A stretch of DNA of 64,000 bases, taken from a virus. The translations under genes and the position numbers were made by a program. The notes under the pieces are model-generated. The model saw nothing but the letters and a program-made list of their open reading frames with translations, was not told the origin of the DNA and did not search any database. Shown in pieces: positions 1-64,000 of the stretch (the first letter of the stretch is position 1; every line of letters begins with the position of its first letter). The stretch covers positions 1-64,000 of IMG/VR virus record IMGVR_UViG_3300002494_000025; one strand, 5' to 3'.

Positions 1-1101
1 TATTTCCCGCATGGACACGCCTTCTGGATAGCTTGCGAGCACTTCAAGTACCGCTTGTTGGTTATCTGTTTCGGTAGCCACCAAATCTGAGTTATCCGCT
101 GGTTCGAAATACACCCTGTGTTCGTCGTCTGCAAATATGAGATTCAGACCATAATCAGGCAGTTTACCCACGTTAGATTTTCTTAGCACGAACTGTATGC
201 GTGTAAGGTTCTTATCTGGCTCGCTAATCAGCTGCCAGATAACTCTTGGCATATTCTCAAAATATATCGAACCAATTGGCGTCTTCAGTTCACCGCTCAT
301 CGCCTGCTTTGACATGTGGGTAATAGCCAACACCGTTGCACCGTGTGTAATGAATTCCCTTGCGGCTTGGAAGAATGTCAAAGCCGTACTCTGTTCTTCG
401 ATTCCTCCACCGGCTGCTAACCCCACACTGTCGAGAATAACAAGCCCTATATCGAAAGCTTCCACATACCGTATCAAGTCGGATATCTGCTCGTGCAATG
501 GTCTGGTCAATTGCAGATAGTATGGTGCTTCAAGTTTGTATTTATCAACAAAGAAACCATTCACCACCTTTGTGAACCTTGCGCTCAGGGTATGAGCATC
601 ACTTTCCCAATCGAGATAAAGAACGTTAGTTCTCCTGGCAGGCTTGAAAACTTGCAGGTTTTGAAAATGTTCCGCATTCTGTAAAGCTAAGGCTATGAGC
701 AAAGAAACGAAACTCTTACCTGAGCCACCGCGAGCGAATATGAGGTTAAATGCATTCTCCAGTATGAAATCCTTAACCAAAAATTTGTGCGTCGGGTCGT
801 CCAAAAGCTGTAGTTTGACAGGCTCAGAGACGCTATAGAACTTTGTCAGGAGCTCTTGCAAGAACTCAAACACTACACGCTCCAGAGTTACCTCTGAAGC
901 GCCAATTTGCCGGGAGGCAAGCTGTATGAAATTTGCCACATTGCGTGTATCACTGACAATTACATTGCTTGTGTATTTCTTGCCCAATTCAGGTATCGAG
1001 ATGCTAAGTACTGTACTGAGCACACCGTCTTTAGATTTAAGCCCATTTGCTTCGAGCTGATAGTTTACCCCGGATGAGTTGATTGTCTTCACGAGCGTCA
1101 T
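1..1101 (-). CDS. RecA-like P-loop ATPase (AAA_25/RepA type), 3' end outside window
   Basis: At least 367 residues; the C-terminus lies beyond the window edge. A Walker A motif (ARGGSGKS, about residues 123-130) is followed by an LYLDWESD strand (161-168), a Walker B strand (LVILDSVG, 220-227) and an AITHMSK segment (259-265). This is the order seen in RecA-fold helicase/RepA-like ATPases that couple ATP hydrolysis to DNA work. It starts at an ATG 14 nt after the preceding gene and is the most downstream visible member of a four-gene leftward operon with a YqaJ-type exonuclease. A role in phage DNA replication or recombination is likely. It could be a loader or a helicase; motifs cannot separate these. 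Confidence 0.8.
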   Translation of the reverse strand, partial: MTLVKTINSSGVNYQLEANGLKSKDGVLSTVLSISIPELGKKYTSNVIVSDTRNVANFIQLASRQIGASEVTLERVVFEFLQELLTKFYSVSEPVKLQLLDDPTHKFLVKDFILENAFNLIFARGGSGKSFVSLLIALALQNAEHFQNLQVFKPARRTNVLYLDWESDAHTLSARFTKVVNGFFVDKYKLEAPYYLQLTRPLHEQISDLIRYVEAFDIGLVILDSVGLAAGGGIEEQSTALTFFQAAREFITHGATVLAITHMSKQAMSGELKTPIGSIYFENMPRVIWQLISEPDKNLTRIQFVLRKSNVGKLPDYGLNLIFADDEHRVYFEPADNSDLVATETDNQQAVLEVLASYPEGVSMREI

Positions 1102-1115
1102 TGTGCTCCCCTCCA

Positions 1116-2063
1116 TCAGAATGGTACTTCGTCGTCGCTAATCAGCTGCTGTATTTTGGTTATAACCGGATCGTCTTGTTTGGCCGCAGCCAAATTCCAA
1201 TTGTAAAGCTGATTGCCTATTGCCATTAAATCATCTGGCTCGTATTTGTCCAAATCTTTCCCGAATCTTCGAACAATCTCATCCAAGAAACGTATAAGCG
1301 GATACTGAAGGTCTATTGCAGTCTTTTCAAGTTTGCCGCAGAACTCTTTGAAGCGTGGATTGAGCTTCATCTTTAGATAGTCGATTAGCATGGACTTTTC
1401 GCGCTTGGTTAGCGTATCAATTTGCGCCCCAAGCGGCAATAGCAGCGCGGTTAGCTGCTGCACTGACTTGCCGGTTCTCTGCGCTGTTTTGGTTAGCAAA
1501 TCAAACAGGTACGCTGTTTGCTTGTCCAATGTGTGTTCTGTTTGCGGCGCGCTGTACTGAAGTCTTTGCAGTGGTTGTGCCTTTTGCCGAGGCTGTTCGG
1601 TCTTTGACGAGGCATTCGCCGAAGTCGAAGAAATTTGCTTTGGCTTTGGTTGCTCTATTTGAGTCTGAGGCTGAGTTGCCGTCTCGTTGTTTGTCTGAGT
1701 CTTGATTTTGGCCAGTTCATAGATCATATCCATGTCCGTACCGTTAAGGGCAACAACGAATTTCATAGCGTTTTGCAAAGCCAAACCCTGCAGTCTTTCA
1801 AGTTCCTGTTGTGGGTCCATTGATTTGTCCAGAAATCCAATCGCTTGTCCCTCGTATAACTTTTGCCCTTCGGACAAGATGTGGACCTCCACAGCAAGCA
1901 GAATCGTATCGTGAGCGGGGGTAACGTTGAGCTTGAACTCTGGTGTCCATTCCATTTTCTCACACAATTTCAAGCATGCTTTTGGCGTTATCACACCATT
2001 TCCATCAAAGTCTATCAGAGTGAGATTTTCTAGCTCATACACAATACTTCTAAAGTTAGTCAT
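1116..2063 (-). CDS. unknown protein in recombination operon (candidate ssDNA-annealing protein)
   Basis: 315 residues, ATG start with a GAGGAGG site about 9 nt upstream, overlapping the end of the exonuclease gene by 8 nt. I do not recognise the family. The N-terminal 110 residues look globular and alternate beta/alpha. Residues about 120-175 are a low-complexity linker rich in Gln, Thr, Ser and Pro, and the C-terminal 140 residues are predicted helical. Phage exonucleases of the YqaJ type are usually paired with a single-strand annealing protein, and this gene sits where such a partner would be. That function is inferred from position only. An ssDNA-binding protein is an alternative. Confidence 0.5.
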   Translation of the reverse strand: MTNFRSIVYELENLTLIDFDGNGVITPKACLKLCEKMEWTPEFKLNVTPAHDTILLAVEVHILSEGQKLYEGQAIGFLDKSMDPQQELERLQGLALQNAMKFVVALNGTDMDMIYELAKIKTQTNNETATQPQTQIEQPKPKQISSTSANASSKTEQPRQKAQPLQRLQYSAPQTEHTLDKQTAYLFDLLTKTAQRTGKSVQQLTALLLPLGAQIDTLTKREKSMLIDYLKMKLNPRFKEFCGKLEKTAIDLQYPLIRFLDEIVRRFGKDLDKYEPDDLMAIGNQLYNWNLAAAKQDDPVITKIQQLISDDEVPF

Positions 2064-2973
2064 TTACCTCCACCTCCTCGTCAGCGCCTCTCTTTTTCAC
2101 TCTCAATTGCTTGTATTCCACTTCTTTTTCTTCCAATATCGGCTTAACTTTGCGTATGCCTTTTATGACTTTGACTATGTATTTATCGCTGATGCCGACG
2201 TTTGCTTTCTTTCGCTCTAATTCTTCCAAGATTAACGCTTTTAGTTTATTCTGCTCTTTTTTCAGCTGCGTTATTTCCTTCCCAAGAGTCATGTATTCTT
2301 CGATTATGCTATCAATATCGAGCCGCACTTCATCGTTGTAATCCTGCAGTTGCATAAGCAGGTCGATCTCCCTATCTGTCCCCAGCGCGTCGGGTTTGAT
2401 ATCGTGTTTGAGATAATAGTCGAACTCTTTCAGTTTTTCAAACATGTACTGGAGCTCTGCTTCATCTCTTTCGAGAACTTCGATGAGCAGTTGATTGCCG
2501 CCTCTGAGGATTACAAGCATTCCGCGGCTCACATTGTAGAGCCACATGTAAAGGAGCACCTGCCATTTGTAGTACTCCCATTGCTTGTTGAAAGCGTTGA
2601 GGTTCTTTATTTCGAGTATTGCTGGTTCTCCATCAAAGAGGACGATTCCATCTACATGGCCAATGATGGGGAGGGATAGCTCGAATGGTGGTTGTTTTGT
2701 TGCTGGCGGGACCTCATCGTAGACTGTGTAACCTGTCTTGTTTTGAAACACTTTGATGATCGGCTTTTCCATTTCCTTACCGATCATCATTTGTTCAGTC
2801 TGCTCTGGCACATAAAGCCCTTTCTTCTCATACCAGAGCATGAGTGGAGTTTTGTATGGGGCTTCTCCGACAATTGTTGGCATATCTGAGCCGCCGTAGA
2901 ATTTTGTCCTGTCCTGATAGTCAATACCGCCTTTGTAAACCTCGAAATCAACAACACCCTCTGGTAACCTCAT
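2056..2973 (-). CDS. YqaJ-like phage exonuclease/recombinase
   Basis: 305 residues from the ATG at 2973, chosen because GGAGGAGG lies directly upstream; an ATG further upstream would add 22 residues without a good site. The N-terminal half matches the YqaJ/lambda-exonuclease PD-(D/E)XK pattern. GGSDMPTIVG is followed by the family's MxIGKxxEKPI segment, an HVDG motif carrying the catalytic Asp, and the EIKN motif carrying the Glu and Lys. The C-terminal third is a charged helical region. The start overlaps the stop of the upstream gene by 4 nt, so the two are translationally coupled. It likely digests duplex ends during phage recombination. Confidence 0.8.
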   Translation of the reverse strand: MRLPEGVVDFEVYKGGIDYQDRTKFYGGSDMPTIVGEAPYKTPLMLWYEKKGLYVPEQTEQMMIGKEMEKPIIKVFQNKTGYTVYDEVPPATKQPPFELSLPIIGHVDGIVLFDGEPAILEIKNLNAFNKQWEYYKWQVLLYMWLYNVSRGMLVILRGGNQLLIEVLERDEAELQYMFEKLKEFDYYLKHDIKPDALGTDREIDLLMQLQDYNDEVRLDIDSIIEEYMTLGKEITQLKKEQNKLKALILEELERKKANVGISDKYIVKVIKGIRKVKPILEEKEVEYKQLRVKKRGADEEVEVND

Positions 2974-3533
2974 TTTACCTCCTCCTTCTGCATATAGAAT
3001 ACTTTTGCAAAACCGTTTGGGAACACCACTACCAGCCATACGTGCTCAGGAATGTGTATCTTCATGCGTCTGAAAGCTTCCAAGTCTTTAACTTCGTCTT
3101 CTGCGACAAACCACTTGGCTTTGATTTTATTGTCAATGTCACGCATGGCTGGTAGAATTGCCGCATTATAGGAAAACCGCTTGAAGATGGCACTTTTAGC
3201 ATGCTTTGCCAAAAATTTTCTCACAAGCGCCGGCAGCGGGAAACGCGAAATCTCCACGACAGATTTGCCGTCGTAGGCATAGAGCTTATTTGCTTCTCTG
3301 TCGATTTTGAGCACTATCCTGCTGGATGGCAAGTTTATCCATCCAGTGAAGTCATACAACGTCATGCGGTACCTGTTTTCCTCAAGTACCGCAAAATATA
3401 CCTTCGACTCCCTACTGAGCTGTGGATTAACTGCCCAGTTGGGAGTAGCCAACACCGGGAATATACTCATCCTCGGTGTTGACCTATACTCAATTCCGAA
3501 CCTTTCTAAAAACCTCAACTCCCTTGCTGACAT
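2970..3533 (-). CDS. hypothetical protein, first gene of leftward operon
   Basis: 187 residues from the ATG at 3533, preceded by GGGAGG at 7 nt spacing; a start three codons earlier is less well placed. No family recognised. It is a basic alpha/beta protein without membrane segments or cysteine motifs. It heads the leftward operon (this gene, YqaJ exonuclease, unknown protein, RecA-like ATPase), joined by short overlaps. A leftward TATAAT-like hexamer is readable at 3572-3577 about 40 nt upstream, without a convincing -35 partner. Position suggests an early DNA-metabolism or regulatory role. Confidence 0.5.
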   Translation of the reverse strand: MSARELRFLERFGIEYRSTPRMSIFPVLATPNWAVNPQLSRESKVYFAVLEENRYRMTLYDFTGWINLPSSRIVLKIDREANKLYAYDGKSVVEISRFPLPALVRKFLAKHAKSAIFKRFSYNAAILPAMRDIDNKIKAKWFVAEDEVKDLEAFRRMKIHIPEHVWLVVVFPNGFAKVFYMQKEEVK

Positions 3534-3788
3534 ACACAACACCTCCCAAGAAGTTTTGGTGATACATTCATATTATAACACATCGTAACACGCAATTTGC
3601 GTAAAACCGATTGCGCTGATGTAAATTTTTATTAAGCTTGCAACTCTATTGTATTACATTGGTGTAACAAAGAAAAGAGAAACGAAAGAAAGAAAAGTAA
3701 GATAAAAGAAAGAAAGAAAAGAGAAAAGAAATGCGCGTAATAAATATTCGCGTAATAAATATTTATATTTATTTTTTTTTAAATACCC

Positions 3789-3820
3789 CTCTTACATGCA
3801 TGTATTATTGCATGTAAGAG
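3789..3820. repeat. perfect inverted repeat, 12-bp arms
   Basis: CTCTTACATGCA at 3789-3800 and its exact reverse complement at 3809-3820, with an 8-nt loop. The right arm is not followed by a T-run, so a binding site or cruciform is more likely than a terminator. It sits at the left end of the iteron-like region. Confidence 0.7.
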
Positions 3821-3994
3821 ATTACGCGGATAATAAAAAAGCGTAAATAATTAAATAAATAATACCCGCATAAGCTTTTATACTTACATACAGGAATAAA
3901 TACGAGCATAAGCATATATACGCGCTTTTATATGCGATTATTTTTTTTAAGCATCTAAGAGTTATGCGTTTATTATTATTATGCTCATGTATAT

Positions 3995-4278
3995 TTAATT
4001 GCCTAAATGCATATTTATATGCTTATGCGGGTGTATAAAGCAATGATAATTGCTTATGCATGCTTAATTGCTTAAAAGTATATTTATGCGCTTATGTAAG
4101 TATATTATGCTATATGCATGCGATTAATAATAATTGCCTATGTATGCTTAGTTGCTTAAATGTATATTGGTAAGCATATGCGGGTATAAATAATTAATGC
4201 AAGGGGAAAGAAAAGAGAAAGAAAATGCGAAAAGAAAGAGAAAAGAAAGCGCACTCTTAGTTGCTTAAAGCTGTATGC
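3995..4278 (+). repeat. four iteron-like copies of TTARTTGCYTAAA..
   Basis: A 21-bp motif of the form TTA(A/G)TTGC(T/C)TAAA followed by a TATATT-like end occurs at 3995-4015, 4064-4084, 4148-4168 and, more degenerate, 4258-4278. All copies face the same way with spacings of about 69, 84 and 110 bp. Same-direction repeats in an AT-rich divergent region resemble replication initiator iterons. Confidence 0.55.
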
Positions 4279-4330
4279 ATGCTTATCGCCCGAGAGTGTT
4301 GAGTCAGGTTCCGCGCGCCGAAGCGCATTT

Positions 4331-4758
4331 GCAAAAACAGTGCATTTTTTCAAAACGCGCATGAATACACAAGTTATAAATTGTTCGTAAGGCGTACATT
4401 CGATTTAAATGGCTTATAACGCATTCAAAAAGCGTGAGATAGGTAATTATATTACTCAGGTCCTTGCGCGCGAAATTAGGGCTATTTAAACGCGAAATAG
4501 AGGGTATTTTTTAGGGGTTGTGATCCAGTTTTTTGCGGTTGGTGATGTCGGGTATGTCCCTGGAATGTATGGCAAAACACAGTGCAATTTACGCAAATAC
4601 GCACAGGGACTTGATTTATGAATAATTCGTAAAACTAACATTCGTTTAAAATGCCCTATAACGCATTCTGAAGGCAGAAGATGGGTAATTATACTACTCA
4701 CACATTTGGAACCGTTTCCCTGGGCTTTATACGGGCAAATAGAAGGTATTTTTCAAGG
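4331..4758 (+). repeat. imperfect direct repeat, about 186 bp, 240-bp period
   Basis: Copy 1 spans about 4331-4516 and copy 2 about 4571-4758. Shared blocks in order include GCAAAA, CAGTGCA, TTCGTAA, ACATTCG, TATAACGCATTC, GGTAATTATA, TACTCA and GGTATTTTT. The copies are diverged but collinear. They could be duplicated control elements or two related non-coding RNAs; no tRNA fold was found. Confidence 0.6.
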
Positions 4759-4922
4759 AATACTCATTACATTCTTAAATAAATTGGTGATTTGCTGGCA
4801 TTTAGTTGGCGATTGTGGCAATTGTATAATGCTTATGCAGAAAAAATGTTTGTGGTTCAGATCCGGATTTTCGGGGTATCGCTTGGGAATGCTTGATATG
4901 TTAAGTTTTACTGCACTTAAAC

Positions 4923-4951
4923 TTGACAACTTTGTTAATCCGGTGTATAAT
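4923..4951 (+). promoter_or_regulatory. consensus sigma70-type promoter of block A late operon
   Basis: TTGACA at 4923-4928 and TATAAT at 4946-4951 with a 17-bp spacer, both exact consensus hexamers. The small terminase gene begins 18 nt after the -10 box, with GAGGTG as ribosome binding site, so the leader is short. Confidence 0.85.
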
Positions 4952-4968
4952 ACGCCTGAGGTGATATT

Positions 4969-5526
4969 GTGGCAGAACAAAACAAGAAAGCATTTGTTTC
5001 AACCGATGAAGAATTTGAATTGAGGCATACCTGCAAAATCTGCAAGTTGCCAGAAGTAAAAGACGCCGTGGATGGACTTCTTGACTCCGGAGCAAGTTAC
5101 CGTGAAGTCAAGAAGCTGATAATGGAAGAACACGGTGTCAAGTTAACTTTGCAGGAAATTAGCTATCACAATCACCACAGAAAAGTCGATACAATCTCCT
5201 CCTATGTGCAGAGTGTAGAAATCGATGAAAGTGAAATAGAATCTCTCACGCGCTCTGAAGCGCTCAAGCGTGAGAGAGTGCAGAACCAAGTCCTTGCTTA
5301 CAAGATAAGGGCTATACTAAACGCCTTAATCGAGACAGGAAAGTGGGCTGAAATACGACCAGACTATCTAAAATCTTTAACAGAGCTCTATAAAGTAGCT
5401 ACAAGCGAAGCAAGACTTGGGACAAATGAGGAGTTCAAACAACTTATGAACGAAGAAACTGATGTTATCAAAGAACTCATGAGAGTAGTTGAGGGGTTGA
5501 AACATGAAGACGAAAACGCTGATTAA
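4969..5526 (+). CDS. small terminase subunit (probable)
   Basis: 185 residues from a GTG start with GAGGTG 5 nt upstream. A CxxC pair (HTCKICK, about residues 20-26) precedes a predicted helix-turn-helix with a histidine-rich tail (SYHNHHRK), then long helices. It lies immediately before the large terminase gene and overlaps it by 23 nt, the standard place for TerS, which recognises the packaging site and loads the motor. The family assignment rests on size, predicted DNA-binding N-terminus and position. Confidence 0.65.
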   Translation: MAEQNKKAFVSTDEEFELRHTCKICKLPEVKDAVDGLLDSGASYREVKKLIMEEHGVKLTLQEISYHNHHRKVDTISSYVQSVEIDESEIESLTRSEALKRERVQNQVLAYKIRAILNALIETGKWAEIRPDYLKSLTELYKVATSEARLGTNEEFKQLMNEETDVIKELMRVVEGLKHEDENAD

Positions 5527-6847
5527 CGGTGTTGCACATAGCATCGCTGATCCAGTCGCGTTTGCTAAACTGGTCTATGGATTTAGGCAGATATCACCCA
5601 AACACGCTGAATTGTTAAGAATGAATAGCGAAATAAATATAATCGTCGCGGGCAGAAGGTTTGGTAAAACTACCTATCTGGCCGCAAAAGCTTTTCATTT
5701 TGCATTGCTGCACAGAAACGCCACGGTTCTAATCACTGCTCCCTCAGTCGACCAAGCGCGCATTTATTTTGATTTGCTGACTAGCGCTTTGGAAAAGCAT
5801 CCCTTCGATGAAGATAAGCCCCACCCGCTCAAGAGCTTTATCGCCGAAGTCAAAAATGCGCCCTTTCCAGAGGTGTACCTCACAAATGGTTCAAAGCTTC
5901 TTGTTCGTTCTACCGCTCGTGGGGGAAGGTATCTCAGGGGAAGGAAAGTGCATGCAGTTTTTGTTACAGAAGCTGCATTCGTGGATGATGATGTTTTTGA
6001 AAACGTTATCATGCCCATGAGACTTGATACGAAAGCGAAAATTTACCTCGAGTCAACACCATATGCGCGTAACTTTTTCTTTAAGCTTTATCAGGAAGGA
6101 TTGCGGGAAAATAACGAATACATAAAATCATTTCACGCAACTGTCTACGACAATCCTTGGATCGATAAAGATGAAATTGAAAAACAAAGAGAAAAACTCC
6201 CGGAAAATGTTTTTAGCCAGGAATACATGGCAGAGTTTGTAGACGATGGTAAGGCAGTCTTCACGTGGAACTTGCTCAAAAGAGCTTTTGATGACGACTA
6301 TGAACCGCTTGGCTATGTTCCGGGGCATAAATACGTTATTGGCTTGGATATAGCTCAAGTGCAGGATTATACAGTCTTTATCGTTTTGGATATCACAAGA
6401 GAACCGTACAAGATTGCGGAAATATTACGATTTAATAACACCACCTACGATGAAATAATCGATTGGGCCAACGAATTGTCTGAAAAATATATGGAACACC
6501 CCGAAAGAAGCCTCGGTTATGCGCCGGTCTACGTTGATGCAACAACCGTGGGAAGACCTATCGCGGAAAAGATTAAAAACGCTGTCCCGATTACGTTGTC
6601 TATACGCTCAAAAACCGAAATAATCGAAAATCTGCAATTGCTCATCGCTCAAAATAAACTTAAATTGCCACCTTCCGAACAACTTCTGCGTGATGAGTTG
6701 CGTTACTACAAATACGACGAAGGCTCAAAAACTATCAGAATGTCTGCGCCTAAAAACTTTCATGACGATATGGTCATCGCTCTTGCACTTGCTTGTTGGG
6801 AAGTGCATGAAGGGGCGTATGAGGGAAGTTTCTCAATTAATTTCTGA
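5504..6847 (+). CDS. terL: large terminase subunit
   Basis: 447 residues, ATG start inside the terS gene. The ATPase half has a Walker A-like AGRRFGKTT (about 49-57) and a Walker B-like strand with VTEAAF (about 150-159). The RNase H-fold nuclease half has the first acidic motif in GLDIAQVQD (about 279-287) and the late motif HDDMVIALAL (about 420). This is the full TerL architecture at normal length. It pumps DNA into proheads and cuts the concatemer. It belongs to the head operon that follows. Confidence 0.93.
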   Translation: MKTKTLINGVAHSIADPVAFAKLVYGFRQISPKHAELLRMNSEINIIVAGRRFGKTTYLAAKAFHFALLHRNATVLITAPSVDQARIYFDLLTSALEKHPFDEDKPHPLKSFIAEVKNAPFPEVYLTNGSKLLVRSTARGGRYLRGRKVHAVFVTEAAFVDDDVFENVIMPMRLDTKAKIYLESTPYARNFFFKLYQEGLRENNEYIKSFHATVYDNPWIDKDEIEKQREKLPENVFSQEYMAEFVDDGKAVFTWNLLKRAFDDDYEPLGYVPGHKYVIGLDIAQVQDYTVFIVLDITREPYKIAEILRFNNTTYDEIIDWANELSEKYMEHPERSLGYAPVYVDATTVGRPIAEKIKNAVPITLSIRSKTEIIENLQLLIAQNKLKLPPSEQLLRDELRYYKYDEGSKTIRMSAPKNFHDDMVIALALACWEVHEGAYEGSFSINF

Positions 6848-6861
6848 AGGGAGTGAATTGG

Positions 6862-8151
6862 ATGCCTAATGCAATTCCAAAGAATTACAATGCGATGTTA
6901 CAAAAATATTTCGACAGATACACAGAAAGCTATTGCAAAGAGCATAATCTATTTATCAAATACGATAAAAACAAAAATCCAATCGCGCTAACAAGAAAGA
7001 TTATCGATTACGTTGACGAAATAGTCGAAACTGATTACAACCTCATCGTGGGTACTGGCTTTGGTGTTAGAAGCACAAACAAAGAGCTTGAAAAATTGCT
7101 CAACGATTTCGTTAACACGAAAGAATTCCAAAACATGTTTAGACTTTTTATTCTGCAAGGTCTTGTGACAGGTGACACTTTTGTCAAGTTCGGTATAGAC
7201 GATGACGGAAATCCCGTACTGACTACAATACGGCTTGACAGTGTTACAATACTGTACGAGAATGATTTTGATAAGATTTTGAAATGGTATTTACATTATA
7301 CGGGCATAAAAGCTGATGGAACATCAGTAACAGTTGATGAGGAATACAGCTTTGACAGAGTCAAAATCACAATTGATGGCGAAGTGATTAAGGACATACC
7401 AAATTCCTTTGGCAGAATGTGGGTTATTCACGCAATCAATCTTCCTTCTTTGCGTTACAAATTTTTCGGTGAATCAGAGCTCGAAAAAGCTTACGAGACA
7501 GTCGATGAGATAAATTCTACATTCTCACGAATCGCTTCAATAGAAACAGTATATGCCATACCGAAGTTGATTATGTCTGGCTTGAAAAGTAAGGACAGCC
7601 TAAGTGAAAATGATAATGTGTGGGCAGTTAGTGAGAACACAGAAATTAAGATACTTGAATACCAAGGCGATGTCATACCAAGTATGCTTAACAAAATTGC
7701 AGCACTCGAAGAGTACTTCAGGTCAAGGTTCCCAGAGCTTGTGTTAAGTAGTGTCAAAGAAAGTACAGGCTATGCACTTAAGCTCAAGCTGCTTAAGCTT
7801 ATCAAAAAAATCGAAGCATACAGACGTAATTACTTCGGTGCGTTAAAAGAAGCTTTGAAACTTGTTGCCTTACATTTGGGTTACGAAGACGATTTCGAAA
7901 TCATTCCAAGCGACATCATACCGCTGGACGCGCAAGAAGAAATCCAGCGCTATCTGATGATGTATAACCTGGGCATCATCTCAAGACAAACTATAGCAGA
8001 AGAGCTTGGCTTGGAGTGGAGAAGAGAACGCGAAAGACTGGAAGAAGAAGGTGACTTTAGATTCGCAATGCCAAATTACGAATTCAAAGGTAAAGCAGGC
8101 AATCCAGGAAAAACAGAGATTAGAAAAGGGGAGGATGTGAATGGCGTATAA
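6862..8151 (+). CDS. portal protein
   Basis: 429 residues from the ATG at 6862, which has AAGGGAG 8 nt upstream; the GTG nine bases earlier is too close to that site. Size, position directly after TerL and content fit an SPP1/HK97-type portal, the dodecameric ring at the capsid vertex through which DNA passes: an alpha/beta wing followed by a long helical segment with YALKLKLLKLIKKIEAYRR near residue 310. It overlaps the minor head gene by 11 nt. Confidence 0.8.
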   Translation: MPNAIPKNYNAMLQKYFDRYTESYCKEHNLFIKYDKNKNPIALTRKIIDYVDEIVETDYNLIVGTGFGVRSTNKELEKLLNDFVNTKEFQNMFRLFILQGLVTGDTFVKFGIDDDGNPVLTTIRLDSVTILYENDFDKILKWYLHYTGIKADGTSVTVDEEYSFDRVKITIDGEVIKDIPNSFGRMWVIHAINLPSLRYKFFGESELEKAYETVDEINSTFSRIASIETVYAIPKLIMSGLKSKDSLSENDNVWAVSENTEIKILEYQGDVIPSMLNKIAALEEYFRSRFPELVLSSVKESTGYALKLKLLKLIKKIEAYRRNYFGALKEALKLVALHLGYEDDFEIIPSDIIPLDAQEEIQRYLMMYNLGIISRQTIAEELGLEWRRERERLEEEGDFRFAMPNYEFKGKAGNPGKTEIRKGEDVNGV

Positions 8152-8842
8152 GAAGTATCGTGAAGAGCTCAAAAGAGCATTCTGGAGAGCGGCAGACAGG
8201 CTTTTTAACCTAAGCACAAGGTATGTCTTGGAACGCTTTGTGTTCGAAGACGTTCCTGGAATCGCGCCAACAAGTGTTTACTTCGCTTCACAAATCCAGA
8301 ACACTGCACAGCAGCTTGAAAAGGATTTGGTTAGCATTGTCAAAAGTAATACTGATTTCCCAATCGCAGGTTCTTTAGCCGAAGCAATGCATGTTAACAT
8401 TGAAACATTATTCAAAAATTACCAAGGCGAACTTGAACAACTTGTGAATTTTTACTTGCAAAATAAGGCTCCCGAAATGGCAGAAAGCGATTTTAAAAAA
8501 ATAATTCAGCAAGCAATTCGTGAAGTCACAAGGCTTGTATATAAATCCTTTGCCGCAAGATTGCTTTCTTTGATACGCTGGTTTGTGTTTGTGCATTATA
8601 TCGACTATTACGAAACTTCTGGCGATTTCGAAGTTACCTACATTCCGTTGCTTAAAGGCAATTTCCATGCTGAAATATGCAAAAGCAGAGCAAAATTGTT
8701 CAAGAAGATACCCTTCAGCGAAGTTTATGACTTGTTTAAAGCCAACGCAAGAGAGTACAAAGGATACACAATCGTAGAAAGCGAAAGAGGCACATTCCTA
8801 AATCCACATTACGGCTGCGATTCTATGTGGTTTGCTATTTGA
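8141..8842 (+). CDS. minor head protein (Mu gpF / SPP1 gp7-like, probable)
   Basis: 233 residues. The start overlaps the portal gene. Mostly helical, ending in GTFLNPHYGCDSMWF, which resembles the HP-x-C-rich C-terminal motif of Mu gpF-like minor head proteins that bind the portal and enter the capsid. Gene order portal, minor head, scaffold and capsid supports this. The family's usual upstream Cys/His spacing is degenerate, so the call is moderate. Confidence 0.6.
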   Translation: MAYKKYREELKRAFWRAADRLFNLSTRYVLERFVFEDVPGIAPTSVYFASQIQNTAQQLEKDLVSIVKSNTDFPIAGSLAEAMHVNIETLFKNYQGELEQLVNFYLQNKAPEMAESDFKKIIQQAIREVTRLVYKSFAARLLSLIRWFVFVHYIDYYETSGDFEVTYIPLLKGNFHAEICKSRAKLFKKIPFSEVYDLFKANAREYKGYTIVESERGTFLNPHYGCDSMWFAI

Positions 8843-8858
8843 AAGTGAGGTGCCGATT

Positions 8859-9125
8859 ATGGCCGATGTAATGCGCAACGATAAGACTTGGAATCCACCG
8901 GCGGTCGGTGACAAAAAGCGCGAAGAGATGCCAGCGCATGCATTCTTAGTCCCTTCTGAAAAGAAATATCCGTACAAAAAGCAAGTCAATGGAGAATGGA
9001 AAATTTCTTGTGCGGGCCTCCTCGCAGCTTACAGAAGGGCACTTATCAATGGCGATACTTCCGTAAGCGAGAAGGCAAAAAGAATAGCCCAACGTTCAGG
9101 ATGCCCTTGGGCAAACAAAGAGTGA
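8859..9125 (+). CDS. small conserved head-region protein
   Basis: 88 residues from the ATG at 8859, with GTGAGGTG upstream; the longer frame starting inside the previous gene is not preferred. It is lysine-rich and contains PAHAFLVPSEKKYPYK and a helix ending RSGCPWANK. I recall similar small proteins in phage head clusters but cannot name a function. It sits between minor head and scaffold genes, so a role in capsid assembly is likely. Confidence 0.5.
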   Translation: MADVMRNDKTWNPPAVGDKKREEMPAHAFLVPSEKKYPYKKQVNGEWKISCAGLLAAYRRALINGDTSVSEKAKRIAQRSGCPWANKE

Positions 9126-9139
9126 TGGAGGTGTTCTAA

Positions 9140-9757
9140 ATGGCAGAATTGGAAAAGCAGGGTCTTGAACAACAGACTGGAAATCAAGAACAGGATGTCG
9201 TTCAGGAAACTGCAAAAGAAACTGATGCCGAGGTTATTAAAGACGATAACGATCCAGTTGAAGTGCTTAAGGCTTATGCCCAACAGCTTGGCTTATCCCT
9301 TGACGACTTGCAAATCATGTCTAAAAAGGATTTGCAAAGCTTTGTCGACAAGCAAGTTACTCAAGCACTCAAAACAAGAGAAGAAAAGCTGCGTAAAGAG
9401 GAAGAAAGAAAGCGTTTGGAAACGGAAGGAAAGTATCAAGAGCTCTTGCGCTTAGAACGCAAAGAAGCACTTGATGAGTACAAAAGCGTGCTTGTTAGAT
9501 CGAGTGGATTGCCTGAGTTTTTTGCTGATTTAATTGATACGTCTTCCTTCACGGATTTGCAGTTTGTCGAAGCAAAATCAAAACTCGAAGAACATGTACA
9601 TGCCCTCTCTGAACGATTTAATCAGTATATCGAAAGTGTAGTTCAATCCAGGCTGAAGGAAATGCAAAAAGGCACAGCAATTCCTTCAGGTAGCAGCGCA
9701 AAAGTTAGTACGCCAAAAACGTTAGAAGAGCAACTCAAACAGTTCTTTGCCAGGTAG
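9140..9757 (+). CDS. capsid scaffolding protein
   Basis: 205 residues, highly charged and nearly all helical, with an acidic Gln/Glu-rich N-terminus, a central coiled coil of alternating Lys/Glu/Arg (about 75-115) and a Ser/Thr-rich linker before a basic C-terminus ending QFFAR. This composition and the position directly before the major capsid gene are typical of scaffolds that template the prohead and are then lost. It ends with TAG, used here as a real stop that overlaps the GTAGGAGG ribosome binding site of the capsid gene. Confidence 0.8.
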   Translation: MAELEKQGLEQQTGNQEQDVVQETAKETDAEVIKDDNDPVEVLKAYAQQLGLSLDDLQIMSKKDLQSFVDKQVTQALKTREEKLRKEEERKRLETEGKYQELLRLERKEALDEYKSVLVRSSGLPEFFADLIDTSSFTDLQFVEAKSKLEEHVHALSERFNQYIESVVQSRLKEMQKGTAIPSGSSAKVSTPKTLEEQLKQFFAR

Positions 9758-9769
9758 GAGGTGTAAGGT

Positions 9770-10870
9770 ATGGCAGTTTACGGAATGGTAGATACATATC
9801 AGCTTAAAAACGTTAACAAGATAGAACTTGAACCACAGTTTAGAGCTTTGGAACTTCCCAACACGCCACTGCTCAATAAGATTGGTTTTGGCGCGAACAT
9901 CAATTCAACAAGACTTGAGTGGTATGACGATATCCCACTGCCTCTCAAATACAAACTTGCAGCAGCGCACGTAGCAGCTGATGGAAAACTTGCAATAGGT
10001 GATAACGCAGTGCTTCTTAAAGTTGGAAACATTCTCAAAGCCGGCAATGTGATTTATAGAGTTACTGGTATCAACGCCGGTGAGACGCCAAAGAGTGTTT
10101 CTGTGGCAGTTGTTTCTGGCACGGACGCAAACTTGGCAGTCGGCGCTGAAATTGAACTTATCTCCGACGCGATGCCAGAAGGTTCAGATCCGGCAAAATC
10201 AGGATTCCTTGCTGCAGTAAAAAGATACAACATCACACAAATCTTCACAGATGCAATTGAATTCACTGACACTCAACTGGCTGTCAGTCCTGCATATCAA
10301 GCGGACCTCAAAGCACAAAAGACGATGGAAAAGATGAGAAAACTCAGGCTCTTGCTTGAAAGAACAATTGTAAACGGGAAAATCTATGAACCATCTAACA
10401 ATTCTGAACCAAGAATGATGTCAGGCTTCTTACAATTCATTGCCAATAACGGCTTAACATATTCTGGCACATTTACAGAAGCCAACTTCAAAGCATGGCT
10501 TAAAGATATGTTCTATCTCAGACAGCAAGAACCAATTTCTGAAGTGTGGATGAATCCGGCAACAAAACAAGCGGTGTTCAATCCGTTACTCAGCGACAAG
10601 ATTGTTACAACTGTTAGCGAAACAGTAGCCGGCAAGAGAATAGACAGATATGTTACGGAGTGGGGCGAACTTGTGCTCAACACATCCGCAGTCATCCCTG
10701 AAAACATGATTGTAATCGCCGACATTGATAAGATGGCAGTTAGACCACTTAGACCGCTTGCACTTTATGAAATTGCCAAGACAGGTGATAAGACAACATA
10801 CTTCATAGTTGGAGAATACACAATCGAAGTTAGGGATAGCGCATTGATGGGTTATTACGTCATAGCATAA
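9770..10870 (+). CDS. major capsid protein (HK97 fold, SU10/DUF5309-like)
   Basis: 366 residues, ATG start with TAGGAGGTG upstream. It contains the extended N-arm, an inserted beta-rich domain (about 75-130) and the C-terminal region with the WMNPATKQAV motif, IVIADIDKMAVRPLRPL and a strand-rich end, as in SU10-type major capsid proteins. It follows a scaffold gene, and no protease gene is evident nearby. It should form the icosahedral shell. Confidence 0.85.
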   Translation: MAVYGMVDTYQLKNVNKIELEPQFRALELPNTPLLNKIGFGANINSTRLEWYDDIPLPLKYKLAAAHVAADGKLAIGDNAVLLKVGNILKAGNVIYRVTGINAGETPKSVSVAVVSGTDANLAVGAEIELISDAMPEGSDPAKSGFLAAVKRYNITQIFTDAIEFTDTQLAVSPAYQADLKAQKTMEKMRKLRLLLERTIVNGKIYEPSNNSEPRMMSGFLQFIANNGLTYSGTFTEANFKAWLKDMFYLRQQEPISEVWMNPATKQAVFNPLLSDKIVTTVSETVAGKRIDRYVTEWGELVLNTSAVIPENMIVIADIDKMAVRPLRPLALYEIAKTGDKTTYFIVGEYTIEVRDSALMGYYVIA

Positions 10871-10882
10871 TGAGGTGGTCTT

Positions 10883-11053
10883 ATGAAAAAGTATATTGAG
10901 TTCCTTGAGGAGGTTAGGTACTTTATACTTGGTGAAAAGATTGTTCCTGTTTTGAAAGATGAGCAGGGGAGAACTTACATAGAAGTGCCCGATGAGGGCG
11001 AAGAAAAGGTTGCAGCAGAGGAAAAGAAGAAAAAAGGAGGCAAAAGTGAATGA
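10883..11053 (+). CDS. small basic/acidic phage protein
   Basis: 56 residues. GAGGTGG precedes the ATG at 10883. The C-terminus is a run of Glu and Lys (EEKKKKGGK). Its stop overlaps the next start as ATGA, so it is translationally coupled to the connector gene. It is too short for family assignment. Similar short lysine-tailed proteins follow capsid genes in many phages, where they may act as head decoration or DNA-binding peptides; that is a guess from position. Confidence 0.5.
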   Translation: MKKYIEFLEEVRYFILGEKIVPVLKDEQGRTYIEVPDEGEEKVAAEEKKKKGGKSE

Positions 11054-11514
11054 CAATTATTGAGTATGCAAGGATGTTGATAGCGGACAAGGATCTTACC
11101 AATCCTCTGTTCAGTGACCTGGAAATCCAAACACTAATTGACAAAAATCAGGTGTATGGCCGTTATCCGGCAGAGCAAGTAGCTCCAAAGGCGTTTCGAA
11201 TTAGGGTTCCTTATACTGTTTTTGGCGATAGTTATCAAGTAATTCTTGGGGATGGGACTGTCGTCCCGTCCTCGAATTACACTCTTCAGCATCTGCCAAA
11301 GTTGATAACCTTTAACAACGAAGCGCCAACTCAAGAAGTGTACATTGAGGGTTTCTTCCTCGATGATGATAACTTTAAAGCTGATGCTTTTGAAATGATA
11401 GCAGCAGATTTTAGAAAGCTGCAAAACTACGCGGTCCAAAACATCAACGGCAATCTCGCAGATGCAAAAGAGCATCTTTTTAGACTCGCAAGGTATTTCA
11501 GAACACCAAGGTGA
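11050..11514 (+). CDS. head-tail connector protein (probable)
   Basis: 154 residues, ATGA-coupled to the preceding gene. It begins with an acidic helix and a LFSDLEIQTLID segment typical of gp6/gp15-type adaptor proteins, then a beta-rich middle and a helical C-terminus. It lies in the usual slot for the first adaptor ring, after the capsid and before a gp10-like completion protein. Assignment rests on order and fold-like pattern, not on a unique motif. Confidence 0.55.
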   Translation: MTIIEYARMLIADKDLTNPLFSDLEIQTLIDKNQVYGRYPAEQVAPKAFRIRVPYTVFGDSYQVILGDGTVVPSSNYTLQHLPKLITFNNEAPTQEVYIEGFFLDDDNFKADAFEMIAADFRKLQNYAVQNINGNLADAKEHLFRLARYFRTPR

Positions 11515-11519
11515 TGTGA

Positions 11520-12035
11520 ATGGCTTTATTCCAATCACGCAACATTACCACCGATGTTCAAGGCTTGGTGGCTTGGGTGGAAGTACTAAAGAACGAATTC
11601 GATGCTTTCAAACGCTGCTATGACCAGCAAAAGACTCAGCTTGCCGATGACATTCGGAGCGAATGGAAACGCTTGCTTGCCGATCGAGCATATGCGACGA
11701 AAACAGGCCACAGCTTGCCTTTCGAAAATACAGGTGAATATGGGAAAAGTATTAGAATTGACAAGCTTGGTAATGGAATATCGATCTATCCAACTGTGTC
11801 ATATGCCGCAATAGTTGAGACATCGCACGGCGCAGAGTATGAACAAATAGAAGCATGGGCACAGGCAAAAGCAGCGAAATATGGCGTACCAATTAATCCC
11901 ACAAGAGTGTGGCAGAAAATAAAAAGGCAAGGCACAACCCCGTGGAATATCAGTGAGGAAATAGGACGGCGTGCAGAAAAGATGACTGACGAATGGGCTG
12001 AAGCGATTGCCCAATCCATAGGAGGCCAGATATGA
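11520..12035 (+). CDS. HK97 gp10-like head-tail joining/tail completion protein
   Basis: 171 residues, start 5 nt after the previous stop with a weak GGTGAT site. It has the gp10-family layout: a first helix, a segment with SLPFENTGEYGKSIR, then the YAAIVETSHGAEYE turn (a Y..E..H pattern common to gp10-like proteins) and C-terminal helices. It would join the head adaptor to the tail. It overlaps the next gene by 4 nt. Confidence 0.6.
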   Translation: MALFQSRNITTDVQGLVAWVEVLKNEFDAFKRCYDQQKTQLADDIRSEWKRLLADRAYATKTGHSLPFENTGEYGKSIRIDKLGNGISIYPTVSYAAIVETSHGAEYEQIEAWAQAKAAKYGVPINPTRVWQKIKRQGTTPWNISEEIGRRAEKMTDEWAEAIAQSIGGQI

Positions 12036-12397
12036 AACTGTTTGCAAAACAAAAGCAAGTCGTCGCTGCCCTAAAGGCGTTGGGCTACAAAGTGGACTAC
12101 AACATCAATCAGATCCAGCCCAAAACAGCATATCCCTTCGGCTATGAGGGTAGTTTTGAGAATCTCACCTTCGGGATGCAACGCATCAAGTGCAAAAACG
12201 CACTGATTATTGCGGATAAGTATGAAAATGCTGATACCTTGCCAGATCTACTTGATACTACAGCCGAAGCGGTAATTGGCGCACTGAAGCAAATTTACGA
12301 ACTTGTCACACTAACGAAATTTGATTACACAGTCTTTCCAGCTGGCAAGATGTATGCACTATACTTGGAGTTCGATGTGGAGTGGACGGACCGATGA
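12032..12397 (+). CDS. tail terminator protein (probable)
   Basis: 121 residues, overlapping its neighbours by 4 nt on each side. An alpha/beta protein of the size of lambda gpU and SPP1 gp17-type terminators, located between the gp10-like protein and the tail-tube genes. It should cap the tube and make the head-binding surface. There is no diagnostic motif, so the call is from order and size. Confidence 0.5.
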   Translation: MKLFAKQKQVVAALKALGYKVDYNINQIQPKTAYPFGYEGSFENLTFGMQRIKCKNALIIADKYENADTLPDLLDTTAEAVIGALKQIYELVTLTKFDYTVFPAGKMYALYLEFDVEWTDR

Positions 12398-13224
12398 AGG
12401 TGGTGCTTGCAAATCTCCTTACTTCGTATGGCAATGCAAGATTGAGATTAAAAGACTTTGATGTGAGCGAAGAAGTGCTGAGAGTTGGATATGAACGTGT
12501 GCGTGGGTTAAGAAAGCGTGTGGGAAGCGTAACAAAGCCGATAGGCGTTTACAACGTAAAAGTAACTGCCGAACTAACGCAAGACGTTGTAGACGCTATC
12601 ATGCGTACACTGTGTCCGGTTAGTTCAAGTGGAGTCTACGTAGCAAGCAACTCAAACTCCTTAAGCAGCACTATAGCATATGAAATACAAACATTTGAGG
12701 GTAATGCTTACAAACTTGAGAACGGGTATATCTCAAGCGTGCAAATAAACGTGAAAGCCGATACGATACCATCGATTACTATCGAAAGCATTCACACGAA
12801 CATGATTACGCTCGGTTCGGCAACAAACTCGGCAGTACAGAATTTTGTGTCACCTAAGGAAGTTAGTGTATATTACTACAGCGGCAGCAGCTTTGTAAAC
12901 ATCCCAACTGTGTCATTGGAGCTTAAGTTTGAGCAAACACTTGAGCGCATTGATGGAGTGGATAAGACATACAAGTTCTACAGCGAAGCATTGATGATTA
13001 GTGGGAGTCTGCTGTGTGAGTTTGTTACAGGGCTGCATAACAGTTACAAAAACGGCTCCTCGATCGATTTGAGGCTATCAAAAGCTACTTATCCAACTTT
13101 TGACATCACTTTGTATGGCATGTTTGTCGAAAAGGAAGACATTTTCAAAGAATGGAATCTTATGGAACTATCTTTCGTCAATGGATACGTTTCCACAAAA
13201 GAACCGTTAGTATATTCAACGTAG
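12394..13224 (+). CDS. tail structural protein, tube-like
   Basis: 276 residues from the ATG at 12394 (ATGA overlap with the previous gene). Rich in beta strands with many Ser, Thr and Val, and ends in a strand pair like those of tail-tube proteins (LMELSFVNGYVSTKEP). It ends with TAG, part of the ribosome binding site of the next gene. Reading through that TAG would fuse it in frame to the next tube-like protein. A second tube protein or a distal tail protein are both possible. Confidence 0.5.
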   Translation: MKVVLANLLTSYGNARLRLKDFDVSEEVLRVGYERVRGLRKRVGSVTKPIGVYNVKVTAELTQDVVDAIMRTLCPVSSSGVYVASNSNSLSSTIAYEIQTFEGNAYKLENGYISSVQINVKADTIPSITIESIHTNMITLGSATNSAVQNFVSPKEVSVYYYSGSSFVNIPTVSLELKFEQTLERIDGVDKTYKFYSEALMISGSLLCEFVTGLHNSYKNGSSIDLRLSKATYPTFDITLYGMFVEKEDIFKEWNLMELSFVNGYVSTKEPLVYST

Positions 13225-13236
13225 GAGGTGTTGATT

Positions 13237-14202
13237 ATGCCATTAGTAGGCGGAACAAGTTCAGCAACACTTTATTTTACAATCGGGACGAACAAATATT
13301 CCATGAAATTACCACTTAGAAGTGAGTCGATAAATCCCAAATATGGCTCAGTAAACAAATCCGAAGCACTTTTAGGCACCAGAGCACCATCGGGTGTGTT
13401 TATCAGCAAGCTTGCGTATGAGGGAGGTATAGAGTTCGAACTGCACGATTTCACCGGCAGCTACACAGTCGGTACGAACACAATTGAGTACAAACACTCG
13501 CTGTTGGCGGTGGCGTTGTGGGGGATTTTTGGCAACTACGATTCAACTGCAGGTTCGGTTTCAATGGGTGCCTCAGCACCAAAGTTCGATTACATCAAGA
13601 TCACACACGGAGACAAAGATTTGATTTATGAGAATGTTTATGTAACAAATCTCTCATTGAGGCTTAACAACGATGGCATCCCAACAGGTTCTATGGATGT
13701 AAGAGCTACAAGCACCGCATCAACAATAACTGGCACTTACACCGACATCACACGCACTTTTGGAAACGTTTACAATCCAACTCACATTGTTGTCAAGGTC
13801 GGCGCTACAGAAGTCACGAACAAGGTGGCGAGCATCGAAGTGACAATCCCACAAAACGTTATGGAGTATTACACCCTTGGCAGTCTTAACGCACGTGGAG
13901 TAGCTCCGTCTTCCCTTGATATGGCAGATGTGAAAATCGAATATTATCCAAGCGATGTAGCTTCTGTTGATTTGGCCAGCTCGTTAGGCACCGCATTTGC
14001 CAATGGTACTCCTTCTGCCGAGAATGTCATAGTCGAAATTAAAAGCCCGAAAGACGCTACAAAAGTAGCTTCTTTGACTCTCGGCAAGCCTTTTGTCACT
14101 GAGTTTACACACGACATTAACGGTCCAGAATACATTACTTCAAATCTCTCATTGCAGGTTTCACCGGCCGACATCACGTTGTCTGGCGTGCTTATAAACT
14201 AA
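13237..14202 (+). CDS. major tail tube protein
   Basis: 321 residues from the ATG at 13237, directly after AGGAGGTG. Almost entirely beta structure, with repeated strand patterns and a C-terminal half enriched in Thr, Val and Ser (an added Ig-like domain is likely from about residue 180). Positioned before the tail-assembly chaperone and tape-measure genes, as in most siphophages. It would polymerise into the tail tube. Confidence 0.7.
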   Translation: MPLVGGTSSATLYFTIGTNKYSMKLPLRSESINPKYGSVNKSEALLGTRAPSGVFISKLAYEGGIEFELHDFTGSYTVGTNTIEYKHSLLAVALWGIFGNYDSTAGSVSMGASAPKFDYIKITHGDKDLIYENVYVTNLSLRLNNDGIPTGSMDVRATSTASTITGTYTDITRTFGNVYNPTHIVVKVGATEVTNKVASIEVTIPQNVMEYYTLGSLNARGVAPSSLDMADVKIEYYPSDVASVDLASSLGTAFANGTPSAENVIVEIKSPKDATKVASLTLGKPFVTEFTHDINGPEYITSNLSLQVSPADITLSGVLIN

Positions 14203-14219
14203 AACTGGAGGTGTTGTTG

Positions 14220-14573
14220 ATGGGTCTTTTGGCAAGTAACGAAACTGTGAAAATTTATATCGATCCCAAGACGGGAAAAATTGCAGACGAAGAAACAGAA
14301 CTTTGGGTAGAAGTCCTCAAAGAACTACCTGTATCAGTTGCGAAGATTTTGCAAGAGTCTTTTGGAAAGCCAAGAGTAGAAGTTGGAGACGATGGTAAAC
14401 AGCACATCATCCTTGAAGATATGGAAACACTTCCAATTGATTTCCTCGCAAGAGTTATTATGAACTGGAGTGAGAAAGAACCAGTCAATGCACAAAACGT
14501 TGCAAAGATGAGAGTAGATATTGCAAGGACGATATACAACAAACTACAGGAGATGTACGCAATATCGCAATGA
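14220..14573 (+). CDS. tail assembly chaperone, first gene (gpG-like)
   Basis: 117 residues from the ATG at 14220 with GGAGGTG upstream. Acidic N-terminus followed by helices, the usual size for lambda gpG-like chaperones that coat the tape measure during tail assembly. In many phages the second chaperone is made by a programmed frameshift. Here the two frames do not overlap, and 70 nt with a TGA just before the next start separate them, so two independent proteins are made. Confidence 0.6.
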   Translation: MGLLASNETVKIYIDPKTGKIADEETELWVEVLKELPVSVAKILQESFGKPRVEVGDDGKQHIILEDMETLPIDFLARVIMNWSEKEPVNAQNVAKMRVDIARTIYNKLQEMYAISQ

Positions 14574-14581
14574 TTTGATTA

Positions 14582-14622
14582 AGCATATGCGGGAGCGGGG
14601 TTATCCTGCTCCCATTTATGCT
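14582..14622 (+). terminator. hairpin between the two tail chaperone genes (attenuator-like)
   Basis: Inner stem GGGAGC (14591-14596) with GCTCCC (14608-14613), outer stem AGCATA with TATGCT. No T-run follows, so it may attenuate, stabilise the mRNA or lower expression of the downstream chaperone rather than stop transcription fully. Confidence 0.5.
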
Positions 14623-14643
14623 ATGCAAAAGGGGAGTTGAGAA

Positions 14644-15135
14644 GTGGTATATGAAATTGAAGGCGAAATTATATACACCGCAGATTTTCCAAGTGTAAAA
14701 GCAGTTCACTATCTTGTCAAACACGAGTATGTCAATTTCCTCGCAAACTACATCCTCGATTGGACACTTCCTATTTCGATAACACCTACAGTGATTGCTA
14801 AACTAAAGTGGAATGCAATAAAGGTTATCATAGATGATGCTTTGCGGTTACTCAAACAGTTAGAGCAAGACACATCTGCGATATATTCCGGTCTCGAAAG
14901 CGTTATTATGTCCGAAGGGAAACGACGATTATTACCGCAACATCCCCTGATGCAAAGATACGCGGAACGGTTAAGATTGTGCATGCCGGCGGTTGATAAC
15001 GAATGCAATCTAATCACCCTTCCTTCTGGGCACAATATAGAAACTATGCGCTACGACGATTTTGTTATCGTTGAAGCAATCATCACAGCAAAGAACAAAG
15101 CACTTGACAAGAAACTGAAACAAAATAGGAGGTGA
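14644..15135 (+). CDS. tail assembly protein, second chaperone position
   Basis: 163 residues from a GTG start with AGGGGAG 7 nt upstream. Helical, with a lysine-rich C-terminus (KKLKQNRR). It sits between the gpG-like gene and the tape measure, where the gpT-like or SPP1 gp17.5-like protein is found, and its end overlaps the ribosome binding site of the tape measure. The family is not certain. Confidence 0.5.
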   Translation: MVYEIEGEIIYTADFPSVKAVHYLVKHEYVNFLANYILDWTLPISITPTVIAKLKWNAIKVIIDDALRLLKQLEQDTSAIYSGLESVIMSEGKRRLLPQHPLMQRYAERLRLCMPAVDNECNLITLPSGHNIETMRYDDFVIVEAIITAKNKALDKKLKQNRR

Positions 15136-15140
15136 TGTCA

Positions 15141-18100
15141 ATGGCTTCGACGGAAATACGTGTCAATTTGTTGTTCGAAGACAATATATCCACCGTAACA
15201 CGCAGGCTTGGTAGCCTTAGAAGGTCACTCGCCAAACTAAATTTTACTCTGGGGCAGTTAAAAAACAGTGGTGACGGAATAAAGCTCGACATATCACTTG
15301 AGGGCGCCGACAAAACGCTCGAGCAGCTGCGGGAGATTAACAAAATGCTTAAAAGTTTGAAAGCATATCGTGAAATTAAAATTCGTGTTACATTTGAGCA
15401 AAGCGATTTAGCGCGCACAAAGAACGTTCCGGTTGTTCCTTCACAACGTGGGCGAACTGCAATTAACCGTGGTGGCAAAGTTGTTGGAACAAGTAACATT
15501 ACGCCAGCAATATTGGACAGAGTTAAGAGTGTGACAGACCGGTTAGGCCAAGCTGGACTTTCATATCTAACTTCCGGAATTAGGTTTATAAATTTCGAAT
15601 TGCCGCGAACAGTGATCGGATTCGCAAAGAATTACTTTACGCGGCTTGTTGAGTACCAAAGACGAGCATATGCGTGGATGTACGGTGTGACAAAGCAAGG
15701 TATAGACTTTCTGCGTAACAATGTTATTGGGTGGATAAAAAACGGTGTGCAAACTATCACAAATGTAGGCCGCACTTTAATACAAGTGCCATTCAAATAC
15801 ATTGGCGGTGCTTTTTTGCGCGGCATTACAGGTTTTTACTCAGGCTCTGTAAAGCTTTTTACAAAAATGCTCCAAGCGCCATTCAGGGTGCTTAGAACAG
15901 CTGGCAACGTTTTCAACGAAATAGACCGTTGGTTTAGACATGTTTCGCAGACGTTTTATTATGTCTCCATGACTTTTGCTTACATTTCACGAACCGCTGG
16001 CTTATTAGCCGGAGTTTTGGTTGGGGCTGTTACAAAAATTTTTGAAACGTTTAAGACCGCTGTTCAAGAACAATACAAGATAGCGGTTACAACAGGTATA
16101 GTCGCAACGCCAACAGGCGTTGCCGGGCTGCAAGGCAATTATGCGGCCGATGTGCGTAACAAAATGTCCGTTCTCACAAAGATTGCATACCAGATTAATC
16201 AGCGCTCAGGTGCAGCTCTCTCCGATGTAGTCGACCTTCTTTACTTCATCTCCTCTTCTGGATTTAAGCAAACTGAAGAACTTAAAAATGTTACACAGGC
16301 AGTTTCTGCCATTTCGTTTGCCACAGGTTCAGACCCTGTAGCTTTGTTCCGTTCGCTTATTTCAGTTATGGGTGCTGAAGGGCTCGAGCCAACAGAAAAG
16401 AATATCAATACAACGCTTGCTAAGATTGTGTACGCTGTCAGCGAAGGCGTTTTCGAAATGGGTGAATTGGCAACCCAACTGCAAAGGGTGGCAGCTTTCT
16501 CTGAAGCTGCTAATACTTCTTTTGAGGAAACACTCTCAATAATGGCAGCGCTTTCTAAAGGCGGTTTGAAGCCAGAGACAATTGGTACTGGTTTGTCACA
16601 GGTATTTGCACAGTTAAACAAGCCACAAACACAAGAAAAAATGAGACGTTACATGGGAATTGTACCTATCAAGTTCGAAGAAGGCATAATGCAACAACAG
16701 TCAATAATGGAAATAGTTGAAACGTTAGTGCCGTCTGAATTGCTTAGACGTGTTAAATCTGGCGAATTAACAGCAGCGGACAGAGAAATGCTTAAGCAAA
16801 TTGCTAAACAATCGGCTGTGATGATGGGTTTTGAAAAGAGAGCCCAGACAGCTTGGTTAACGATGTTCAATAAACTTGATGACGTCTACAAGATGTTACG
16901 TGAGTTCGAAGGGATGCAAGCTGTTCCCGGACTGCTTGAAAAGTATCTTGCATACTTCAAAGAAATACCAAATGCAACTATGCTTGCAACACTTAACAGA
17001 ATTTCAGGAGCAATTGAGTATCTGAAAACAACGGTATTGAACGCCTTGATGAATAAATTGGGTGAGAACATCACAACTATTGAAAGCTGGTTTAGACAGG
17101 TTGCGGACAAAATCGCCTCGCTGATTGAAAATACTAACATCATCGAAAGAATCGCGGAGCTTATCAAAAGCATCATTAAGCTCATAATTGACTTGATTCG
17201 CGCTACGTTGGTTTTTGGCGTGCTTGCAACAGTTGCGCGTTTAATGGCAGCATTCACTGAACTGTTTAGGCCAACCTTGCTGTTGTTACTTGGTTTCGTA
17301 AGAGGTTTTAAAAACGCGCTGGAAAAGCAGGGAAGGGGCGATTTCTCGAACGTTGTTCAAGGATACGTTGAGTTAATGATTAAGGTCGGCGAAAAGTTGG
17401 GCGAATTCTTCGCCATGCTGTTTGAGGCCGTTGAGGGATTTCTCAACACCAAAAAGCAGCTCGAAGAGGCAGGCAAAACATCCGGCGAGGCTGTTGGCCA
17501 AGCATCAGTCGATACAGCAATCAACGTGGCGGCTCAGGTTGCCGATGCAGCAGCTGCTGCTGTCAAATGGGTAAACGACTTTACTGCAGCATTTATACAG
17601 CGTTTCAATGAGAAAAAAGCTGAGATGACAGAGCATGTGAAGAATATACTGCTTAACATCTTTTCGTTCGATCTGGACTTCTTTAACATTGCTCTAAAGT
17701 TTGTTGAGGCATTTGTTGGCGGTTTAAAGCAAGCTTTGATGATATCCTGGAATGTCATGAATGCAGTTGCGGAAGTTGAGCGAAATAGAAGAGAAAGTGT
17801 GCCAAGAAGGAAATTGTTGTCAGAACTTACAACCAACGCCGAAATCGATGAGTATGTTGAGGAAGTGCGCAAACGCACCACGGAAAGGCTCATAGAAAGA
17901 GGCATCTACAAAACAGAAGATGAAATGACTGCTGCTACAAAGCAATCAATAGCGAATTTTGCAAAGTCGTATGTGCTTTTCGCGCAGCAAGTGCCAAACA
18001 CAATTAAAAACGTAATCATCGACGCGATAGAAGCTTCAGTGTTCGGCATGGATATCGGTTTAAAGCTGCTGGTTAAAATACTTGATGGACTCATTAGCGG

Positions 18101-21100
18101 ATTGAATGGCATTATCGATAAGATGCTCAAAGGTGAGTACGATGAACTTTTCAAAGACATACAGAGCGATACAGCGCAATTTCTCAAGAAGATCGGAATT
18201 GCGTTTGTGGATGCTGCAATAATCGGTTTCACCATCGCTGGTAATTTGATGGCTGGTGCCTTTGAAGGCATGAAGCAATTAGCTGAGTGGTATGAATCGC
18301 CAGAAACGAAAAAGTACAGAGATGCCTTGGGAGAAGCCGTTAAAAACTTCTTTGTCAATTCACTAAAGTTTGCGATACGTGGCACTGAGTTTGTTGCAGA
18401 AGTGTTAAACACGATATTGCCTGCGCTGAGTGAAGGGCTTGATGAAATTGTTAAATACCTCGAAAATCCGCAAATGCAAACAAAACTTGAGAAAACACTT
18501 ACCCAACTAATGACAAATGTTGTGATATTCGCAGGCAAGACTATAAAGCTCCTACTTACAGCCTTCCCAATTTTTGCAAAGGCTTTTGTAGAGGCCATGA
18601 CAGGTGATGGGCCGAAGCAATTCAAAAAAGAGGATGTTATGTCCAAGTGGGGCGGTGTTATCCAAACATTGAGGGATTACTTACCAACCGCAATAGGAGG
18701 CCTCATCGACATACTGGTGTTTGCTCTGACGTTAATCGATGATGTTATTGTGCAGTTTGAAGCCGCGCTGAAAAAGAATCAGGACAAAATGGTTGTGCTG
18801 TTTACGAAGATATTCGAAGTAATGTTTGATATTGTAAAAACAAAAACCGAAGTTCTAAAAGCTGCCGCAAAAGGTTTTGCTACCGTGCTGAAAAACGCAC
18901 TTATTCCCGGCACTGAAGAGTTTGAAAAATTCAAGGAATTTAAAGGCACGGTTGAGGACATTGGGAAAACATTCGGTGAATCGACAGCCAACTTGTTTGC
19001 GGTATTCATTGAAGTCGGCGGAGCTTGGATTAAAGGCATAGCAGAAGGGCTGAGAAAGGCAGATTTGTCAGTGCTCAGACAAGCTTTGCACGATGTCCTC
19101 AAAGACTCTATTACGTCAGCTATCAGTTTCACGTCATTCGGCTTGGATGTAGCTGTGGAACTGCTTACACGGATATACGACTGGCTCAACGTCGTTTTGG
19201 AGCTCTTCCGGGTTACAAACGACCAAAAGATGTGGGAGCAATTCAAGAAGACACGAAAGCTTGGGACAATAGAGTTTAGTGAAGGTGATATAAAAGACAT
19301 TGAAAACATCAAATCGCGTTTAGGGCAGTTGAAATTAATAATTCCAGGTTTGACGATCGAATTGGGCGCTGCATGGTGGGGGATTGTAGACCAGATTACA
19401 TCAGCACTCAGTGACCAATTTACAGCTATTTCGCTGTACAAGTTTAACCTGCCCTACACCCAACAGCTGCCAGAGTTTAAAAAGTATATCAAAGAACAGG
19501 ACTTCAAGAACTTCGAAACTATGGTCAAAAACATGACACAATCTTTGAGCAACGCAATAACTATCCTTCTACAAGCCCCGATTACGGTGTCTAAGGTGAC
19601 ACTCAAGGCGTTAGAGATCGCTTTTGACAGCGTAGATGAAAAGACAAAACTTAAAATGATTGCTTCGCTTGCTGGAGCTCTTAGTGGTGGAATAGTGGCG
19701 GTTACGACACATAGCGTTGGTCTGGGCTTCACCGTCGGAGTAGCTATTACCTTTATTGTGGAGGAAATTGCCAAGTTTGTTATTGAAAAGGGAGAAGAAA
19801 TTGCCAAAGCGATTTTAAATGTTCTCAAAAATGTTTGGGCTATGGCGCTTGGCGGTGCTTTAATTGGCTTTGCCGTCGGTGGTGGCCCAGGTGGTTTGAT
19901 TGGCGTTACGATAGGGTTGGGTATCAGTTTTGTGCTTAATTTTGCTGACAGTGTTGACAAAGCAAAGCAACAAATCGAAGAACGAGCGAAAAAGGTACAA
20001 GAAAAGTTAAATGCCACGCTTGCAATACCCAAAGGTGTGTCTGGAAAGTATTCGGAATATCGTACGTATTTCCAAGCGGTAGAAAATCAGATAAAAGCGA
20101 AAAAGGGAAAAGATAAACGATATAGCGGTCTCGGAGAGTTTACTGAGTACTTTTTCAAAGACAGTGATTCGTTGCCCGGGTATTTAAAACAAGCCGTGGA
20201 GTTCTTTGTGTTGCGCTCAGCCAGCAAGCCGGGGTACATATCTTCAGACGCTGTAAAGTCGTTTGTAAACAATGTCACCAAAAGGCCGCAGGAATTTAAA
20301 GAGGTTATGTCCAGGGTTGATTTGTGGTACACCCCTGGTTTGGACGATATTCTTAACCCTTTGGCAGCCGCCGACCCCACATCTCTTTTGAATATGCGAG
20401 GTGAAATCCCCGATTGGTTTAGAACCAAAATCAAAGCTGCGGCGGAAAATAAATTCAGTGCTGATTCCGTTAAAGATTTTCTTTCTGCCGCGCAAATTAA
20501 CTTGGAGTTCTTGCCGTATTATGTTGTCATGCGCAAGCTTAAAGAATTACAAAATATAACGGATATTAGCAAAAGGACAAGTGAATTGACGAAATATCTA
20601 AATGATCCGAATGGATTTAAAAGAGAAGTTGACACAGCTATAGCAAACTACAAAAAATTCATAGAAACGTTAGTAGAAACAGAACTACTTAACGTGAAGA
20701 GCTTGAACCCAGAAGAGCTGCGCACTATACACGAAAATCTGTTGTACAGTATAAGGAATATGCAGGCTAAATATGCCACAGGCGGTTACACCGGCGATGG
20801 CGGTAAGTTCGAACCAGCCGGTATTGTGCACAAAGGGGAGTATGTAATACCGCAATGGATGGTGAGGAAATATCCCGGCACAATAGCAGCTCTCGAAAAG
20901 ATAAGAAAGCGCGGATATAGTGAAGGCGGCGCAGTTGATTTTAAATTAGTAACCGGTTTCGCATCCGCTTCCGGTTTCTCGTTATCTCTTCAAAGAACGC
21001 TCGCGGATGCCATCGAGGATTTAGGTGACACAATCGGGAAGCTAAGTTCAATTATTAGTGAAACTGCAGAAGAGTTGGAAATCGATTCTATTTTCAAGGC

Positions 21101-22475
21101 GTTTAGTAGTGAGACGTCCGCAAAAGACATTGCCCAAGCTTATAGGAATGTTTACGATGCCTTAGGTGGGACTGCAAAGAACGCTCTTGGCTTTATTGGC
21201 GATGGCGTTGATGTGCTCAAGAAAATTAGTGCGGACTTAGATGAAATCAGCAATCAAGTATTCGGGATTAGGAAGGAGATAGAAAAAGCACCGGGCGGGC
21301 CTGTAACTGAGACTGCAACTACAGCTCAAGGAAAAAGAGTAACAGAAATCACCGCGAATGTCAAAGAAACTCTCATTGGGGCTATTGCAAGTTTATTCTT
21401 AGGTCAAGAAGCTGGTGCGACGTTTGCTAATATGATTTTACCGTTTTTCAAGAACCTGCGGGGGAGTGAGCTCAAACACACTGTAGAGACACAGGATGAG
21501 ATTAAGAAGTACAAATTGTCTGATTTAGGCATACCCGGGCTTGGTGAGATAGCTGATATTGTTTTAAGTTTTGGTAACTGGGCAGATAAGCTTGTTTCTG
21601 ATGAGATGTTGCAACAGTATCGCAGTATGTACATCTATCCGGCCCAGCCTGGTGGAATAGCTGGTGGCGAAGGCAGGACCGAAACGATAGGTGACAAATT
21701 GATAAGCTTTTTGAACCAGTTACAGAATTTCCGCCCGTTTGGCATGTTCGAAAACTTGCCTGCGGTTGGCTCTCTTTTCGCTGCGGTTGACAATGTTTTC
21801 GGAATGCTTGGAGGGGCATTGCCAGGTATTGTGAAGAATCTTATCACGTTCGTTTACAGCCTTGAAAGCGTGCAAGCTGCGTTTTCACCAGTTAATACAA
21901 TCATCCAAGCGGCAACAGAGGTCCTCAAGCCATTTATCGATGATGCAATGCAGCCGCTTATACAAGTTTGGCGTGACATAGGCCGATATATTGGCGCAGC
22001 GTTAGTGCCAATAGTGCAGATATTTGGCGCAGTGTTGAAAATGCTGATGATTGTGCTCCAGCCAGTTTTAGATGCGGTCAGAATCGCGGGCAAGGTAGTT
22101 TTTATTGTCGGCAAGATTGTCTTGATGGTGGTTACAAAAATTGCGAACGCCATAATTGATGTGTTCAATTTCGTGATTGGCGTGATAAACAGCGCGCTTG
22201 GTTGGCTTGGCATAAAACTGTCTACTTTGCAAAAGTTGCAAGAAGAATCGTTGGAAGATATACTCAAACAAGCTGAGGAAATCTTTGGCAGCACAACGCT
22301 TGGAGCATCAAGCGGTGGAAGCGGTAGTGTCGGTGTAACAAGCAAGGCGGAAAACGTTACATACAACAATTACATCACGGTAAGTTTCGAGGACATGGTT
22401 ATAGCCGACAAAGAAGAGTTAAAGCGGCTTATAATAGACTCACTTAAGGAACTTGGCTTGTCAGTAGGCAAGTGA
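15141..22475 (+). CDS. tail tape measure protein
   Basis: 2444 residues from the ATG at 15141, 6 nt after AGGAGGTG; earlier in-frame starts overlap that site. Long amphipathic helices, several hydrophobic segments (for example in the regions coded at 16.0, 19.7 and 22.1 kb) and a central region enriched in Lys/Glu helices. The motif GGYTGDGGKFEPAGIVHKGE near residue 1885 is shared by many tape measure proteins. The length predicts an unusually long flexible tail, since tail length scales with this protein. A late segment again has glycine-rich hydrophobic stretches for DNA ejection. Large reverse-strand open frames across it are shadows. Confidence 0.92.
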   Translation: MASTEIRVNLLFEDNISTVTRRLGSLRRSLAKLNFTLGQLKNSGDGIKLDISLEGADKTLEQLREINKMLKSLKAYREIKIRVTFEQSDLARTKNVPVVPSQRGRTAINRGGKVVGTSNITPAILDRVKSVTDRLGQAGLSYLTSGIRFINFELPRTVIGFAKNYFTRLVEYQRRAYAWMYGVTKQGIDFLRNNVIGWIKNGVQTITNVGRTLIQVPFKYIGGAFLRGITGFYSGSVKLFTKMLQAPFRVLRTAGNVFNEIDRWFRHVSQTFYYVSMTFAYISRTAGLLAGVLVGAVTKIFETFKTAVQEQYKIAVTTGIVATPTGVAGLQGNYAADVRNKMSVLTKIAYQINQRSGAALSDVVDLLYFISSSGFKQTEELKNVTQAVSAISFATGSDPVALFRSLISVMGAEGLEPTEKNINTTLAKIVYAVSEGVFEMGELATQLQRVAAFSEAANTSFEETLSIMAALSKGGLKPETIGTGLSQVFAQLNKPQTQEKMRRYMGIVPIKFEEGIMQQQSIMEIVETLVPSELLRRVKSGELTAADREMLKQIAKQSAVMMGFEKRAQTAWLTMFNKLDDVYKMLREFEGMQAVPGLLEKYLAYFKEIPNATMLATLNRISGAIEYLKTTVLNALMNKLGENITTIESWFRQVADKIASLIENTNIIERIAELIKSIIKLIIDLIRATLVFGVLATVARLMAAFTELFRPTLLLLLGFVRGFKNALEKQGRGDFSNVVQGYVELMIKVGEKLGEFFAMLFEAVEGFLNTKKQLEEAGKTSGEAVGQASVDTAINVAAQVADAAAAAVKWVNDFTAAFIQRFNEKKAEMTEHVKNILLNIFSFDLDFFNIALKFVEAFVGGLKQALMISWNVMNAVAEVERNRRESVPRRKLLSELTTNAEIDEYVEEVRKRTTERLIERGIYKTEDEMTAATKQSIANFAKSYVLFAQQVPNTIKNVIIDAIEASVFGMDIGLKLLVKILDGLISGLNGIIDKMLKGEYDELFKDIQSDTAQFLKKIGIAFVDAAIIGFTIAGNLMAGAFEGMKQLAEWYESPETKKYRDALGEAVKNFFVNSLKFAIRGTEFVAEVLNTILPALSEGLDEIVKYLENPQMQTKLEKTLTQLMTNVVIFAGKTIKLLLTAFPIFAKAFVEAMTGDGPKQFKKEDVMSKWGGVIQTLRDYLPTAIGGLIDILVFALTLIDDVIVQFEAALKKNQDKMVVLFTKIFEVMFDIVKTKTEVLKAAAKGFATVLKNALIPGTEEFEKFKEFKGTVEDIGKTFGESTANLFAVFIEVGGAWIKGIAEGLRKADLSVLRQALHDVLKDSITSAISFTSFGLDVAVELLTRIYDWLNVVLELFRVTNDQKMWEQFKKTRKLGTIEFSEGDIKDIENIKSRLGQLKLIIPGLTIELGAAWWGIVDQITSALSDQFTAISLYKFNLPYTQQLPEFKKYIKEQDFKNFETMVKNMTQSLSNAITILLQAPITVSKVTLKALEIAFDSVDEKTKLKMIASLAGALSGGIVAVTTHSVGLGFTVGVAITFIVEEIAKFVIEKGEEIAKAILNVLKNVWAMALGGALIGFAVGGGPGGLIGVTIGLGISFVLNFADSVDKAKQQIEERAKKVQEKLNATLAIPKGVSGKYSEYRTYFQAVENQIKAKKGKDKRYSGLGEFTEYFFKDSDSLPGYLKQAVEFFVLRSASKPGYISSDAVKSFVNNVTKRPQEFKEVMSRVDLWYTPGLDDILNPLAAADPTSLLNMRGEIPDWFRTKIKAAAENKFSADSVKDFLSAAQINLEFLPYYVVMRKLKELQNITDISKRTSELTKYLNDPNGFKREVDTAIANYKKFIETLVETELLNVKSLNPEELRTIHENLLYSIRNMQAKYATGGYTGDGGKFEPAGIVHKGEYVIPQWMVRKYPGTIAALEKIRKRGYSEGGAVDFKLVTGFASASGFSLSLQRTLADAIEDLGDTIGKLSSIISETAEELEIDSIFKAFSSETSAKDIAQAYRNVYDALGGTAKNALGFIGDGVDVLKKISADLDEISNQVFGIRKEIEKAPGGPVTETATTAQGKRVTEITANVKETLIGAIASLFLGQEAGATFANMILPFFKNLRGSELKHTVETQDEIKKYKLSDLGIPGLGEIADIVLSFGNWADKLVSDEMLQQYRSMYIYPAQPGGIAGGEGRTETIGDKLISFLNQLQNFRPFGMFENLPAVGSLFAAVDNVFGMLGGALPGIVKNLITFVYSLESVQAAFSPVNTIIQAATEVLKPFIDDAMQPLIQVWRDIGRYIGAALVPIVQIFGAVLKMLMIVLQPVLDAVRIAGKVVFIVGKIVLMVVTKIANAIIDVFNFVIGVINSALGWLGIKLSTLQKLQEESLEDILKQAEEIFGSTTLGASSGGSGSVGVTSKAENVTYNNYITVSFEDMVIADKEELKRLIIDSLKELGLSVGK

Positions 22476-22484
22476 GGTGATTGG

Positions 22485-25400
22485 ATGTTTGCAATTACTG
22501 ATGTAAGCAATGACAACCTCAAGTCCGTCTATCTTGCAGACAAGGCCTTCAAAGTAGAGATGAAATACAAAGATGGCGCTTGGAAAGACATAACCAGCTA
22601 TGTAGAGGCAATAGAAATTTTCGAACAGCTCACGTACGACGGGAACAGCCCGATGAACAAAGTCGGCATCAGCCTGAGCAACATCAATGGGGAGTTCTCA
22701 CCCGCAAAGGTGGGGGCTCCTTTCAATGAGCCTGTTGTTACAGGCTCTTCACGCACATTCTTGACAACCAAATTCCCAATTCGAATCAGCGTAACAGCCA
22801 ATAGCACGACATATACGATTTTTAGAGGCTATGCGCACACAGTTAAGGACGAAGGTTTGAAAGCGGCAATAGAAGCTTACGACATTCTCTATTACCTTGC
22901 ACGCAAAAGGTACAAGAAAGCCCTGAGCTTTGCCAATAAGACGGCGAAAGAAATTGTGCAAACAATTTGGAATGATGTTAAAGGCAAGATAGAAAGTGAT
23001 TTCGGCACCGTCATCGCACTGACTTTCATTCCGGACACACCAACCAGCAAGGCACTAATAAACACCGATGCAAAAACTTATCTTGATGCCCTAAACAAGA
23101 TAGTTTCCGGCACTGGCGGTTATTTCAACTACAGAGCTCTCACCAATGAGCTGATTTTTGTATTCATGGGGGATGCAAGCTACGCAGAACCTTCCACCAC
23201 AAATGCTGTATCTTTTGCAACTACAAATACAATAAACAAGTTTAATTTAGAGCAGCCGGTGGATGTTACAAACTCTGTGACTGTCAGCGTAGATACCTAT
23301 GTTGACAAATACAATCCACCGCAAGCAGTTGACGATTGGTGGTACAAGTCCTTTGTCGACAAAGATGGCAAATTTGCACCAAACAACGGGATAATGCTAC
23401 CTGCAGGCTCTGTATCAAGTACCGATATTGATTTTGGGAGGGTTGGTTACGACCCAGAACAGCAGCTTGTACTGACGGTGTTTACATACTCTGTGGAAAC
23501 AAAAAACGATGGTGGCAAGATATATATAGCTGGTGGAAAGAAAATTGTCGCCATCGATTTTGGCAGTAACTTTTCAACTCCTGTTCCGTTTAATGTCAGT
23601 TTGGGCGATTGGGGGATGATAAAGGTACTGGATTACCAAATCAAAGCGCAAGGCGTCTGGTTAAAGATACAAAACAACACAGGGCTTAATCTTTCCATTG
23701 CTGAAGTAAGAATGCGTGTGAAGCCGTTGCTTGAAAGTGGCAAGAATACTGCGGAGTACAAGGTTAACGATCCAGACAATGAAATTTTCGTGGAACAAAG
23801 CATCGATGCAATATTTATAGAGCAAGGCGCAATGCAAAAGACAGCACAAGCTGTTCTGAGGCTTAGAGGCGCGCGAATCACCGGCGAGGTAGAGCTTTCC
23901 CAATTTGCCCCATTCCTAACAGTTGGCGGTGTGGTTAAGGTAACGCTACATGACACAAACTTTAACTCAACCGATGTGCTATTGACCGAAGTGCAGCACG
24001 CAATAAAGAAAGGGCTGTGCACTACAACCTTCCGGTTCGCTCATGTATTCTCACTTGCCACTACTGTCGCAAACGATTTGACCAGACCTGTGATGCCTGA
24101 AGCTTCCGGTGGAGCAAATATTGTAGGCAGCTTGTTGCCGCCAAGTACATTCGATGTCGACAACGAAAATCGGTACCTAAAAATCAGCATACCAAGAGTG
24201 AAAGAAGGCAACGGCAAAGAAAGCATTGCCAGATACTTTTTCGGCATCGACTGGGTTGAGACAGCTTCCTCTACTTTGTCCAAGCTCTATACATTTCTTC
24301 CACAGCCAGGCTATACATTCACAAGAAACAGTGTGGCATACTTACCAGCAGGTCCCTTGGTGGATGCAGGCAAGCCAAGACTTATAAAAAGCAAAACAAT
24401 ATCTATCGATGGCCCTACGACAAACTTAATAGAGCAGTTTGAGCCTGGGGCGAGTCAAGATTGGAGTATGTGGAACCATTGGAATAATGGAGCATACTGG
24501 TATTCCACCACTCAATACGACGATCCAGTTTGGGGCAAGGTTTTTTATGGTAGAGCTAAACGTGATGCGTGGGGCAATACATATATTTACAACTATTCAT
24601 CAAACATACCTGTTAATGCAGGTGTAACATATATTCTTAGTTTTTACATCAAAACGAACACGGACCGCACACAGTCATTTCTGGCCTACCTTACCCCAGA
24701 TTATAGTAACACTGTCGTTGCAACTGCCACACGAACATACAATCTCAGAGCAAATGAATGGATAAAAGTTGAACTACCACTTACACCCAACGTATCTTCC
24801 AACATACAATATGGTGTTCGATTTACAAATGTCCCAGACGGTCAAGAGTTCTGGATTGCATATCCACAAATTGTAGAAGACAAATACCCAGGTCAAGATT
24901 GGAGTAAATGGTCACATTGGGGTAATACATTGTATTGGAACACCAACATACAGTACGACGATCCAGTTTTTGGAAAAGTATTTAAGGGTGTTGCAGGTAA
25001 TGAATACAATAAATATTTGTATGATTATTATCCGTATACGTTTGTACCTGGCGCCATATATACAATGAGTCAGTAGGGTGTAACAAACTTGATAGACCAA
25101 TGGGAACCTGGGGCAAGTCAGGATTGGAGTAAATGGGACCATTGGAATCAGACAACATACTGGTACTCCACAACACAATACGACGATCCGGTTTGGGGGA
25201 AAGTTTTTTATGGTAGAGCCAGACGTGATGTGAATGGTCACACATATATTTATAACTATTTACCAACAGTAACTATTAATGCAGGAACCACATATATAGT
25301 TAGTTTTTATGTTAAAACGAACACAGATCTTGTACAACCGTTTAGGGTTTACTTTACCAGTGTTCATACTTATAATTCCGTTAACGTTCAAGTAACACGA

Positions 25401-26717
25401 ACATACAATCTCAGAGCAAACGAATGGACGAGAGTTGAACTGTTATTTACACCTTCTCAAACATATTCCAATCAAAAATATGGTATTGAATTTGTAAACG
25501 TCCCGGACGGTCAAGAATTCTGGATTGCATATCCACAAATTGTAGAAAATCAATATCCAACTCAAAACTAGAGTGTACTGGCACAATATACAATGGGTAT
25601 TTGGTTACGTGGTGATACACAATGGACTGGAAATGTACGATTTTACGTTAATAATGCATCTACTAACCAAGCTTTACCAAATGGTGATCAAATTAAAACA
25701 ATTACCATCGATACCAATTGGAAATATTTTACGTGGACAGTAACACCTACTATAACACAAGTAACAACCGGTGGTTTGGGTATAGAATTTCAAAATCTAC
25801 CAGGGGGTTACACACTTTATGCATAGTTACCAAAATTTGAATAGAATACAACATAGACGGAATTTTTACCACTTCCAGTCTATGTACAAAAATCCGATTA
25901 TCCATTTCCAATTTTTAACCTAAATAATCAGTTTGACTTAAGATAGAATCAAGATTGGACAATCACCTTTGAATATATACCCTTTAACTCCGATACACAA
26001 ACATTGTTATCGAACCCAAAAACATTCACACTGTTTAGTTTGGGAACCCTTAATCCAGCAAATATAAAAAATATAAAAGAATATAATTCTGATGCAATGG
26101 ATTTCGTAAAAAGTTTATAGTTTTATGTGTCTCAATTGTTGGTAACATCTAATAATCTATTCGTACCATATAATATTAATATAGATAATCTATTAGTTAC
26201 AAATACACAAATTACTCTCACTTTAATGAGTCAATTTCAACACTATTCTGGTGAAAACGTTATTGTCACATCTACCTCACCAGTGACTATATAGTTAAAT
26301 GACTTCCTATTCAAAAAACACTTGGTTATCGTTACATATTCTAACACCACAAAAACCTTAACAACTATTGTAATACTATCAAACAATCAGATCTTACAAA
26401 CAAACATTCAAATTAAATCAACTGTAGATGATGTTATGTGGACATTTAGATATTTATCTAATATGAACTATACCGACGGAGATTTAATACTTGGTGGTGT
26501 TATTGATTCTAAACAACTAATTAGTAGTTATAAATTATAGAGTTTTGTATTTAGACCAATTACTATATAGAATGCATTATACAAGAATCTTACATTAGTG
26601 AAAAATTATTATACGAATCCAACAAATCTCAATACAAATGTATTTACAAGTATTACACTGGGAAAAGATTTACAAAGACGAAATTCAAACGGCTTTTATA
26701 ACGTATTAATTTTATAA
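22485..26717 (+). CDS. tail hub/receptor-binding protein crossing the code change (TAG read as Gln)
   Basis: One frame of 1410 residues if TAG is read as Gln; a standard reading stops at 25076 after 863. Residues 1-520 resemble siphophage baseplate-hub/tail proteins. A linker with FTRNSVAYLPAGPLVDAG and GPTTNLIEQ leads into carbohydrate-binding-like jelly-roll repeats (about 645-800, a truncated copy to about 863, and 868-1028), each beginning EPGASQDWS, then a TAG-rich C-terminus. There is no TAG in the first 863 codons and ten in the last 547. No frameshift, TAA or TGA interrupts the frame. The 5' part belongs to block A in composition and the 3' part to block B. It likely binds host surface glycans at the tail tip. 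Chimeric assembly is not excluded. Confidence 0.75.
24421..25571 (+). repeat. tail-domain repeats shared across the block A/B junction
   Basis: A domain of about 155 codons (24421-24890) recurs at 25085-25570, with a truncated copy between them (about 24895-25073). DNA similarity is high: a 30-nt identical block at 24849-24878 and 25518-25547, and a 26-nt identical block at 24729-24754 and 25395-25420. The repeats are the point where composition and code change, and offer homology for recombination or for false joining during assembly. Confidence 0.8.
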
Positions 26718-26734
26718 TAAGGGGGTTTATATAA

Positions 26735-27946
26735 ATGATTACCAAATCAACATCAAATATTGAAAACTTCCTTTCCCAAAAAGAAATAAAAGATCTATTA
26801 ACAAAAATTGTTAACATTGAACAACAACTAAATCAAATAACTAACTCTTAGTTTACTATAAATGGAACCTTAACATAGTCTGGATTAGTTGTTACGGGTA
26901 CTGCCCAATTTCCTGTCAATTCAATAAATGGTAGTTAGATTCTCGATAATACAATATCAACATAGAAACTTACTGATGGTTAGATTACAACATAGAAACT
27001 TGCAGCTGGTTAGGTTACTGCTTCTAGAATTGGTAACTATCAAGTCACATCGGATAAGATTTAGGATCAATCAATCCATTCATGGCATATTGATAGTAAT
27101 TAGATCCAAACATGGCATATCAATAATAATTAGATTACATCAGATAAGATATAGCAACTAACTGGTGATTTAGTTTTCTCAGAAACTGTTTCTGGAAAAG
27201 GTATTCATTGGAACAATAAAAATAATCCGGGTACTGATTATTAGTTCATTAAATATTATTAGGATGTAAGTGAATATTCATCATCATATGATATATCAAG
27301 TGGTTCTAATAATAACGGGACACTAATAATAGGTGTTGAAAAAGATCTTAATAGTACATCCGGAGAACAAGTTATCATACGGACTGGTTCACGACTAATA
27401 ATTGATTAGAATGCCGGTAATTAGACAACACAAGAACCAATCAACATTGTAGAATTTTGGAAAGAGGGTACACAAATGGCTAAGATTGATATAAACGGTG
27501 CTATATATGGTTCTAAAGTGTACAATGCAGTTTGGAATGACCTTGCAGAACTTCGTGATTAGGAAACAACAATAGAACCTGGTTATGTATAGTTTATGAA
27601 TGAACAAACTGGTAAGTTAACAAAAAAGTATCACAAATATGCAGTTGGTATTGTGTCAGATACATATGGTATTATATTAGGATTAGATTCCAAATCAAAG
27701 AAAATCAAAAAAGGACAAGTACCAATATAGATATCAGGACGTGTCTTATAGCACTTCTCTGGTAAACTAAAAGTTGGGGATTAGGTTTGTTAGTAGAAGG
27801 ATGGAACTGTTCGAAAAATGAAATGGTGGGAAAAAATACTCTTCCCAGAAAGATTAATAGGTATCGTTGATGAAATACCCATGTATGAAACTTGGGGTGA
27901 AAATAACGTAAAAGTTAATGGTCGTATATGGATTAAAGTTAAATAA
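26735..27946 (+). CDS. tail fibre with C-terminal autocleaved chaperone-like domain (TAG = Gln)
   Basis: 403 residues with 22 in-frame TAG codons, ended by TAA; GGGGG precedes the ATG. A short coiled-coil start is followed by a run of DGQITTQKL / NNQITSDKI-type repeats (about 60-140), the familiar I-T-x-x-K-(L/I) fibre repeat. The C-terminus has VYNAVWNDLAE and later ISGRVL, as in the peptidase G2/intramolecular chaperone domain of phage appendages, which folds the trimer and may be cut off. It follows the receptor-binding gene and belongs to the same late transcript. Confidence 0.75.
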
Positions 27947-28042
27947 CACTATAAACTTGTATCTGTATATGATGTGATTTACTGAAACTTACAATAGCAG
28001 AGTATATAAAACAATTACATTTTATAGGGGAGGAGATTGATT

Positions 28043-28705
28043 ATGACGAATGTTTGTCAACAAGAATCCATGGATAAAAGAACACAGGATATTAATGATA
28101 TTATGTATGTTACAAATGAATAGTTACAATTCTTCCAAGATATGAGTTTTAATCCGAATTTCTTGAATCACATGAGTGGTATACCATTAAGAACCATTAC
28201 TGATTTTATACAGATAGAAAAAAATCGTATAATCGATATCATCAATGGTAAGGTTTCAAGTGATTTCAAATTCACAAACCAGAGTTTAAATGTATCATGG
28301 TTTAATAATACATTATTGGGATTTCTTGAACGACTGAAAAATTTTGTATATTATAACAAAACGAATGATAAACAAAAATCACAAATTAGATTGTTATTAC
28401 ATTTTCTATATAATTGGACACAATTACTTGATGATAAGACATTGAGTGGGGAGAAACAAAAACTACAAAATATGATTAACCAAATAACTGAAATAATTGA
28501 TAATTTTTACAGTTTTGTGGAAATAATTTACCTTATGAGGGAATAGGGAGAGAATTTAAAGAAGTGGAATTCCTTCCGTCCGGCAGGATTGGATATTGCA
28601 CCACATATGTTAGATATACTTTATCAAAAACTTGAGAATGGTGAACAACCAGACCTGTTATTACAACAAAAATCAGAAGAAATGTTAAAACAAACAGAAC
28701 AATGA
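28043..28705 (+). CDS. unknown helical late protein (TAG = Gln)
   Basis: 220 residues with two in-frame TAG codons (near residues 27 and 168), ending in TGA, which therefore remains a stop. GGGGAGGAG lies 7 nt before the ATG. Predicted almost wholly helical, Gln-, Asn- and Leu-rich, without cysteine motifs after residue 5. No family recognised. It lies between the fibre gene and the first radical SAM gene, so it may be a fibre-assembly factor or part of the modification cassette. Confidence 0.6.
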
Positions 28706-28751
28706 TACAATCATATACTCCAAATTGTCAACATAGAAGGATGTGATAATA

Positions 28752-30236
28752 ATGTCAAATGTAATAAAACAGTCTGTAACGAAGTCAAGAAATATTGATA
28801 GTTTGAAATTTGTATAGATTGAACACGAAAGTAGTTAGGTTTGTAACCTATAGTGTAAGTATTGTTATATTCCCAAACTTTCATCATAGACAAAAACAAA
28901 TCAATTGATCATTGAGTCAATCAAAAATGGAACATTCGTTGATTATCTAAAAACAATATATGATAAAGATAAACTTGAGTCGTACTCATTATGGGGTACA
29001 GAACCAACAATATTAATACCAGTGTTTATTAAATATAACTTTTTTGAAACACTACTCAACGAGTTTCCCAAACTACACACATTTTCATTATCTACAAATT
29101 TAATTAGAAATATTCATACACTAATCACATTTCTAGAACATGTTGATGAATTGTAGGTTAAGTTAAATAGACACATTAATATTGGTATACAATTGAGTTT
29201 AGATGGTATTAAGGAAATTAATGATAAAAATCGTATTTTGATTACCGGTGATGAAAACCATGAGATTGGTTCTTTTGATTTAATACTTGAAACTCTGCAA
29301 AAATTATCGGAATATTATAAAACACATGAATTCAAAAATATCCGAATATCACACAACTATAAACCAACAATTGATGGTGAAGACATTAAATGGTTATTAT
29401 CAACTCCAGAAAAATTACTTGAAACACATAAATTGTTTGAGTATATTACATCGTTGTTTTTAGATGTTAATAAGAATGTTTCAATTCAGACAGGAACATC
29501 ACTCACATTAGCAGTTCCTGGAAGTTATACACCTGAAGATGGTGTGAATTTTTAGAAACTAATACAGATGTTACACGATGAAGTTGTTCCATATACACAA
29601 TCTCATAATAGTACATTTGTATTTGTAGTACCATATGTACATGATCTTGTACAATTACTTAGTAACACACTTGTTAATATTGATACCCCACGAACAAGAA
29701 ACAATTCAGCACTCTCTTGTTCTTAGGGTGACACAATGATTGGACTCTCTCCAGATGGTCAAATAAGTATCTGTCATTCCACATTTTTCTTCTCAAATCC
29801 AGAGTATCTCAAAATCTTCCTTGACACACCATAGTATCAATTAAAACAACGAGACTTTATAAAACAATATTAGATACTGACACCCAACATTAATAGTCCT
29901 AATTATGAGTTTGAAGAATAGAGATTATTGTATGTAATACGTAGTTATCACGATTACTTACGTATGAGAAAAGATACAATATAGACACAACTATTATTTA
30001 CTGCCAAGTATGGTAATTCAAATGTTGACAAACTCCTTCTTGAAGATAAAACATATTTACAAATTTAGTAGTTGTTTTTAACATCAAGATTTGCATGTCC
30101 ATTTAATTCAATAGCACTAACAGGTACACTACATACTCAACCACAATCAATAATTAATATATGGTAGTATGGATAGTTTAGAAAAATCTTCAAATATGCA
30201 TTGGATGAAATGAAAACAATTGTAAGAAGGGGTTGA
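28752..30236 (+). CDS. radical SAM protein with twitch-like C-terminus (TAG = Gln)
   Basis: 494 residues with about 15 in-frame TAG codons, ending in TGA. The 4Fe-4S-binding motif is CNLQCKYCY with cysteines 31, 35 and 38; the Gln inside it is a TAG codon. Downstream are LSTNL, a SLDGIKE motif and, near the end, C-x-x-G..LSPDGQISIC (Cys323, Cys341), as in the first half of SPASM/twitch domains, plus Cys449. Such enzymes make carbon-centred radicals for peptide crosslinks or other peptide and small-molecule modifications. It is paired with a second radical SAM protein and a glycosyltransferase-like gene. Confidence 0.8.
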
Positions 30237-30241
30237 TATAT

Positions 30242-31837
30242 GTGATTGTGGAAGTCCAAATTACAGATACAAGTGATGAATATAAACAGTCAAGTAAACA
30301 AATAATCAGTAACTATTTAAACGATACATATTTTAAGTAGTGGAGATTAATATACAAACTCAGAAAAGAACACCCTGAATTTTCAAGAATGGAATTAGAA
30401 AAATTACTACCAAATCAAGTAGTTGTTCAAAGTGCACTTGAACTAAATTTTGGTACAAACTGTTCTACAACATGTACGTACTGTTACTTGGATAGATTTA
30501 GTCGAAAAAGTGGTAAATATGATGAAACCAAATTGTATCCATTTAGTTATACACAATATGAAGAAAATTTACGAAAGTTTTTAAAGTTCTTAGAAATTAA
30601 CAAAATGACACCAATATCAATTGACCTGTTTGGTGGAGACACGATATTTAATAAATATGGTTTACTCACACTTGATATATTGTATGAACACTATTCTAAA
30701 CTCCCAATAGAGTACAAACCATTTGAAATTGTAATTCCAACAAATGGTACATGGATTAGTTCAGATAGTTTAACCGAAAAATAGATATCATATATTGAAA
30801 AATTCCGTAACATTGGAATTGGTTTGTTTTATTCATTGTCATTTGATGGATTGTTAGAATTACATAACAGACCAAGTTTAATTGAACATGTACTACAACG
30901 TGATAAAAAATCAGAAGAATATGTTGACAAAATGTTTCGATTATAGAAACAATATCATATGGGATTCCATCCAATGGTTTACTCTAACAAGATTGAATAT
31001 TGGATGGATAACTTTATCTGGTTCCAAAAAATGTTTTACAAGTATGGTATTAACCCATTTAGTTTGTATCTATTGGAAGTACGTAATGTTGAATGGTTAC
31101 CACGTCAATAGGTTGAGTTGGGAACATTTGTCAGATTTCTAACAATATTTGCACATAAAGTGTTTGGGTATGTGGGAAATACAATTGTTGTGGATGAAAA
31201 TGATATGAAACAAAGAGAACGATTTCAACAATAGTGGAATATTTTGAATAGTCCATTTACAAAAATATATCGTGGTGTTGGATGTTCATTACAAACAACA
31301 TTACAACTATCCGTATAGGAATTAACAGTATCACCATGTCATAGAAACAACTATAAAAATCAAGTCGGTTTCAAATTCATAATCAGTGATAACAATTACT
31401 CACTTGATATTGAACCATATAATTTTGAATATTATATGTTACTTAAAACATACAATGTAACGAACCAACCATATTGTCAAACATGTATACTCCGAAATAC
31501 TTGTAGTGGACTTTGTCCTGCATCACAGTATGAGAACTTTGCAGAACCAACCGTACCAATACCAACCACCTGTATGTAGGAATATTTTAAAAATATTGGT
31601 ATCATATACACATTATCGGAACTTGGATTTATACCACAACTTAACAATAATTATTCAATGGATTTAATCATGAAATTTATTCAAGAAAATCCTAAATTTG
31701 TAAAGTTGTTAAAATCAAAGGAAGATGTTATTCACCAAAAAATACAACAATTTAAAGAATTAACAAGTATTCAAAATGTTGATAGTATACCAATATTTAC
31801 GGATTATGAACGTAAAATTTTTTTCAAGGAGGTATGA
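30242..31837 (+). CDS. radical SAM/SPASM protein, peptide-maturase type (TAG = Gln)
   Basis: 531 residues from a GTG with AAGGGG 7 nt upstream, seven in-frame TAG codons, TGA stop. Radical SAM cysteines are 74, 78 and 81 (CSTTCTYCY); DLFGGDT, PTNGTW and SLSFDG match later core strands. The C-terminus has Cys348, Cys366, then C-x2-C-x5-C-x3-C at 412, 415, 421 and 425 and a final Cys, the SPASM signature that holds auxiliary Fe-S clusters in enzymes modifying ribosomal peptides and proteins. It starts 5 nt after the first radical SAM gene ends. The substrate is not known; the His/Tyr-rich proteins just downstream are candidates. Confidence 0.85.
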
Positions 31838-31844
31838 TATTTTT

Positions 31845-32972
31845 ATGATGTTACAGATAGATATTAACTTACTTCAACAACACAATTTTGATGTTAAAAA
31901 GATCTTATCTAATATAGATAAAAACTCACCAACGTTTATATTCATTGGTCTTAGTTATGGTGGTGGTATTGAAATTTCAACCAAAAGATATATAAAAATT
32001 ATGAGTTCTGTATTGGATCGATTTTATCATAGTTACAACCTTATACACATTTTTGAACAAGGTTTGTCTGAACAAACTGTTTATGATCTTTATAAACAAC
32101 TGTTAACATATAACATTAAATTAATATTCATCAATGAAGTTGGTTTAGACAATAGATTTTTGAAAATACTCAGGTTAATACCAGATTACAAACTTGTACC
32201 AATATATTATCACTATCACTCAACAAGTAGTAATTTGTTTAAATCGGTGAATTTTCAAGACTTAATAAGACCATTTGTGGAAAATTTTAATGTTAAGTTT
32301 ACAACACCGGTAATGGCAACATATCAACTATGTTTGGAGAATCAATTTTATGATTGTACGTATGTACCATTTCCAATAGATCCAGATAATGTTAACAAAC
32401 AACTTGTACCAACACATGAAAGATTAATCGATTTTTATATTCAGAAATCAGTTCAACCACATACACTTAAGTTATTATTACAATATATCTGTGACAATGA
32501 GAAAACATAGATAATACGATATTTAAAAGATATAAGGTCTGATAACACAAAACATATACTTGAAGAAGTTACTCAAATTGTTGAATAGTACAAAAATAGT
32601 AACATTATTTACAAACCACATGATTCTTTGATTGATAACATTGACTATTATTATAGTATATCTAAATTTTATTACACACACCCACAATCAGAATTATCAT
32701 CAATTGCAACGTTGGATTAGATGGTAAATGGTTGTGTCCCAATCATACACAATCTTAATACACATAACTATACCGATTATTCTGATTATAAAAAATATTC
32801 ATTATATTAGATATATCAATCACCAGTTGAAACTGATGAACATTTTATTACAACTACTGTTCCTGAAAAACTTAATTAGTGTGATGATGATTTTAGAAAA
32901 CAAATGAGGGATTTTGTAATCGATAACTATTATTATACAGTTTTGAAATTCTTTGAAACTATTTGTGTGTAA
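31845..32972 (+). CDS. GT-B glycosyltransferase-like protein (TAG = Gln)
   Basis: 375 residues, five in-frame TAG codons in the C-terminal third, TAA stop. AAGGAGG at the end of the previous gene serves as ribosome binding site. The N-terminus has a GLSYGGGIE loop, the middle has YVPFPID (like the interdomain linker of GT4 enzymes), and near the end SELSSIATLDQMVNGCVPII resembles the E..g....EAm..G.PVI nucleotide-sugar motif. Similarity is distant. It is in one transcript with two radical SAM genes before it and two repeat proteins after it, suggesting protein or fibre modification. Confidence 0.55.
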
Positions 32973-33038
32973 TTGTTTGATTTAATCTTAATTTAAAAAT
33001 AACCACTTTAGTTGTAAGAATATGGTGGTGATACAACA

Positions 33039-33512
33039 ATGGGTTTCTCATGGCAACAATCTATAAGTAGAAATACTGTTATCACATAGTAGCAGATAAA
33101 TGAAATAGAAACAAATGTACAAACTTTATTAAATAGAGTTTGTTATATACATTATGTTAGTCAAAATACAAATGATTATTTAACAAACCAAGCAGTTCCA
33201 CACTATACAGGACATCAACAAACTCATTATGTAAATCATTACAACCCCAATCATACTGGGTTCCATTCAGGTTATGACAACTCAAATCAGACCTCACACT
33301 TGACATCATATGTTACGGGTGATAAAAGTACATACATGAGTACACATGTTATTACAAATAATACAACTCAAAATAGTACACATAATAGTGGAACATATAG
33401 TGGATATAATTCAACATATTATATAGGTGATGATAGTTCATATGATACAAGTAAACAATTAACACATAATTATACAGTTTATAATCAACATTTTATGAGT
33501 GTTATAAACTGA
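33039..33512 (+). CDS. His/Tyr/Asn/Ser-rich repeat protein A (TAG = Gln)
   Basis: 157 residues, with two adjacent TAG codons near residue 16, TGA stop, GGTGGTG upstream. A short helical head (about 1-48, with INEIETNVQTLLNRVC) is followed by about 105 residues made almost only of His, Tyr, Asn, Ser, Thr and Gly, with words such as HYTGH, NHTGFHSGY and YSGYNSTYY and about seven N-x-S/T triplets. The head resembles that of the next gene. It could be a metal-binding beta-structured fibre needle like the HxH region of T4 gp37, or a substrate of the adjacent modifying enzymes. Confidence 0.65.
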
Positions 33513-33556
33513 CTGGTAACATTTATTAACCATCTACTAAAGTGGGTGAGAATTGT

Positions 33557-34393
33557 ATGTCTGTCAATCAAAACAATATCATTACATTCCAATGGTTAAA
33601 CTCAAACATACTTCAACCACTTGAACAATAGTGGAAAAAACGAGACTTTGGAAATCCAACCTATAATTGTACATCATATACTATACAATATGATTTTCGG
33701 AATATCATTACTACTGGTAAAATAATATCTGTTGACGATATTAATCAAATAAAAACTAACATGGACTATTTATACGATAACTACTGTAAAACTCATTACT
33801 ATGGTCACAAACAGACTCAGTATTCATCATAGTATACAAACAATCTCAGTAGTCATCATGTTACTTATTATTATAGTCAAAATGTTACTCAAAATTCATA
33901 GCATTTATACAATTACGATAATGCAATCCAGACAGGTTATAATTCTGGTTATAAATCTGGTGTAGATAGTTCTCATCATCTATCATATTATTAGAGTGCA
34001 TATAATCCACATAATAGTACAAATAAAACAAATGTAAACAGTTCTAAACATATTACATATCAGAATAGTGTTGATACTGGACATAAAAGTAGTAACCATG
34101 GTACGTACTATAGTTAGAATAAAATTACATATTGTGGTACTCATTATGTATCTCATTATTCAGGTCATAATTCGTCCTATAATTCGTCTGATTATATACC
34201 TCATTATTCAGGTTATAATTCGTCCTATAATTCGTCTGATTATATACCTCATTATTCAGGTCATCAATCTAGTAACCTAAGTTCTAACCTTAGTTGGTAT
34301 GATTCTACAGTAGACCAAGTAGTAATTACTCCAAGAGACCCAGGTGGTGGATAGTCACTTGAGTGTGGTAATCATCATGTAGCATTTACATAA
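33557..34393 (+). CDS. His/Tyr/Asn/Ser-rich repeat protein B (TAG = Gln)
   Basis: 278 residues, six in-frame TAG codons, TAA stop. The head (about 1-75) contains INQIKTNMDYLYDNYC, matching repeat protein A. The body is low-complexity His/Tyr/Ser/Asn with a 16-residue tandem repeat beginning HYSGHNSSYNSS, then a short tail with PRDPGGG and LECGNHH. Many N-x-S/T triplets are present. It is the last gene before a terminator that it shares with the opposing SbcC-like gene. Likely a late structural spike or fibre and the best candidate substrate for the radical SAM and glycosyltransferase-like enzymes upstream; this is inference. Confidence 0.65.
34154..34270 (+). repeat. 48-bp tandem repeat coding HYSG(H/Y)NSSYNSSDYIP
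   Basis: Two full 48-bp units (34154-34201 and 34202-34249) differ mainly at one His/Tyr codon, followed by a partial third unit. The period is 16 codons, so the frame is kept. Confidence 0.85.
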
Positions 34394-34424
34394 TACAATA
34401 TAAACTATAAAAATAATAAAAACA

Positions 34425-34446
34425 GAGAGTGGTTAGTTCCACCCTC
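34425..34446. terminator. terminator between convergent late and SbcC-like genes
   Basis: GAGAGTGG, 6-nt loop, CCACCCTC (one mismatch), followed by TTTT. It is placed between the end of repeat protein B and the end of the leftward SbcC-like gene. Confidence 0.65.
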
Positions 34447-34468
34447 TTTTCATATTTACATAACAAAT

Positions 34469-36196
34469 TTAATTTACAACAGACACTTCTATTGTAGAGA
34501 GATTGGTATCATAGTCTTTCTTAATTTGAACATTTACGTATTCAAATGGAATTTCCTGAATATTGTTGTTACTGATTATTACCTGATAGTCATATTGTTT
34601 TGCAAAGTCATAAAGTAATTGTAAAATTTTCAAAACATTTGAACCATCAACACCATTAAAGAAATCATCAAAAATTAATACTTTGAGTTCAGGTGCTGTT
34701 TTGAATATATTTAAGATTGTAAGAATTGTAAGAATAAAGATAATTGATACTTTCTTACGTTCACCATTTGATAATAGTTGATACGGTATGAACACACCAT
34801 CCCTGATAATACCGAACGAGATACTTTCATCATCGTATACAATTTCAAACTCTTCATTTTTATTCAACACATATGAACTATATGATTTAGCAATACTATT
34901 CATTTTACTGATATATTGTGATAAGAAATTTTTTCGTACTGGTGACTTGACATTTAGTAGTTCAATTATCAGATTTATATGTTTTAATTTTGTATCTAAT
35001 TCTTCAACAAGTTTGTTTTTCTCAGTGATTTGTTGTTCAATTTGTTTTATGTTTTCTTCGATTTGTTTAACTTGGTTATCATTTTGTTCGATTTGTTCAT
35101 TTATCATTTTCCATACATCTCTGGCACGGTTATGTAATTGTTTAAATTCTTGTATCTTGCTCAATTTCGTTTTCAACTCATTATACTGTTGTTCTATTTG
35201 TTTCCGTTGATTTGATGTTTTCAATAAGACTTCAATTTCGTCGTTTATTAATTGCGTATAAACATCAACATCACCTTTTGTGATTGGTCTATAACAAGTG
35301 GGACATTTTTGTAGTTCCTTTAAATGATTTAGTTCTTTTATCTTTTTTTCGTGAGTTTGTTCCGAAGTTTTCAATTCTAATAACTTTTTTTCCGTTTCAT
35401 TTATTTCATGTTTTATAGATGTTTCCATTGTTGTAACAAATTGTGTAATTTCATTACTTTTACCATTGAAATCTATCTCCAATTCAGGATTAAAGTACTT
35501 TTTTAATTCATTTAAATCGTTCATATACTTATTAAGTTCATTAACCTTTCTTTGGATTGTTTCAACTGAAAACTGTTGTTGAATATTTTTTAATAAACTC
35601 TCAAACTTATTTTTAGAAGATTTCAACGTTTCAATTTCAGACATTAATTTCGATTGTTGTGTCTGTAATGTTGATTGTTGATTTTTAATTTCCTTAATAT
35701 ACTCTTCCAAATCTTTATTATAAATGATTTTCTCAATAATTCTAAAAATTTGAACTGATGATAAGTCATATATTTGTTCTTTGTTCGGAATAAATACATG
35801 TGTAAGTGAATATATCTTATTAATATCTTTTATAATACTCTCTACAAAATAGTCAATTTTATCTTTTATTCTAATATTAAAAATATCTGGTTGAATTGTT
35901 ACATCAGATTTTCGACTATCAAATATTCTTGTTATAGTATACGTATGTGTATCATCTTTTTTAAATGTGACAGAAATCTTGGAATCACCTTCCGAACCAA
36001 TACGTTTCAAACTTTTAAACGATTTTATTATATTTAACGTTGACAATATACTATAGACAATTGAAGTTTTACCAGAACCGTTTGTAATGTTAGTATCATT
36101 ACTGTTTAATAACACGATGTTGTAATTATCAGGGATTTCAACACTAACATTATCATATACAGTAATATTCTCAAGTTCGATACGAGAAATTTTCAT
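34469..36196 (-). CDS. SbcC/Rad50-like recombination ATPase (T4 gp46-like)
   Basis: 575 residues, no in-frame TAG, TAA stop, GGGGG before the ATG. An N-terminal P-loop (NGSGKTS, about 39-45) and a C-terminal LSNGERKK signature with Walker B LKVLIFDDFF frame a long coiled coil. At its centre is a CPTCYRP zinc hook near residue 295. This is the Rad50/SbcC architecture at the short length seen in T4 gp46. With the SbcD-like nuclease coded at 46.1-47.2 kb it should process DNA ends in recombination-dependent replication. The two partners are unusually far apart (about 10 kb). A promoter-like motif lies 43 nt upstream. Confidence 0.9.
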   Translation of the reverse strand: MKISRIELENITVYDNVSVEIPDNYNIVLLNSNDTNITNGSGKTSIVYSILSTLNIIKSFKSLKRIGSEGDSKISVTFKKDDTHTYTITRIFDSRKSDVTIQPDIFNIRIKDKIDYFVESIIKDINKIYSLTHVFIPNKEQIYDLSSVQIFRIIEKIIYNKDLEEYIKEIKNQQSTLQTQQSKLMSEIETLKSSKNKFESLLKNIQQQFSVETIQRKVNELNKYMNDLNELKKYFNPELEIDFNGKSNEITQFVTTMETSIKHEINETEKKLLELKTSEQTHEKKIKELNHLKELQKCPTCYRPITKGDVDVYTQLINDEIEVLLKTSNQRKQIEQQYNELKTKLSKIQEFKQLHNRARDVWKMINEQIEQNDNQVKQIEENIKQIEQQITEKNKLVEELDTKLKHINLIIELLNVKSPVRKNFLSQYISKMNSIAKSYSSYVLNKNEEFEIVYDDESISFGIIRDGVFIPYQLLSNGERKKVSIIFILTILTILNIFKTAPELKVLIFDDFFNGVDGSNVLKILQLLYDFAKQYDYQVIISNNNIQEIPFEYVNVQIKKDYDTNLSTIEVSVVN

Positions 36197-36238
36197 ATTT
36201 CAACCCCCTTTATACTTTATTTAACAAATACTATCCAA

Positions 36239-36260
36239 TAATAATATGTTGAAATTTACA
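36239..36260 (-). promoter_or_regulatory. early motif TGTAAA-N8-TATTATTA, copy 1
   Basis: Read leftward: TGTAAA (36260-36255), 8 nt, TATTATTA (36246-36239), 43 nt before the SbcC-like ATG. One of eight copies upstream of block B units. Confidence 0.7.
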
Positions 36261-36292
36261 GTTTATTTTAAAATTTAAATGAGGTGACATAA

Positions 36293-36928
36293 ATGGAATA
36301 TAAAGATGGGTTTGTATTTATAGATGATAGTAATAAAGTTGTAAGAGACACACTATAGTTCGTAAAATAGTCGATGTTTAACTTATATTCATTACAAAAA
36401 GTACATCAATTTTATTTGAAATTTGAATCAAACGGTAAAATAACACAGGATTTTATAAATCTACTCAATGAACGATACCAATCAATTCAAAATTAGATAC
36501 CACAATGGAAGTTAGAAACAAATACTGTTACATATTCAGGAACTGAGTACCACATACCAACTGTCTTAACCATAGAAAATCCAACAGTCACAGTAACTTT
36601 TTTAGAAACAAAAAATTTTGACATTTATAAAACATAGAAAAAATATTTGATTGTTGATAGAAACATATCCAATACGGACAATTTACTCAACAATAAATAC
36701 ATCATACACAAACCGACAAATTACTTTACTAAATTGGATGTTACATTATTTAGTTAGAAATATAAACCAAATAATAATGATATATCCCCCTATCTTACAG
36801 TCACCTTCTACAATTTGTACATAAAAAATATTTCTATTGATACTCAACTCAATGTTAACAACACTGAATTAGTATATACAACAATAGAATTTGCATATAC
36901 TCAAGTATTCTTAACACCAAGAGATTAA
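36293..36928 (+). CDS. tail-tube-like paralogue 1 (TAG = Gln)
   Basis: 211 residues, five in-frame TAG codons, TAA stop; GAGGTGAC precedes the ATG. The first of six consecutive proteins of 211-253 residues that share a T4 gp19-like outline: a short helix, a mid strand set around HIPTVL..NPTVTVTF, a helix, and a last strand with the Y-rich form (here IEFAYTQVF). It is the most diverged of the six. Likely a component of the tail tube or of the tube-baseplate junction in a contractile-tail phage. Confidence 0.55.
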
Positions 36929-36945
36929 CTATAGAGGTGACATGA

Positions 36946-37623
36946 ATGTAGTCAGAAAAGGATAATTTACTAAAATATGATGATATGATTCATAAACTAT
37001 AGGACGATGTATAGTTTTTTAATTCATTCAAAATTATGGTTAGGAAGGTTAATTTTGAGGAAAACCTAAATAATAACCTCAATACACTATTACAAAAAAT
37101 CATGAGTAATTAGGTTTTATCCGCAAATAAACCAAATTATGAACGTGAGACATACTATGTTAGTGATAACGATATTATCACACGTTTAAATTTCATATTC
37201 TTTTTCGTAAACAGTATCGAAGGTCTTCCATCACCTCATATAGAAACAGAAGAGTATAGTTTTATTGGTAGAAAGTATCAAATACCAAAACATCAAACAG
37301 TAGAACATGAGTTAAGATTTACATTTATTGAATTGGAAGGTTTATACATTTACCGTCTGTTTACAACATATTTGTTACAAATATTTGACTATTATAATGG
37401 TTATTTGAAACTTAATGATAGAACCCAATACACTTTTGATTTGTCAGTATATGGACAATATAAAGATACATTCTATGGTCAAGATGTGGACTAGTACTTT
37501 ACAATTAATTTCTACAACGTATTTCCAGTTAATGTAAACTTTGGAAACGAATTACAATTTAATAATACAAGTTATGTAACAACAACTGTAACATTCAGAT
37601 ATGATTATTATGAACAAATATAA
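36946..37623 (+). CDS. tail-tube-like paralogue 2; second codon is TAG (TAG = Gln)
   Basis: 225 residues, five in-frame TAG codons, TAA stop. The reading frame opens ATG TAG TCA, so translation needs TAG decoding at codon 2. The upstream GAGGTGAC site is 4-8 nt away, and the overlapping ATG at 36942 is in another frame. The core contains RKYQIPKHQTVEHELRFTF and ends VTFRYDYYEQI, matching the strand pattern of its neighbours. Part of the gp19-like array. Confidence 0.6.
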
Positions 37624-37655
37624 TAAATTGTCAATCTCAATGGGGGTGAATTTAA

Positions 37656-38369
37656 ATGGCACTATCAGACTTAACAAGATGGAAATTAACCACTGATAAA
37701 ACGTTATACGATTACACAGCATATCCAATTTTCCAAGTAATTGAGTTAGAAACAACCAACAATTTTATGAATTATGCAAAAAATGATACAATGTGGAAAA
37801 AGTTTCAAAATAATCAAAATAATCAAGATAATTCTTAGATCACTGATGACAGTAAATTGTTAGCCACACTACAAAATGTATTTGTACGTGCTACCGCTAT
37901 AACATTCCCAGGATTTACCTGTGAAGTAACGGAAATACCACAACAGTTTTCGAATATAAAAATATAGAACAAAGTTTCATTCACAAACGAAATAACATTC
38001 AATTTTGTGGAAGACGCAGAAAATAACATATTCAAATTCTTTAAATCGTGGTTAGATCAAATACTTCTAGTGGATTATCAAACACCTGTGTACGGTGCAC
38101 AATACAATATTGCAAATAACTACAAAGTAAATATCACATTCGGTATATATAAAATTAATAACACAATAATGAATACTGTAACAAAATCAACAGGTTATAA
38201 TGGAAAAGATGGTTTTGATAGTACCAACATAATATTCAAATTTAAACTTCACGGTTTCTTCCCCAAATCGATCAACAATCCAACATATGATTACACAACA
38301 TTTGAAATCGTAACACGTGATGTTGGGTTTACATTCGATTATATAGAACTATTAACACCATCACTATAA
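37656..38369 (+). CDS. tail-tube-like paralogue 3 (TAG = Gln)
   Basis: 237 residues, two in-frame TAG codons (codons 61 and 104), TAA stop; GGGGGTGA upstream. Contains VRATAITFPGF followed by a strand NEITFNFVED and KFFKSWLDQ, the gp19-type sequence order (S-x-x-x-P, then a F-x-E/D strand, then a helix with W), and ends VGFTFDYIELL. A member of the six-gene array, probably a tail tube or tube-initiator subunit. Confidence 0.65.
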
Positions 38370-38391
38370 TAAGAAACAAGAGGTGATATAA

Positions 38392-39078
38392 ATGTTAATT
38401 AACAATTTATTACAAAGTACAAAAAGTACACCAAGTGTTTCAACAACTACATATTTTCTCGTAGACCTTACAAATTTTGTTAATATAATTGATAAGACTG
38501 GTAATTTAAAAAACACAATAAACAAATACGTTAAATCTGTTACACTCCCAGAAAGAAAAGTCGATACCACATCTATTGAGGGTTAGATGTTATCAGTACA
38601 ACATGCCCAACTTAAACAGACTTTTGATACGTTTCAAATCACATTCTTTGATGATAAAAACTTTACAATCAGAACAAATCTTCTAAAGTACATGTTAAAA
38701 TCAGTTTTCGATTATACCAATCTTGTCTACAAAAGTGCAAGTACCTACAAATGTGATATTACAGTTTACGTTATTAACAACTTCTTGGGCAGTGATGTAA
38801 CACATACAGTAACAATAAATAATAATAATGTAAATACCACTGATATATCAACAATTGAAAATATTATTAACAACACACCAACAAACACGTAGATAACCAC
38901 AGTACCAGTATATATCTATAGATTCTATGGTTAGTTCCCAACAGAAATACCAGAAATAACATTTTCCACAACTGATGAATTAGAACCAACAATTACCGTA
39001 ACATTTACATACGATTGGTACAAAATCGATACTACAAATACTGAAAAAATAAATTTGGCACAACTTAGTTTAATCTAA
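38392..39078 (+). CDS. tail-tube-like paralogue 4 (TAG = Gln)
   Basis: 228 residues, three in-frame TAG codons, TAA stop; GAGGTGAT before the ATG. The core reads KSVTLPERKVD, then FDTFQITFFDD with a following helix, the clearest match here to T4 gp19/gp54-like tail tube proteins. A YRFYGQFPTEIP segment (Gln coded by TAG) recurs as KFYGQFPTNLN in paralogue 6, also with TAG at that Gln. The C-terminal strand is VTFTYDWYKID. Confidence 0.7.
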
Positions 39079-39095
39079 TTGAGGTGGTGATTTGA

Positions 39096-39857
39096 ATGGC
39101 AATCAGTATAATAAATAGTGTTAACACATACAATGTTAGTACATACGACGCATTTAACAAATAGAAACTGTTTAGTAGACTACCTGTTGCATATTCAAAT
39201 GATATATCGTTCATCTTACGTGGTGAAGTAGTAAATGAATCAAATAATAATACATTCACTTCAAAACTTAACAACTCGTTTACAAGTTCAATAATGATAC
39301 GACTCAAATCGATATCATTACCAACTATGTCATTGGAAACAACAGAAATCCCCCATCTGTCATTCAACGCTAAAATGTAGTCTAAACCCACACTTGGTGA
39401 TGAAATAACAGTTTCAATAGTTGAAGATGCAAATTCAAATGTGTTCCTCAACTTTAAAGATTTTATTGAAACTTATTATAATTGGGTAATTTAGGTTCCA
39501 AACAATCCCAACTATAGTATCAAATTCCATATTGAATAGTTCTTAACACCATTGATACCAACTACTGTAAACAATATAAATTATTCATATTTATCGACAG
39601 CAAACACAAGTAGAAATAATGTAGCTGCAATAACAACTGTAAGTAATAATACAAACAACTTTACTGGAACACTTGGTACACGTATATTCAAAATAACACT
39701 GTATAATCCAATTATAAAGAACTTGAATCATCAAACCATGGATTATTCAAGCACCGAACTGATCAATAGAGATATTACAATTGGGTTTGAGTACTTTGAG
39801 TTTATTACATATATGTATGATAATAACAATCAACTAGTAAATGCACCATTGTTCTAA
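39096..39857 (+). CDS. tail-tube-like paralogue 5 (TAG = Gln)
   Basis: 253 residues, four in-frame TAG codons, TAA stop; GAGGTGGTGA upstream. Contains IRLKSISLPTMS and GDEITVSIVED followed by a helix, closely parallel to paralogue 3 (both have EIP and VEDA-N-F), and ends ITIGFEYFEFI. Paralogues 3 and 5 look like a closer pair, as do 4 and 6, pointing to duplication of a two-gene unit. Structural tail role inferred. Confidence 0.65.
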
Positions 39858-39892
39858 ATTTAGAATCATTAACTAACAGGGTGGTGATATAA

Positions 39893-40609
39893 ATGTTGAT
39901 CAATAGTGTATATAGTGATCAAAATAACATTTCTTATACTGTTACAGATGTGTTTAGACCAAATGCGTTTATAGTTAGTTTTACAGAATTCAAAAGTGAT
40001 AGTAAATTGTTTGAACAACTAAATAGTTTTATTAACAAATACTTAAAAGTATGTAATATTATAGATGATGATAAAAATAATAAACCATTCACCGAAATAT
40101 CAAACAATTTTTTTGGTACTAACAATAACAGTAATACTACTACTACTATTACATTCCATCAAAACATGTTACCATTACTTGCAAAAAGTGTAACATTACC
40201 AGATATAAACATTGAAGTAAGTGCAATTGACTTGGGATTATGGAAAACACAAAGAATAGTAAATAGAAAAACATTTGATACTTTCACGATAACATTCCAA
40301 GAGTTACGTGGTTTACCAGTTAGGTTATATTTCTTAAAATGGATGTTTGCGTACATAATAAACCCGTGGAGAGGTTATCATGTATAGCCAGATCTATATA
40401 AATCAATCATCAACGTACAAGTATTAAAGAATATAGATAAATATGATCCACTTTATGTAGTCAAATTCTATGGTTAGTTCCCAACAAATTTGAATGAACT
40501 AATACTATCATATGAAAACAGTGACATTTTAAACACTGAAGTGACATTTGTATACGATTACTTTGATATTGAACAAACACAACCAAAACAAGAAGAACAA
40601 AAAAAATAA
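39893..40609 (+). CDS. tail-tube-like paralogue 6 (TAG = Gln)
   Basis: 238 residues, two in-frame TAG codons, TAA stop; GGTGGTGAT upstream. The core has LAKSVTLPDINIE, then TFDTFTITFQE and a helix with LKWMFAYI and NPWRGY, then KFYGQFPTN and VTFVYDYFDIE. It carries an extra Gln/Lys-rich tail. The last of the gp19-like array before a strong terminator. Confidence 0.7.
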
Positions 40610-40630
40610 CAATCAACAACAAAAACAAAA

Positions 40631-40657
40631 AAGGTGGGGTAATCAAATCCCCACCTT
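40631..40657. terminator. bidirectional terminator
   Basis: AAGGTGGGG and CCCCACCTT, perfect 9-bp stem, 9-nt loop, flanked by A-rich and T-rich runs, between the convergent paralogue 6 gene and the small leftward gene. Confidence 0.85.
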
Positions 40658-40681
40658 AAATTTTATTCATTTACCTAACAA

Positions 40682-40945
40682 TTAGTTAGTGGGTATCACA
40701 ATACTTGGTTTTTGTTGTTGAATTTCTGTAATCCGACTTTTTACATATTCTTCCAACTCTTTATTGAGATCATCAACACTTACATTTAATAATTCTCCTA
40801 CTTTCTTTATCAAAAATTCAATCACAAGACTATCAATGTTTGACTTGTTCAGTAACATTAATACTAACTTTCTCAACTCTTCAATCATAAGTTTTGTTTC
40901 ATCAATATTACCAACATCAGAACCTCCACCAATTATCACACCCAT
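40682..40945 (-). CDS. small helical early protein
   Basis: 87 residues from the ATG at 40945, with GGAGGTG upstream; no in-frame TAG and TAA stop. A glycine-rich start (MGVIIGGG) is followed by helices rich in Leu, Glu and Lys (LMIEELRKLVLMLLNK). It is the only gene of its unit, bounded by early motif copy 2 and a terminator, so it is expressed independently as an early gene embedded in the late region. Function unknown; host takeover or regulation would fit. Confidence 0.6.
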   Translation of the reverse strand: MGVIIGGGSDVGNIDETKLMIEELRKLVLMLLNKSNIDSLVIEFLIKKVGELLNVSVDDLNKELEEYVKSRITEIQQQKPSIVIPTN

Positions 40946-41004
40946 ATAAAACACCTCCTAACTCTTATATATTGTAAGTTCTATATATTTTTAAACACTT
41001 ACAT

Positions 41005-41026
41005 CAATAATATGTATAGTTTTACA
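41005..41026 (-). promoter_or_regulatory. early motif TGTAAA-N8-TATTATT, copy 2
   Basis: Read leftward: TGTAAA (41026-41021), 8 nt, TATTATTG (41012-41005), 60 nt before the start of the small leftward gene. Confidence 0.65.
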
Positions 41027-41084
41027 ATCTGTTTTTAGTAAACTTAAAAATGTATTGTTACAAACAAAATGTGGGGTGACATAA

Positions 41085-42911
41085 ATGTCTACAATAGTTT
41101 TAAACGATTGGAATTTAGTAAGTAAAAATATACTATACGTGGTTAAATAGGTACAAAAATTTTTAAGTAAAAACTTTATGCTTCCTGAAAAGAAAGTTAT
41201 TCTTTCTGGTTACTAGGAGTTTTTTAGTAAATATTTTTTCACTCTTGACAAATATCGACAATTCCTGGAAAAAGTCAATCCACCATTCCTCATATATAAT
41301 ATGTCAGAATTTACAATTAATCGTGGTACATTGAACCATCAGTGGAATACTACTGGTTTTGAATAGGTCGACTTACAAAAATATACACTGTACATCCAAA
41401 AAACATTTGTCAGAATACCAATCAACATTACGTTATACACTGACAGTCGACCACAATTGTTATATTATGTGTCTTTGTTCTTGGCAACTTTTGATGTTCC
41501 ACAGTCAAAAATAGTCGTTCGGTACCCCATCGAAATACCTGATGATGAACCAATCAAAGAAGTAATTAATGAAGAAGTATTCACAGTTCTATCACCCGAT
41601 AACATTACAGACCAGAGTGAATATATATTCGATGACAATATGAGAACGTTCAAACTTACCACGTCATTCACTTTGGAAGGTTATATCTTAACACGTATTA
41701 GATACTATAACAAAATTACACAAGTTAATTTACAATTCTCAAACACATCACAAACCATCCCTGTATAGGAACAAACATTGTATAACGATATTTCACAAAA
41801 TGGTATTGTCATCTCTATTAATACGAACAATACCACAATCCCCCTATTAACTTCTGAAATCATACAACAAACTGACTTGACAAATCCAACAGTTGAAACC
41901 AATAGTATAGAAGTTACTATCACAGACCCAACAAATAATACATCAACTACAGTACCTATTATAAGTAGTAATGAAACTAATACAACAACCGTCGTCAATC
42001 AATCGATAACTGTTAATAAGGATACTATACCATTTACAACTGTAAATAATTCCATCATTACACCAATATTAGAAAACAGTACAAACACAATAAAGTCAAC
42101 AATATATACACATATCAAACAAACAATTTATGACTAGACAATAAATAATAAGATTAACTTACCACAGAATATTATTAATTTAATTAACAATAATGTAATC
42201 ACAATTGAAAATGTATAGACACAAATATAGGAACAAATTGGTAATCAGTTAACACAAACATTTTCAACCAATTTACAAACATCATTAACGGGAACCATAA
42301 CAACTCAATATAATAATGTAATCAGTACTGTATTAAATCAAATCTTGGGACCAAATAATACAATTCCCGTTCAACTTCAAATCACATATAACGAAGATAC
42401 TCAACAACTATCAGTATCAATATAGAATATTAATGATATTCAACAAACAATTAACAATATAGTTACGGGTACTACTGAAAATATATTCAATAACATTACA
42501 AACACAACAATAATTAATGACACTATATCCAATTCATTAACACAAACAATGACACAGTCACAATCAACTTTTACCGTCACCGTAATGAACCCGAATAATA
42601 ATACAATATTAGCTGATAATTCACAGATCACCATATCAAATGAAGTTACTCAAACGTTAAATAATGTACTTGTTAATCAAGTATCAGGTGTTTATTCTAA
42701 TACTATCATGAACAACTACAACAAATTCATTCAAGGAACACAACAATCATCAACACCAATTATTCCACTCTCAAAATTAGAAAACGTAAACCTCAACTAT
42801 AACATTAACGTTAACTATCGTATATCAGAAACAACAAGTATATACACAGTACCACAAACACCAGAAGATTACAATAATAACGAATGGGTTGTTATATCAT
42901 TAAAATTTTAA
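41085..42911 (+). CDS. large Asn/Thr-rich structural protein (TAG = Gln)
   Basis: 608 residues, eight in-frame TAG codons, TAA stop; GGGGTGAC upstream. The first 210 residues look globular. Residues about 225-560 are dominated by Asn, Thr, Ile, Gln and Val, with repeating beta-like strings and Gln/Asn-rich linkers. This is typical of long fibrous or sheath-like phage structural proteins. No enzymatic motif. It follows the gp19-like array and precedes nuclease genes, so a baseplate or fibre role is plausible. Family not recognised. Confidence 0.6.
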
Positions 42912-42926
42912 GTGGGTGGATAAATT

Positions 42927-43406
42927 ATGAGTGGTAGGTACTCACGACAAAAGGGTTATAGAATAGAATATGAACTCACCAAACTTTTACAATCTTATCA
43001 CATTAACAATAAACGTGTACCATTGAGCGGTGGAAGTTGGTTAAAAGGTGATATTATCATTGAACACAATAACAGAACATATATATGTGAAGTAAAAGGT
43101 GGTAGTAACAAATTTAAAATAATATATGACAAATTTCTAACATATAGAGATACAACAAACAAGTCATGTGTCTATCTTGGTGATTATGTTCTGTGTGATA
43201 TCCCAACATTTGTAAAACTTCTAAATAACGAAACAAATATCATTAATAGTATTAGTGACATTTTGAACATAACCAAACTAAATATGATCAATGATTATAT
43301 CGATAAAAAAGATGTATTGTTCATCAAACGTGACAGAAAAGAATATCTGGTAATATTTAGAAAACAACTATTTAACTCATCAAGTGGGGGTGTTACAAAT
43401 GGATAA
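42927..43406 (+). CDS. Hjc-like Holliday junction resolvase / PD-(D/E)XK nuclease
   Basis: 159 residues, no in-frame TAG, TAA stop. The Hjc pattern is visible: RQKGYRIEYELTKLL with Glu14, the loop RVPLSGGSWLKGD with Asp42, and the strand YICEVKGG with Glu55 and Lys57. These are the metal-binding and catalytic residues of archaeal-type resolvases. It would cut four-way junctions in replicating phage DNA before packaging. It is one of the few rightward genes of this block without TAG, and its end overlaps the following TAG-rich gene by 8 nt. Confidence 0.8.
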   Translation: MSGRYSRQKGYRIEYELTKLLQSYHINNKRVPLSGGSWLKGDIIIEHNNRTYICEVKGGSNKFKIIYDKFLTYRDTTNKSCVYLGDYVLCDIPTFVKLLNNETNIINSISDILNITKLNMINDYIDKKDVLFIKRDRKEYLVIFRKQLFNSSSGGVTNG

Positions 43407-43992
43407 TAGTTTCAAAATGGGGTAGTTAAAATATGGTACAATATTGTTATTTCCAGTCAAACCATATGTGTATGATCTAATTTAGAAACATTTTGGTAAA
43501 CCAATTTAGGAATTGTTACTTTAGACATCCGGTGAAAAAGTAATACATTAGGAAATTCTTGTGACTGGTACTATCACACTTGCATAGATCGATAAAGGTG
43601 TACATCTAATTAAAAGATCATTATCAGATTTTAAACATCTTGTACTCGTTAGACACAAAGATATGGATACAGTCTCACTACAAGATTATTTAAATACAGT
43701 ACATAAACATTGGAATGTTCCGTATGATTATGCATCTTTGTTCTTAAACACATTAACACACATTGTTAATAATGTTCCAATTCTTGACCAGATTATTGAA
43801 AAATATATTCATACAAATGTACCATATGAGAATAAACAAATGTATATTTGTTCTGAAACTGTTTAGAGAGTACTTGAAGATTTGAATCTACCATTATTCA
43901 CTGACAGATCACCTGAATACATATCACCAATGGATATATTGAGAAGTCCTAATGTTGATTTGTTATATAAACCAATCGATTTTGAATTGTGA
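43399..43992 (+). CDS. permuted papain-like hydrolase candidate (YiiX/NlpC-P60 superfamily; TAG = Gln)
   Basis: 197 residues, seven in-frame TAG codons, TGA stop, start overlapping the resolvase gene. A strand GTILLFPV, then His50 in KVIHQE, a YDYASLF segment near residue 109 and MYICSETV with Cys151 follow the circularly permuted order (His before Cys) of YiiX-like and related papain-fold enzymes, which act on lipids, peptides or cell-wall crosslinks. Assignment is by motif order. A tail-associated cell-wall or lipid hydrolase, or a virion-maturation protease, would fit a late gene. Confidence 0.5.
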
Positions 43993-44029
43993 CTGTAATA
44001 TACTAATATCTCACACCTGGTGATACATA

Positions 44030-44515
44030 ATGTTTGATGTACCACTATCAGAAATATCCGAAATTCATTTTAAACCACATAACACAATCTCATTTATTAA
44101 AGTTGTAACAAAATCAAATAAAATTCGTATACACAATTTACATCACTATCCAATTAACAATATATTGTTATCTTTGGAAACATATTTGTATTCATACGAA
44201 CAATTAATGTTTAACATAAAAGAAGATTTGTAGTACACTATATTTGTCGAAATAAAACACTATGTTGAAAATAAATTATGGAAACAAAACTCACATTTAC
44301 ACATACCTTATAAGTTTGAATTAAAAAATATCAAAACAAATAAAATCAGAACATTAGATACTAACATTATTTTTAAAACGTATCAGGTTGAAAACAAGGA
44401 CTATTTGATTTATAAATCTTTACGTGTTAATTGGAATACATGTTACGATATGAATGATATAAAACATGATATAAAACAGAATGAAGAAATTGATGGTGTC
44501 AACAGTAGTCAATAA
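44030..44515 (+). CDS. unknown late protein, last of the rightward late block (TAG = Gln)
   Basis: 161 residues; one TAG at codon 68 joins two open segments, TAA stop. Standard-code reading would give a 67-residue product. Basic, alpha/beta, with paired strands around NKIRIHNLHHYP and KFELKNIKTNKIR. No recognised family. Weak GGTGAT ribosome binding site. It is followed by hairpin repeats and a terminator. Confidence 0.55.
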
Positions 44516-44519
44516 AAGT

Positions 44520-44583
44520 GTACGATTTTATCAAATTTAGTCGGTAAAAACGTACGATTTTATCGAATTTGGTCGATAAAATT
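44520..44583. repeat. two tandem 32-bp units each with a TTTTATC/GRTAAAA hairpin
   Basis: Units 44520-44551 and 44552-44583 begin GTACGATTTTATC and differ at a few positions. In unit 2, TTTTATCGA (44558-44566) pairs perfectly with TCGATAAAA (44573-44581). Placed between a convergent gene pair, just before a terminator. Operator, RNA element or protein-binding site. Confidence 0.65.
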
Positions 44584-44606
44584 CGACACTATGTACTTAT
44601 ATAACA

Positions 44607-44635
44607 AAAGGGGGTCGATTCACTCAACCCCCTTT
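44607..44635. terminator. bidirectional terminator
   Basis: AAAGGGGGT (44607-44615) with ACCCCCTTT (44627-44635), between convergent genes. Confidence 0.8.
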
Positions 44636-44667
44636 CATATTAGTTATTCACTTGTCATTCAAACTAC

Positions 44668-44928
44668 TTATCGTAACTTCAAATTTTCAACATTATTAAT
44701 TCTTTTTTTGAACCATTCATATATTTGGTAACCGTTATAACCATACAAACGTAGTTCAGAAACGATTGTTGATATCAATTCTTCAAAAAGTTGATTGACT
44801 TCAGAGTTAGTGTTTATCTGAGACTGTAACTCATTCAAAAATGTACCAATTTTATATATTTTTTTATTTTCATTGAACCTAATAATTTCATTCATTATAT
44901 CAATTTCATACTTTCTTACTGTACTCAC
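44668..44928 (-). CDS. small helical early protein
   Basis: 86 residues from a GTG start with GGGGGT upstream; no TAG, TAA stop. Predicted helical, charged, with a C-terminal KKRINNVENLKLR. The last gene of the leftward unit SbcD-like, unknown, unknown, this gene. Function unknown. Confidence 0.5.
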   Translation of the reverse strand: MSTVRKYEIDIMNEIIRFNENKKIYKIGTFLNELQSQINTNSEVNQLFEELISTIVSELRLYGYNGYQIYEWFKKRINNVENLKLR

Positions 44929-44944
44929 ACAGTTACCCCCTCAT

Positions 44945-45361
44945 TTACACTTCAACTTGGTCTTTTACAAAATATGCAACTTCGATTCTACCAGATGTCA
45001 TTAGTTGTGTTGCAATAATCCAATATAAATCATTTCTATAATCAATCGTCAGAAATGATGTATAGGGATTGTATGAGAATGTAAACTTATATTTATTGGT
45101 GCCCAGTGTGTCAACATTTACGTTTTCTACTGTGAAATCAAATGGTGGACGTATTAAAATGAGTTCCAACGTTGCACCTTTTCGTATTTGTGGATATCTC
45201 ATGTACAATCTATAACCATAATGTTTGGGTTTTGGTAGTTCCATCATAGAACCAGGATTCAATACATATTTATAAGGTTCAACATTATGGTTCTTCCACC
45301 AACCCATTCGATAATACGAACTTAAATAATCATACATCGTTCTTTCAATATCTCTACTCAC
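44945..45361 (-). CDS. unknown early protein, aromatic-rich
   Basis: 138 residues from a GTG start one base after the preceding stop, so probably translationally coupled; no TAG, TAA stop. Rich in Tyr, Trp and Pro, with YYRMGWWKNH near residue 16 and many beta-like stretches. No family recognised. Part of the SbcD-like operon. Confidence 0.5.
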   Translation of the reverse strand: MSRDIERTMYDYLSSYYRMGWWKNHNVEPYKYVLNPGSMMELPKPKHYGYRLYMRYPQIRKGATLELILIRPPFDFTVENVNVDTLGTNKYKFTFSYNPYTSFLTIDYRNDLYWIIATQLMTSGRIEVAYFVKDQVEV

Positions 45362-45362
45362 T

Positions 45363-46046
45363 TTATTCCACCACCTTTACCTTTTCTTTAAAAATTAATT
45401 CCACCGACTTAATAATATCTATAGGGATGTAATCACTACACATGTTTAAGTTGTCAAGTATCTTTTTCGAATTAGAACGTTTATAAATATTTTTGTTACG
45501 ATTGCTATACGTATGAAACAACGTGTAATTATCGGTTAAAATTTCACCTAGTAGGGTACGAATGTTGTTAACAACTACACTAACTGGTATATCGATGTAA
45601 TGATTCACAAACAAATTACCAGTGTTGACACTAAAAAATGTTGTAATCGTTAAATATCCGGTTTCTTTACTCCCAAAGATACTTCGAATTTGTTGTTTGA
45701 TACTTGTACTTGATACTATGTTATCTATTCCAAGTTTCTGTAGTTTATACTGTATTATATCTACGTTGTTATCGTCATAAACCGAGTAAACGTAGTAAAT
45801 AAAAAGTTCATTAACATTAAATTTATTTGTTGCAATTAAAAAGTTTTTGTTAAACATGTCATTCTTGTCAAACACAAGGTACAGTGTAATAAATGTATCT
45901 TTTTCTCTATTGAAGAACACATACATATATTGTTTATTTTTTGTGAAAGATGTAATGTTAATTGGTTGGAATAACGAAACACTTGTAGTAACAAGTAACC
46001 CTGTAGTTATATCAATATTTGGTGTAACGATTGAGATTGATTCCAT
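45363..46046 (-). CDS. unknown early protein
   Basis: 227 residues from an ATG with GGGGTGAT upstream, 4 nt after the SbcD-like gene; no TAG, TAA stop. Beta-rich N-terminal half, mixed C-terminal half ending in a basic region. No recognised motif. The tight junctions place it in the same transcript as the nuclease, so a role in DNA metabolism is possible. Confidence 0.5.
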   Translation of the reverse strand: MESISIVTPNIDITTGLLVTTSVSLFQPINITSFTKNKQYMYVFFNREKDTFITLYLVFDKNDMFNKNFLIATNKFNVNELFIYYVYSVYDDNNVDIIQYKLQKLGIDNIVSSTSIKQQIRSIFGSKETGYLTITTFFSVNTGNLFVNHYIDIPVSVVVNNIRTLLGEILTDNYTLFHTYSNRNKNIYKRSNSKKILDNLNMCSDYIPIDIIKSVELIFKEKVKVVE

Positions 46047-46050
46047 TTTA

Positions 46051-47229
46051 TCACCCCTGTTGATTGGATAATGAATTTAAATTTACAACATATGTATTGA
46101 ACAAATTGATCAACAACTCTTCATCATATGTAATTCCTTTGTTCCTTAAACTTTGGATATATTCCATAAGATATTCAACAAAATACTCTTCAAAAGTAAG
46201 ATACTTTTCTTCTACAATTTCAGTTTCTTGTTGTAATTTATTATCTTTTAATAAATTACTTAATGTTATTAACTTTTTTACATGAGAATTATTACTTAGT
46301 TTATTGATTACAACATCATCAATATTTGAATTATCTGTTAGATGTAGTTTAACAACGTATAGATGATGGTTATCATTTAAAAATGGTTCATACTTATCAT
46401 ACTCATTACTCATAAACTCTAAATACTTAACTTGGTGTGGCCACTCATTAAATGTTAATTGATATGTGTTAAGATCAAATTCATAATATCCGTATATATT
46501 ATTATGTACCGTTGTTTTTTCACTAAAACTCTTTGGGAAACATGTAATAACATAATAATTATCATCTGGAATTCGAATATCCTTAGTGTGATAATGTCCT
46601 TGAAAGAACTTGTAATTGAGGTTACTCGTTTGTAGGAACATTCTCAACTCGTTGTAATTGAGATAATGTGGATTGTTAGTTACATCAACATTTTCAAATT
46701 GTGTAATAATTTCTGAAATTTCAGCATGTGATATAAACAAATGTAATGACCGATTGTGATATGTATTTGTGGTTATAACATTTTTTATTTTCTCAATTAC
46801 GATATCAGTCAGTGTATTATCAACAATATCTTTGAAGAACTCTTTGGGGTAATATGGAATAAAATGGATATACAGGTCTGGAGAAAATTGAATTGTGGAA
46901 ACTTCCTTCACAGTAATCGTACGTTTATACGTACTTAACAGATTAGTTACATTGACAATTTGATTCATTATATCGTGATTTCCGTTGATTAAGTATACTT
47001 TCTTAAACAAACTAACTATTTTACCGTACAATAGCATATCAAAGTACGTAATTTTACTAATATTATCGAACAAATCACCCCCAATTAATAAAACATCTTC
47101 ATTAGGGGTTAGTTGTAAATTTAAAAAACTTTTCAATAATTGAATACTTCTTTCTGACATACTTTTTTTATTACTAAACAATGTGTTACTCTGTGTGATA
47201 TGTAAATCCGATACTATGTACAATTTCAA
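46051..47229 (-). CDS. SbcD/Mre11-like nuclease (T4 gp47-like)
   Basis: 392 residues from a TTG start with GGGGG 7 nt upstream; no TAG, TGA stop. The metallophosphoesterase motifs are complete: SDLH (Asp8, His10), GGDLFD (Asp52), GNHD (Asn84, His85), a later SHAE and GHYH. They bind two metals in Mre11/SbcD nucleases. The C-terminal third is helical and would contact the Rad50-like partner coded at 34.5-36.2 kb. It acts in end processing and recombination-dependent replication. First gene of a four-gene early unit. Confidence 0.9.
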   Translation of the reverse strand: MKLYIVSDLHITQSNTLFSNKKSMSERSIQLLKSFLNLQLTPNEDVLLIGGDLFDNISKITYFDMLLYGKIVSLFKKVYLINGNHDIMNQIVNVTNLLSTYKRTITVKEVSTIQFSPDLYIHFIPYYPKEFFKDIVDNTLTDIVIEKIKNVITTNTYHNRSLHLFISHAEISEIITQFENVDVTNNPHYLNYNELRMFLQTSNLNYKFFQGHYHTKDIRIPDDNYYVITCFPKSFSEKTTVHNNIYGYYEFDLNTYQLTFNEWPHQVKYLEFMSNEYDKYEPFLNDNHHLYVVKLHLTDNSNIDDVVINKLSNNSHVKKLITLSNLLKDNKLQQETEIVEEKYLTFEEYFVEYLMEYIQSLRNKGITYDEELLINLFNTYVVNLNSLSNQQG

Positions 47230-47272
47230 ATTTCAACCCCCCTTTATTTTTTTATTCCATATTGTGTTACAT

Positions 47273-47295
47273 TAATAATATGTTATATTTTTACA
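47273..47295 (-). promoter_or_regulatory. early motif TGTAAA-N9-TATTATTA, copy 3
   Basis: Read leftward: TGTAAA (47295-47290), 9 nt, TATTATTA (47280-47273), 43 nt before the SbcD-like start, in the 70-nt gap after the polymerase gene. Confidence 0.65.
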
Positions 47296-47299
47296 AAAT

Positions 47300-49939
47300 T
47301 TAAATTATTCCCCCGAATAATGTGTACAGTTGTTGAACATTGTTATTGGTTGTTACAGTACTCAGTATATCGTTAATAATTTTTTCAGACATAAAACTTT
47401 CAAATCGTCTAACAAACTGTTCATAGATTGAAAGATAATCGACTTTTATTGTTTTGTCATTAGTTAGAATTTCTTTTACAATCTTGGTATCATTTTCCTT
47501 AAATGAAAGGTAACCACTTATTTCAGTAACCTTTTTTCGTTTCTCATTAAAAATTTCTCTTGCCACATTAAAATATTTTGATGTATTAAGTATTTTTACA
47601 GGAATTACATAAATTTTTTGACCAATAAGTTCGTTATCGTCATAATCAATATCCATAACATCTTCCGCGATATACTTGAATAACTTCCAACCACGTAGAT
47701 GATATGGATCAACTTTATACTCCAGCGTTGTAAGTGTTTTCGACTCTGCAATTTCTTCAAGATGTGTAGTTTCAAGTTCGTTATAAATTTGTACAAATAA
47801 ATCCTTCATGTCTTTTTCAGATATATTATCATTGGTTACAAGTAACATAAACAATTGACGTAGTTTATTTTTCAAAAATTGTGGAAAATCAGACCTTGCC
47901 AAGTCAACACCTTTATATATTTCCTTCCCATGGTAATCAAACCCGTAGTAACGTTTTTTCACACCAAAGAATTTTACACGTTTAAACACTTTATCAATTT
48001 CCATTCTCAGTGTATTGATTTGTCTTAGTTCTTCATCACTTATATTCTGTATAATTTCCTTCAAAAAATCTGGTATTTTGTTATTTACATGTTCCCTTAT
48101 ACGTTCAGCACATACTAATGTAACTTCTTCGTTATCCATTATTACCGGATTTATAAATATAAACTCGATAAATACACTGTCTGTATCACCGTATACTACT
48201 TTAGTTAAAAATGTATACTTAAACCCATTTATATCTTCTCTCCAAGTTTTATCATCAACATAGTCAATAACACTTCTTATCAAATACCTTCCTACAGATG
48301 TAATTGATAGTGCAACATCTGTATTGTAAAATGTAAAATATTTTGTTCCGAACACCCCATAAATACTATTTGCCAAAATTTTATAGTTTAGTTGTCTATT
48401 ATAGTATTCCATATTATCGGGGTGTTCTTTACTTAGTTTCTTATAGTAGAATCTCATTTCTAATATATTTCTTATCATCTTTCGTATAAGTGTATCTTTT
48501 TGTAAGAAGTATACGTCACGAACACCTGTTAATTCTTTGTTGATATGTGTATATTTCACAGGTTCTGTGGGTTTCTTTACTGGTTGGATATCTATACTGC
48601 ATGTCAGTATTATATTTGGGTATAGTGATGCAAAGTCTAAGACTACGACGTTTTTATGTACTCCATCATCCGGGGTATGTACATATGCACCGGTGTAACT
48701 TTCATCGTTGTTTTCCTCGGGATCTATATTCTTTACACCAGACGTAAAAGGCAACAACACATTTTCCTTCCATGCAAATAGATTCAAATAACCTTCGACT
48801 GTGTATAAGGTACTCATGAGTTTATCAAGATTTATTGGAACAATTTCGTTAAATGAATTCAACAGTGTAATTAATTTTAATTTTTCTTCGAGTTTGACCA
48901 GTATCTCAACATCACGTATTATGTAACTTAAAAAACGTTTGTAATCATCAATATGTAGATATCCCATCTTTTCTGTTTTTCCAAATTCTAATCCATTGAT
49001 TTTTGCAATATTATCCAGACCCCAACTTGTTGGTGTCTCTGGTATAAATTTTTCGTATAATTCTTTATAATCAATGAAATAAATCATTGGTACATTTATG
49101 TAATATACAACACCACGTCCACCTTGTGCAAATTCCTTAAAGTATGGTTTACTTATCTTATACTCATTGGAATCAAAGGATAAAAAATCATTGAATAATC
49201 CATGTTGAATCAGTCGTTTGACCAAGTATGGAATATCATACATGTTAGAAAACCATCCTGTAATTATGGATGGTTTTTGTATTTTCACATAAATTAAAAA
49301 TTTATCCAACAAGTCCACTTCATCTTTTGCAATGGTGATTTTAGTCTTTATGTTGTACTGTTGGTGGTATTCTCTTTCATATTCAATTACATCCTTAGGA
49401 TTATTAACTTTAATAAATTCAGTGTTAATGATAGTATAATACGTATTGTCGGTATTGTTATACCAGGTGATAGAAGTAATTGGCATCATCGCTTGTTGAG
49501 GTTTGTTCCATCCGTGTTTAAGTGCTTCCGGTGTAGAATACACTTCTATGTCCAACATCCAATATGTTCTATCGAATTGAATATCCTCAACAGTAAACAA
49601 TCCTACATCTTTAATAAAATTTCCCACAATAAGTTTTCGCTTTTTCAACCCTGCTAAATATCTCACAAATTCATTCTTAAATTCTCTAAATGCATAATAA
49701 TCATGTTTGTCATCTTTTAGAAAGACTTCATAAATTGATTCACCATTCAACCCAGTAAAGTTTGTCTTTTTTACACCGATATTAATGTTTTTCTCCTTCA
49801 AAAATGATTTCAAATACTGTAAACCTTCCTCTACCAAATAGAAGGAAGGTTTCATTTTAAGAATATTTAGTTTATCTTCCGTCGTGTGTATCAAAAATTG
49901 ATATTTATCTTTATCATAATACAAATTCTTAATTTTCAT
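47300..49939 (-). CDS. family B DNA polymerase
   Basis: 879 residues from the ATG at 49939, 9 nt after AGGAGGG; an ATG three codons earlier sits on the ribosome binding site. No TAG, TAA stop. Proofreading exonuclease motifs: LDIEVYS (about 130), an N-x-x-x-D motif in WFSNMYDIPYL, and YIIRDVEIL. Polymerase motifs: LDFASLYPNII (A, about 432), KILANSIYGVFG (B, about 517) and VYGDTDSVFIEF (C, about 582). All catalytic acids are present, so it should be an active replicase with proofreading. It works with the sliding clamp coded at 57.8-59.0 kb. Confidence 0.95.
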   Translation of the reverse strand: MKIKNLYYDKDKYQFLIHTTEDKLNILKMKPSFYLVEEGLQYLKSFLKEKNINIGVKKTNFTGLNGESIYEVFLKDDKHDYYAFREFKNEFVRYLAGLKKRKLIVGNFIKDVGLFTVEDIQFDRTYWMLDIEVYSTPEALKHGWNKPQQAMMPITSITWYNNTDNTYYTIINTEFIKVNNPKDVIEYEREYHQQYNIKTKITIAKDEVDLLDKFLIYVKIQKPSIITGWFSNMYDIPYLVKRLIQHGLFNDFLSFDSNEYKISKPYFKEFAQGGRGVVYYINVPMIYFIDYKELYEKFIPETPTSWGLDNIAKINGLEFGKTEKMGYLHIDDYKRFLSYIIRDVEILVKLEEKLKLITLLNSFNEIVPINLDKLMSTLYTVEGYLNLFAWKENVLLPFTSGVKNIDPEENNDESYTGAYVHTPDDGVHKNVVVLDFASLYPNIILTCSIDIQPVKKPTEPVKYTHINKELTGVRDVYFLQKDTLIRKMIRNILEMRFYYKKLSKEHPDNMEYYNRQLNYKILANSIYGVFGTKYFTFYNTDVALSITSVGRYLIRSVIDYVDDKTWREDINGFKYTFLTKVVYGDTDSVFIEFIFINPVIMDNEEVTLVCAERIREHVNNKIPDFLKEIIQNISDEELRQINTLRMEIDKVFKRVKFFGVKKRYYGFDYHGKEIYKGVDLARSDFPQFLKNKLRQLFMLLVTNDNISEKDMKDLFVQIYNELETTHLEEIAESKTLTTLEYKVDPYHLRGWKLFKYIAEDVMDIDYDDNELIGQKIYVIPVKILNTSKYFNVAREIFNEKRKKVTEISGYLSFKENDTKIVKEILTNDKTIKVDYLSIYEQFVRRFESFMSEKIINDILSTVTTNNNVQQLYTLFGGII

Positions 49940-49981
49940 ATAAACCATCCCTCCTCAACATATAAACAATTCTGTCTCTAA

Positions 49982-50003
49982 TAATAATATGTTGACATTT
50001 ACA
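49982..50003 (-). promoter_or_regulatory. early motif TGTAAA-N8-TATTATTA, copy 4
   Basis: Read leftward: TGTAAA (50003-49998), 8 nt, TATTATTA (49989-49982), 43 nt before the polymerase start. Confidence 0.7.
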
Positions 50004-50020
50004 ATTTTACTTAAAAAAAG

Positions 50021-50038
50021 ACAGGGTTTAAACCCTGT
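50021..50038 (-). terminator. terminator after the zinc-peptidase-like gene
   Basis: ACAGGGTTT/AAACCCTGT, perfect 9-bp inverted repeat with no spacer. In the leftward direction it is followed by CTTTTTTT. Confidence 0.85.
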
Positions 50039-50062
50039 TTTTATAACAACAACTTCAACTTT

Positions 50063-50947
50063 TTATAACAACTTCCTTAGTTCTTTGAAGGAATCGTCAT
50101 TATGAATTTTTATATATAATGTGACATACAGATTTGGTAGTACATGTTCATACATCAACCTATATTCAACACTTGTCATATATATTAACATGTCCGTCAA
50201 TATTTCATTAACTATTATGAACCAGTCCGTGTAATAGTCAAGATCATGTTTATTGTTCATGAGTCGGTGTATATAATTTAATATATATATGTCGTATTCT
50301 GTTCTATTTTCAAGAATCCTTTTACGTAACATATATATAATACCACCCATTACACCATCTTCTATGATCTCCCAAAAGTCCATAAATAATGGGTCTTTTT
50401 CATCATCAATATTCAAATCAATTAATTTATCTAGTATGACATATTTAGTACCTTTCCAAATCTTATATGCCTGTGATTTATTTTTTAGTGTCTTATAACT
50501 AAAATATTTTCCCATGTTTGTATATATGTATTCTATATCTTTAACAAATGCATTGTAGAATTCTTTTCTATATTTATTTGTTAAAACCCAGATTGGGACG
50601 TGTGTTAGTTCATGTAACACAATATACAATGTATACCATACTACCCCCTTCTGTTTTTCTGTATCATTAATTGTTGTAGTATCATTTTCAATTGAATTTT
50701 TGATTTTGTAAACATCCGATAAATTAAAATAAATTACCGGGTGAAATCCTTCCCGGTTAAATTCTACTGTAAAATGTGAAGTTTCGGATTCATTATTGAT
50801 GATTACAATTTTACCACCACGTTTTTTAAAATACTTCAGTAGTAGTTTACCATTACTATAATATGGTCGTATATCACCTTCCAAATACTGTTTTATTTCA
50901 TTTTTATTACAACTCAATAACTGTGACATTAATTTTTCTATTTCCAT
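50063..50947 (-). CDS. zincin-like metallopeptidase candidate
   Basis: 294 residues from the ATG at 50947 with GGGAGGTGG upstream; no TAG, TAA stop. The HELTH motif (about residues 112-116, within IVLHELTHVPIW) fits the HExxH zinc-binding helix, and WEIIEDGVMGG about 85 residues later could supply the third ligand. The rest is helical and Tyr-rich. It is a single-gene unit next to the polymerase. A regulatory or host-directed protease is possible; a structural use of the motif cannot be ruled out. Confidence 0.5.
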   Translation of the reverse strand: MEIEKLMSQLLSCNKNEIKQYLEGDIRPYYSNGKLLLKYFKKRGGKIVIINNESETSHFTVEFNREGFHPVIYFNLSDVYKIKNSIENDTTTINDTEKQKGVVWYTLYIVLHELTHVPIWVLTNKYRKEFYNAFVKDIEYIYTNMGKYFSYKTLKNKSQAYKIWKGTKYVILDKLIDLNIDDEKDPLFMDFWEIIEDGVMGGIIYMLRKRILENRTEYDIYILNYIHRLMNNKHDLDYYTDWFIIVNEILTDMLIYMTSVEYRLMYEHVLPNLYVTLYIKIHNDDSFKELRKLL

Positions 50948-51111
50948 CACCACACCACCTCCCATGTATTCATCATTGTTAAAACTTAAATAAAATAAGA
51001 AATAAGAACTGTGTTTTTAATCGTTAATTTTGTCAAGAGTATACATACGCATAGTAATACACTATCATTCTTTAGTTAGTTGTACATAATTCAATCAGGG
51101 GGTGGACATCA

Positions 51112-51930
51112 ATGAAACTAACACATAATAAAATTAACCATACCAATTATAAACAGGGGATTGGTCATAAAAAAACATTGTTCTATATAGGTATTATCAC
51201 AAGTTTGTTAATATTGAGTATATCGTCCTTTATAATTGTAACATCCTATTTAAAAATTTTATTTAAATCTCAAATTGAAGTATCTCAACCAATATCAATC
51301 GAAGATCAGGTAGATCAAATAACTGAAGTACATACAACTATAGAAACGTCTACAACTTCATTGGAAATAAAAAATGAAGAAAAAATTAAACAAAAAACTA
51401 ATATAGAAACACAACAGATGATTATGTATTCAACATTAAGACATTTTGGAATCTCCGAACAAAATACAAGACAAATAACCAAAGCAACATTCGAAGAACT
51501 CCCAAACATCTCAAAGTACGGATTCACATATGAAGATGTTATTGCGTTAATTTATCTCGAAAGTGCATTTAAAAATCACAGTCCTTACTGGGACAATCAT
51601 GGTGTAGCTGTTGGATATTTTTCCATCCATAATGTTGCACTTAATAGAGTTAAAAAACATTATCCACATGAATTTGGTCATATCAAAAATAACAAAGACT
51701 TATTAAAATCACCTTACTATCAAACTAAAGTTGCATTGAGATATATATACATAATAATTCAATCAGAAATAAAAGATTCTGAAAAATATTGTAATCTTAA
51801 ATACTATGTGTTGAGTCGTTACAATGGTAGAACAACTAATTTATACGATAACGTATACATAAGGATTTTCAAAAACCGTTTGTCACAAGTGAAATCAATA
51901 ATACAAAAACAGACAACAACGGATTTGTAA
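51112..51930 (+). CDS. membrane-anchored lytic transglycosylase-like protein
   Basis: 272 residues; GGGGGTGG precedes the ATG; no in-frame TAG, TAA stop. A single N-terminal membrane segment (about 22-47) and a Glu/Thr-rich stalk lead to a lysozyme-like SLT domain. The catalytic glutamate is probably Glu150 in IALIYLESAF, followed by G-x-x-x-G-Y-F-S-I and YVLSRYNGR, matching the ES-x-F, GxxGLMQ and YN-x-G landmarks. It should cleave peptidoglycan from the periplasmic side. It may act in lysis (signal-anchor endolysin) or in entry. No holin was recognised beside it. It lacks TAG, unlike most rightward genes of this block. Confidence 0.7.
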   Translation: MKLTHNKINHTNYKQGIGHKKTLFYIGIITSLLILSISSFIIVTSYLKILFKSQIEVSQPISIEDQVDQITEVHTTIETSTTSLEIKNEEKIKQKTNIETQQMIMYSTLRHFGISEQNTRQITKATFEELPNISKYGFTYEDVIALIYLESAFKNHSPYWDNHGVAVGYFSIHNVALNRVKKHYPHEFGHIKNNKDLLKSPYYQTKVALRYIYIIIQSEIKDSEKYCNLKYYVLSRYNGRTTNLYDNVYIRIFKNRLSQVKSIIQKQTTTDL

Positions 51931-51943
51931 TTTTAAAACAAAA

Positions 51944-51965
51944 AACCCTGGAACATTCCAGGGTT
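51944..51965. terminator. bidirectional terminator
   Basis: AACCCTGGA (51944-51952), 4-nt loop, TCCAGGGTT (51957-51965), flanked by A-rich and T-rich runs between convergent genes. Confidence 0.85.
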
Positions 51966-51973
51966 ATTATTTA

Positions 51974-52354
51974 TTAATCTTTTTCCCACCAGTCTCTGAG
52001 TTCATCCATAACTTCTCTGAGTTTCTTTGAAAATTCTGGATTGTTTGTCTTGTTCATGACTGCCTACCAATTCAATTTACCAATCATTTCCTTGTATGTT
52101 ACATCACCAGAGTTTATCTAACTCTTGGCACGACGAACCATTTCATCCTTTGATACATCTGCTAAATTTGTTTTTTTATCATATCTCAGTACATCGTGTA
52201 AACTCCCCTTGTCAATACTCTTTGGTAGTTGTTCAGTTATTTCTGTTTTTTTAGTCTATTTTTTCTTTTTTGAACACTATTCTATTAACTGTTTTGTTTC
52301 AACTAACTCTTGTTTAATTGACTGTAGTGTTTCAAATAATCCTGTCCTTAACAT
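51974..52354 (-). CDS. small leftward protein with four TAG codons (TAG = Gln)
   Basis: 126 residues, TAA stop. The ATG at 52354 has GAGGTGG about 10 nt upstream. In-frame TAGs at codons 26, 33, 82 and 99 break it under the standard code, which is why a standard search misses it. N-terminal coiled coil (LFETLQSIKQELVETKQL), a basic linker (CSKKKKQTKK) and a helical domain ending ELRDWWEKD. Function unknown. It is the only leftward gene of this block with TAG, so it behaves like a late gene by codon content. It ends at the terminator shared with the transglycosylase gene. Confidence 0.65.
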
Positions 52355-52400
52355 TCATACCACCTCACTTTTGTGGAAATTGAGTTTTCAATAACGTTGA

Positions 52401-53672
52401 TTTGATCAAGACTATACTTTTCAAGACTTCGATATCAAGTCTATTCGAAACATCATAAAACATCCGATTGTATATATACACCCCTTTTCTAAAAACACAC
52501 CATCCCATTATAAGTTTATAATAGTATTAATTCATTTACTAATTTTTAAACGATTTGACAATCACATAAATGATAATATTATACTCAATACAATAATTGA
52601 ACTACAATCAAATGATACCAACAATGATTATATTTTGTATACAAATGATGTGTAGTTAATCTTAAAATAGAAAATGTTCAATGTTGAAACATATACAAAT
52701 ATTAAATTTATTGACATTGAAAATTTTCATACCCACCAGTTCAGAATTGTTAAGATAACAAACGACGATTTTGAACGTTTAATACCTGTCATAGAACGCA
52801 ATCGCTTCGAATCAAATGACATAATTATCAATCGTACTGAGTATAACGTTGATCATAATTCAATTGATTCATATTTCTACATTACAAATGAAGAACAAGA
52901 TGTAAAATACTTATTCAGAAAATTAGATGGTAATACATAGAGGTTTGTATCTATAGAGAAACTATTACATGCATATCTAAGTGAATATCAATACGAAAAC
53001 TATGGATTAAAGATAATTAAACCACGTGACGATGAACAGTTATAGCTACTTGATAGTTTCTTTACAGATACACTAATAATATCATTATAGAAGTCTGGTA
53101 CTGGAAAGACATTGTTATAGTTGTTTTATTAGATAACAGAAGTACTTAAAAATAGACTAAATAAAACGTTAATACCAAAAACATATTCAAAAATTATCTT
53201 TATCGCCAATAATTCAGTTATCCAACCCCGTAAAGAGTTGGGTTTCCTACCAGGTAGTAAACATGAGAAAATATTACCATTTATGAGTGGTATCATCGAT
53301 AATTTAGATTTTCTCTTTAATGGAAATATTAATAATGACTTTGATATAACAAAAACAGATGTGAATAGTCTATTTGAAATCCGACCAATTTAGTACATCA
53401 GAGGTTCATCAATAAATAATTAGATCGTAATTGTTGATGAAGTTCAAAATCTAACATGGCACGAATTAAAAACAATAGTGACACGTGTGAATACATCAAC
53501 ATCAAAATTAATTCTCATTGGTGATATACATCAAGTCGATGAAACAATGTAGATAGATTATCTTGGTATTATGAAATTGATCAATGTATTGTTTGATTCA
53601 AACCTACAAAATTGGAATTATATACCACTTACCACAAGTTATAGAAATATGTTCACAAACACACAAACATAA
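52401..53672 (+). CDS. PIN-PhoH-like ATPase, 5' end unclear (TAG = Gln)
   Basis: The frame is open from 52401 to the TAA at 53672 (424 codons) with ten TAG codons. The C-terminal domain is PhoH-like: [17 protein letters not shown], the P-loop KSGTGKTLL (the codon before it is TAG, at 53088-53090), [17 protein letters not shown] and [13 protein letters not shown]. Upstream, [16 protein letters not shown] matches the end of a PIN nuclease domain, as in PhoH2-type proteins, which unwind and cut RNA. The first half of the PIN domain and an ATG in frame before 52674 are not visible, so the start may be non-canonical or the gene truncated. The coding start is therefore uncertain. Confidence 0.65.
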
Positions 53673-53696
53673 CATAGATTATGGAATAAAAAAAAG

Positions 53697-53718
53697 GGTC
53701 TGAGGAAATCCTCAGACC
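53697..53718. terminator. bidirectional terminator
   Basis: GGTCTGAGGA, 2-nt loop, TCCTCAGACC; a perfect 10-bp stem preceded by an A-run, between convergent genes. Confidence 0.85.
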
Positions 53719-53743
53719 TATATATATTCTATTATTCAATTAT

Positions 53744-54313
53744 TTATTCACATTCTACTGGTGGATAATACAGTGTTGTATTGTTGTACTTTTTTAAAAA
53801 TTCTAATAATCCATTAACAGTGGTGTCATCATATATTACATTGGATAATGTATACATATCCACCCCCGTATGATAACCGGGGATGTGGTCCAAAAAGTTT
53901 CTAACTATTTCTATTAAACCTGGAAATTCCTTTAATTCTGATATTTCAAGGAGTTTGGATCTTGCTTCTTCTGTTTTTAATGTAACTTTTTCTAATGTTG
54001 TCAAGTCCCCGGCCCGAAGTTTATTTGGAGAATCAACATCAGGATCGGGGTTATCAGGACTAGTCACTGAAACTTTAGAAATTTTAAGAGTACTGCTACT
54101 ATGCCAATACCAATAATCGAATAGTATATATATTCCGGGGAATATTTTGTATAAATAGTACCCCTCGACCCGATTACTACCTGGGGTTCTGTTGACCGGT
54201 CGTATAAACTTCTTATTTTTAATTGAAAAAAACACCCCCATTAAACCTCGTTGTTTTGTTGTGCCATAATAATGACATCCTACAATATCAATTGTATTTA
54301 CACTTATACCCAT
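53744..54313 (-). CDS. unknown early protein, paralogue of next gene upstream
   Basis: 189 residues, AAGGAGG upstream of the ATG; no TAG, TAA stop. The N-terminal 80 residues share a pattern with the neighbouring 96-residue protein: KKFIRP, then EGYYLYKIFPGIYILFDYWYW. That suggests a small beta-sandwich domain. The remainder is helical. The pair likely arose by tandem duplication. Function unknown. Confidence 0.55.
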   Translation of the reverse strand: MGISVNTIDIVGCHYYGTTKQRGLMGVFFSIKNKKFIRPVNRTPGSNRVEGYYLYKIFPGIYILFDYWYWHSSSTLKISKVSVTSPDNPDPDVDSPNKLRAGDLTTLEKVTLKTEEARSKLLEISELKEFPGLIEIVRNFLDHIPGYHTGVDMYTLSNVIYDDTTVNGLLEFLKKYNNTTLYYPPVECE

Positions 54314-54355
54314 AATACCTACCTCCTTTTTAAAATGATATTTGTTTTCGTACAG

Positions 54356-54646
54356 TTATATCATATCACATATATTATTTTTTGTCAATACTTTATTTTT
54401 ATTTTTTTTTAGATCATCATTTACATACCATTCATAACTAAAAAAGATATATTTTCCTGGTAAAACACCACTATACATATAAAAACCCTCATTAACACTA
54501 CCTTCCTTGGATATTGGTTTTACAAACTTCTTGTCTATAGGAGAAAACAATACTATCTTCAACCTTACACTATCAGGAGAATTAAAATACTTTCCACCCT
54601 TAAAAGTAAACAAACTTGTTGTATTCTCACCATTAACCTCAACCAT
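54356..54646 (-). CDS. unknown early protein, short paralogue
   Basis: 96 residues, no TAG, TAA stop. KKFVKP, EGFYMYSGVLPGKYIFFSYEWY mirrors the first domain of the adjacent 189-residue protein, without its C-terminal helical part. Possibly a duplicated single-domain version. Weak GGGATGAT ribosome binding site. Function unknown. Confidence 0.5.
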   Translation of the reverse strand: MVEVNGENTTSLFTFKGGKYFNSPDSVRLKIVLFSPIDKKFVKPISKEGSVNEGFYMYSGVLPGKYIFFSYEWYVNDDLKKNKNKVLTKNNICDMI

Positions 54647-54792
54647 AATATCATCCCTTAAAATACTTTAGAAAACCGACAATTTCTGTTCTACCACTAA
54701 TTGTTAATGTCACAAAATATCACCACCACTATAATTTAAGTTTTGAACTTCCTAACTTTTTTTTTATTTTTTTTAGTATGAAATAAAAAAGA

Positions 54793-54814
54793 GGTCCGGG
54801 GAAATCCCCAGACC
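54793..54814 (-). terminator. terminator of leftward unit
   Basis: GGTCCGGGGA, 2-nt loop, TCCCCAGACC, one internal mismatch. In the leftward direction it is followed by a T-rich run. Confidence 0.75.
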
Positions 54815-54831
54815 GAAAATTTATTTGTTAA

Positions 54832-55311
54832 TCATAACTCATTTCTAATTATATAATGGATCATTATATCGTAGAAAACTGCTAATTTGGTGATTTCTTT
54901 CTCATAAAATCTTTTTACCCAATGTGGTAATCTATTTACAAATATTGGTTCTGTTAGTTTTGTTACTATAGATCTAATCAAATCCATCATATCTTTGTCC
55001 AATGTTGTTATAATGTCAACATACTTATAGTAATCTTTAAATATATAAAACAATATTGGTGTCACACGATACGTATCATTTTCTACTTCAACAATGGGAA
55101 GAGGAAATTTTTTATTAAAATACCTTAAATATTTATTATTATTATCAACAAAGTCTGGTGTTATATATAACACTGTCACGAAATCACTGGTTATGTCAAT
55201 AATCACCCCGTTAACAACAATTACCTTACAGTCATTAACATAACACATTCTGATTACGTCATTAATTTTAAAATTAACATTGTCATCATTATTCATTCTT
55301 ATGAATGTCAT
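54832..55311 (-). CDS. unknown early protein
   Basis: 159 residues from the ATG at 55311, preceded by AAAGGGAGGG; an upstream ATG overlaps that site and is not preferred. No TAG, TGA stop. The first 75 residues have an SH3/OB-like strand pattern (NDVIRMCYVNDCKVIVVNG); the rest is helical. Single-gene unit bounded by a terminator. Function unknown; a small nucleic-acid-binding protein is one possibility. Confidence 0.5.
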   Translation of the reverse strand: MTFIRMNNDDNVNFKINDVIRMCYVNDCKVIVVNGVIIDITSDFVTVLYITPDFVDNNNKYLRYFNKKFPLPIVEVENDTYRVTPILFYIFKDYYKYVDIITTLDKDMMDLIRSIVTKLTEPIFVNRLPHWVKRFYEKEITKLAVFYDIMIHYIIRNEL

Positions 55312-55509
55312 TTTACTTACCCTCCCTTTAATCATCTCTCATATATAAGAACTGTATACATTCAAAAATTTGACAGGGGAATATTGTTAAATGTGAATGA
55401 ATGTTATATGTTATTTTTGTTCAACACCTGTTTATAACCTGTTTATACTTGTCGAAGTTATCCGGTGTTTGTCAAGTCTGTCGACGATGTCGAGTAAAAA
55501 TAAAAAGTG

Positions 55510-55526
55510 GGTTACATAAAGTAACC
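55510..55526 (-). terminator. terminator of methyltransferase operon
   Basis: GGTTAC, 5-nt loop, GTAACC; in the leftward direction followed by TTTTTATTTTTA. Confidence 0.75.
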
Positions 55527-55545
55527 TCTCAGATCAATCATCGGT

Positions 55546-56208
55546 TTAGATAGATTTTTGTTTTTGACTATATAGTTTTAGCAATTGTGAAATACCGTCT
55601 TTTAGTCTGTATGTGTCTATCACAAAAATTATAAATTTCTCACCAACTGTAATTACAATTTCACAATATTTATGTAACAGTAAATTATTGATAAATCGTT
55701 CATCCATAATTATATATGCACTATTGTACAATTCTGGATAAAAAACTGCATACATATCAGTATACGGTTTTACATTACTTTTAATATTTTTATTATTTTC
55801 TTGTTCTTGTTGTAACGTATCAAAAAATCTTACACTTGTCAACCTAACTGCGTATACTTCTTCGTTAAATTGTTTTATGACCTGAACGTTTGGGGAATCA
55901 ACTGTTAGTCCGATTGGTTCGACAAATTGAAATGCAAAAAACATCTTTTTGTGAGGTAAACTGATATTAATCATTAATTTGACAAATTGCTGATCATCAA
56001 TTTTACCATTGATTATGAAATCTGTTGTACTATAAAGAAAAGTATCAAAGAGTGGATATGTATCATAACGATTTTCTGTATACATAACCCAATAACCAAA
56101 ACTTTCAATTCTTGTTACACTATATACCGACTGTGAAAACAGAATTACAAACAATACAAACACAAACATGTTTAGATATATGTATGACCTTTTAATTTGA
56201 ATACTCAT
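55546..56208 (-). CDS. exported or membrane-anchored protein of unknown function
   Basis: 220 residues from the ATG at 56208, with GGGAGGTGG upstream; no TAG, TAA stop. A basic start (IQIKR) and a hydrophobic stretch (about 13-32, ending near SVYS) form a signal peptide or N-terminal anchor. The rest is mixed alpha/beta without cysteines or enzymatic motifs. Located downstream of the methyltransferase and WYL-like genes in one unit. Superinfection exclusion or envelope modification would fit an early exported phage protein, but this is speculation. Confidence 0.55.
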   Translation of the reverse strand: MSIQIKRSYIYLNMFVFVLFVILFSQSVYSVTRIESFGYWVMYTENRYDTYPLFDTFLYSTTDFIINGKIDDQQFVKLMINISLPHKKMFFAFQFVEPIGLTVDSPNVQVIKQFNEEVYAVRLTSVRFFDTLQQEQENNKNIKSNVKPYTDMYAVFYPELYNSAYIIMDERFINNLLLHKYCEIVITVGEKFIIFVIDTYRLKDGISQLLKLYSQKQKSI

Positions 56209-56238
56209 TATTAAACCCACCTCCCAAAAATTAAATAG

Positions 56239-56547
56239 TTAATTATTCTGTACCTCAAGTTTAATTGTTACCCAACCGAACATTTTTTTGATGTTATTAT
56301 ACTCAGGATGTGGTTCAAATCGTAATACAGGTTTAACTGGTTTTATTGTGTAGATTTCATTTAATGGAATTATTTTCCACTCATTACTATCTTGTACACG
56401 AACCAACAACACTGTATTTTTATTTTTTATTAAATTTGTTCCAACTAGATATGGTTCACAGACAATATCGTTTATTTGTATACATTCTTTATTTACTATG
56501 TTATTTTCCAATTGTTTGATTAACTCCCTTTGTGTATATACACTCAT
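56239..56547 (-). CDS. stand-alone WYL-like domain protein (short)
   Basis: 102 residues from the ATG at 56547; no TAG, TAA stop. CEPYLVGTNLIKNKNTVLL, then SNEWKIIPLNEI and FEPHPEY follow the pattern of WYL domains: EPY-x-LG, a strand with L-L-R, W-K, and a C-terminal F-x-P. It parallels the 115-residue protein coded at 59.9-60.3 kb. There is no HTH, so it is not a complete WYL transcription factor. WYL domains bind nucleic acids or nucleotides and regulate partner enzymes. Here it follows the methyltransferase gene. Confidence 0.6.
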   Translation of the reverse strand: MSVYTQRELIKQLENNIVNKECIQINDIVCEPYLVGTNLIKNKNTVLLVRVQDSNEWKIIPLNEIYTIKPVKPVLRFEPHPEYNNIKKMFGWVTIKLEVQNN

Positions 56548-56571
56548 ACTCACACCATCTCCTCATATAGT

Positions 56572-57741
56572 TTAATTCAATACTTTTAGTAATTCACGTG
56601 CAAGAAAACGGATAACTGGGACTGAAACTGAATTACCTGCTTGTTTGTACAGTTTACTTGTGGGATATGGTTGATTTCTATAAGTGGTGGGTAGTTTATA
56701 ACCATTATCAACAGGGAAACCTTGGATCTTAAACGCTTCTTTTGGTGTTATCATCCGGATTCCGTCTGGAACTCGTACAATAGTCATGTTAGTTGGATGT
56801 GTAGATGATGCGACTAATGCAGGACACAGTCCAGATTTATTTTTTCGTACATAGGAATTCCTTCTAATTTGGTAGAACCAATACATTTCATCAACTTCCT
56901 CTTCAAGATTGATTCTATTCTTTGGTCTTTTATCTGGTGGTAATTTCTCATACTCTTCCTTTGATACAAACAGATATGGATACTTTTCTTTTGTATAATA
57001 ATATTCAGGGTTATCTTTGATATTGATGTTAAGATCTAGTACATTCATACGTTCTTCCATTAATTGTTGAGGTGTTTTCCTGATTTTATATTTTTTAAGA
57101 TTGTTACCATCAAACAATGTAAATTTATCAACATCTTCTTTATTCAGAAATGCAAGAATATAGATTCTTGATCTGTTTTGTGGTAGTTCTGTATAATCTT
57201 TTGTGTTTATAACAGCATCTTTGACGGTATATCCCAAATCTTCAAGTGTAGTTCTAATAACTTTGTATGTATTTCCCCCATCATGTCGTTTTAAATGACT
57301 AACATTTTCCAGGAATAAAACACGTGGTTTTTTACCGAACACCTTTTCATGTTCAATTACAACATCCACGATTCTCCAGAACATTTCCCCCCTTGGGTCT
57401 TCAAATCCAAGTTTCTTACCTGCCACTGAGAAAGGTTGACATGGAAATCCAGCAGTTAGGATGTCAACATGATGAGAAAACATATCGTTCTTCAACTTCT
57501 TGTAATAACGAATTAGTTTAATGTTTTTTGCTAATTCCGGTTTAAGTATTTTTACAATATCACCATGTAGAATTCTGTGGTTGAAATTAGTTTGTAACGT
57601 TACAACTGCATAATTATCTATTTCATTTGACCAAATGATCTCGTATTTTTTATTTTCAACATCCTGGGTGGCAAGTATGAACCCCATTTCTATTCCACCC
57701 ACACCTGCAAACAGACTACCAACATAAAATAACTTCTCCAT
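56572..57741 (-). CDS. C5 cytosine DNA methyltransferase
   Basis: 389 residues, no TAG, TAA stop. Motif I SLFAGVGGIEMGF (about 9-21), motif IV GFPCQPFSVAG (about 97-107, catalytic Cys), motif VI FLENV, motif VIII QNRSRIYI, motif IX with ITPKEAFKIQGFP and motif X QAGNSVSVPV (about 367) are all present. It should methylate cytosine C5 in a specific sequence, probably to protect phage DNA from host restriction. No cognate restriction enzyme gene is nearby. First gene of a three-gene early unit behind motif copy 5. Confidence 0.93.
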   Translation of the reverse strand: MEKLFYVGSLFAGVGGIEMGFILATQDVENKKYEIIWSNEIDNYAVVTLQTNFNHRILHGDIVKILKPELAKNIKLIRYYKKLKNDMFSHHVDILTAGFPCQPFSVAGKKLGFEDPRGEMFWRIVDVVIEHEKVFGKKPRVLFLENVSHLKRHDGGNTYKVIRTTLEDLGYTVKDAVINTKDYTELPQNRSRIYILAFLNKEDVDKFTLFDGNNLKKYKIRKTPQQLMEERMNVLDLNINIKDNPEYYYTKEKYPYLFVSKEEYEKLPPDKRPKNRINLEEEVDEMYWFYQIRRNSYVRKNKSGLCPALVASSTHPTNMTIVRVPDGIRMITPKEAFKIQGFPVDNGYKLPTTYRNQPYPTSKLYKQAGNSVSVPVIRFLARELLKVLN

Positions 57742-57765
57742 TATCCACTACCCCCATAACCAATC

Positions 57766-57787
57766 TAATAATATGTTAGATTTTGTA
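57766..57787 (-). promoter_or_regulatory. early motif TACAAA-N8-TATTATTA, copy 5
   Basis: Read leftward: TACAAA (57787-57782), 8 nt, TATTATTA (57773-57766), 25 nt before the methyltransferase ATG. One base differs from the consensus. Confidence 0.6.
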
Positions 57788-57797
57788 ATTAAAAAAA

Positions 57798-57824
57798 CGG
57801 GTGTAATGTAAAAAACAACACCCG
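57798..57824 (-). terminator. terminator after sliding clamp gene
   Basis: CGGGTGT (57798-57804) and ACACCCG (57818-57824); in the leftward direction followed by TTTTTTT. Confidence 0.8.
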
Positions 57825-57839
57825 ACATAAACATTAAAA

Positions 57840-59036
57840 TTATATCCGCATCGGTATTAACACATAAAAGTATGTAAGCTCACTATCAACTGGTGATATT
57901 TTGACTGGACTGACATTATCGACAAACTTAAACATACATTTACTTGTGTCTATATGTTTTATGATTTCGCTTAACAGTTTGGGGTTAAAACTAATAATCA
58001 AGTCACTTCCCTGTTTATCCACAATATCGAGTTCATCAATAACTTCACCAAAATCGGAACTTCTTACTATAAATCTTGTAATGTTATTAGTAATTTCCAG
58101 TACAAGTTTTTCCCCACTTTTGTTTGACAAGACTGATATATGTTTCAATGTCTCTTTCAATTTCTCTGTGTCGAACACTATCATAGTACTTGTGTTAATG
58201 TTAACAACTCGTGAATAGTCTGGAAATTTATCTTCAACAGTCCTGGTGATAATTTTTATATCGCCGGTATCAAACATCACAACTGAGGTATTGTATGATG
58301 TAGACACATTTATTTCTGGTTCTGTGGTTGTAGTTACTAATTTGTATATCTCTTTCATCGTTTTAAGATCTACAAGGAATTGAATAGACTGATTAATTGA
58401 TGTTTGAATTCTATCCGATGTTAGTCCTAGTCTATAACCATCAGTACCCACCAAAGTTAACTCATTATCTTTATTGACTAACCACAATACTGAATTCAAA
58501 TTCCTTAAATTGTAATCTGTGGATGTACAAAACAGTACCTTATCAATTAGTTCTTTTAATATGGATGTTTCTACTGTAAAAACATTATCAGTTTCACTTA
58601 CAAGAGTCTCAATATCTGGGAACTTATTCTCTTCAGAGTATGTTGTAAGTGTATATTTGGATTTTCCACTCTTGATAATTAGTTTACCATCATCTGTATG
58701 ATACATAAATGTAAGAACGTCATCTTTATCAAAACTTTTAACAATATCAAACAATAGATCTGATCTTACAAGAAACTTAGTTTCGTTACCACTACCACCA
58801 CTACCACTGAACTCGTATTCACTAACATTGATACTTGTTACAATTGTAGTTTGAAGATTTGTTGATACTAACTTAACCACTGGTTCCTTATCCATAAAAC
58901 CATTTTCAACTTTGAACAATATACATTGAAGTGTTGGATCAACTGTTCTAGAATTGGTAATATCATCAAGTATTTCAATTTTGTTGATAATATGATATTG
59001 TTTTACATTAAATGACACCACATTCTTTTTCAACAT
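57840..59036 (-). CDS. dnaN: DNA polymerase III beta-type sliding clamp
   Basis: 398 residues from the ATG at 59036, downstream of GAGGAGG though 14 nt away; a start at 59108 without a good site would add 24 residues. No TAG, TAA stop. Three tandem clamp domains, with TDGYRLGL in the second, KFPDYSRVV before the third and the C-terminal YFYVLIPMRI typical of bacterial beta clamps. It would tether the phage polymerase to DNA. A bacterial-type clamp with a family B polymerase is a mixed replisome. It follows the dUTPase gene in the WYL-dUTPase-clamp unit. Confidence 0.88.
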   Translation of the reverse strand: MLKKNVVSFNVKQYHIINKIEILDDITNSRTVDPTLQCILFKVENGFMDKEPVVKLVSTNLQTTIVTSINVSEYEFSGSGGSGNETKFLVRSDLLFDIVKSFDKDDVLTFMYHTDDGKLIIKSGKSKYTLTTYSEENKFPDIETLVSETDNVFTVETSILKELIDKVLFCTSTDYNLRNLNSVLWLVNKDNELTLVGTDGYRLGLTSDRIQTSINQSIQFLVDLKTMKEIYKLVTTTTEPEINVSTSYNTSVVMFDTGDIKIITRTVEDKFPDYSRVVNINTSTMIVFDTEKLKETLKHISVLSNKSGEKLVLEITNNITRFIVRSSDFGEVIDELDIVDKQGSDLIISFNPKLLSEIIKHIDTSKCMFKFVDNVSPVKISPVDSELTYFYVLIPMRI

Positions 59037-59119
59037 ACTTTCTTCATTTAACCTCCTCTCAAAATTTTGTATGTTATTAACAATATACACAAGTTGTACA
59101 TTTACCATCTTTAATACTT

Positions 59120-59899
59120 TTAATACCCTCTTTTTTGTCTATCAAAATTTTCGTGATTTTTCGTCATATAATGAATTATCAAATCTTCCAAACTTCTTTT
59201 TCCATCAAAATTAATAAACAACTCTGATAATATCTCATGTAATTCATTTGTAACTTTCAAAAACTCGGAATAATCAATATTATAATCCTGTTCTTTATAT
59301 GTTTTCCAATATTTCCATGGGAATAAATTTAAAAGTTTGGACAATTTAACAAATCCTTCAAACACTAGATCATTATATGTTGTAACGTTTTTGTATGGTG
59401 TGTCGAATGTAAAATTAAATGTTGACATCATATCGTTAACAACCTTTTCCACAATAACCTTTTGGTATGTTTTATCACTTACATAATTATCAATCTGATT
59501 ATTTAATTTATCGTTAATTATATTAACTATCAGTAACAATTGTAACAAGAAGTGATAAATATCAATTACTTCATAACGACATTCAACTTTGTACTCACTT
59601 AGTCTAACAATATGTTCGGCATTTGGAAGTTCATCAATCCAATTTTTAATTTCAACAAACTCATCAAACATTGCAAGTATTGTCTTTTCAGCCAGATCTT
59701 TGAATGTTAATCTAGATTGTTCCCAAGTTGGAAGTATTTTTCTTTTTATGATATCAATCATTAGAGAGTTCTGTAAATCAACCATATAGTACAAAATTGG
59801 TTTGTTAGATTGTTTTTTAAATTCCTCAATTTGTTGTTTCATTTGTGGATAGTATTGTATATGTATCTCAAACTGTGACTGTCGGTGTTGTCCCATCAT
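59120..59899 (-). CDS. dimeric all-alpha dUTPase
   Basis: 259 residues, no TAG, TAA stop, GGGGGT before the ATG. The metal-binding helices are visible as DEFVEIKNW (Glu80, Glu83) and ECRYEVIDIYHFLLQ (Glu110, Asp113), as in MazG/dUTPase_2 enzymes. The C-terminus has YMTKNHENFDRQKRGY, the family's KN-x-N-x-RQ-x-GY nucleotide-binding end. It hydrolyses dUTP to dUMP, keeping uracil out of phage DNA and feeding thymidylate synthesis. Its place between a WYL-like gene and the sliding clamp fits early DNA metabolism. Confidence 0.85.
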   Translation of the reverse strand: MMGQHRQSQFEIHIQYYPQMKQQIEEFKKQSNKPILYYMVDLQNSLMIDIIKRKILPTWEQSRLTFKDLAEKTILAMFDEFVEIKNWIDELPNAEHIVRLSEYKVECRYEVIDIYHFLLQLLLIVNIINDKLNNQIDNYVSDKTYQKVIVEKVVNDMMSTFNFTFDTPYKNVTTYNDLVFEGFVKLSKLLNLFPWKYWKTYKEQDYNIDYSEFLKVTNELHEILSELFINFDGKRSLEDLIIHYMTKNHENFDRQKRGY

Positions 59900-59936
59900 T
59901 TATTACCCCCTTTTATCTTAATGACATTCTATTCTG

Positions 59937-60284
59937 TTATTGTCTCTTGACATTTACGATGATTCTGGTCATTGCTTTATCATCTGGATTGTACTCTGGT
60001 CGTTGTGTTGGATCAAATTTTACCAAGATACCCTCAGACTGTAATGGTTCAACGTACTCAATCAACTCAACGTTAAACAACTTCCACCCTTCGGAATTTC
60101 CTGAAGTACTATAACCACTTTGTTGAAATGCACGTAATAATGTGTTACCAAGTCGGTTTACACCCAATACATATGGTTCCACAATACGTTCCCGTGGTTC
60201 ACCACGATATTTCAGTTTTACTACAGTTCTTTTTCTAATACTTTTCACCAGTACATTAATAATCTCATTTACACTCATCACCAT
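59937..60284 (-). CDS. stand-alone WYL-like domain protein
   Basis: 115 residues from the ATG at 60284, with AAGGAGGT upstream; no TAG, TAA stop. Contains LKYRGEPRERIVEPYVLGVNR, then NTLLRAF, EGWKLFNVELI and KFDPTQRPEY, the ordered landmarks of a WYL domain. It matches the short WYL-like protein coded at 56.2-56.5 kb. It lacks HTH and WCX parts. First gene of the dUTPase-clamp unit. It may sense nucleotides or bind single-stranded nucleic acid and tune replication enzymes; that role is inferred. Confidence 0.7.
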   Translation of the reverse strand: MVMSVNEIINVLVKSIRKRTVVKLKYRGEPRERIVEPYVLGVNRLGNTLLRAFQQSGYSTSGNSEGWKLFNVELIEYVEPLQSEGILVKFDPTQRPEYNPDDKAMTRIIVNVKRQ

Positions 60285-60318
60285 ACTTATCAACCTCCTT
60301 CTTTTAACTTGTGTCTAA

Positions 60319-60340
60319 TAATAATATATTGGATTTTGCA
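60319..60340 (-). promoter_or_regulatory. early motif TGCAAA-N8-TATTATTA, copy 6
   Basis: Read leftward: TGCAAA (60340-60335), 8 nt, TATTATTA (60326-60319), 35 nt before the WYL-like start. Confidence 0.6.
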
Positions 60341-60343
60341 ATT

Positions 60344-62038
60344 TTAACTGTCTAAACTCTCAAATAGTTGTTTGTTAAAATTTTCAATTTCATAAATCAT
60401 TAATTCATCAATATTTCTAAGTTCATGTTCATCGAATCTATCAATACCGAACAACATATCAAACACCTCGATTTTGGGATTGAGTATTTTGTTTAATACG
60501 TACTTATCAAATAACGATAATAAATTTATCACAATCCCGTCATTAACTTTCTTGTGACGTAGTCTATATATTCTTCCAACTCGTTGATTCATTTTAGCAG
60601 GATTGTATAGTTGGTCGTAATTAATCAGTACATCCAAATCAAGATTTACACCGGTTGATAACACATCTGTTGCAAGGATTATATACTGTTTTAAATTTTT
60701 TAATTGAGAACGATTGATTTGTTTTTTACTTGAAAACACAAATATGTTTTTATTTTTGAATATTTCATTCTTGGTAAGTAGTTCATACAGATGGTTAATG
60801 ACAGTTTCATAAAATGAGAAAATTATAACTTTTTTGTTACTGTATGATTGAAGAATGTCAAATATTTGTTTATCTTTGGGAGACATATAATTATCCCAGT
60901 CTACAGTTTTAACATACTTAGACAGTTCTGGTAGATATTTAGACTTATGTACAGTTTGTTTAATGATGACTGGATTATTTAATATCTCACGTAAATAGAT
61001 GAACCGTACAATGTTTTTAACAAGTGGGTGTGATATATTATTTGTTTCTTGTTTGAGGATTTGTATCATCTGTTTCTGAAGATTTTCCATACCAACATCA
61101 ACAGAAAAAGTATGAATATTTTGAAGGTATAATTTATCGATAACAACAACATCTGTTTTCCTCCTTCTTATATAAACTTTTGTTTGTTGTAATATAGATT
61201 TTAATTCATCCAAATTTTGATATTCGTACTTAGTGAACTTACCATTTTGAATTGGTGTTACATACCGTTCTATAAGTTTATTGGTCCAAATATCCATACC
61301 GTAAAACATAACTTGTAACAAATTAAAGAGTTCAATAACATGATTTTCAATTGGAGTGGCAGTGGATACAATAGTGAATGTCTCCGGTAAGAACTGGTTA
61401 ATAAACTTTATTACTTGTGTAACTTGGGTGTTGGAATTTTTTATTTTTTGTGCTTCATCTAATATTAACAATGTATATGAACTGTTATTTTTAATTTTGT
61501 TGAGGAAATCTACAATTAAACTAACCTGTAATTTGTCAGTTGTTCTAAACAAATCATAGTGTGTTACAATTAGATTAAATTTATTCAATTCATTTGTTGT
61601 ATAAAGTGATTTTTTATCAGTTAACAAAACAATGTTGAGGTACTTATGTAAATTATATTTTTTAATTTCTTCAAGAACATCAAATTTAACATTTTTAAGT
61701 GTAATATAGATTGTAGTAAATGGTTTGTTTATCGACTTGAAATAATCAGTTAACAATAATGTTGAAGACAGTGTTGACAGTGTCTTACCTAACCCAGTAT
61801 CGTCTGCCAATATAACGCCATGTTTTTTGAACAATATACCATTGAATATCTCATTTAAAAACTGTAAGAATTCAACTTGATGTTGTTGTAGTGTAATTTT
61901 GTACTTTGACTGTATCTTAATCTTATCAATATCAAGTCTTATGTTGGTGAACGTACTAATATATCTATTGTCACTTGGTGATATGTTATTTAAAAACAAG
62001 TATAAGTTGGTACTATATTCTTTTATGTGTTCAAACAT
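60344..62038 (-). CDS. SNF2-family DNA helicase/translocase
   Basis: 564 residues from the ATG at 62038 (a GTG at 62053 is the alternative); no TAG, TAA stop. Motif I is ADDTGLGKTLS (about 78-88), motif II LILDEAQKIKN (about 193-203), motif III TATPIENH, and the C-terminal lobe has ATDVLSTGVNLD and QRVGRIYRLRH (motif VI). This is the compact SNF2/RapA-like helicase seen in many lytic phages. It likely remodels replication or recombination intermediates, similar in role to T4 UvsW. It stands alone between motif copies 6 and 7. Confidence 0.88.
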   Translation of the reverse strand: MFEHIKEYSTNLYLFLNNISPSDNRYISTFTNIRLDIDKIKIQSKYKITLQQHQVEFLQFLNEIFNGILFKKHGVILADDTGLGKTLSTLSSTLLLTDYFKSINKPFTTIYITLKNVKFDVLEEIKKYNLHKYLNIVLLTDKKSLYTTNELNKFNLIVTHYDLFRTTDKLQVSLIVDFLNKIKNNSSYTLLILDEAQKIKNSNTQVTQVIKFINQFLPETFTIVSTATPIENHVIELFNLLQVMFYGMDIWTNKLIERYVTPIQNGKFTKYEYQNLDELKSILQQTKVYIRRRKTDVVVIDKLYLQNIHTFSVDVGMENLQKQMIQILKQETNNISHPLVKNIVRFIYLREILNNPVIIKQTVHKSKYLPELSKYVKTVDWDNYMSPKDKQIFDILQSYSNKKVIIFSFYETVINHLYELLTKNEIFKNKNIFVFSSKKQINRSQLKNLKQYIILATDVLSTGVNLDLDVLINYDQLYNPAKMNQRVGRIYRLRHKKVNDGIVINLLSLFDKYVLNKILNPKIEVFDMLFGIDRFDEHELRNIDELMIYEIENFNKQLFESLDS

Positions 62039-62085
62039 AAATTCACCATCCACAGTTTTATAAATTTTATAACATGTACTCTATT

Positions 62086-62107
62086 AAATAATATTTCATG
62101 ATTTACA
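62086..62107 (-). promoter_or_regulatory. early motif TGTAAA-N8-TATTATTT, copy 7
   Basis: Read leftward: TGTAAA (62107-62102), 8 nt, TATTATTT (62093-62086), 48 nt before the SNF2 start. Confidence 0.6.
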
Positions 62108-62189
62108 ATCTGACTGTAACTGATATCTGTAATGTGTAACATAATAATTATCAGTTACTAGTATCAGTTATATATATATCTGTAACATG

Positions 62190-62356
62190 ACGATTGTCAG
62201 TTATCAGTTGTATTAATATCAACATACATATATTCATAATATGACTATTGTCAGTTATCAGTTGTACTAACACTAATATACATGTATCTGTAATATAACA
62301 ATTATCAATTATCAGATCAGCTATATTAATATCAGTATACATACATCTGTAACATA
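62190..62356. repeat. 54-bp tandem repeat, about three units
   Basis: Units at 62190-62243 and 62244-62297 share AC(G/T)ATTGTCAGTTATCAG and similar ends. A more diverged third unit runs to about 62356 and merges into the 14-bp array. Confidence 0.65.
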
Positions 62357-62523
62357 ACAACTGTAATATGATATCTATAATATAACTATTGTAACATGAT
62401 ATCTGTAATATAACTACTGTAGTATGACACTTATAATATAACTACTGTAATATAATATCTGTAACATAACTACTGTAGTATGACATCTGTAATATAATTA
62501 CTGTAATGTAACTACTGTTAGTT
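62342..62523. repeat. 14-bp tandem array, 13 units
   Basis: Thirteen consecutive 14-bp units with consensus close to AACTACTGTAATAT, alternating with GATATCTGTAATAT. Almost every unit keeps the CTGTA core. No unit is missing or extended, so the phase is held over 182 bp. Confidence 0.8.
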
Positions 62524-62806
62524 ATTAGATCAGTTATATATACAATATCTGATACTGACATATATATATGTAACATAACTATAGTCAGTTACTAAGTCAG
62601 TTATGTATATAATATATTATATTATTATCTAGGAGACAGTTAATTTTTCTTTGAATAGTAACATACTATTAACAATAGTAACATGGTGGTAAGTTAATTT
62701 ATGTATAAACACTCTCTACCAAGTATTGAATATAAAAGTTTTCTTATAATTTTCATCCTGCCAACTCTAAGTAAAAATTATATTAATTTTTATTTATAAA
62801 TATGTT

Positions 62807-62845
62807 CGCGCGCACACGTCGACTTGGCCGGACCGGTCGGCATCG
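62807..62845. other. GC-rich island with palindromes
   Basis: About 39 bp of mostly G and C in a strongly AT-rich surround, including GTCGAC (62818-62823) and the 8-bp palindrome GACCGGTC (62831-62838). Possible protein-binding or packaging/origin element; no gene. Confidence 0.5.
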
Positions 62846-62902
62846 TACAATCTATCAATGTTTACGTGTACTTAATTGTCAATCTTGTTATTGTATATAA
62901 AG

Positions 62903-62924
62903 TGTAAACTCGAATATATTATTA
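62903..62924 (+). promoter_or_regulatory. early motif TGTAAA-N8-TATTATTA, copy 8 (rightward)
   Basis: TGTAAA (62903-62908), 8 nt, TATTATTA (62917-62924), 30 nt before the ATG at 62955. It is the only rightward copy, and it precedes the only rightward genes here that look early. Confidence 0.7.
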
Positions 62925-62954
62925 ATAGGTACAAATGTATGGGGGTGATTATAA

Positions 62955-63353
62955 ATGGTTATGTATACAAAAGAAATAACATTACCTATTCCAAGTCCAA
63001 CACGTGATGACCAAGTTGAATATGTAGATGTAGATAATATAAAGTTAGAAACTATTTATAATTTCGAAACACACGAATATGTTGCAATAGTTTGTAAAAT
63101 AAGAAAAAACAATACACATGAGAAACATCGAATATTTTATTTCAAAGTACCATATGAACGTGAATACGGATTTGCAAATTTAAGAAAAATTTTTGAAAAC
63201 ACTCAACTGGATTATGATTACAGTACGTATATTTCCAATCAACACAACAACATTGATTTAATGAACACAATCATAAATTTGTTCGAAACAATACAGAATG
63301 AAATCCAACAATCACAATCATCATTTCAAAATAATAAAACCGATGTAATGTAA
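62955..63353 (+). CDS. unknown early protein
   Basis: 132 residues, GGGGGTGAT before the ATG, no TAG, TAA stop. Mixed beta/alpha with RIFYFKVPYERE in the middle and a Gln/Ser-rich C-terminus. It shows a loose pattern match to the next protein (a strand ending in F-Y-F or F-S-F followed by N/E-rich turns), so the two may be related. Driven by early motif copy 8. Function unknown. Confidence 0.55.
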   Translation: MVMYTKEITLPIPSPTRDDQVEYVDVDNIKLETIYNFETHEYVAIVCKIRKNNTHEKHRIFYFKVPYEREYGFANLRKIFENTQLDYDYSTYISNQHNNIDLMNTIINLFETIQNEIQQSQSSFQNNKTDVM

Positions 63354-63382
63354 ATGTAAAACTTGGGAGGTGGGTGTAAATT

Positions 63383-63910
63383 ATGAGAAATGAAAGTAAT
63401 TTTAATGTTGACAACATGGAGTTCCCAAAAGTTTTAGAACACATCGAATGGCGTTTGGGTTCGATGGTTAGAATCAGACCATCAAAAGAAAAGGTTTTGT
63501 TCAGTTTTATGTTGAGAGACAAGAACAACAAAGATTACGATACGAATAGTAGAGTATTGTTTTCTACAAACATGTCTGAAACATATCAGATTATCAAGTA
63601 TCTCGATACACTCCTAAATACAGATACAGTTACACCATACACCCTAATCCATGTTCCAGATGGTCCAGATGGTACTAAAAATAATTAGGGAATAAAAAAG
63701 ATATTTACAATCATACCTAAACGTGATGAGAAGATGAAGTTACAAACGGTGTATATTTCTTTAATTGTAAACAACAATGGACATGAGATAAAATATATTA
63801 TCAGTTTTACTGATACAGGTGTGTTACGATATTTTGGATTTAAATTAAAATTAATGTACTATTGGTTAACAACAAACACACTAGTTGGATTCACCGAAAA
63901 CTGGATATGA
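63383..63910 (+). CDS. unknown protein with a single mid-gene TAG (TAG = Gln)
   Basis: 175 residues if the TAG at 63686-63688 (codon 102) is read as Gln; 101 residues if it is a stop. GGAGGTGG upstream, TGA stop. After the TAG the frame continues with sensible coding sequence (KKIFTIIPKRDEK, then beta strands LQTVYISLIV). It follows an early-type gene and promoter, so its product could depend on which code is active. No family recognised. Confidence 0.6.
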
Positions 63911-63922
63911 TATGAAAGAATG

Positions 63923-63946
63923 AAACCCACCAAATTTGGTGGGTTT
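63923..63946. terminator. terminator, perfect 12-bp palindrome
   Basis: AAACCCACCAAA directly followed by its reverse complement, then GTTTTTATTT. Ends the rightward two-gene unit. Confidence 0.85.
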
Positions 63947-64000
63947 GTTTTTATTTATTAGTTCGTATTTTTATTCATTTTCTGATTTTGTTCTTTGTTC

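Follow-up and report, generated by a model that had tools for sequence, protein, structure and literature searches.

Gene organization and identity of phage B

The window analysed is a stretch of 64,000 nucleotides (positions 1 to 64,000 of IMG/VR record IMGVR_UViG_3300002494_000025). The record is a composite of a siphophage, a second phage (phage B) and a Fervidobacterium chromosome. Its first junction lies within a rightward tail ORF (22485..26717) that has a CBM_4_9 match and is open if TAG is read as sense. The first 863 codons of this gene contain no TAG and are part of the standard-code siphophage block; its ten in-frame TAGs are all at or after position 25074. Within the gene, GC3 drops from approximately 0.45 to 0.23 and GCN also drops. 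The gene is a fusion across this compositional junction, with siphophage and phage B sequences meeting inside a CBM-like repeat (about 24.9-25.1 kb). A 43-nt word near the fusion is also present at 129593. No named phages with DNA similarity to the tail gene were found.

The rightward genes that follow encode a tail fibre protein (26735..27946, 22 TAGs), two radical SAM proteins matching phrog_1802 (28725..30236, 16 TAGs; 30233..31837, 7 TAGs) and a series of ORFs: 28037..28705 (2 TAGs), 31776..32972 (5), 33039..33512 (2), 33542..34393 (6), 36293..36928 (5), 36946..37623 (5), 37656..38369 (2), 38392..39078 (3), 39096..39857 (4), 39893..40609 (2), 41085..42911 (8), 42927..43406 (none), 43384..43992 (7) and 44030..44515 (1). 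A further recoded rightward ORF is found at 52635..53672 (10 TAGs). The leftward strand carries TAG-free genes for an SbcC-like protein (34469..36196; phrog_77), a metallophosphoesterase that is possibly SbcD-like (46051..47229), a family B DNA polymerase (47300..49948), a C5 cytosine methylase (56572..57741), a DNA polymerase sliding clamp (beta; 57840..59108) and a SNF2-type helicase (60344..62053). A promoter-like motif, ATTGYAAATNTCAACATATTATTAT, lies upstream of the SbcC-like gene (36238..36262, leftward), and leftward motif sites also precede the polymerase (49981..50005), methylase (57789) and helicase (62109) genes. Elsewhere in the record, a gene carrying five TAGs also has the motif upstream (79818).

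Phage B (GC 0.28) has the hallmark proteins of T4-like phages: a gp23 major capsid protein (PF07068), a gp17-like terminase, a contractile sheath and a T4 baseplate protein. With T4-like myoviruses it shares these and a family B polymerase, but it differs from them in its bacterial-type sliding clamp and its recoding. Membership in the Crassvirales was considered and rejected, as the gp23 capsid, tail sheath and T4 baseplate are not crAss proteins; the link to crAss-like phages drawn in the preliminary description is not supported. The nearest named phages show about 30% identity. Searches of IMG/VR with the phage B terminase or DNA polymerase recovered no close relatives, a search with the siphophage capsid recovered no close relatives of the siphophage, and phage B gp23 is absent from 45 genomes of the host order. 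The phage tmRNA is 84% identical to that of the Fervidobacterium lineage (tag ANEYIPLAA in the phage, ANEYVPLAA in the host lineage), which links phage B to this host; because the record is composite, the host assignment is indirect.

TAG as a sense codon

Among the rightward ORFs of at least 100 amino acids between 22485 and 44515 (n = 18), 17 contain in-frame TAGs, 107 in total and all at or after 25074. The 18 ORFs end in TAA (13) or TGA (5). Thirteen of these genes have 92 TAGs in 4323 in-frame codons and no TAA or TGA; the combined TAA and TGA frequency in the other two forward frames is 8.1%, which would give about 352 by chance. The preliminary description had proposed that TAG is sense in seventeen consecutive rightward genes at 25074-44515, with TAA and TGA absent in frame and used to end genes. 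The sense reading and the role of TAA and TGA are confirmed, as the genes from 25.1 to 44.5 kb are open only if TAG is sense. Seventeen genes do carry TAG, but they are not strictly consecutive: the run is broken by the leftward SbcC-like gene, and the ORF at 42927..43406 is also without TAG. Nor is the recoding limited to this interval. The block as a whole, from 25.1 to 130.1 kb, has 91 genes of 100 amino acids or more; together they contain 396 in-frame TAGs and terminate with TAA (63) or TGA (28), the pattern of a recoded phage in which many intact genes contain TAG and the other two codons are still stops. What had been called an unusually rich set of recoded genes was thus understated, since the remainder of the record adds about 290 TAGs.

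As the record is composite, assembly errors at its junctions are possible, and the TAGs could be attributed to sequencing or assembly errors or to decaying pseudogenes. This is extremely unlikely given that the 396 in-frame TAGs occur without TAA or TGA across 91 intact genes, that TAG falls at conserved alanine columns and that a cognate CUA tRNA is present (both described below).

The promoter-like motif is shared by the tRNA-Ala, the CUA tRNA and TAG-free (replication) genes. It is found upstream of 12 of 32 TAG-free genes and none of 43 TAG-bearing genes (Fisher p = 8.6e-6). The DNA polymerase, clamp, helicase, RecA-like and primase-like genes contain no TAG, and the terminase, sheath and tape measure genes contain 22, 9 and 41, respectively. 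Phage B therefore has the distribution looked for in recoded phages (early-type genes TAG-free, structural genes TAG-rich), with the capsid gene as the exception. This major capsid gene has no TAG, though late expression would be expected for it. The T4 late promoter TATAAATA is not enriched upstream of TAG genes.

The amino acid at TAG positions

At the 20 TAG columns of the terminase (84 homologues), alanine makes up 45.1% of residues (background 7%) and glutamine 0.4%; this strong tally comes mainly from one protein, with fewer homologues available in other families. In 20,000 random column sets the highest alanine value is 0.268, short of the one observed, and the true GCA columns of the same terminase are 42% alanine. 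The homologue set was gathered with a query in which TAG was alanine, and one query pattern spanned two TAG columns; without these, alanine is about 39% over 18 columns. A comparison with PHROG 2 is unaffected by this query bias. Of ten readings of TAG, alanine scores highest (167.1 bits), followed by threonine (147.9), cysteine (147.3), serine (144.9), glycine (144.8), valine (144.3), tyrosine (139.3), glutamine (136.6), lysine (134.5) and leucine (130.2). When all 20 readings were scored against the 84-homologue profile, alanine was again first (374.2 bits), with cysteine at 357.5, glutamine at 341.3 and tryptophan last (321.1).

In recoded phages, the crAss-like ones among them, TAG is usually assigned to glutamine (NCBI table 15; PMC9523058, PMC11210395), and this assignment was originally suggested for these genes. 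CAA/CAG usage alone does not contradict it. The residue tally proposed in the preliminary description does show enrichment of a single amino acid, but that amino acid is alanine (45%) and not glutamine, which also scores 30 bits below alanine on PHROG 2. If TAG were glutamine, the glutamine share would be 5.6% in TAG-rich genes versus 3.6% in TAG-free genes, and the acceptor identity of the CUA tRNA is that of alanine rather than glutamine. A glutamine assignment is consequently very unlikely.

Other proteins also favour alanine over glutamine, in the best-matching family of each phage B protein tested. The tail fibre profile ranks alanine first among 12 readings (54.5 bits; glutamine 43.7). 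The margin is only about 2 bits for the radical SAM proteins against phrog_1802 (28725..30236: alanine 46.8, glutamine 45.0; 30233..31837: alanine 50.3, glutamine 48.4). Alanine also exceeds glutamine for the cytidyltransferase and tail sheath. Serine is only 0.9 bit below alanine for the tail fibre (53.6 bits) and is second for one protein of the Aeromonas phage discussed below, so that TAG might encode another small residue (serine, cysteine, threonine or glycine) or a mixture with alanine. In the terminase, however, the other small residues are 17-22 bits below alanine in both tests, and serine is no more frequent at TAG columns than chance would give, its value being equalled in 4859 of 20,000 random sets. 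The CUA tRNA also lacks the long variable arm of serine tRNAs. A small residue other than alanine, alone or mixed with it, is very unlikely. A codon-composition test without homologues was discarded: GCN alanine is lower in TAG-rich genes (1.05%, down from 1.44%), but other residues shift equally and there is no correlation gene by gene (rho -0.04), making codon composition unusable as evidence.

On these comparisons, TAG appears to be the main alanine codon of phage B. If so, 65% of the alanine codons in TAG-rich genes are TAG. Standard alanine codons all contain two or more G or C, and the use of TAG for about two-thirds of alanine codons would therefore suit a genome of 28% GC. Judged from its sequence, the block at approximately 25.1-130.1 kb is very probably a T4-like myovirus of about 105 kb in which TAG stands for alanine and whose host is Fervidobacterium or a close relative.

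The CUA tRNA and the proposed code

Like other recoded phages, phage B encodes a CUA suppressor tRNA (record positions 118731-118806; GGGGGUG...CACCUCC-A-CCA). It is flanked by tRNA-Ala(UGC) and a tmRNA, the latter directly downstream, and a 68-nt leader repeat (95.6%) lies ahead of both tRNA-Ala and the suppressor. The acceptor has the G3:U70 pair and A73 of alanine tRNAs. No match to a release factor gene (PF00472) was found in the record. The body and anticodon loop of the tRNA best match host tRNA-Trp, from which TAG might be read as tryptophan. Tryptophanyl-tRNA synthetase reads G73 and the CCA anticodon, both of which are missing here, and tryptophan is the worst of the 20 terminase readings; the chance that TAG is tryptophan is practically negligible, even though 19% of the phage suppressors linked to theta ribozymes are assigned to tryptophan by isotype predictors (PMC10879173).

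Expression of an alanine code by phage B may proceed as follows. Replication-type genes contain no TAG and could be made early using the standard code of the host. The suppressor would be produced with these first genes, as it has the same promoter-like motif as the TAG-free genes and tRNA-Ala. Because of its alanine acceptor end (G3:U70, A73), it is predicted to be charged with alanine by host AlaRS. TAG-bearing genes, including those for structure and packaging, would then be translated with alanine at TAG, with TAA and TGA remaining stops. The phage copy of the host tmRNA may rescue ribosomes where the suppressor does not act or is outcompeted by release factor 1.

Phages of code 15, including crAss-like phages, read TAG as glutamine (PMC9523058, PMC11210395). 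Like phage B, they have TAG in many genes and none in others, a phage CUA tRNA and a standard-code host. Phage B differs in its use of alanine, in the alanine acceptor on a Trp-like body, in being T4-like with a thermophilic host, in the tmRNA beside the suppressor and in the lack of PF00472 in the record. In the literature searched, UAG as alanine was found only in algal mitochondria, those of Hydrodictyaceae and Neochloris green algae, which also have an alanine-type CUA tRNA (PMC6821328). There the reassignment is permanent, in an organelle, and the tRNA is closest to tRNA-Ala(UGC), whereas phage B has a standard-code bacterial host and a Trp-like tRNA body.

Aeromonas phage AhSzw-1 (MG676225; T5-like, Shenzhenvirus) is also TAG-recoded, and its CUA tRNA (GGGG...CTCCA, with G3:U70 and A73) similarly adjoins tRNA-Ala. 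It differs from phage B in being of an unrelated phage type with a mesophilic host and 32 tRNAs. Alanine is first at TAG for two of its tail proteins, with a signal weaker than that of phage B (20% versus 6% expected), and PHROG matches of two proteins favoured glutamine; its terminase is too distant from the T4-like profile to inform. One further match in a wider scan for the alanine-type CUA tRNA pattern, L219, lies in a coding ORF with no ARAGORN tRNA and was dismissed as chance. From these tRNA and protein comparisons, a phage-encoded code with TAG as alanine has probably emerged on at least two occasions, in the T4-like phage of Fervidobacterium and in the unrelated T5-like phage of Aeromonas. 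It would depend on a chimeric suppressor that joins a tryptophan-type body to an alanine acceptor and shares its promoter class with TAG-free early genes.

If this is true, the residue assumed in many code 15 phages needs re-examination. Glutamine is the routine annotation for TAG in recoded phages because recoding is called from coding density, which is uninformative on the residue; with alanine as the residue in phage B, annotations and structure predictions based on table 15 would misassign about 2% of positions in its TAG-rich genes. One tRNA that has received the acceptor identity of another could be enough to provide a phage with its own code inside a standard-code host, and the link between suppressor and motif makes a timed code switch testable. 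As AhSzw-1 is cultured, its assignment is open to ordinary proteomics.

Composition of the record and open reading frames

Record G000 (IMG/VR IMGVR_UViG_3300002494_000025) is a composite of a siphophage, phage B and a bacterial chromosome. The Thermotogales siphophage (record 1-~25.0 kb; GC 0.43, standard code) encodes a terminase, SPP1-type portal, SU10-type capsid and tape measure; of 45 Thermotogales genomes, one (G028) contains a prophage syntenic with it. Phage B, a T4-like myovirus (~25.1-~130.1 kb; GC 0.28), encodes virion and packaging proteins (Gp23 capsid, gp17-type terminase, tail sheath and T4 baseplate protein), replication-type proteins (family B DNA polymerase, sliding clamp, SNF2-type helicase and RecA-like protein) and a protein combining DnaG-type zinc ribbon and Toprim domains. 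The last 130.4-135.4 kb (130,400-135,374) is Fervidobacterium chromosome carrying nrdG-nrdD-mutS in the order and orientation found in host-lineage genomes; nrdD is 94% identical to that of one compared genome (G017) and MutS is 75% identical to Fervidobacterium MutS. The junction near 25.0 kb sits inside a CBM-like repeat common to the siphophage tail gene (window 24420-24905) and two phage B sites (window 25083-25574; record 129520-129980, minus strand), with copies showing 76-79% DNA identity and one exact 43-nt word. Such sharing suggests binding-domain exchange between phages of one host. The composite could have arisen by chimeric assembly or by true recombination, and the code inference is independent of this question.

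ORFs were listed both with the standard table 11 and with TAG read as a sense codon, and the whole 135,374 bp record was scanned. In both analyses, the rightward genes at 25,074-44,515 are open only if TAG is sense, as the preliminary description had proposed. Counting ORFs of 100 aa or longer, 18 run rightward between 22,485 and 44,515; 17 of these contain TAG (107 codons) and all 18 end with TAA or TGA. The absence of in-frame TAA and TGA was also borne out: the 4323 in-frame codons of 13 of these ORFs include 92 TAG but no TAA or TGA, against ~352 expected from the other two forward frames. The tail gene at 22485, counted among the recoded genes in that description, is open when TAG is sense, but it crosses the ~25.0 kb junction and so does not qualify as an ordinary recoded gene. 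The 91 genes of the phage B block contain 396 TAGs and end with 63 TAA and 28 TGA codons.

Amino acid inserted at TAG

Phage B very probably has a phage-encoded alanine code for TAG; the original observation was right, and the amino acid first assigned, glutamine, was wrong. The phage B terminase (record 82,615-84,237, minus strand) contains 22 TAGs, which hit conserved alanines of distant T4-like terminases (e.g. VDE-XX-F versus DEAAF). Among ten TAG readings of this protein scored against PHROG 2, Ala is highest at 167.1 bits, followed by Thr (147.9), Cys (147.3), Ser (144.9), Gly (144.8), Val (144.3), Tyr (139.3), Gln (136.6), Lys (134.5) and Leu (130.2). With a profile of 84 terminase homologues and all 20 readings, Ala is again first (374.2), then Cys (357.5), with Gln at 341.3 and Trp last (321.1). 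The residue tally suggested in the preliminary description, run on the terminase, shows enrichment of Ala and not Gln: in the 84 homologues, 20 TAG columns are 45% Ala (background 7%) and 0.4% Gln. None of 20,000 random sets of 20 non-TAG columns reaches this Ala share, and at the real GCA codons of this protein the columns are 42% Ala, so TAG resembles an alanine codon here. A TAG=Ala query was used to gather the homologues, and two TAG columns fell within one of the search patterns; minus those two, Ala is ~39% at 18 columns.

Five further phage B proteins score higher with Ala than with Gln: the tail fibre in the window (54.5 versus 43.7 bits), a cytidyltransferase (53.8 versus 48.3), the tail sheath (92.5 versus 87.8) and two radical SAM proteins (46.8 versus 45.0 and 50.3 versus 48.4). 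For the tail fibre, Ala is the top of 12 readings, with Ser a near second. Under the Ala reading, TAG accounts for 363 of 555 Ala codons in TAG-rich genes. The recoded radical SAM genes (28725-30236 and 30233-31837) adjoin within the tail fibre region and possibly form a modification pathway.

Proposed suppressor tRNA, tmRNA and a promoter-like motif

Phage B encodes tRNA-Ala(UGC), a CUA tRNA (the proposed suppressor, record 118731-118806) and a tmRNA in tandem (record 118,483-119,172). The CUA tRNA has the acceptor GGGGGUG/CACCUCC (pairs G1:C72, G2:C71 and G3:U70), A73 and an encoded CCA. G3:U70 is the main identity element for AlaRS. The tRNA body is nearest to host tRNA-Trp (48 of 58 positions, compared to 47 for tRNA-Gly and 36 for phage tRNA-Ala), from which the anticodon loop differs as CTCTAAA for CTCCAAA, while the acceptor end is nearest to phage tRNA-Ala. 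The molecule resembles an alanine acceptor joined to a body of Trp type. The ARAGORN "Pyl" call for this tRNA reflects the anticodon only.

The tmRNA (record 118813-119172), 6 nt downstream of the suppressor, encodes the tag ANEYIPLAA with a TAA end; the host-lineage tag is ANEYVPLAA and the tmRNAs are 84% identical. It may rescue stalled ribosomes. A search of the record for a release factor gene found none. Another tmRNA 3' end, incomplete and with ~92% identity to the phage tmRNA, follows 650 bp downstream (record 119824-119912); it could be a scar left by recombination or integration.

The tRNA-Ala and suppressor genes have a common 68-nt leader (95.6% identity), the core of which, ATTGYAAATNTCAACATATTATTAT, repeats upstream of TAG-free genes including those for DNA polymerase, SbcC-like protein, methylase and SNF2 helicase. 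A count that does not rely on the motif model places the 8-mer ATATTATT before 12 of 32 TAG-free genes, against none of 43 that contain two or more TAGs (Fisher p = 8.6e-6, somewhat optimistic because the most enriched k-mer was chosen). One exception is a motif site at 79,818, upstream of a gene with five TAGs. Based on this motif, an early promoter class would include the suppressor, and the code would change ahead of translation of TAG-rich genes. The major capsid gene gp23 (record 110866-112305) contains no TAG, whereas neighbouring structural genes are TAG-rich; a possible reason is inefficient suppression, given that this protein is the most abundant.

Comparison with known recodings and a second candidate

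The predicted and experimentally supported meaning of TAG in phages is Gln (PMC9523058, PMC11210395), in contrast to the Ala reading proposed for phage B. Among 180 phage suppressors surveyed, predicted isotypes are Gln, Trp, Ile and Tyr, with none for Ala (PMC10879173). UAG=Ala is known from Hydrodictyaceae mitochondria (PMC6821328); the assignment proposed for phage B is the same, but here the carrier is a phage. Among open-licence papers, none was found that describes TAG=Ala in any phage or bacterium.

Across 2.9 million IMG/VR contigs, the alanine-type CUA tRNA pattern GGGG...CTCCA matched once, in the cultured Aeromonas phage AhSzw-1 (MG676225, T5-like); this pattern demands a close fit of the encoded tRNA, so further such phages may be missed. 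AhSzw-1 is TAG-recoded, and TAG=Ala is likely, although less certain than for phage B. Ala is the top reading for two tail proteins (831.4 versus Ser 827.3 and Gln 819.0; 1137.1 versus Thr 1127.1 and Gln 1125.6), and 59 TAG columns are 20.4% Ala versus 6.2% expected (0 of 20,000 random sets). PHROG comparisons are mixed: SbcC-like and fibre proteins favour Ala, whereas helicase and some terminase families favour Gln. The GenBank annotation of AhSzw-1 is fragmented; loci L198-L203 are broken by unrecognised TAG recoding, as in a 722-aa frame with 37 TAGs.
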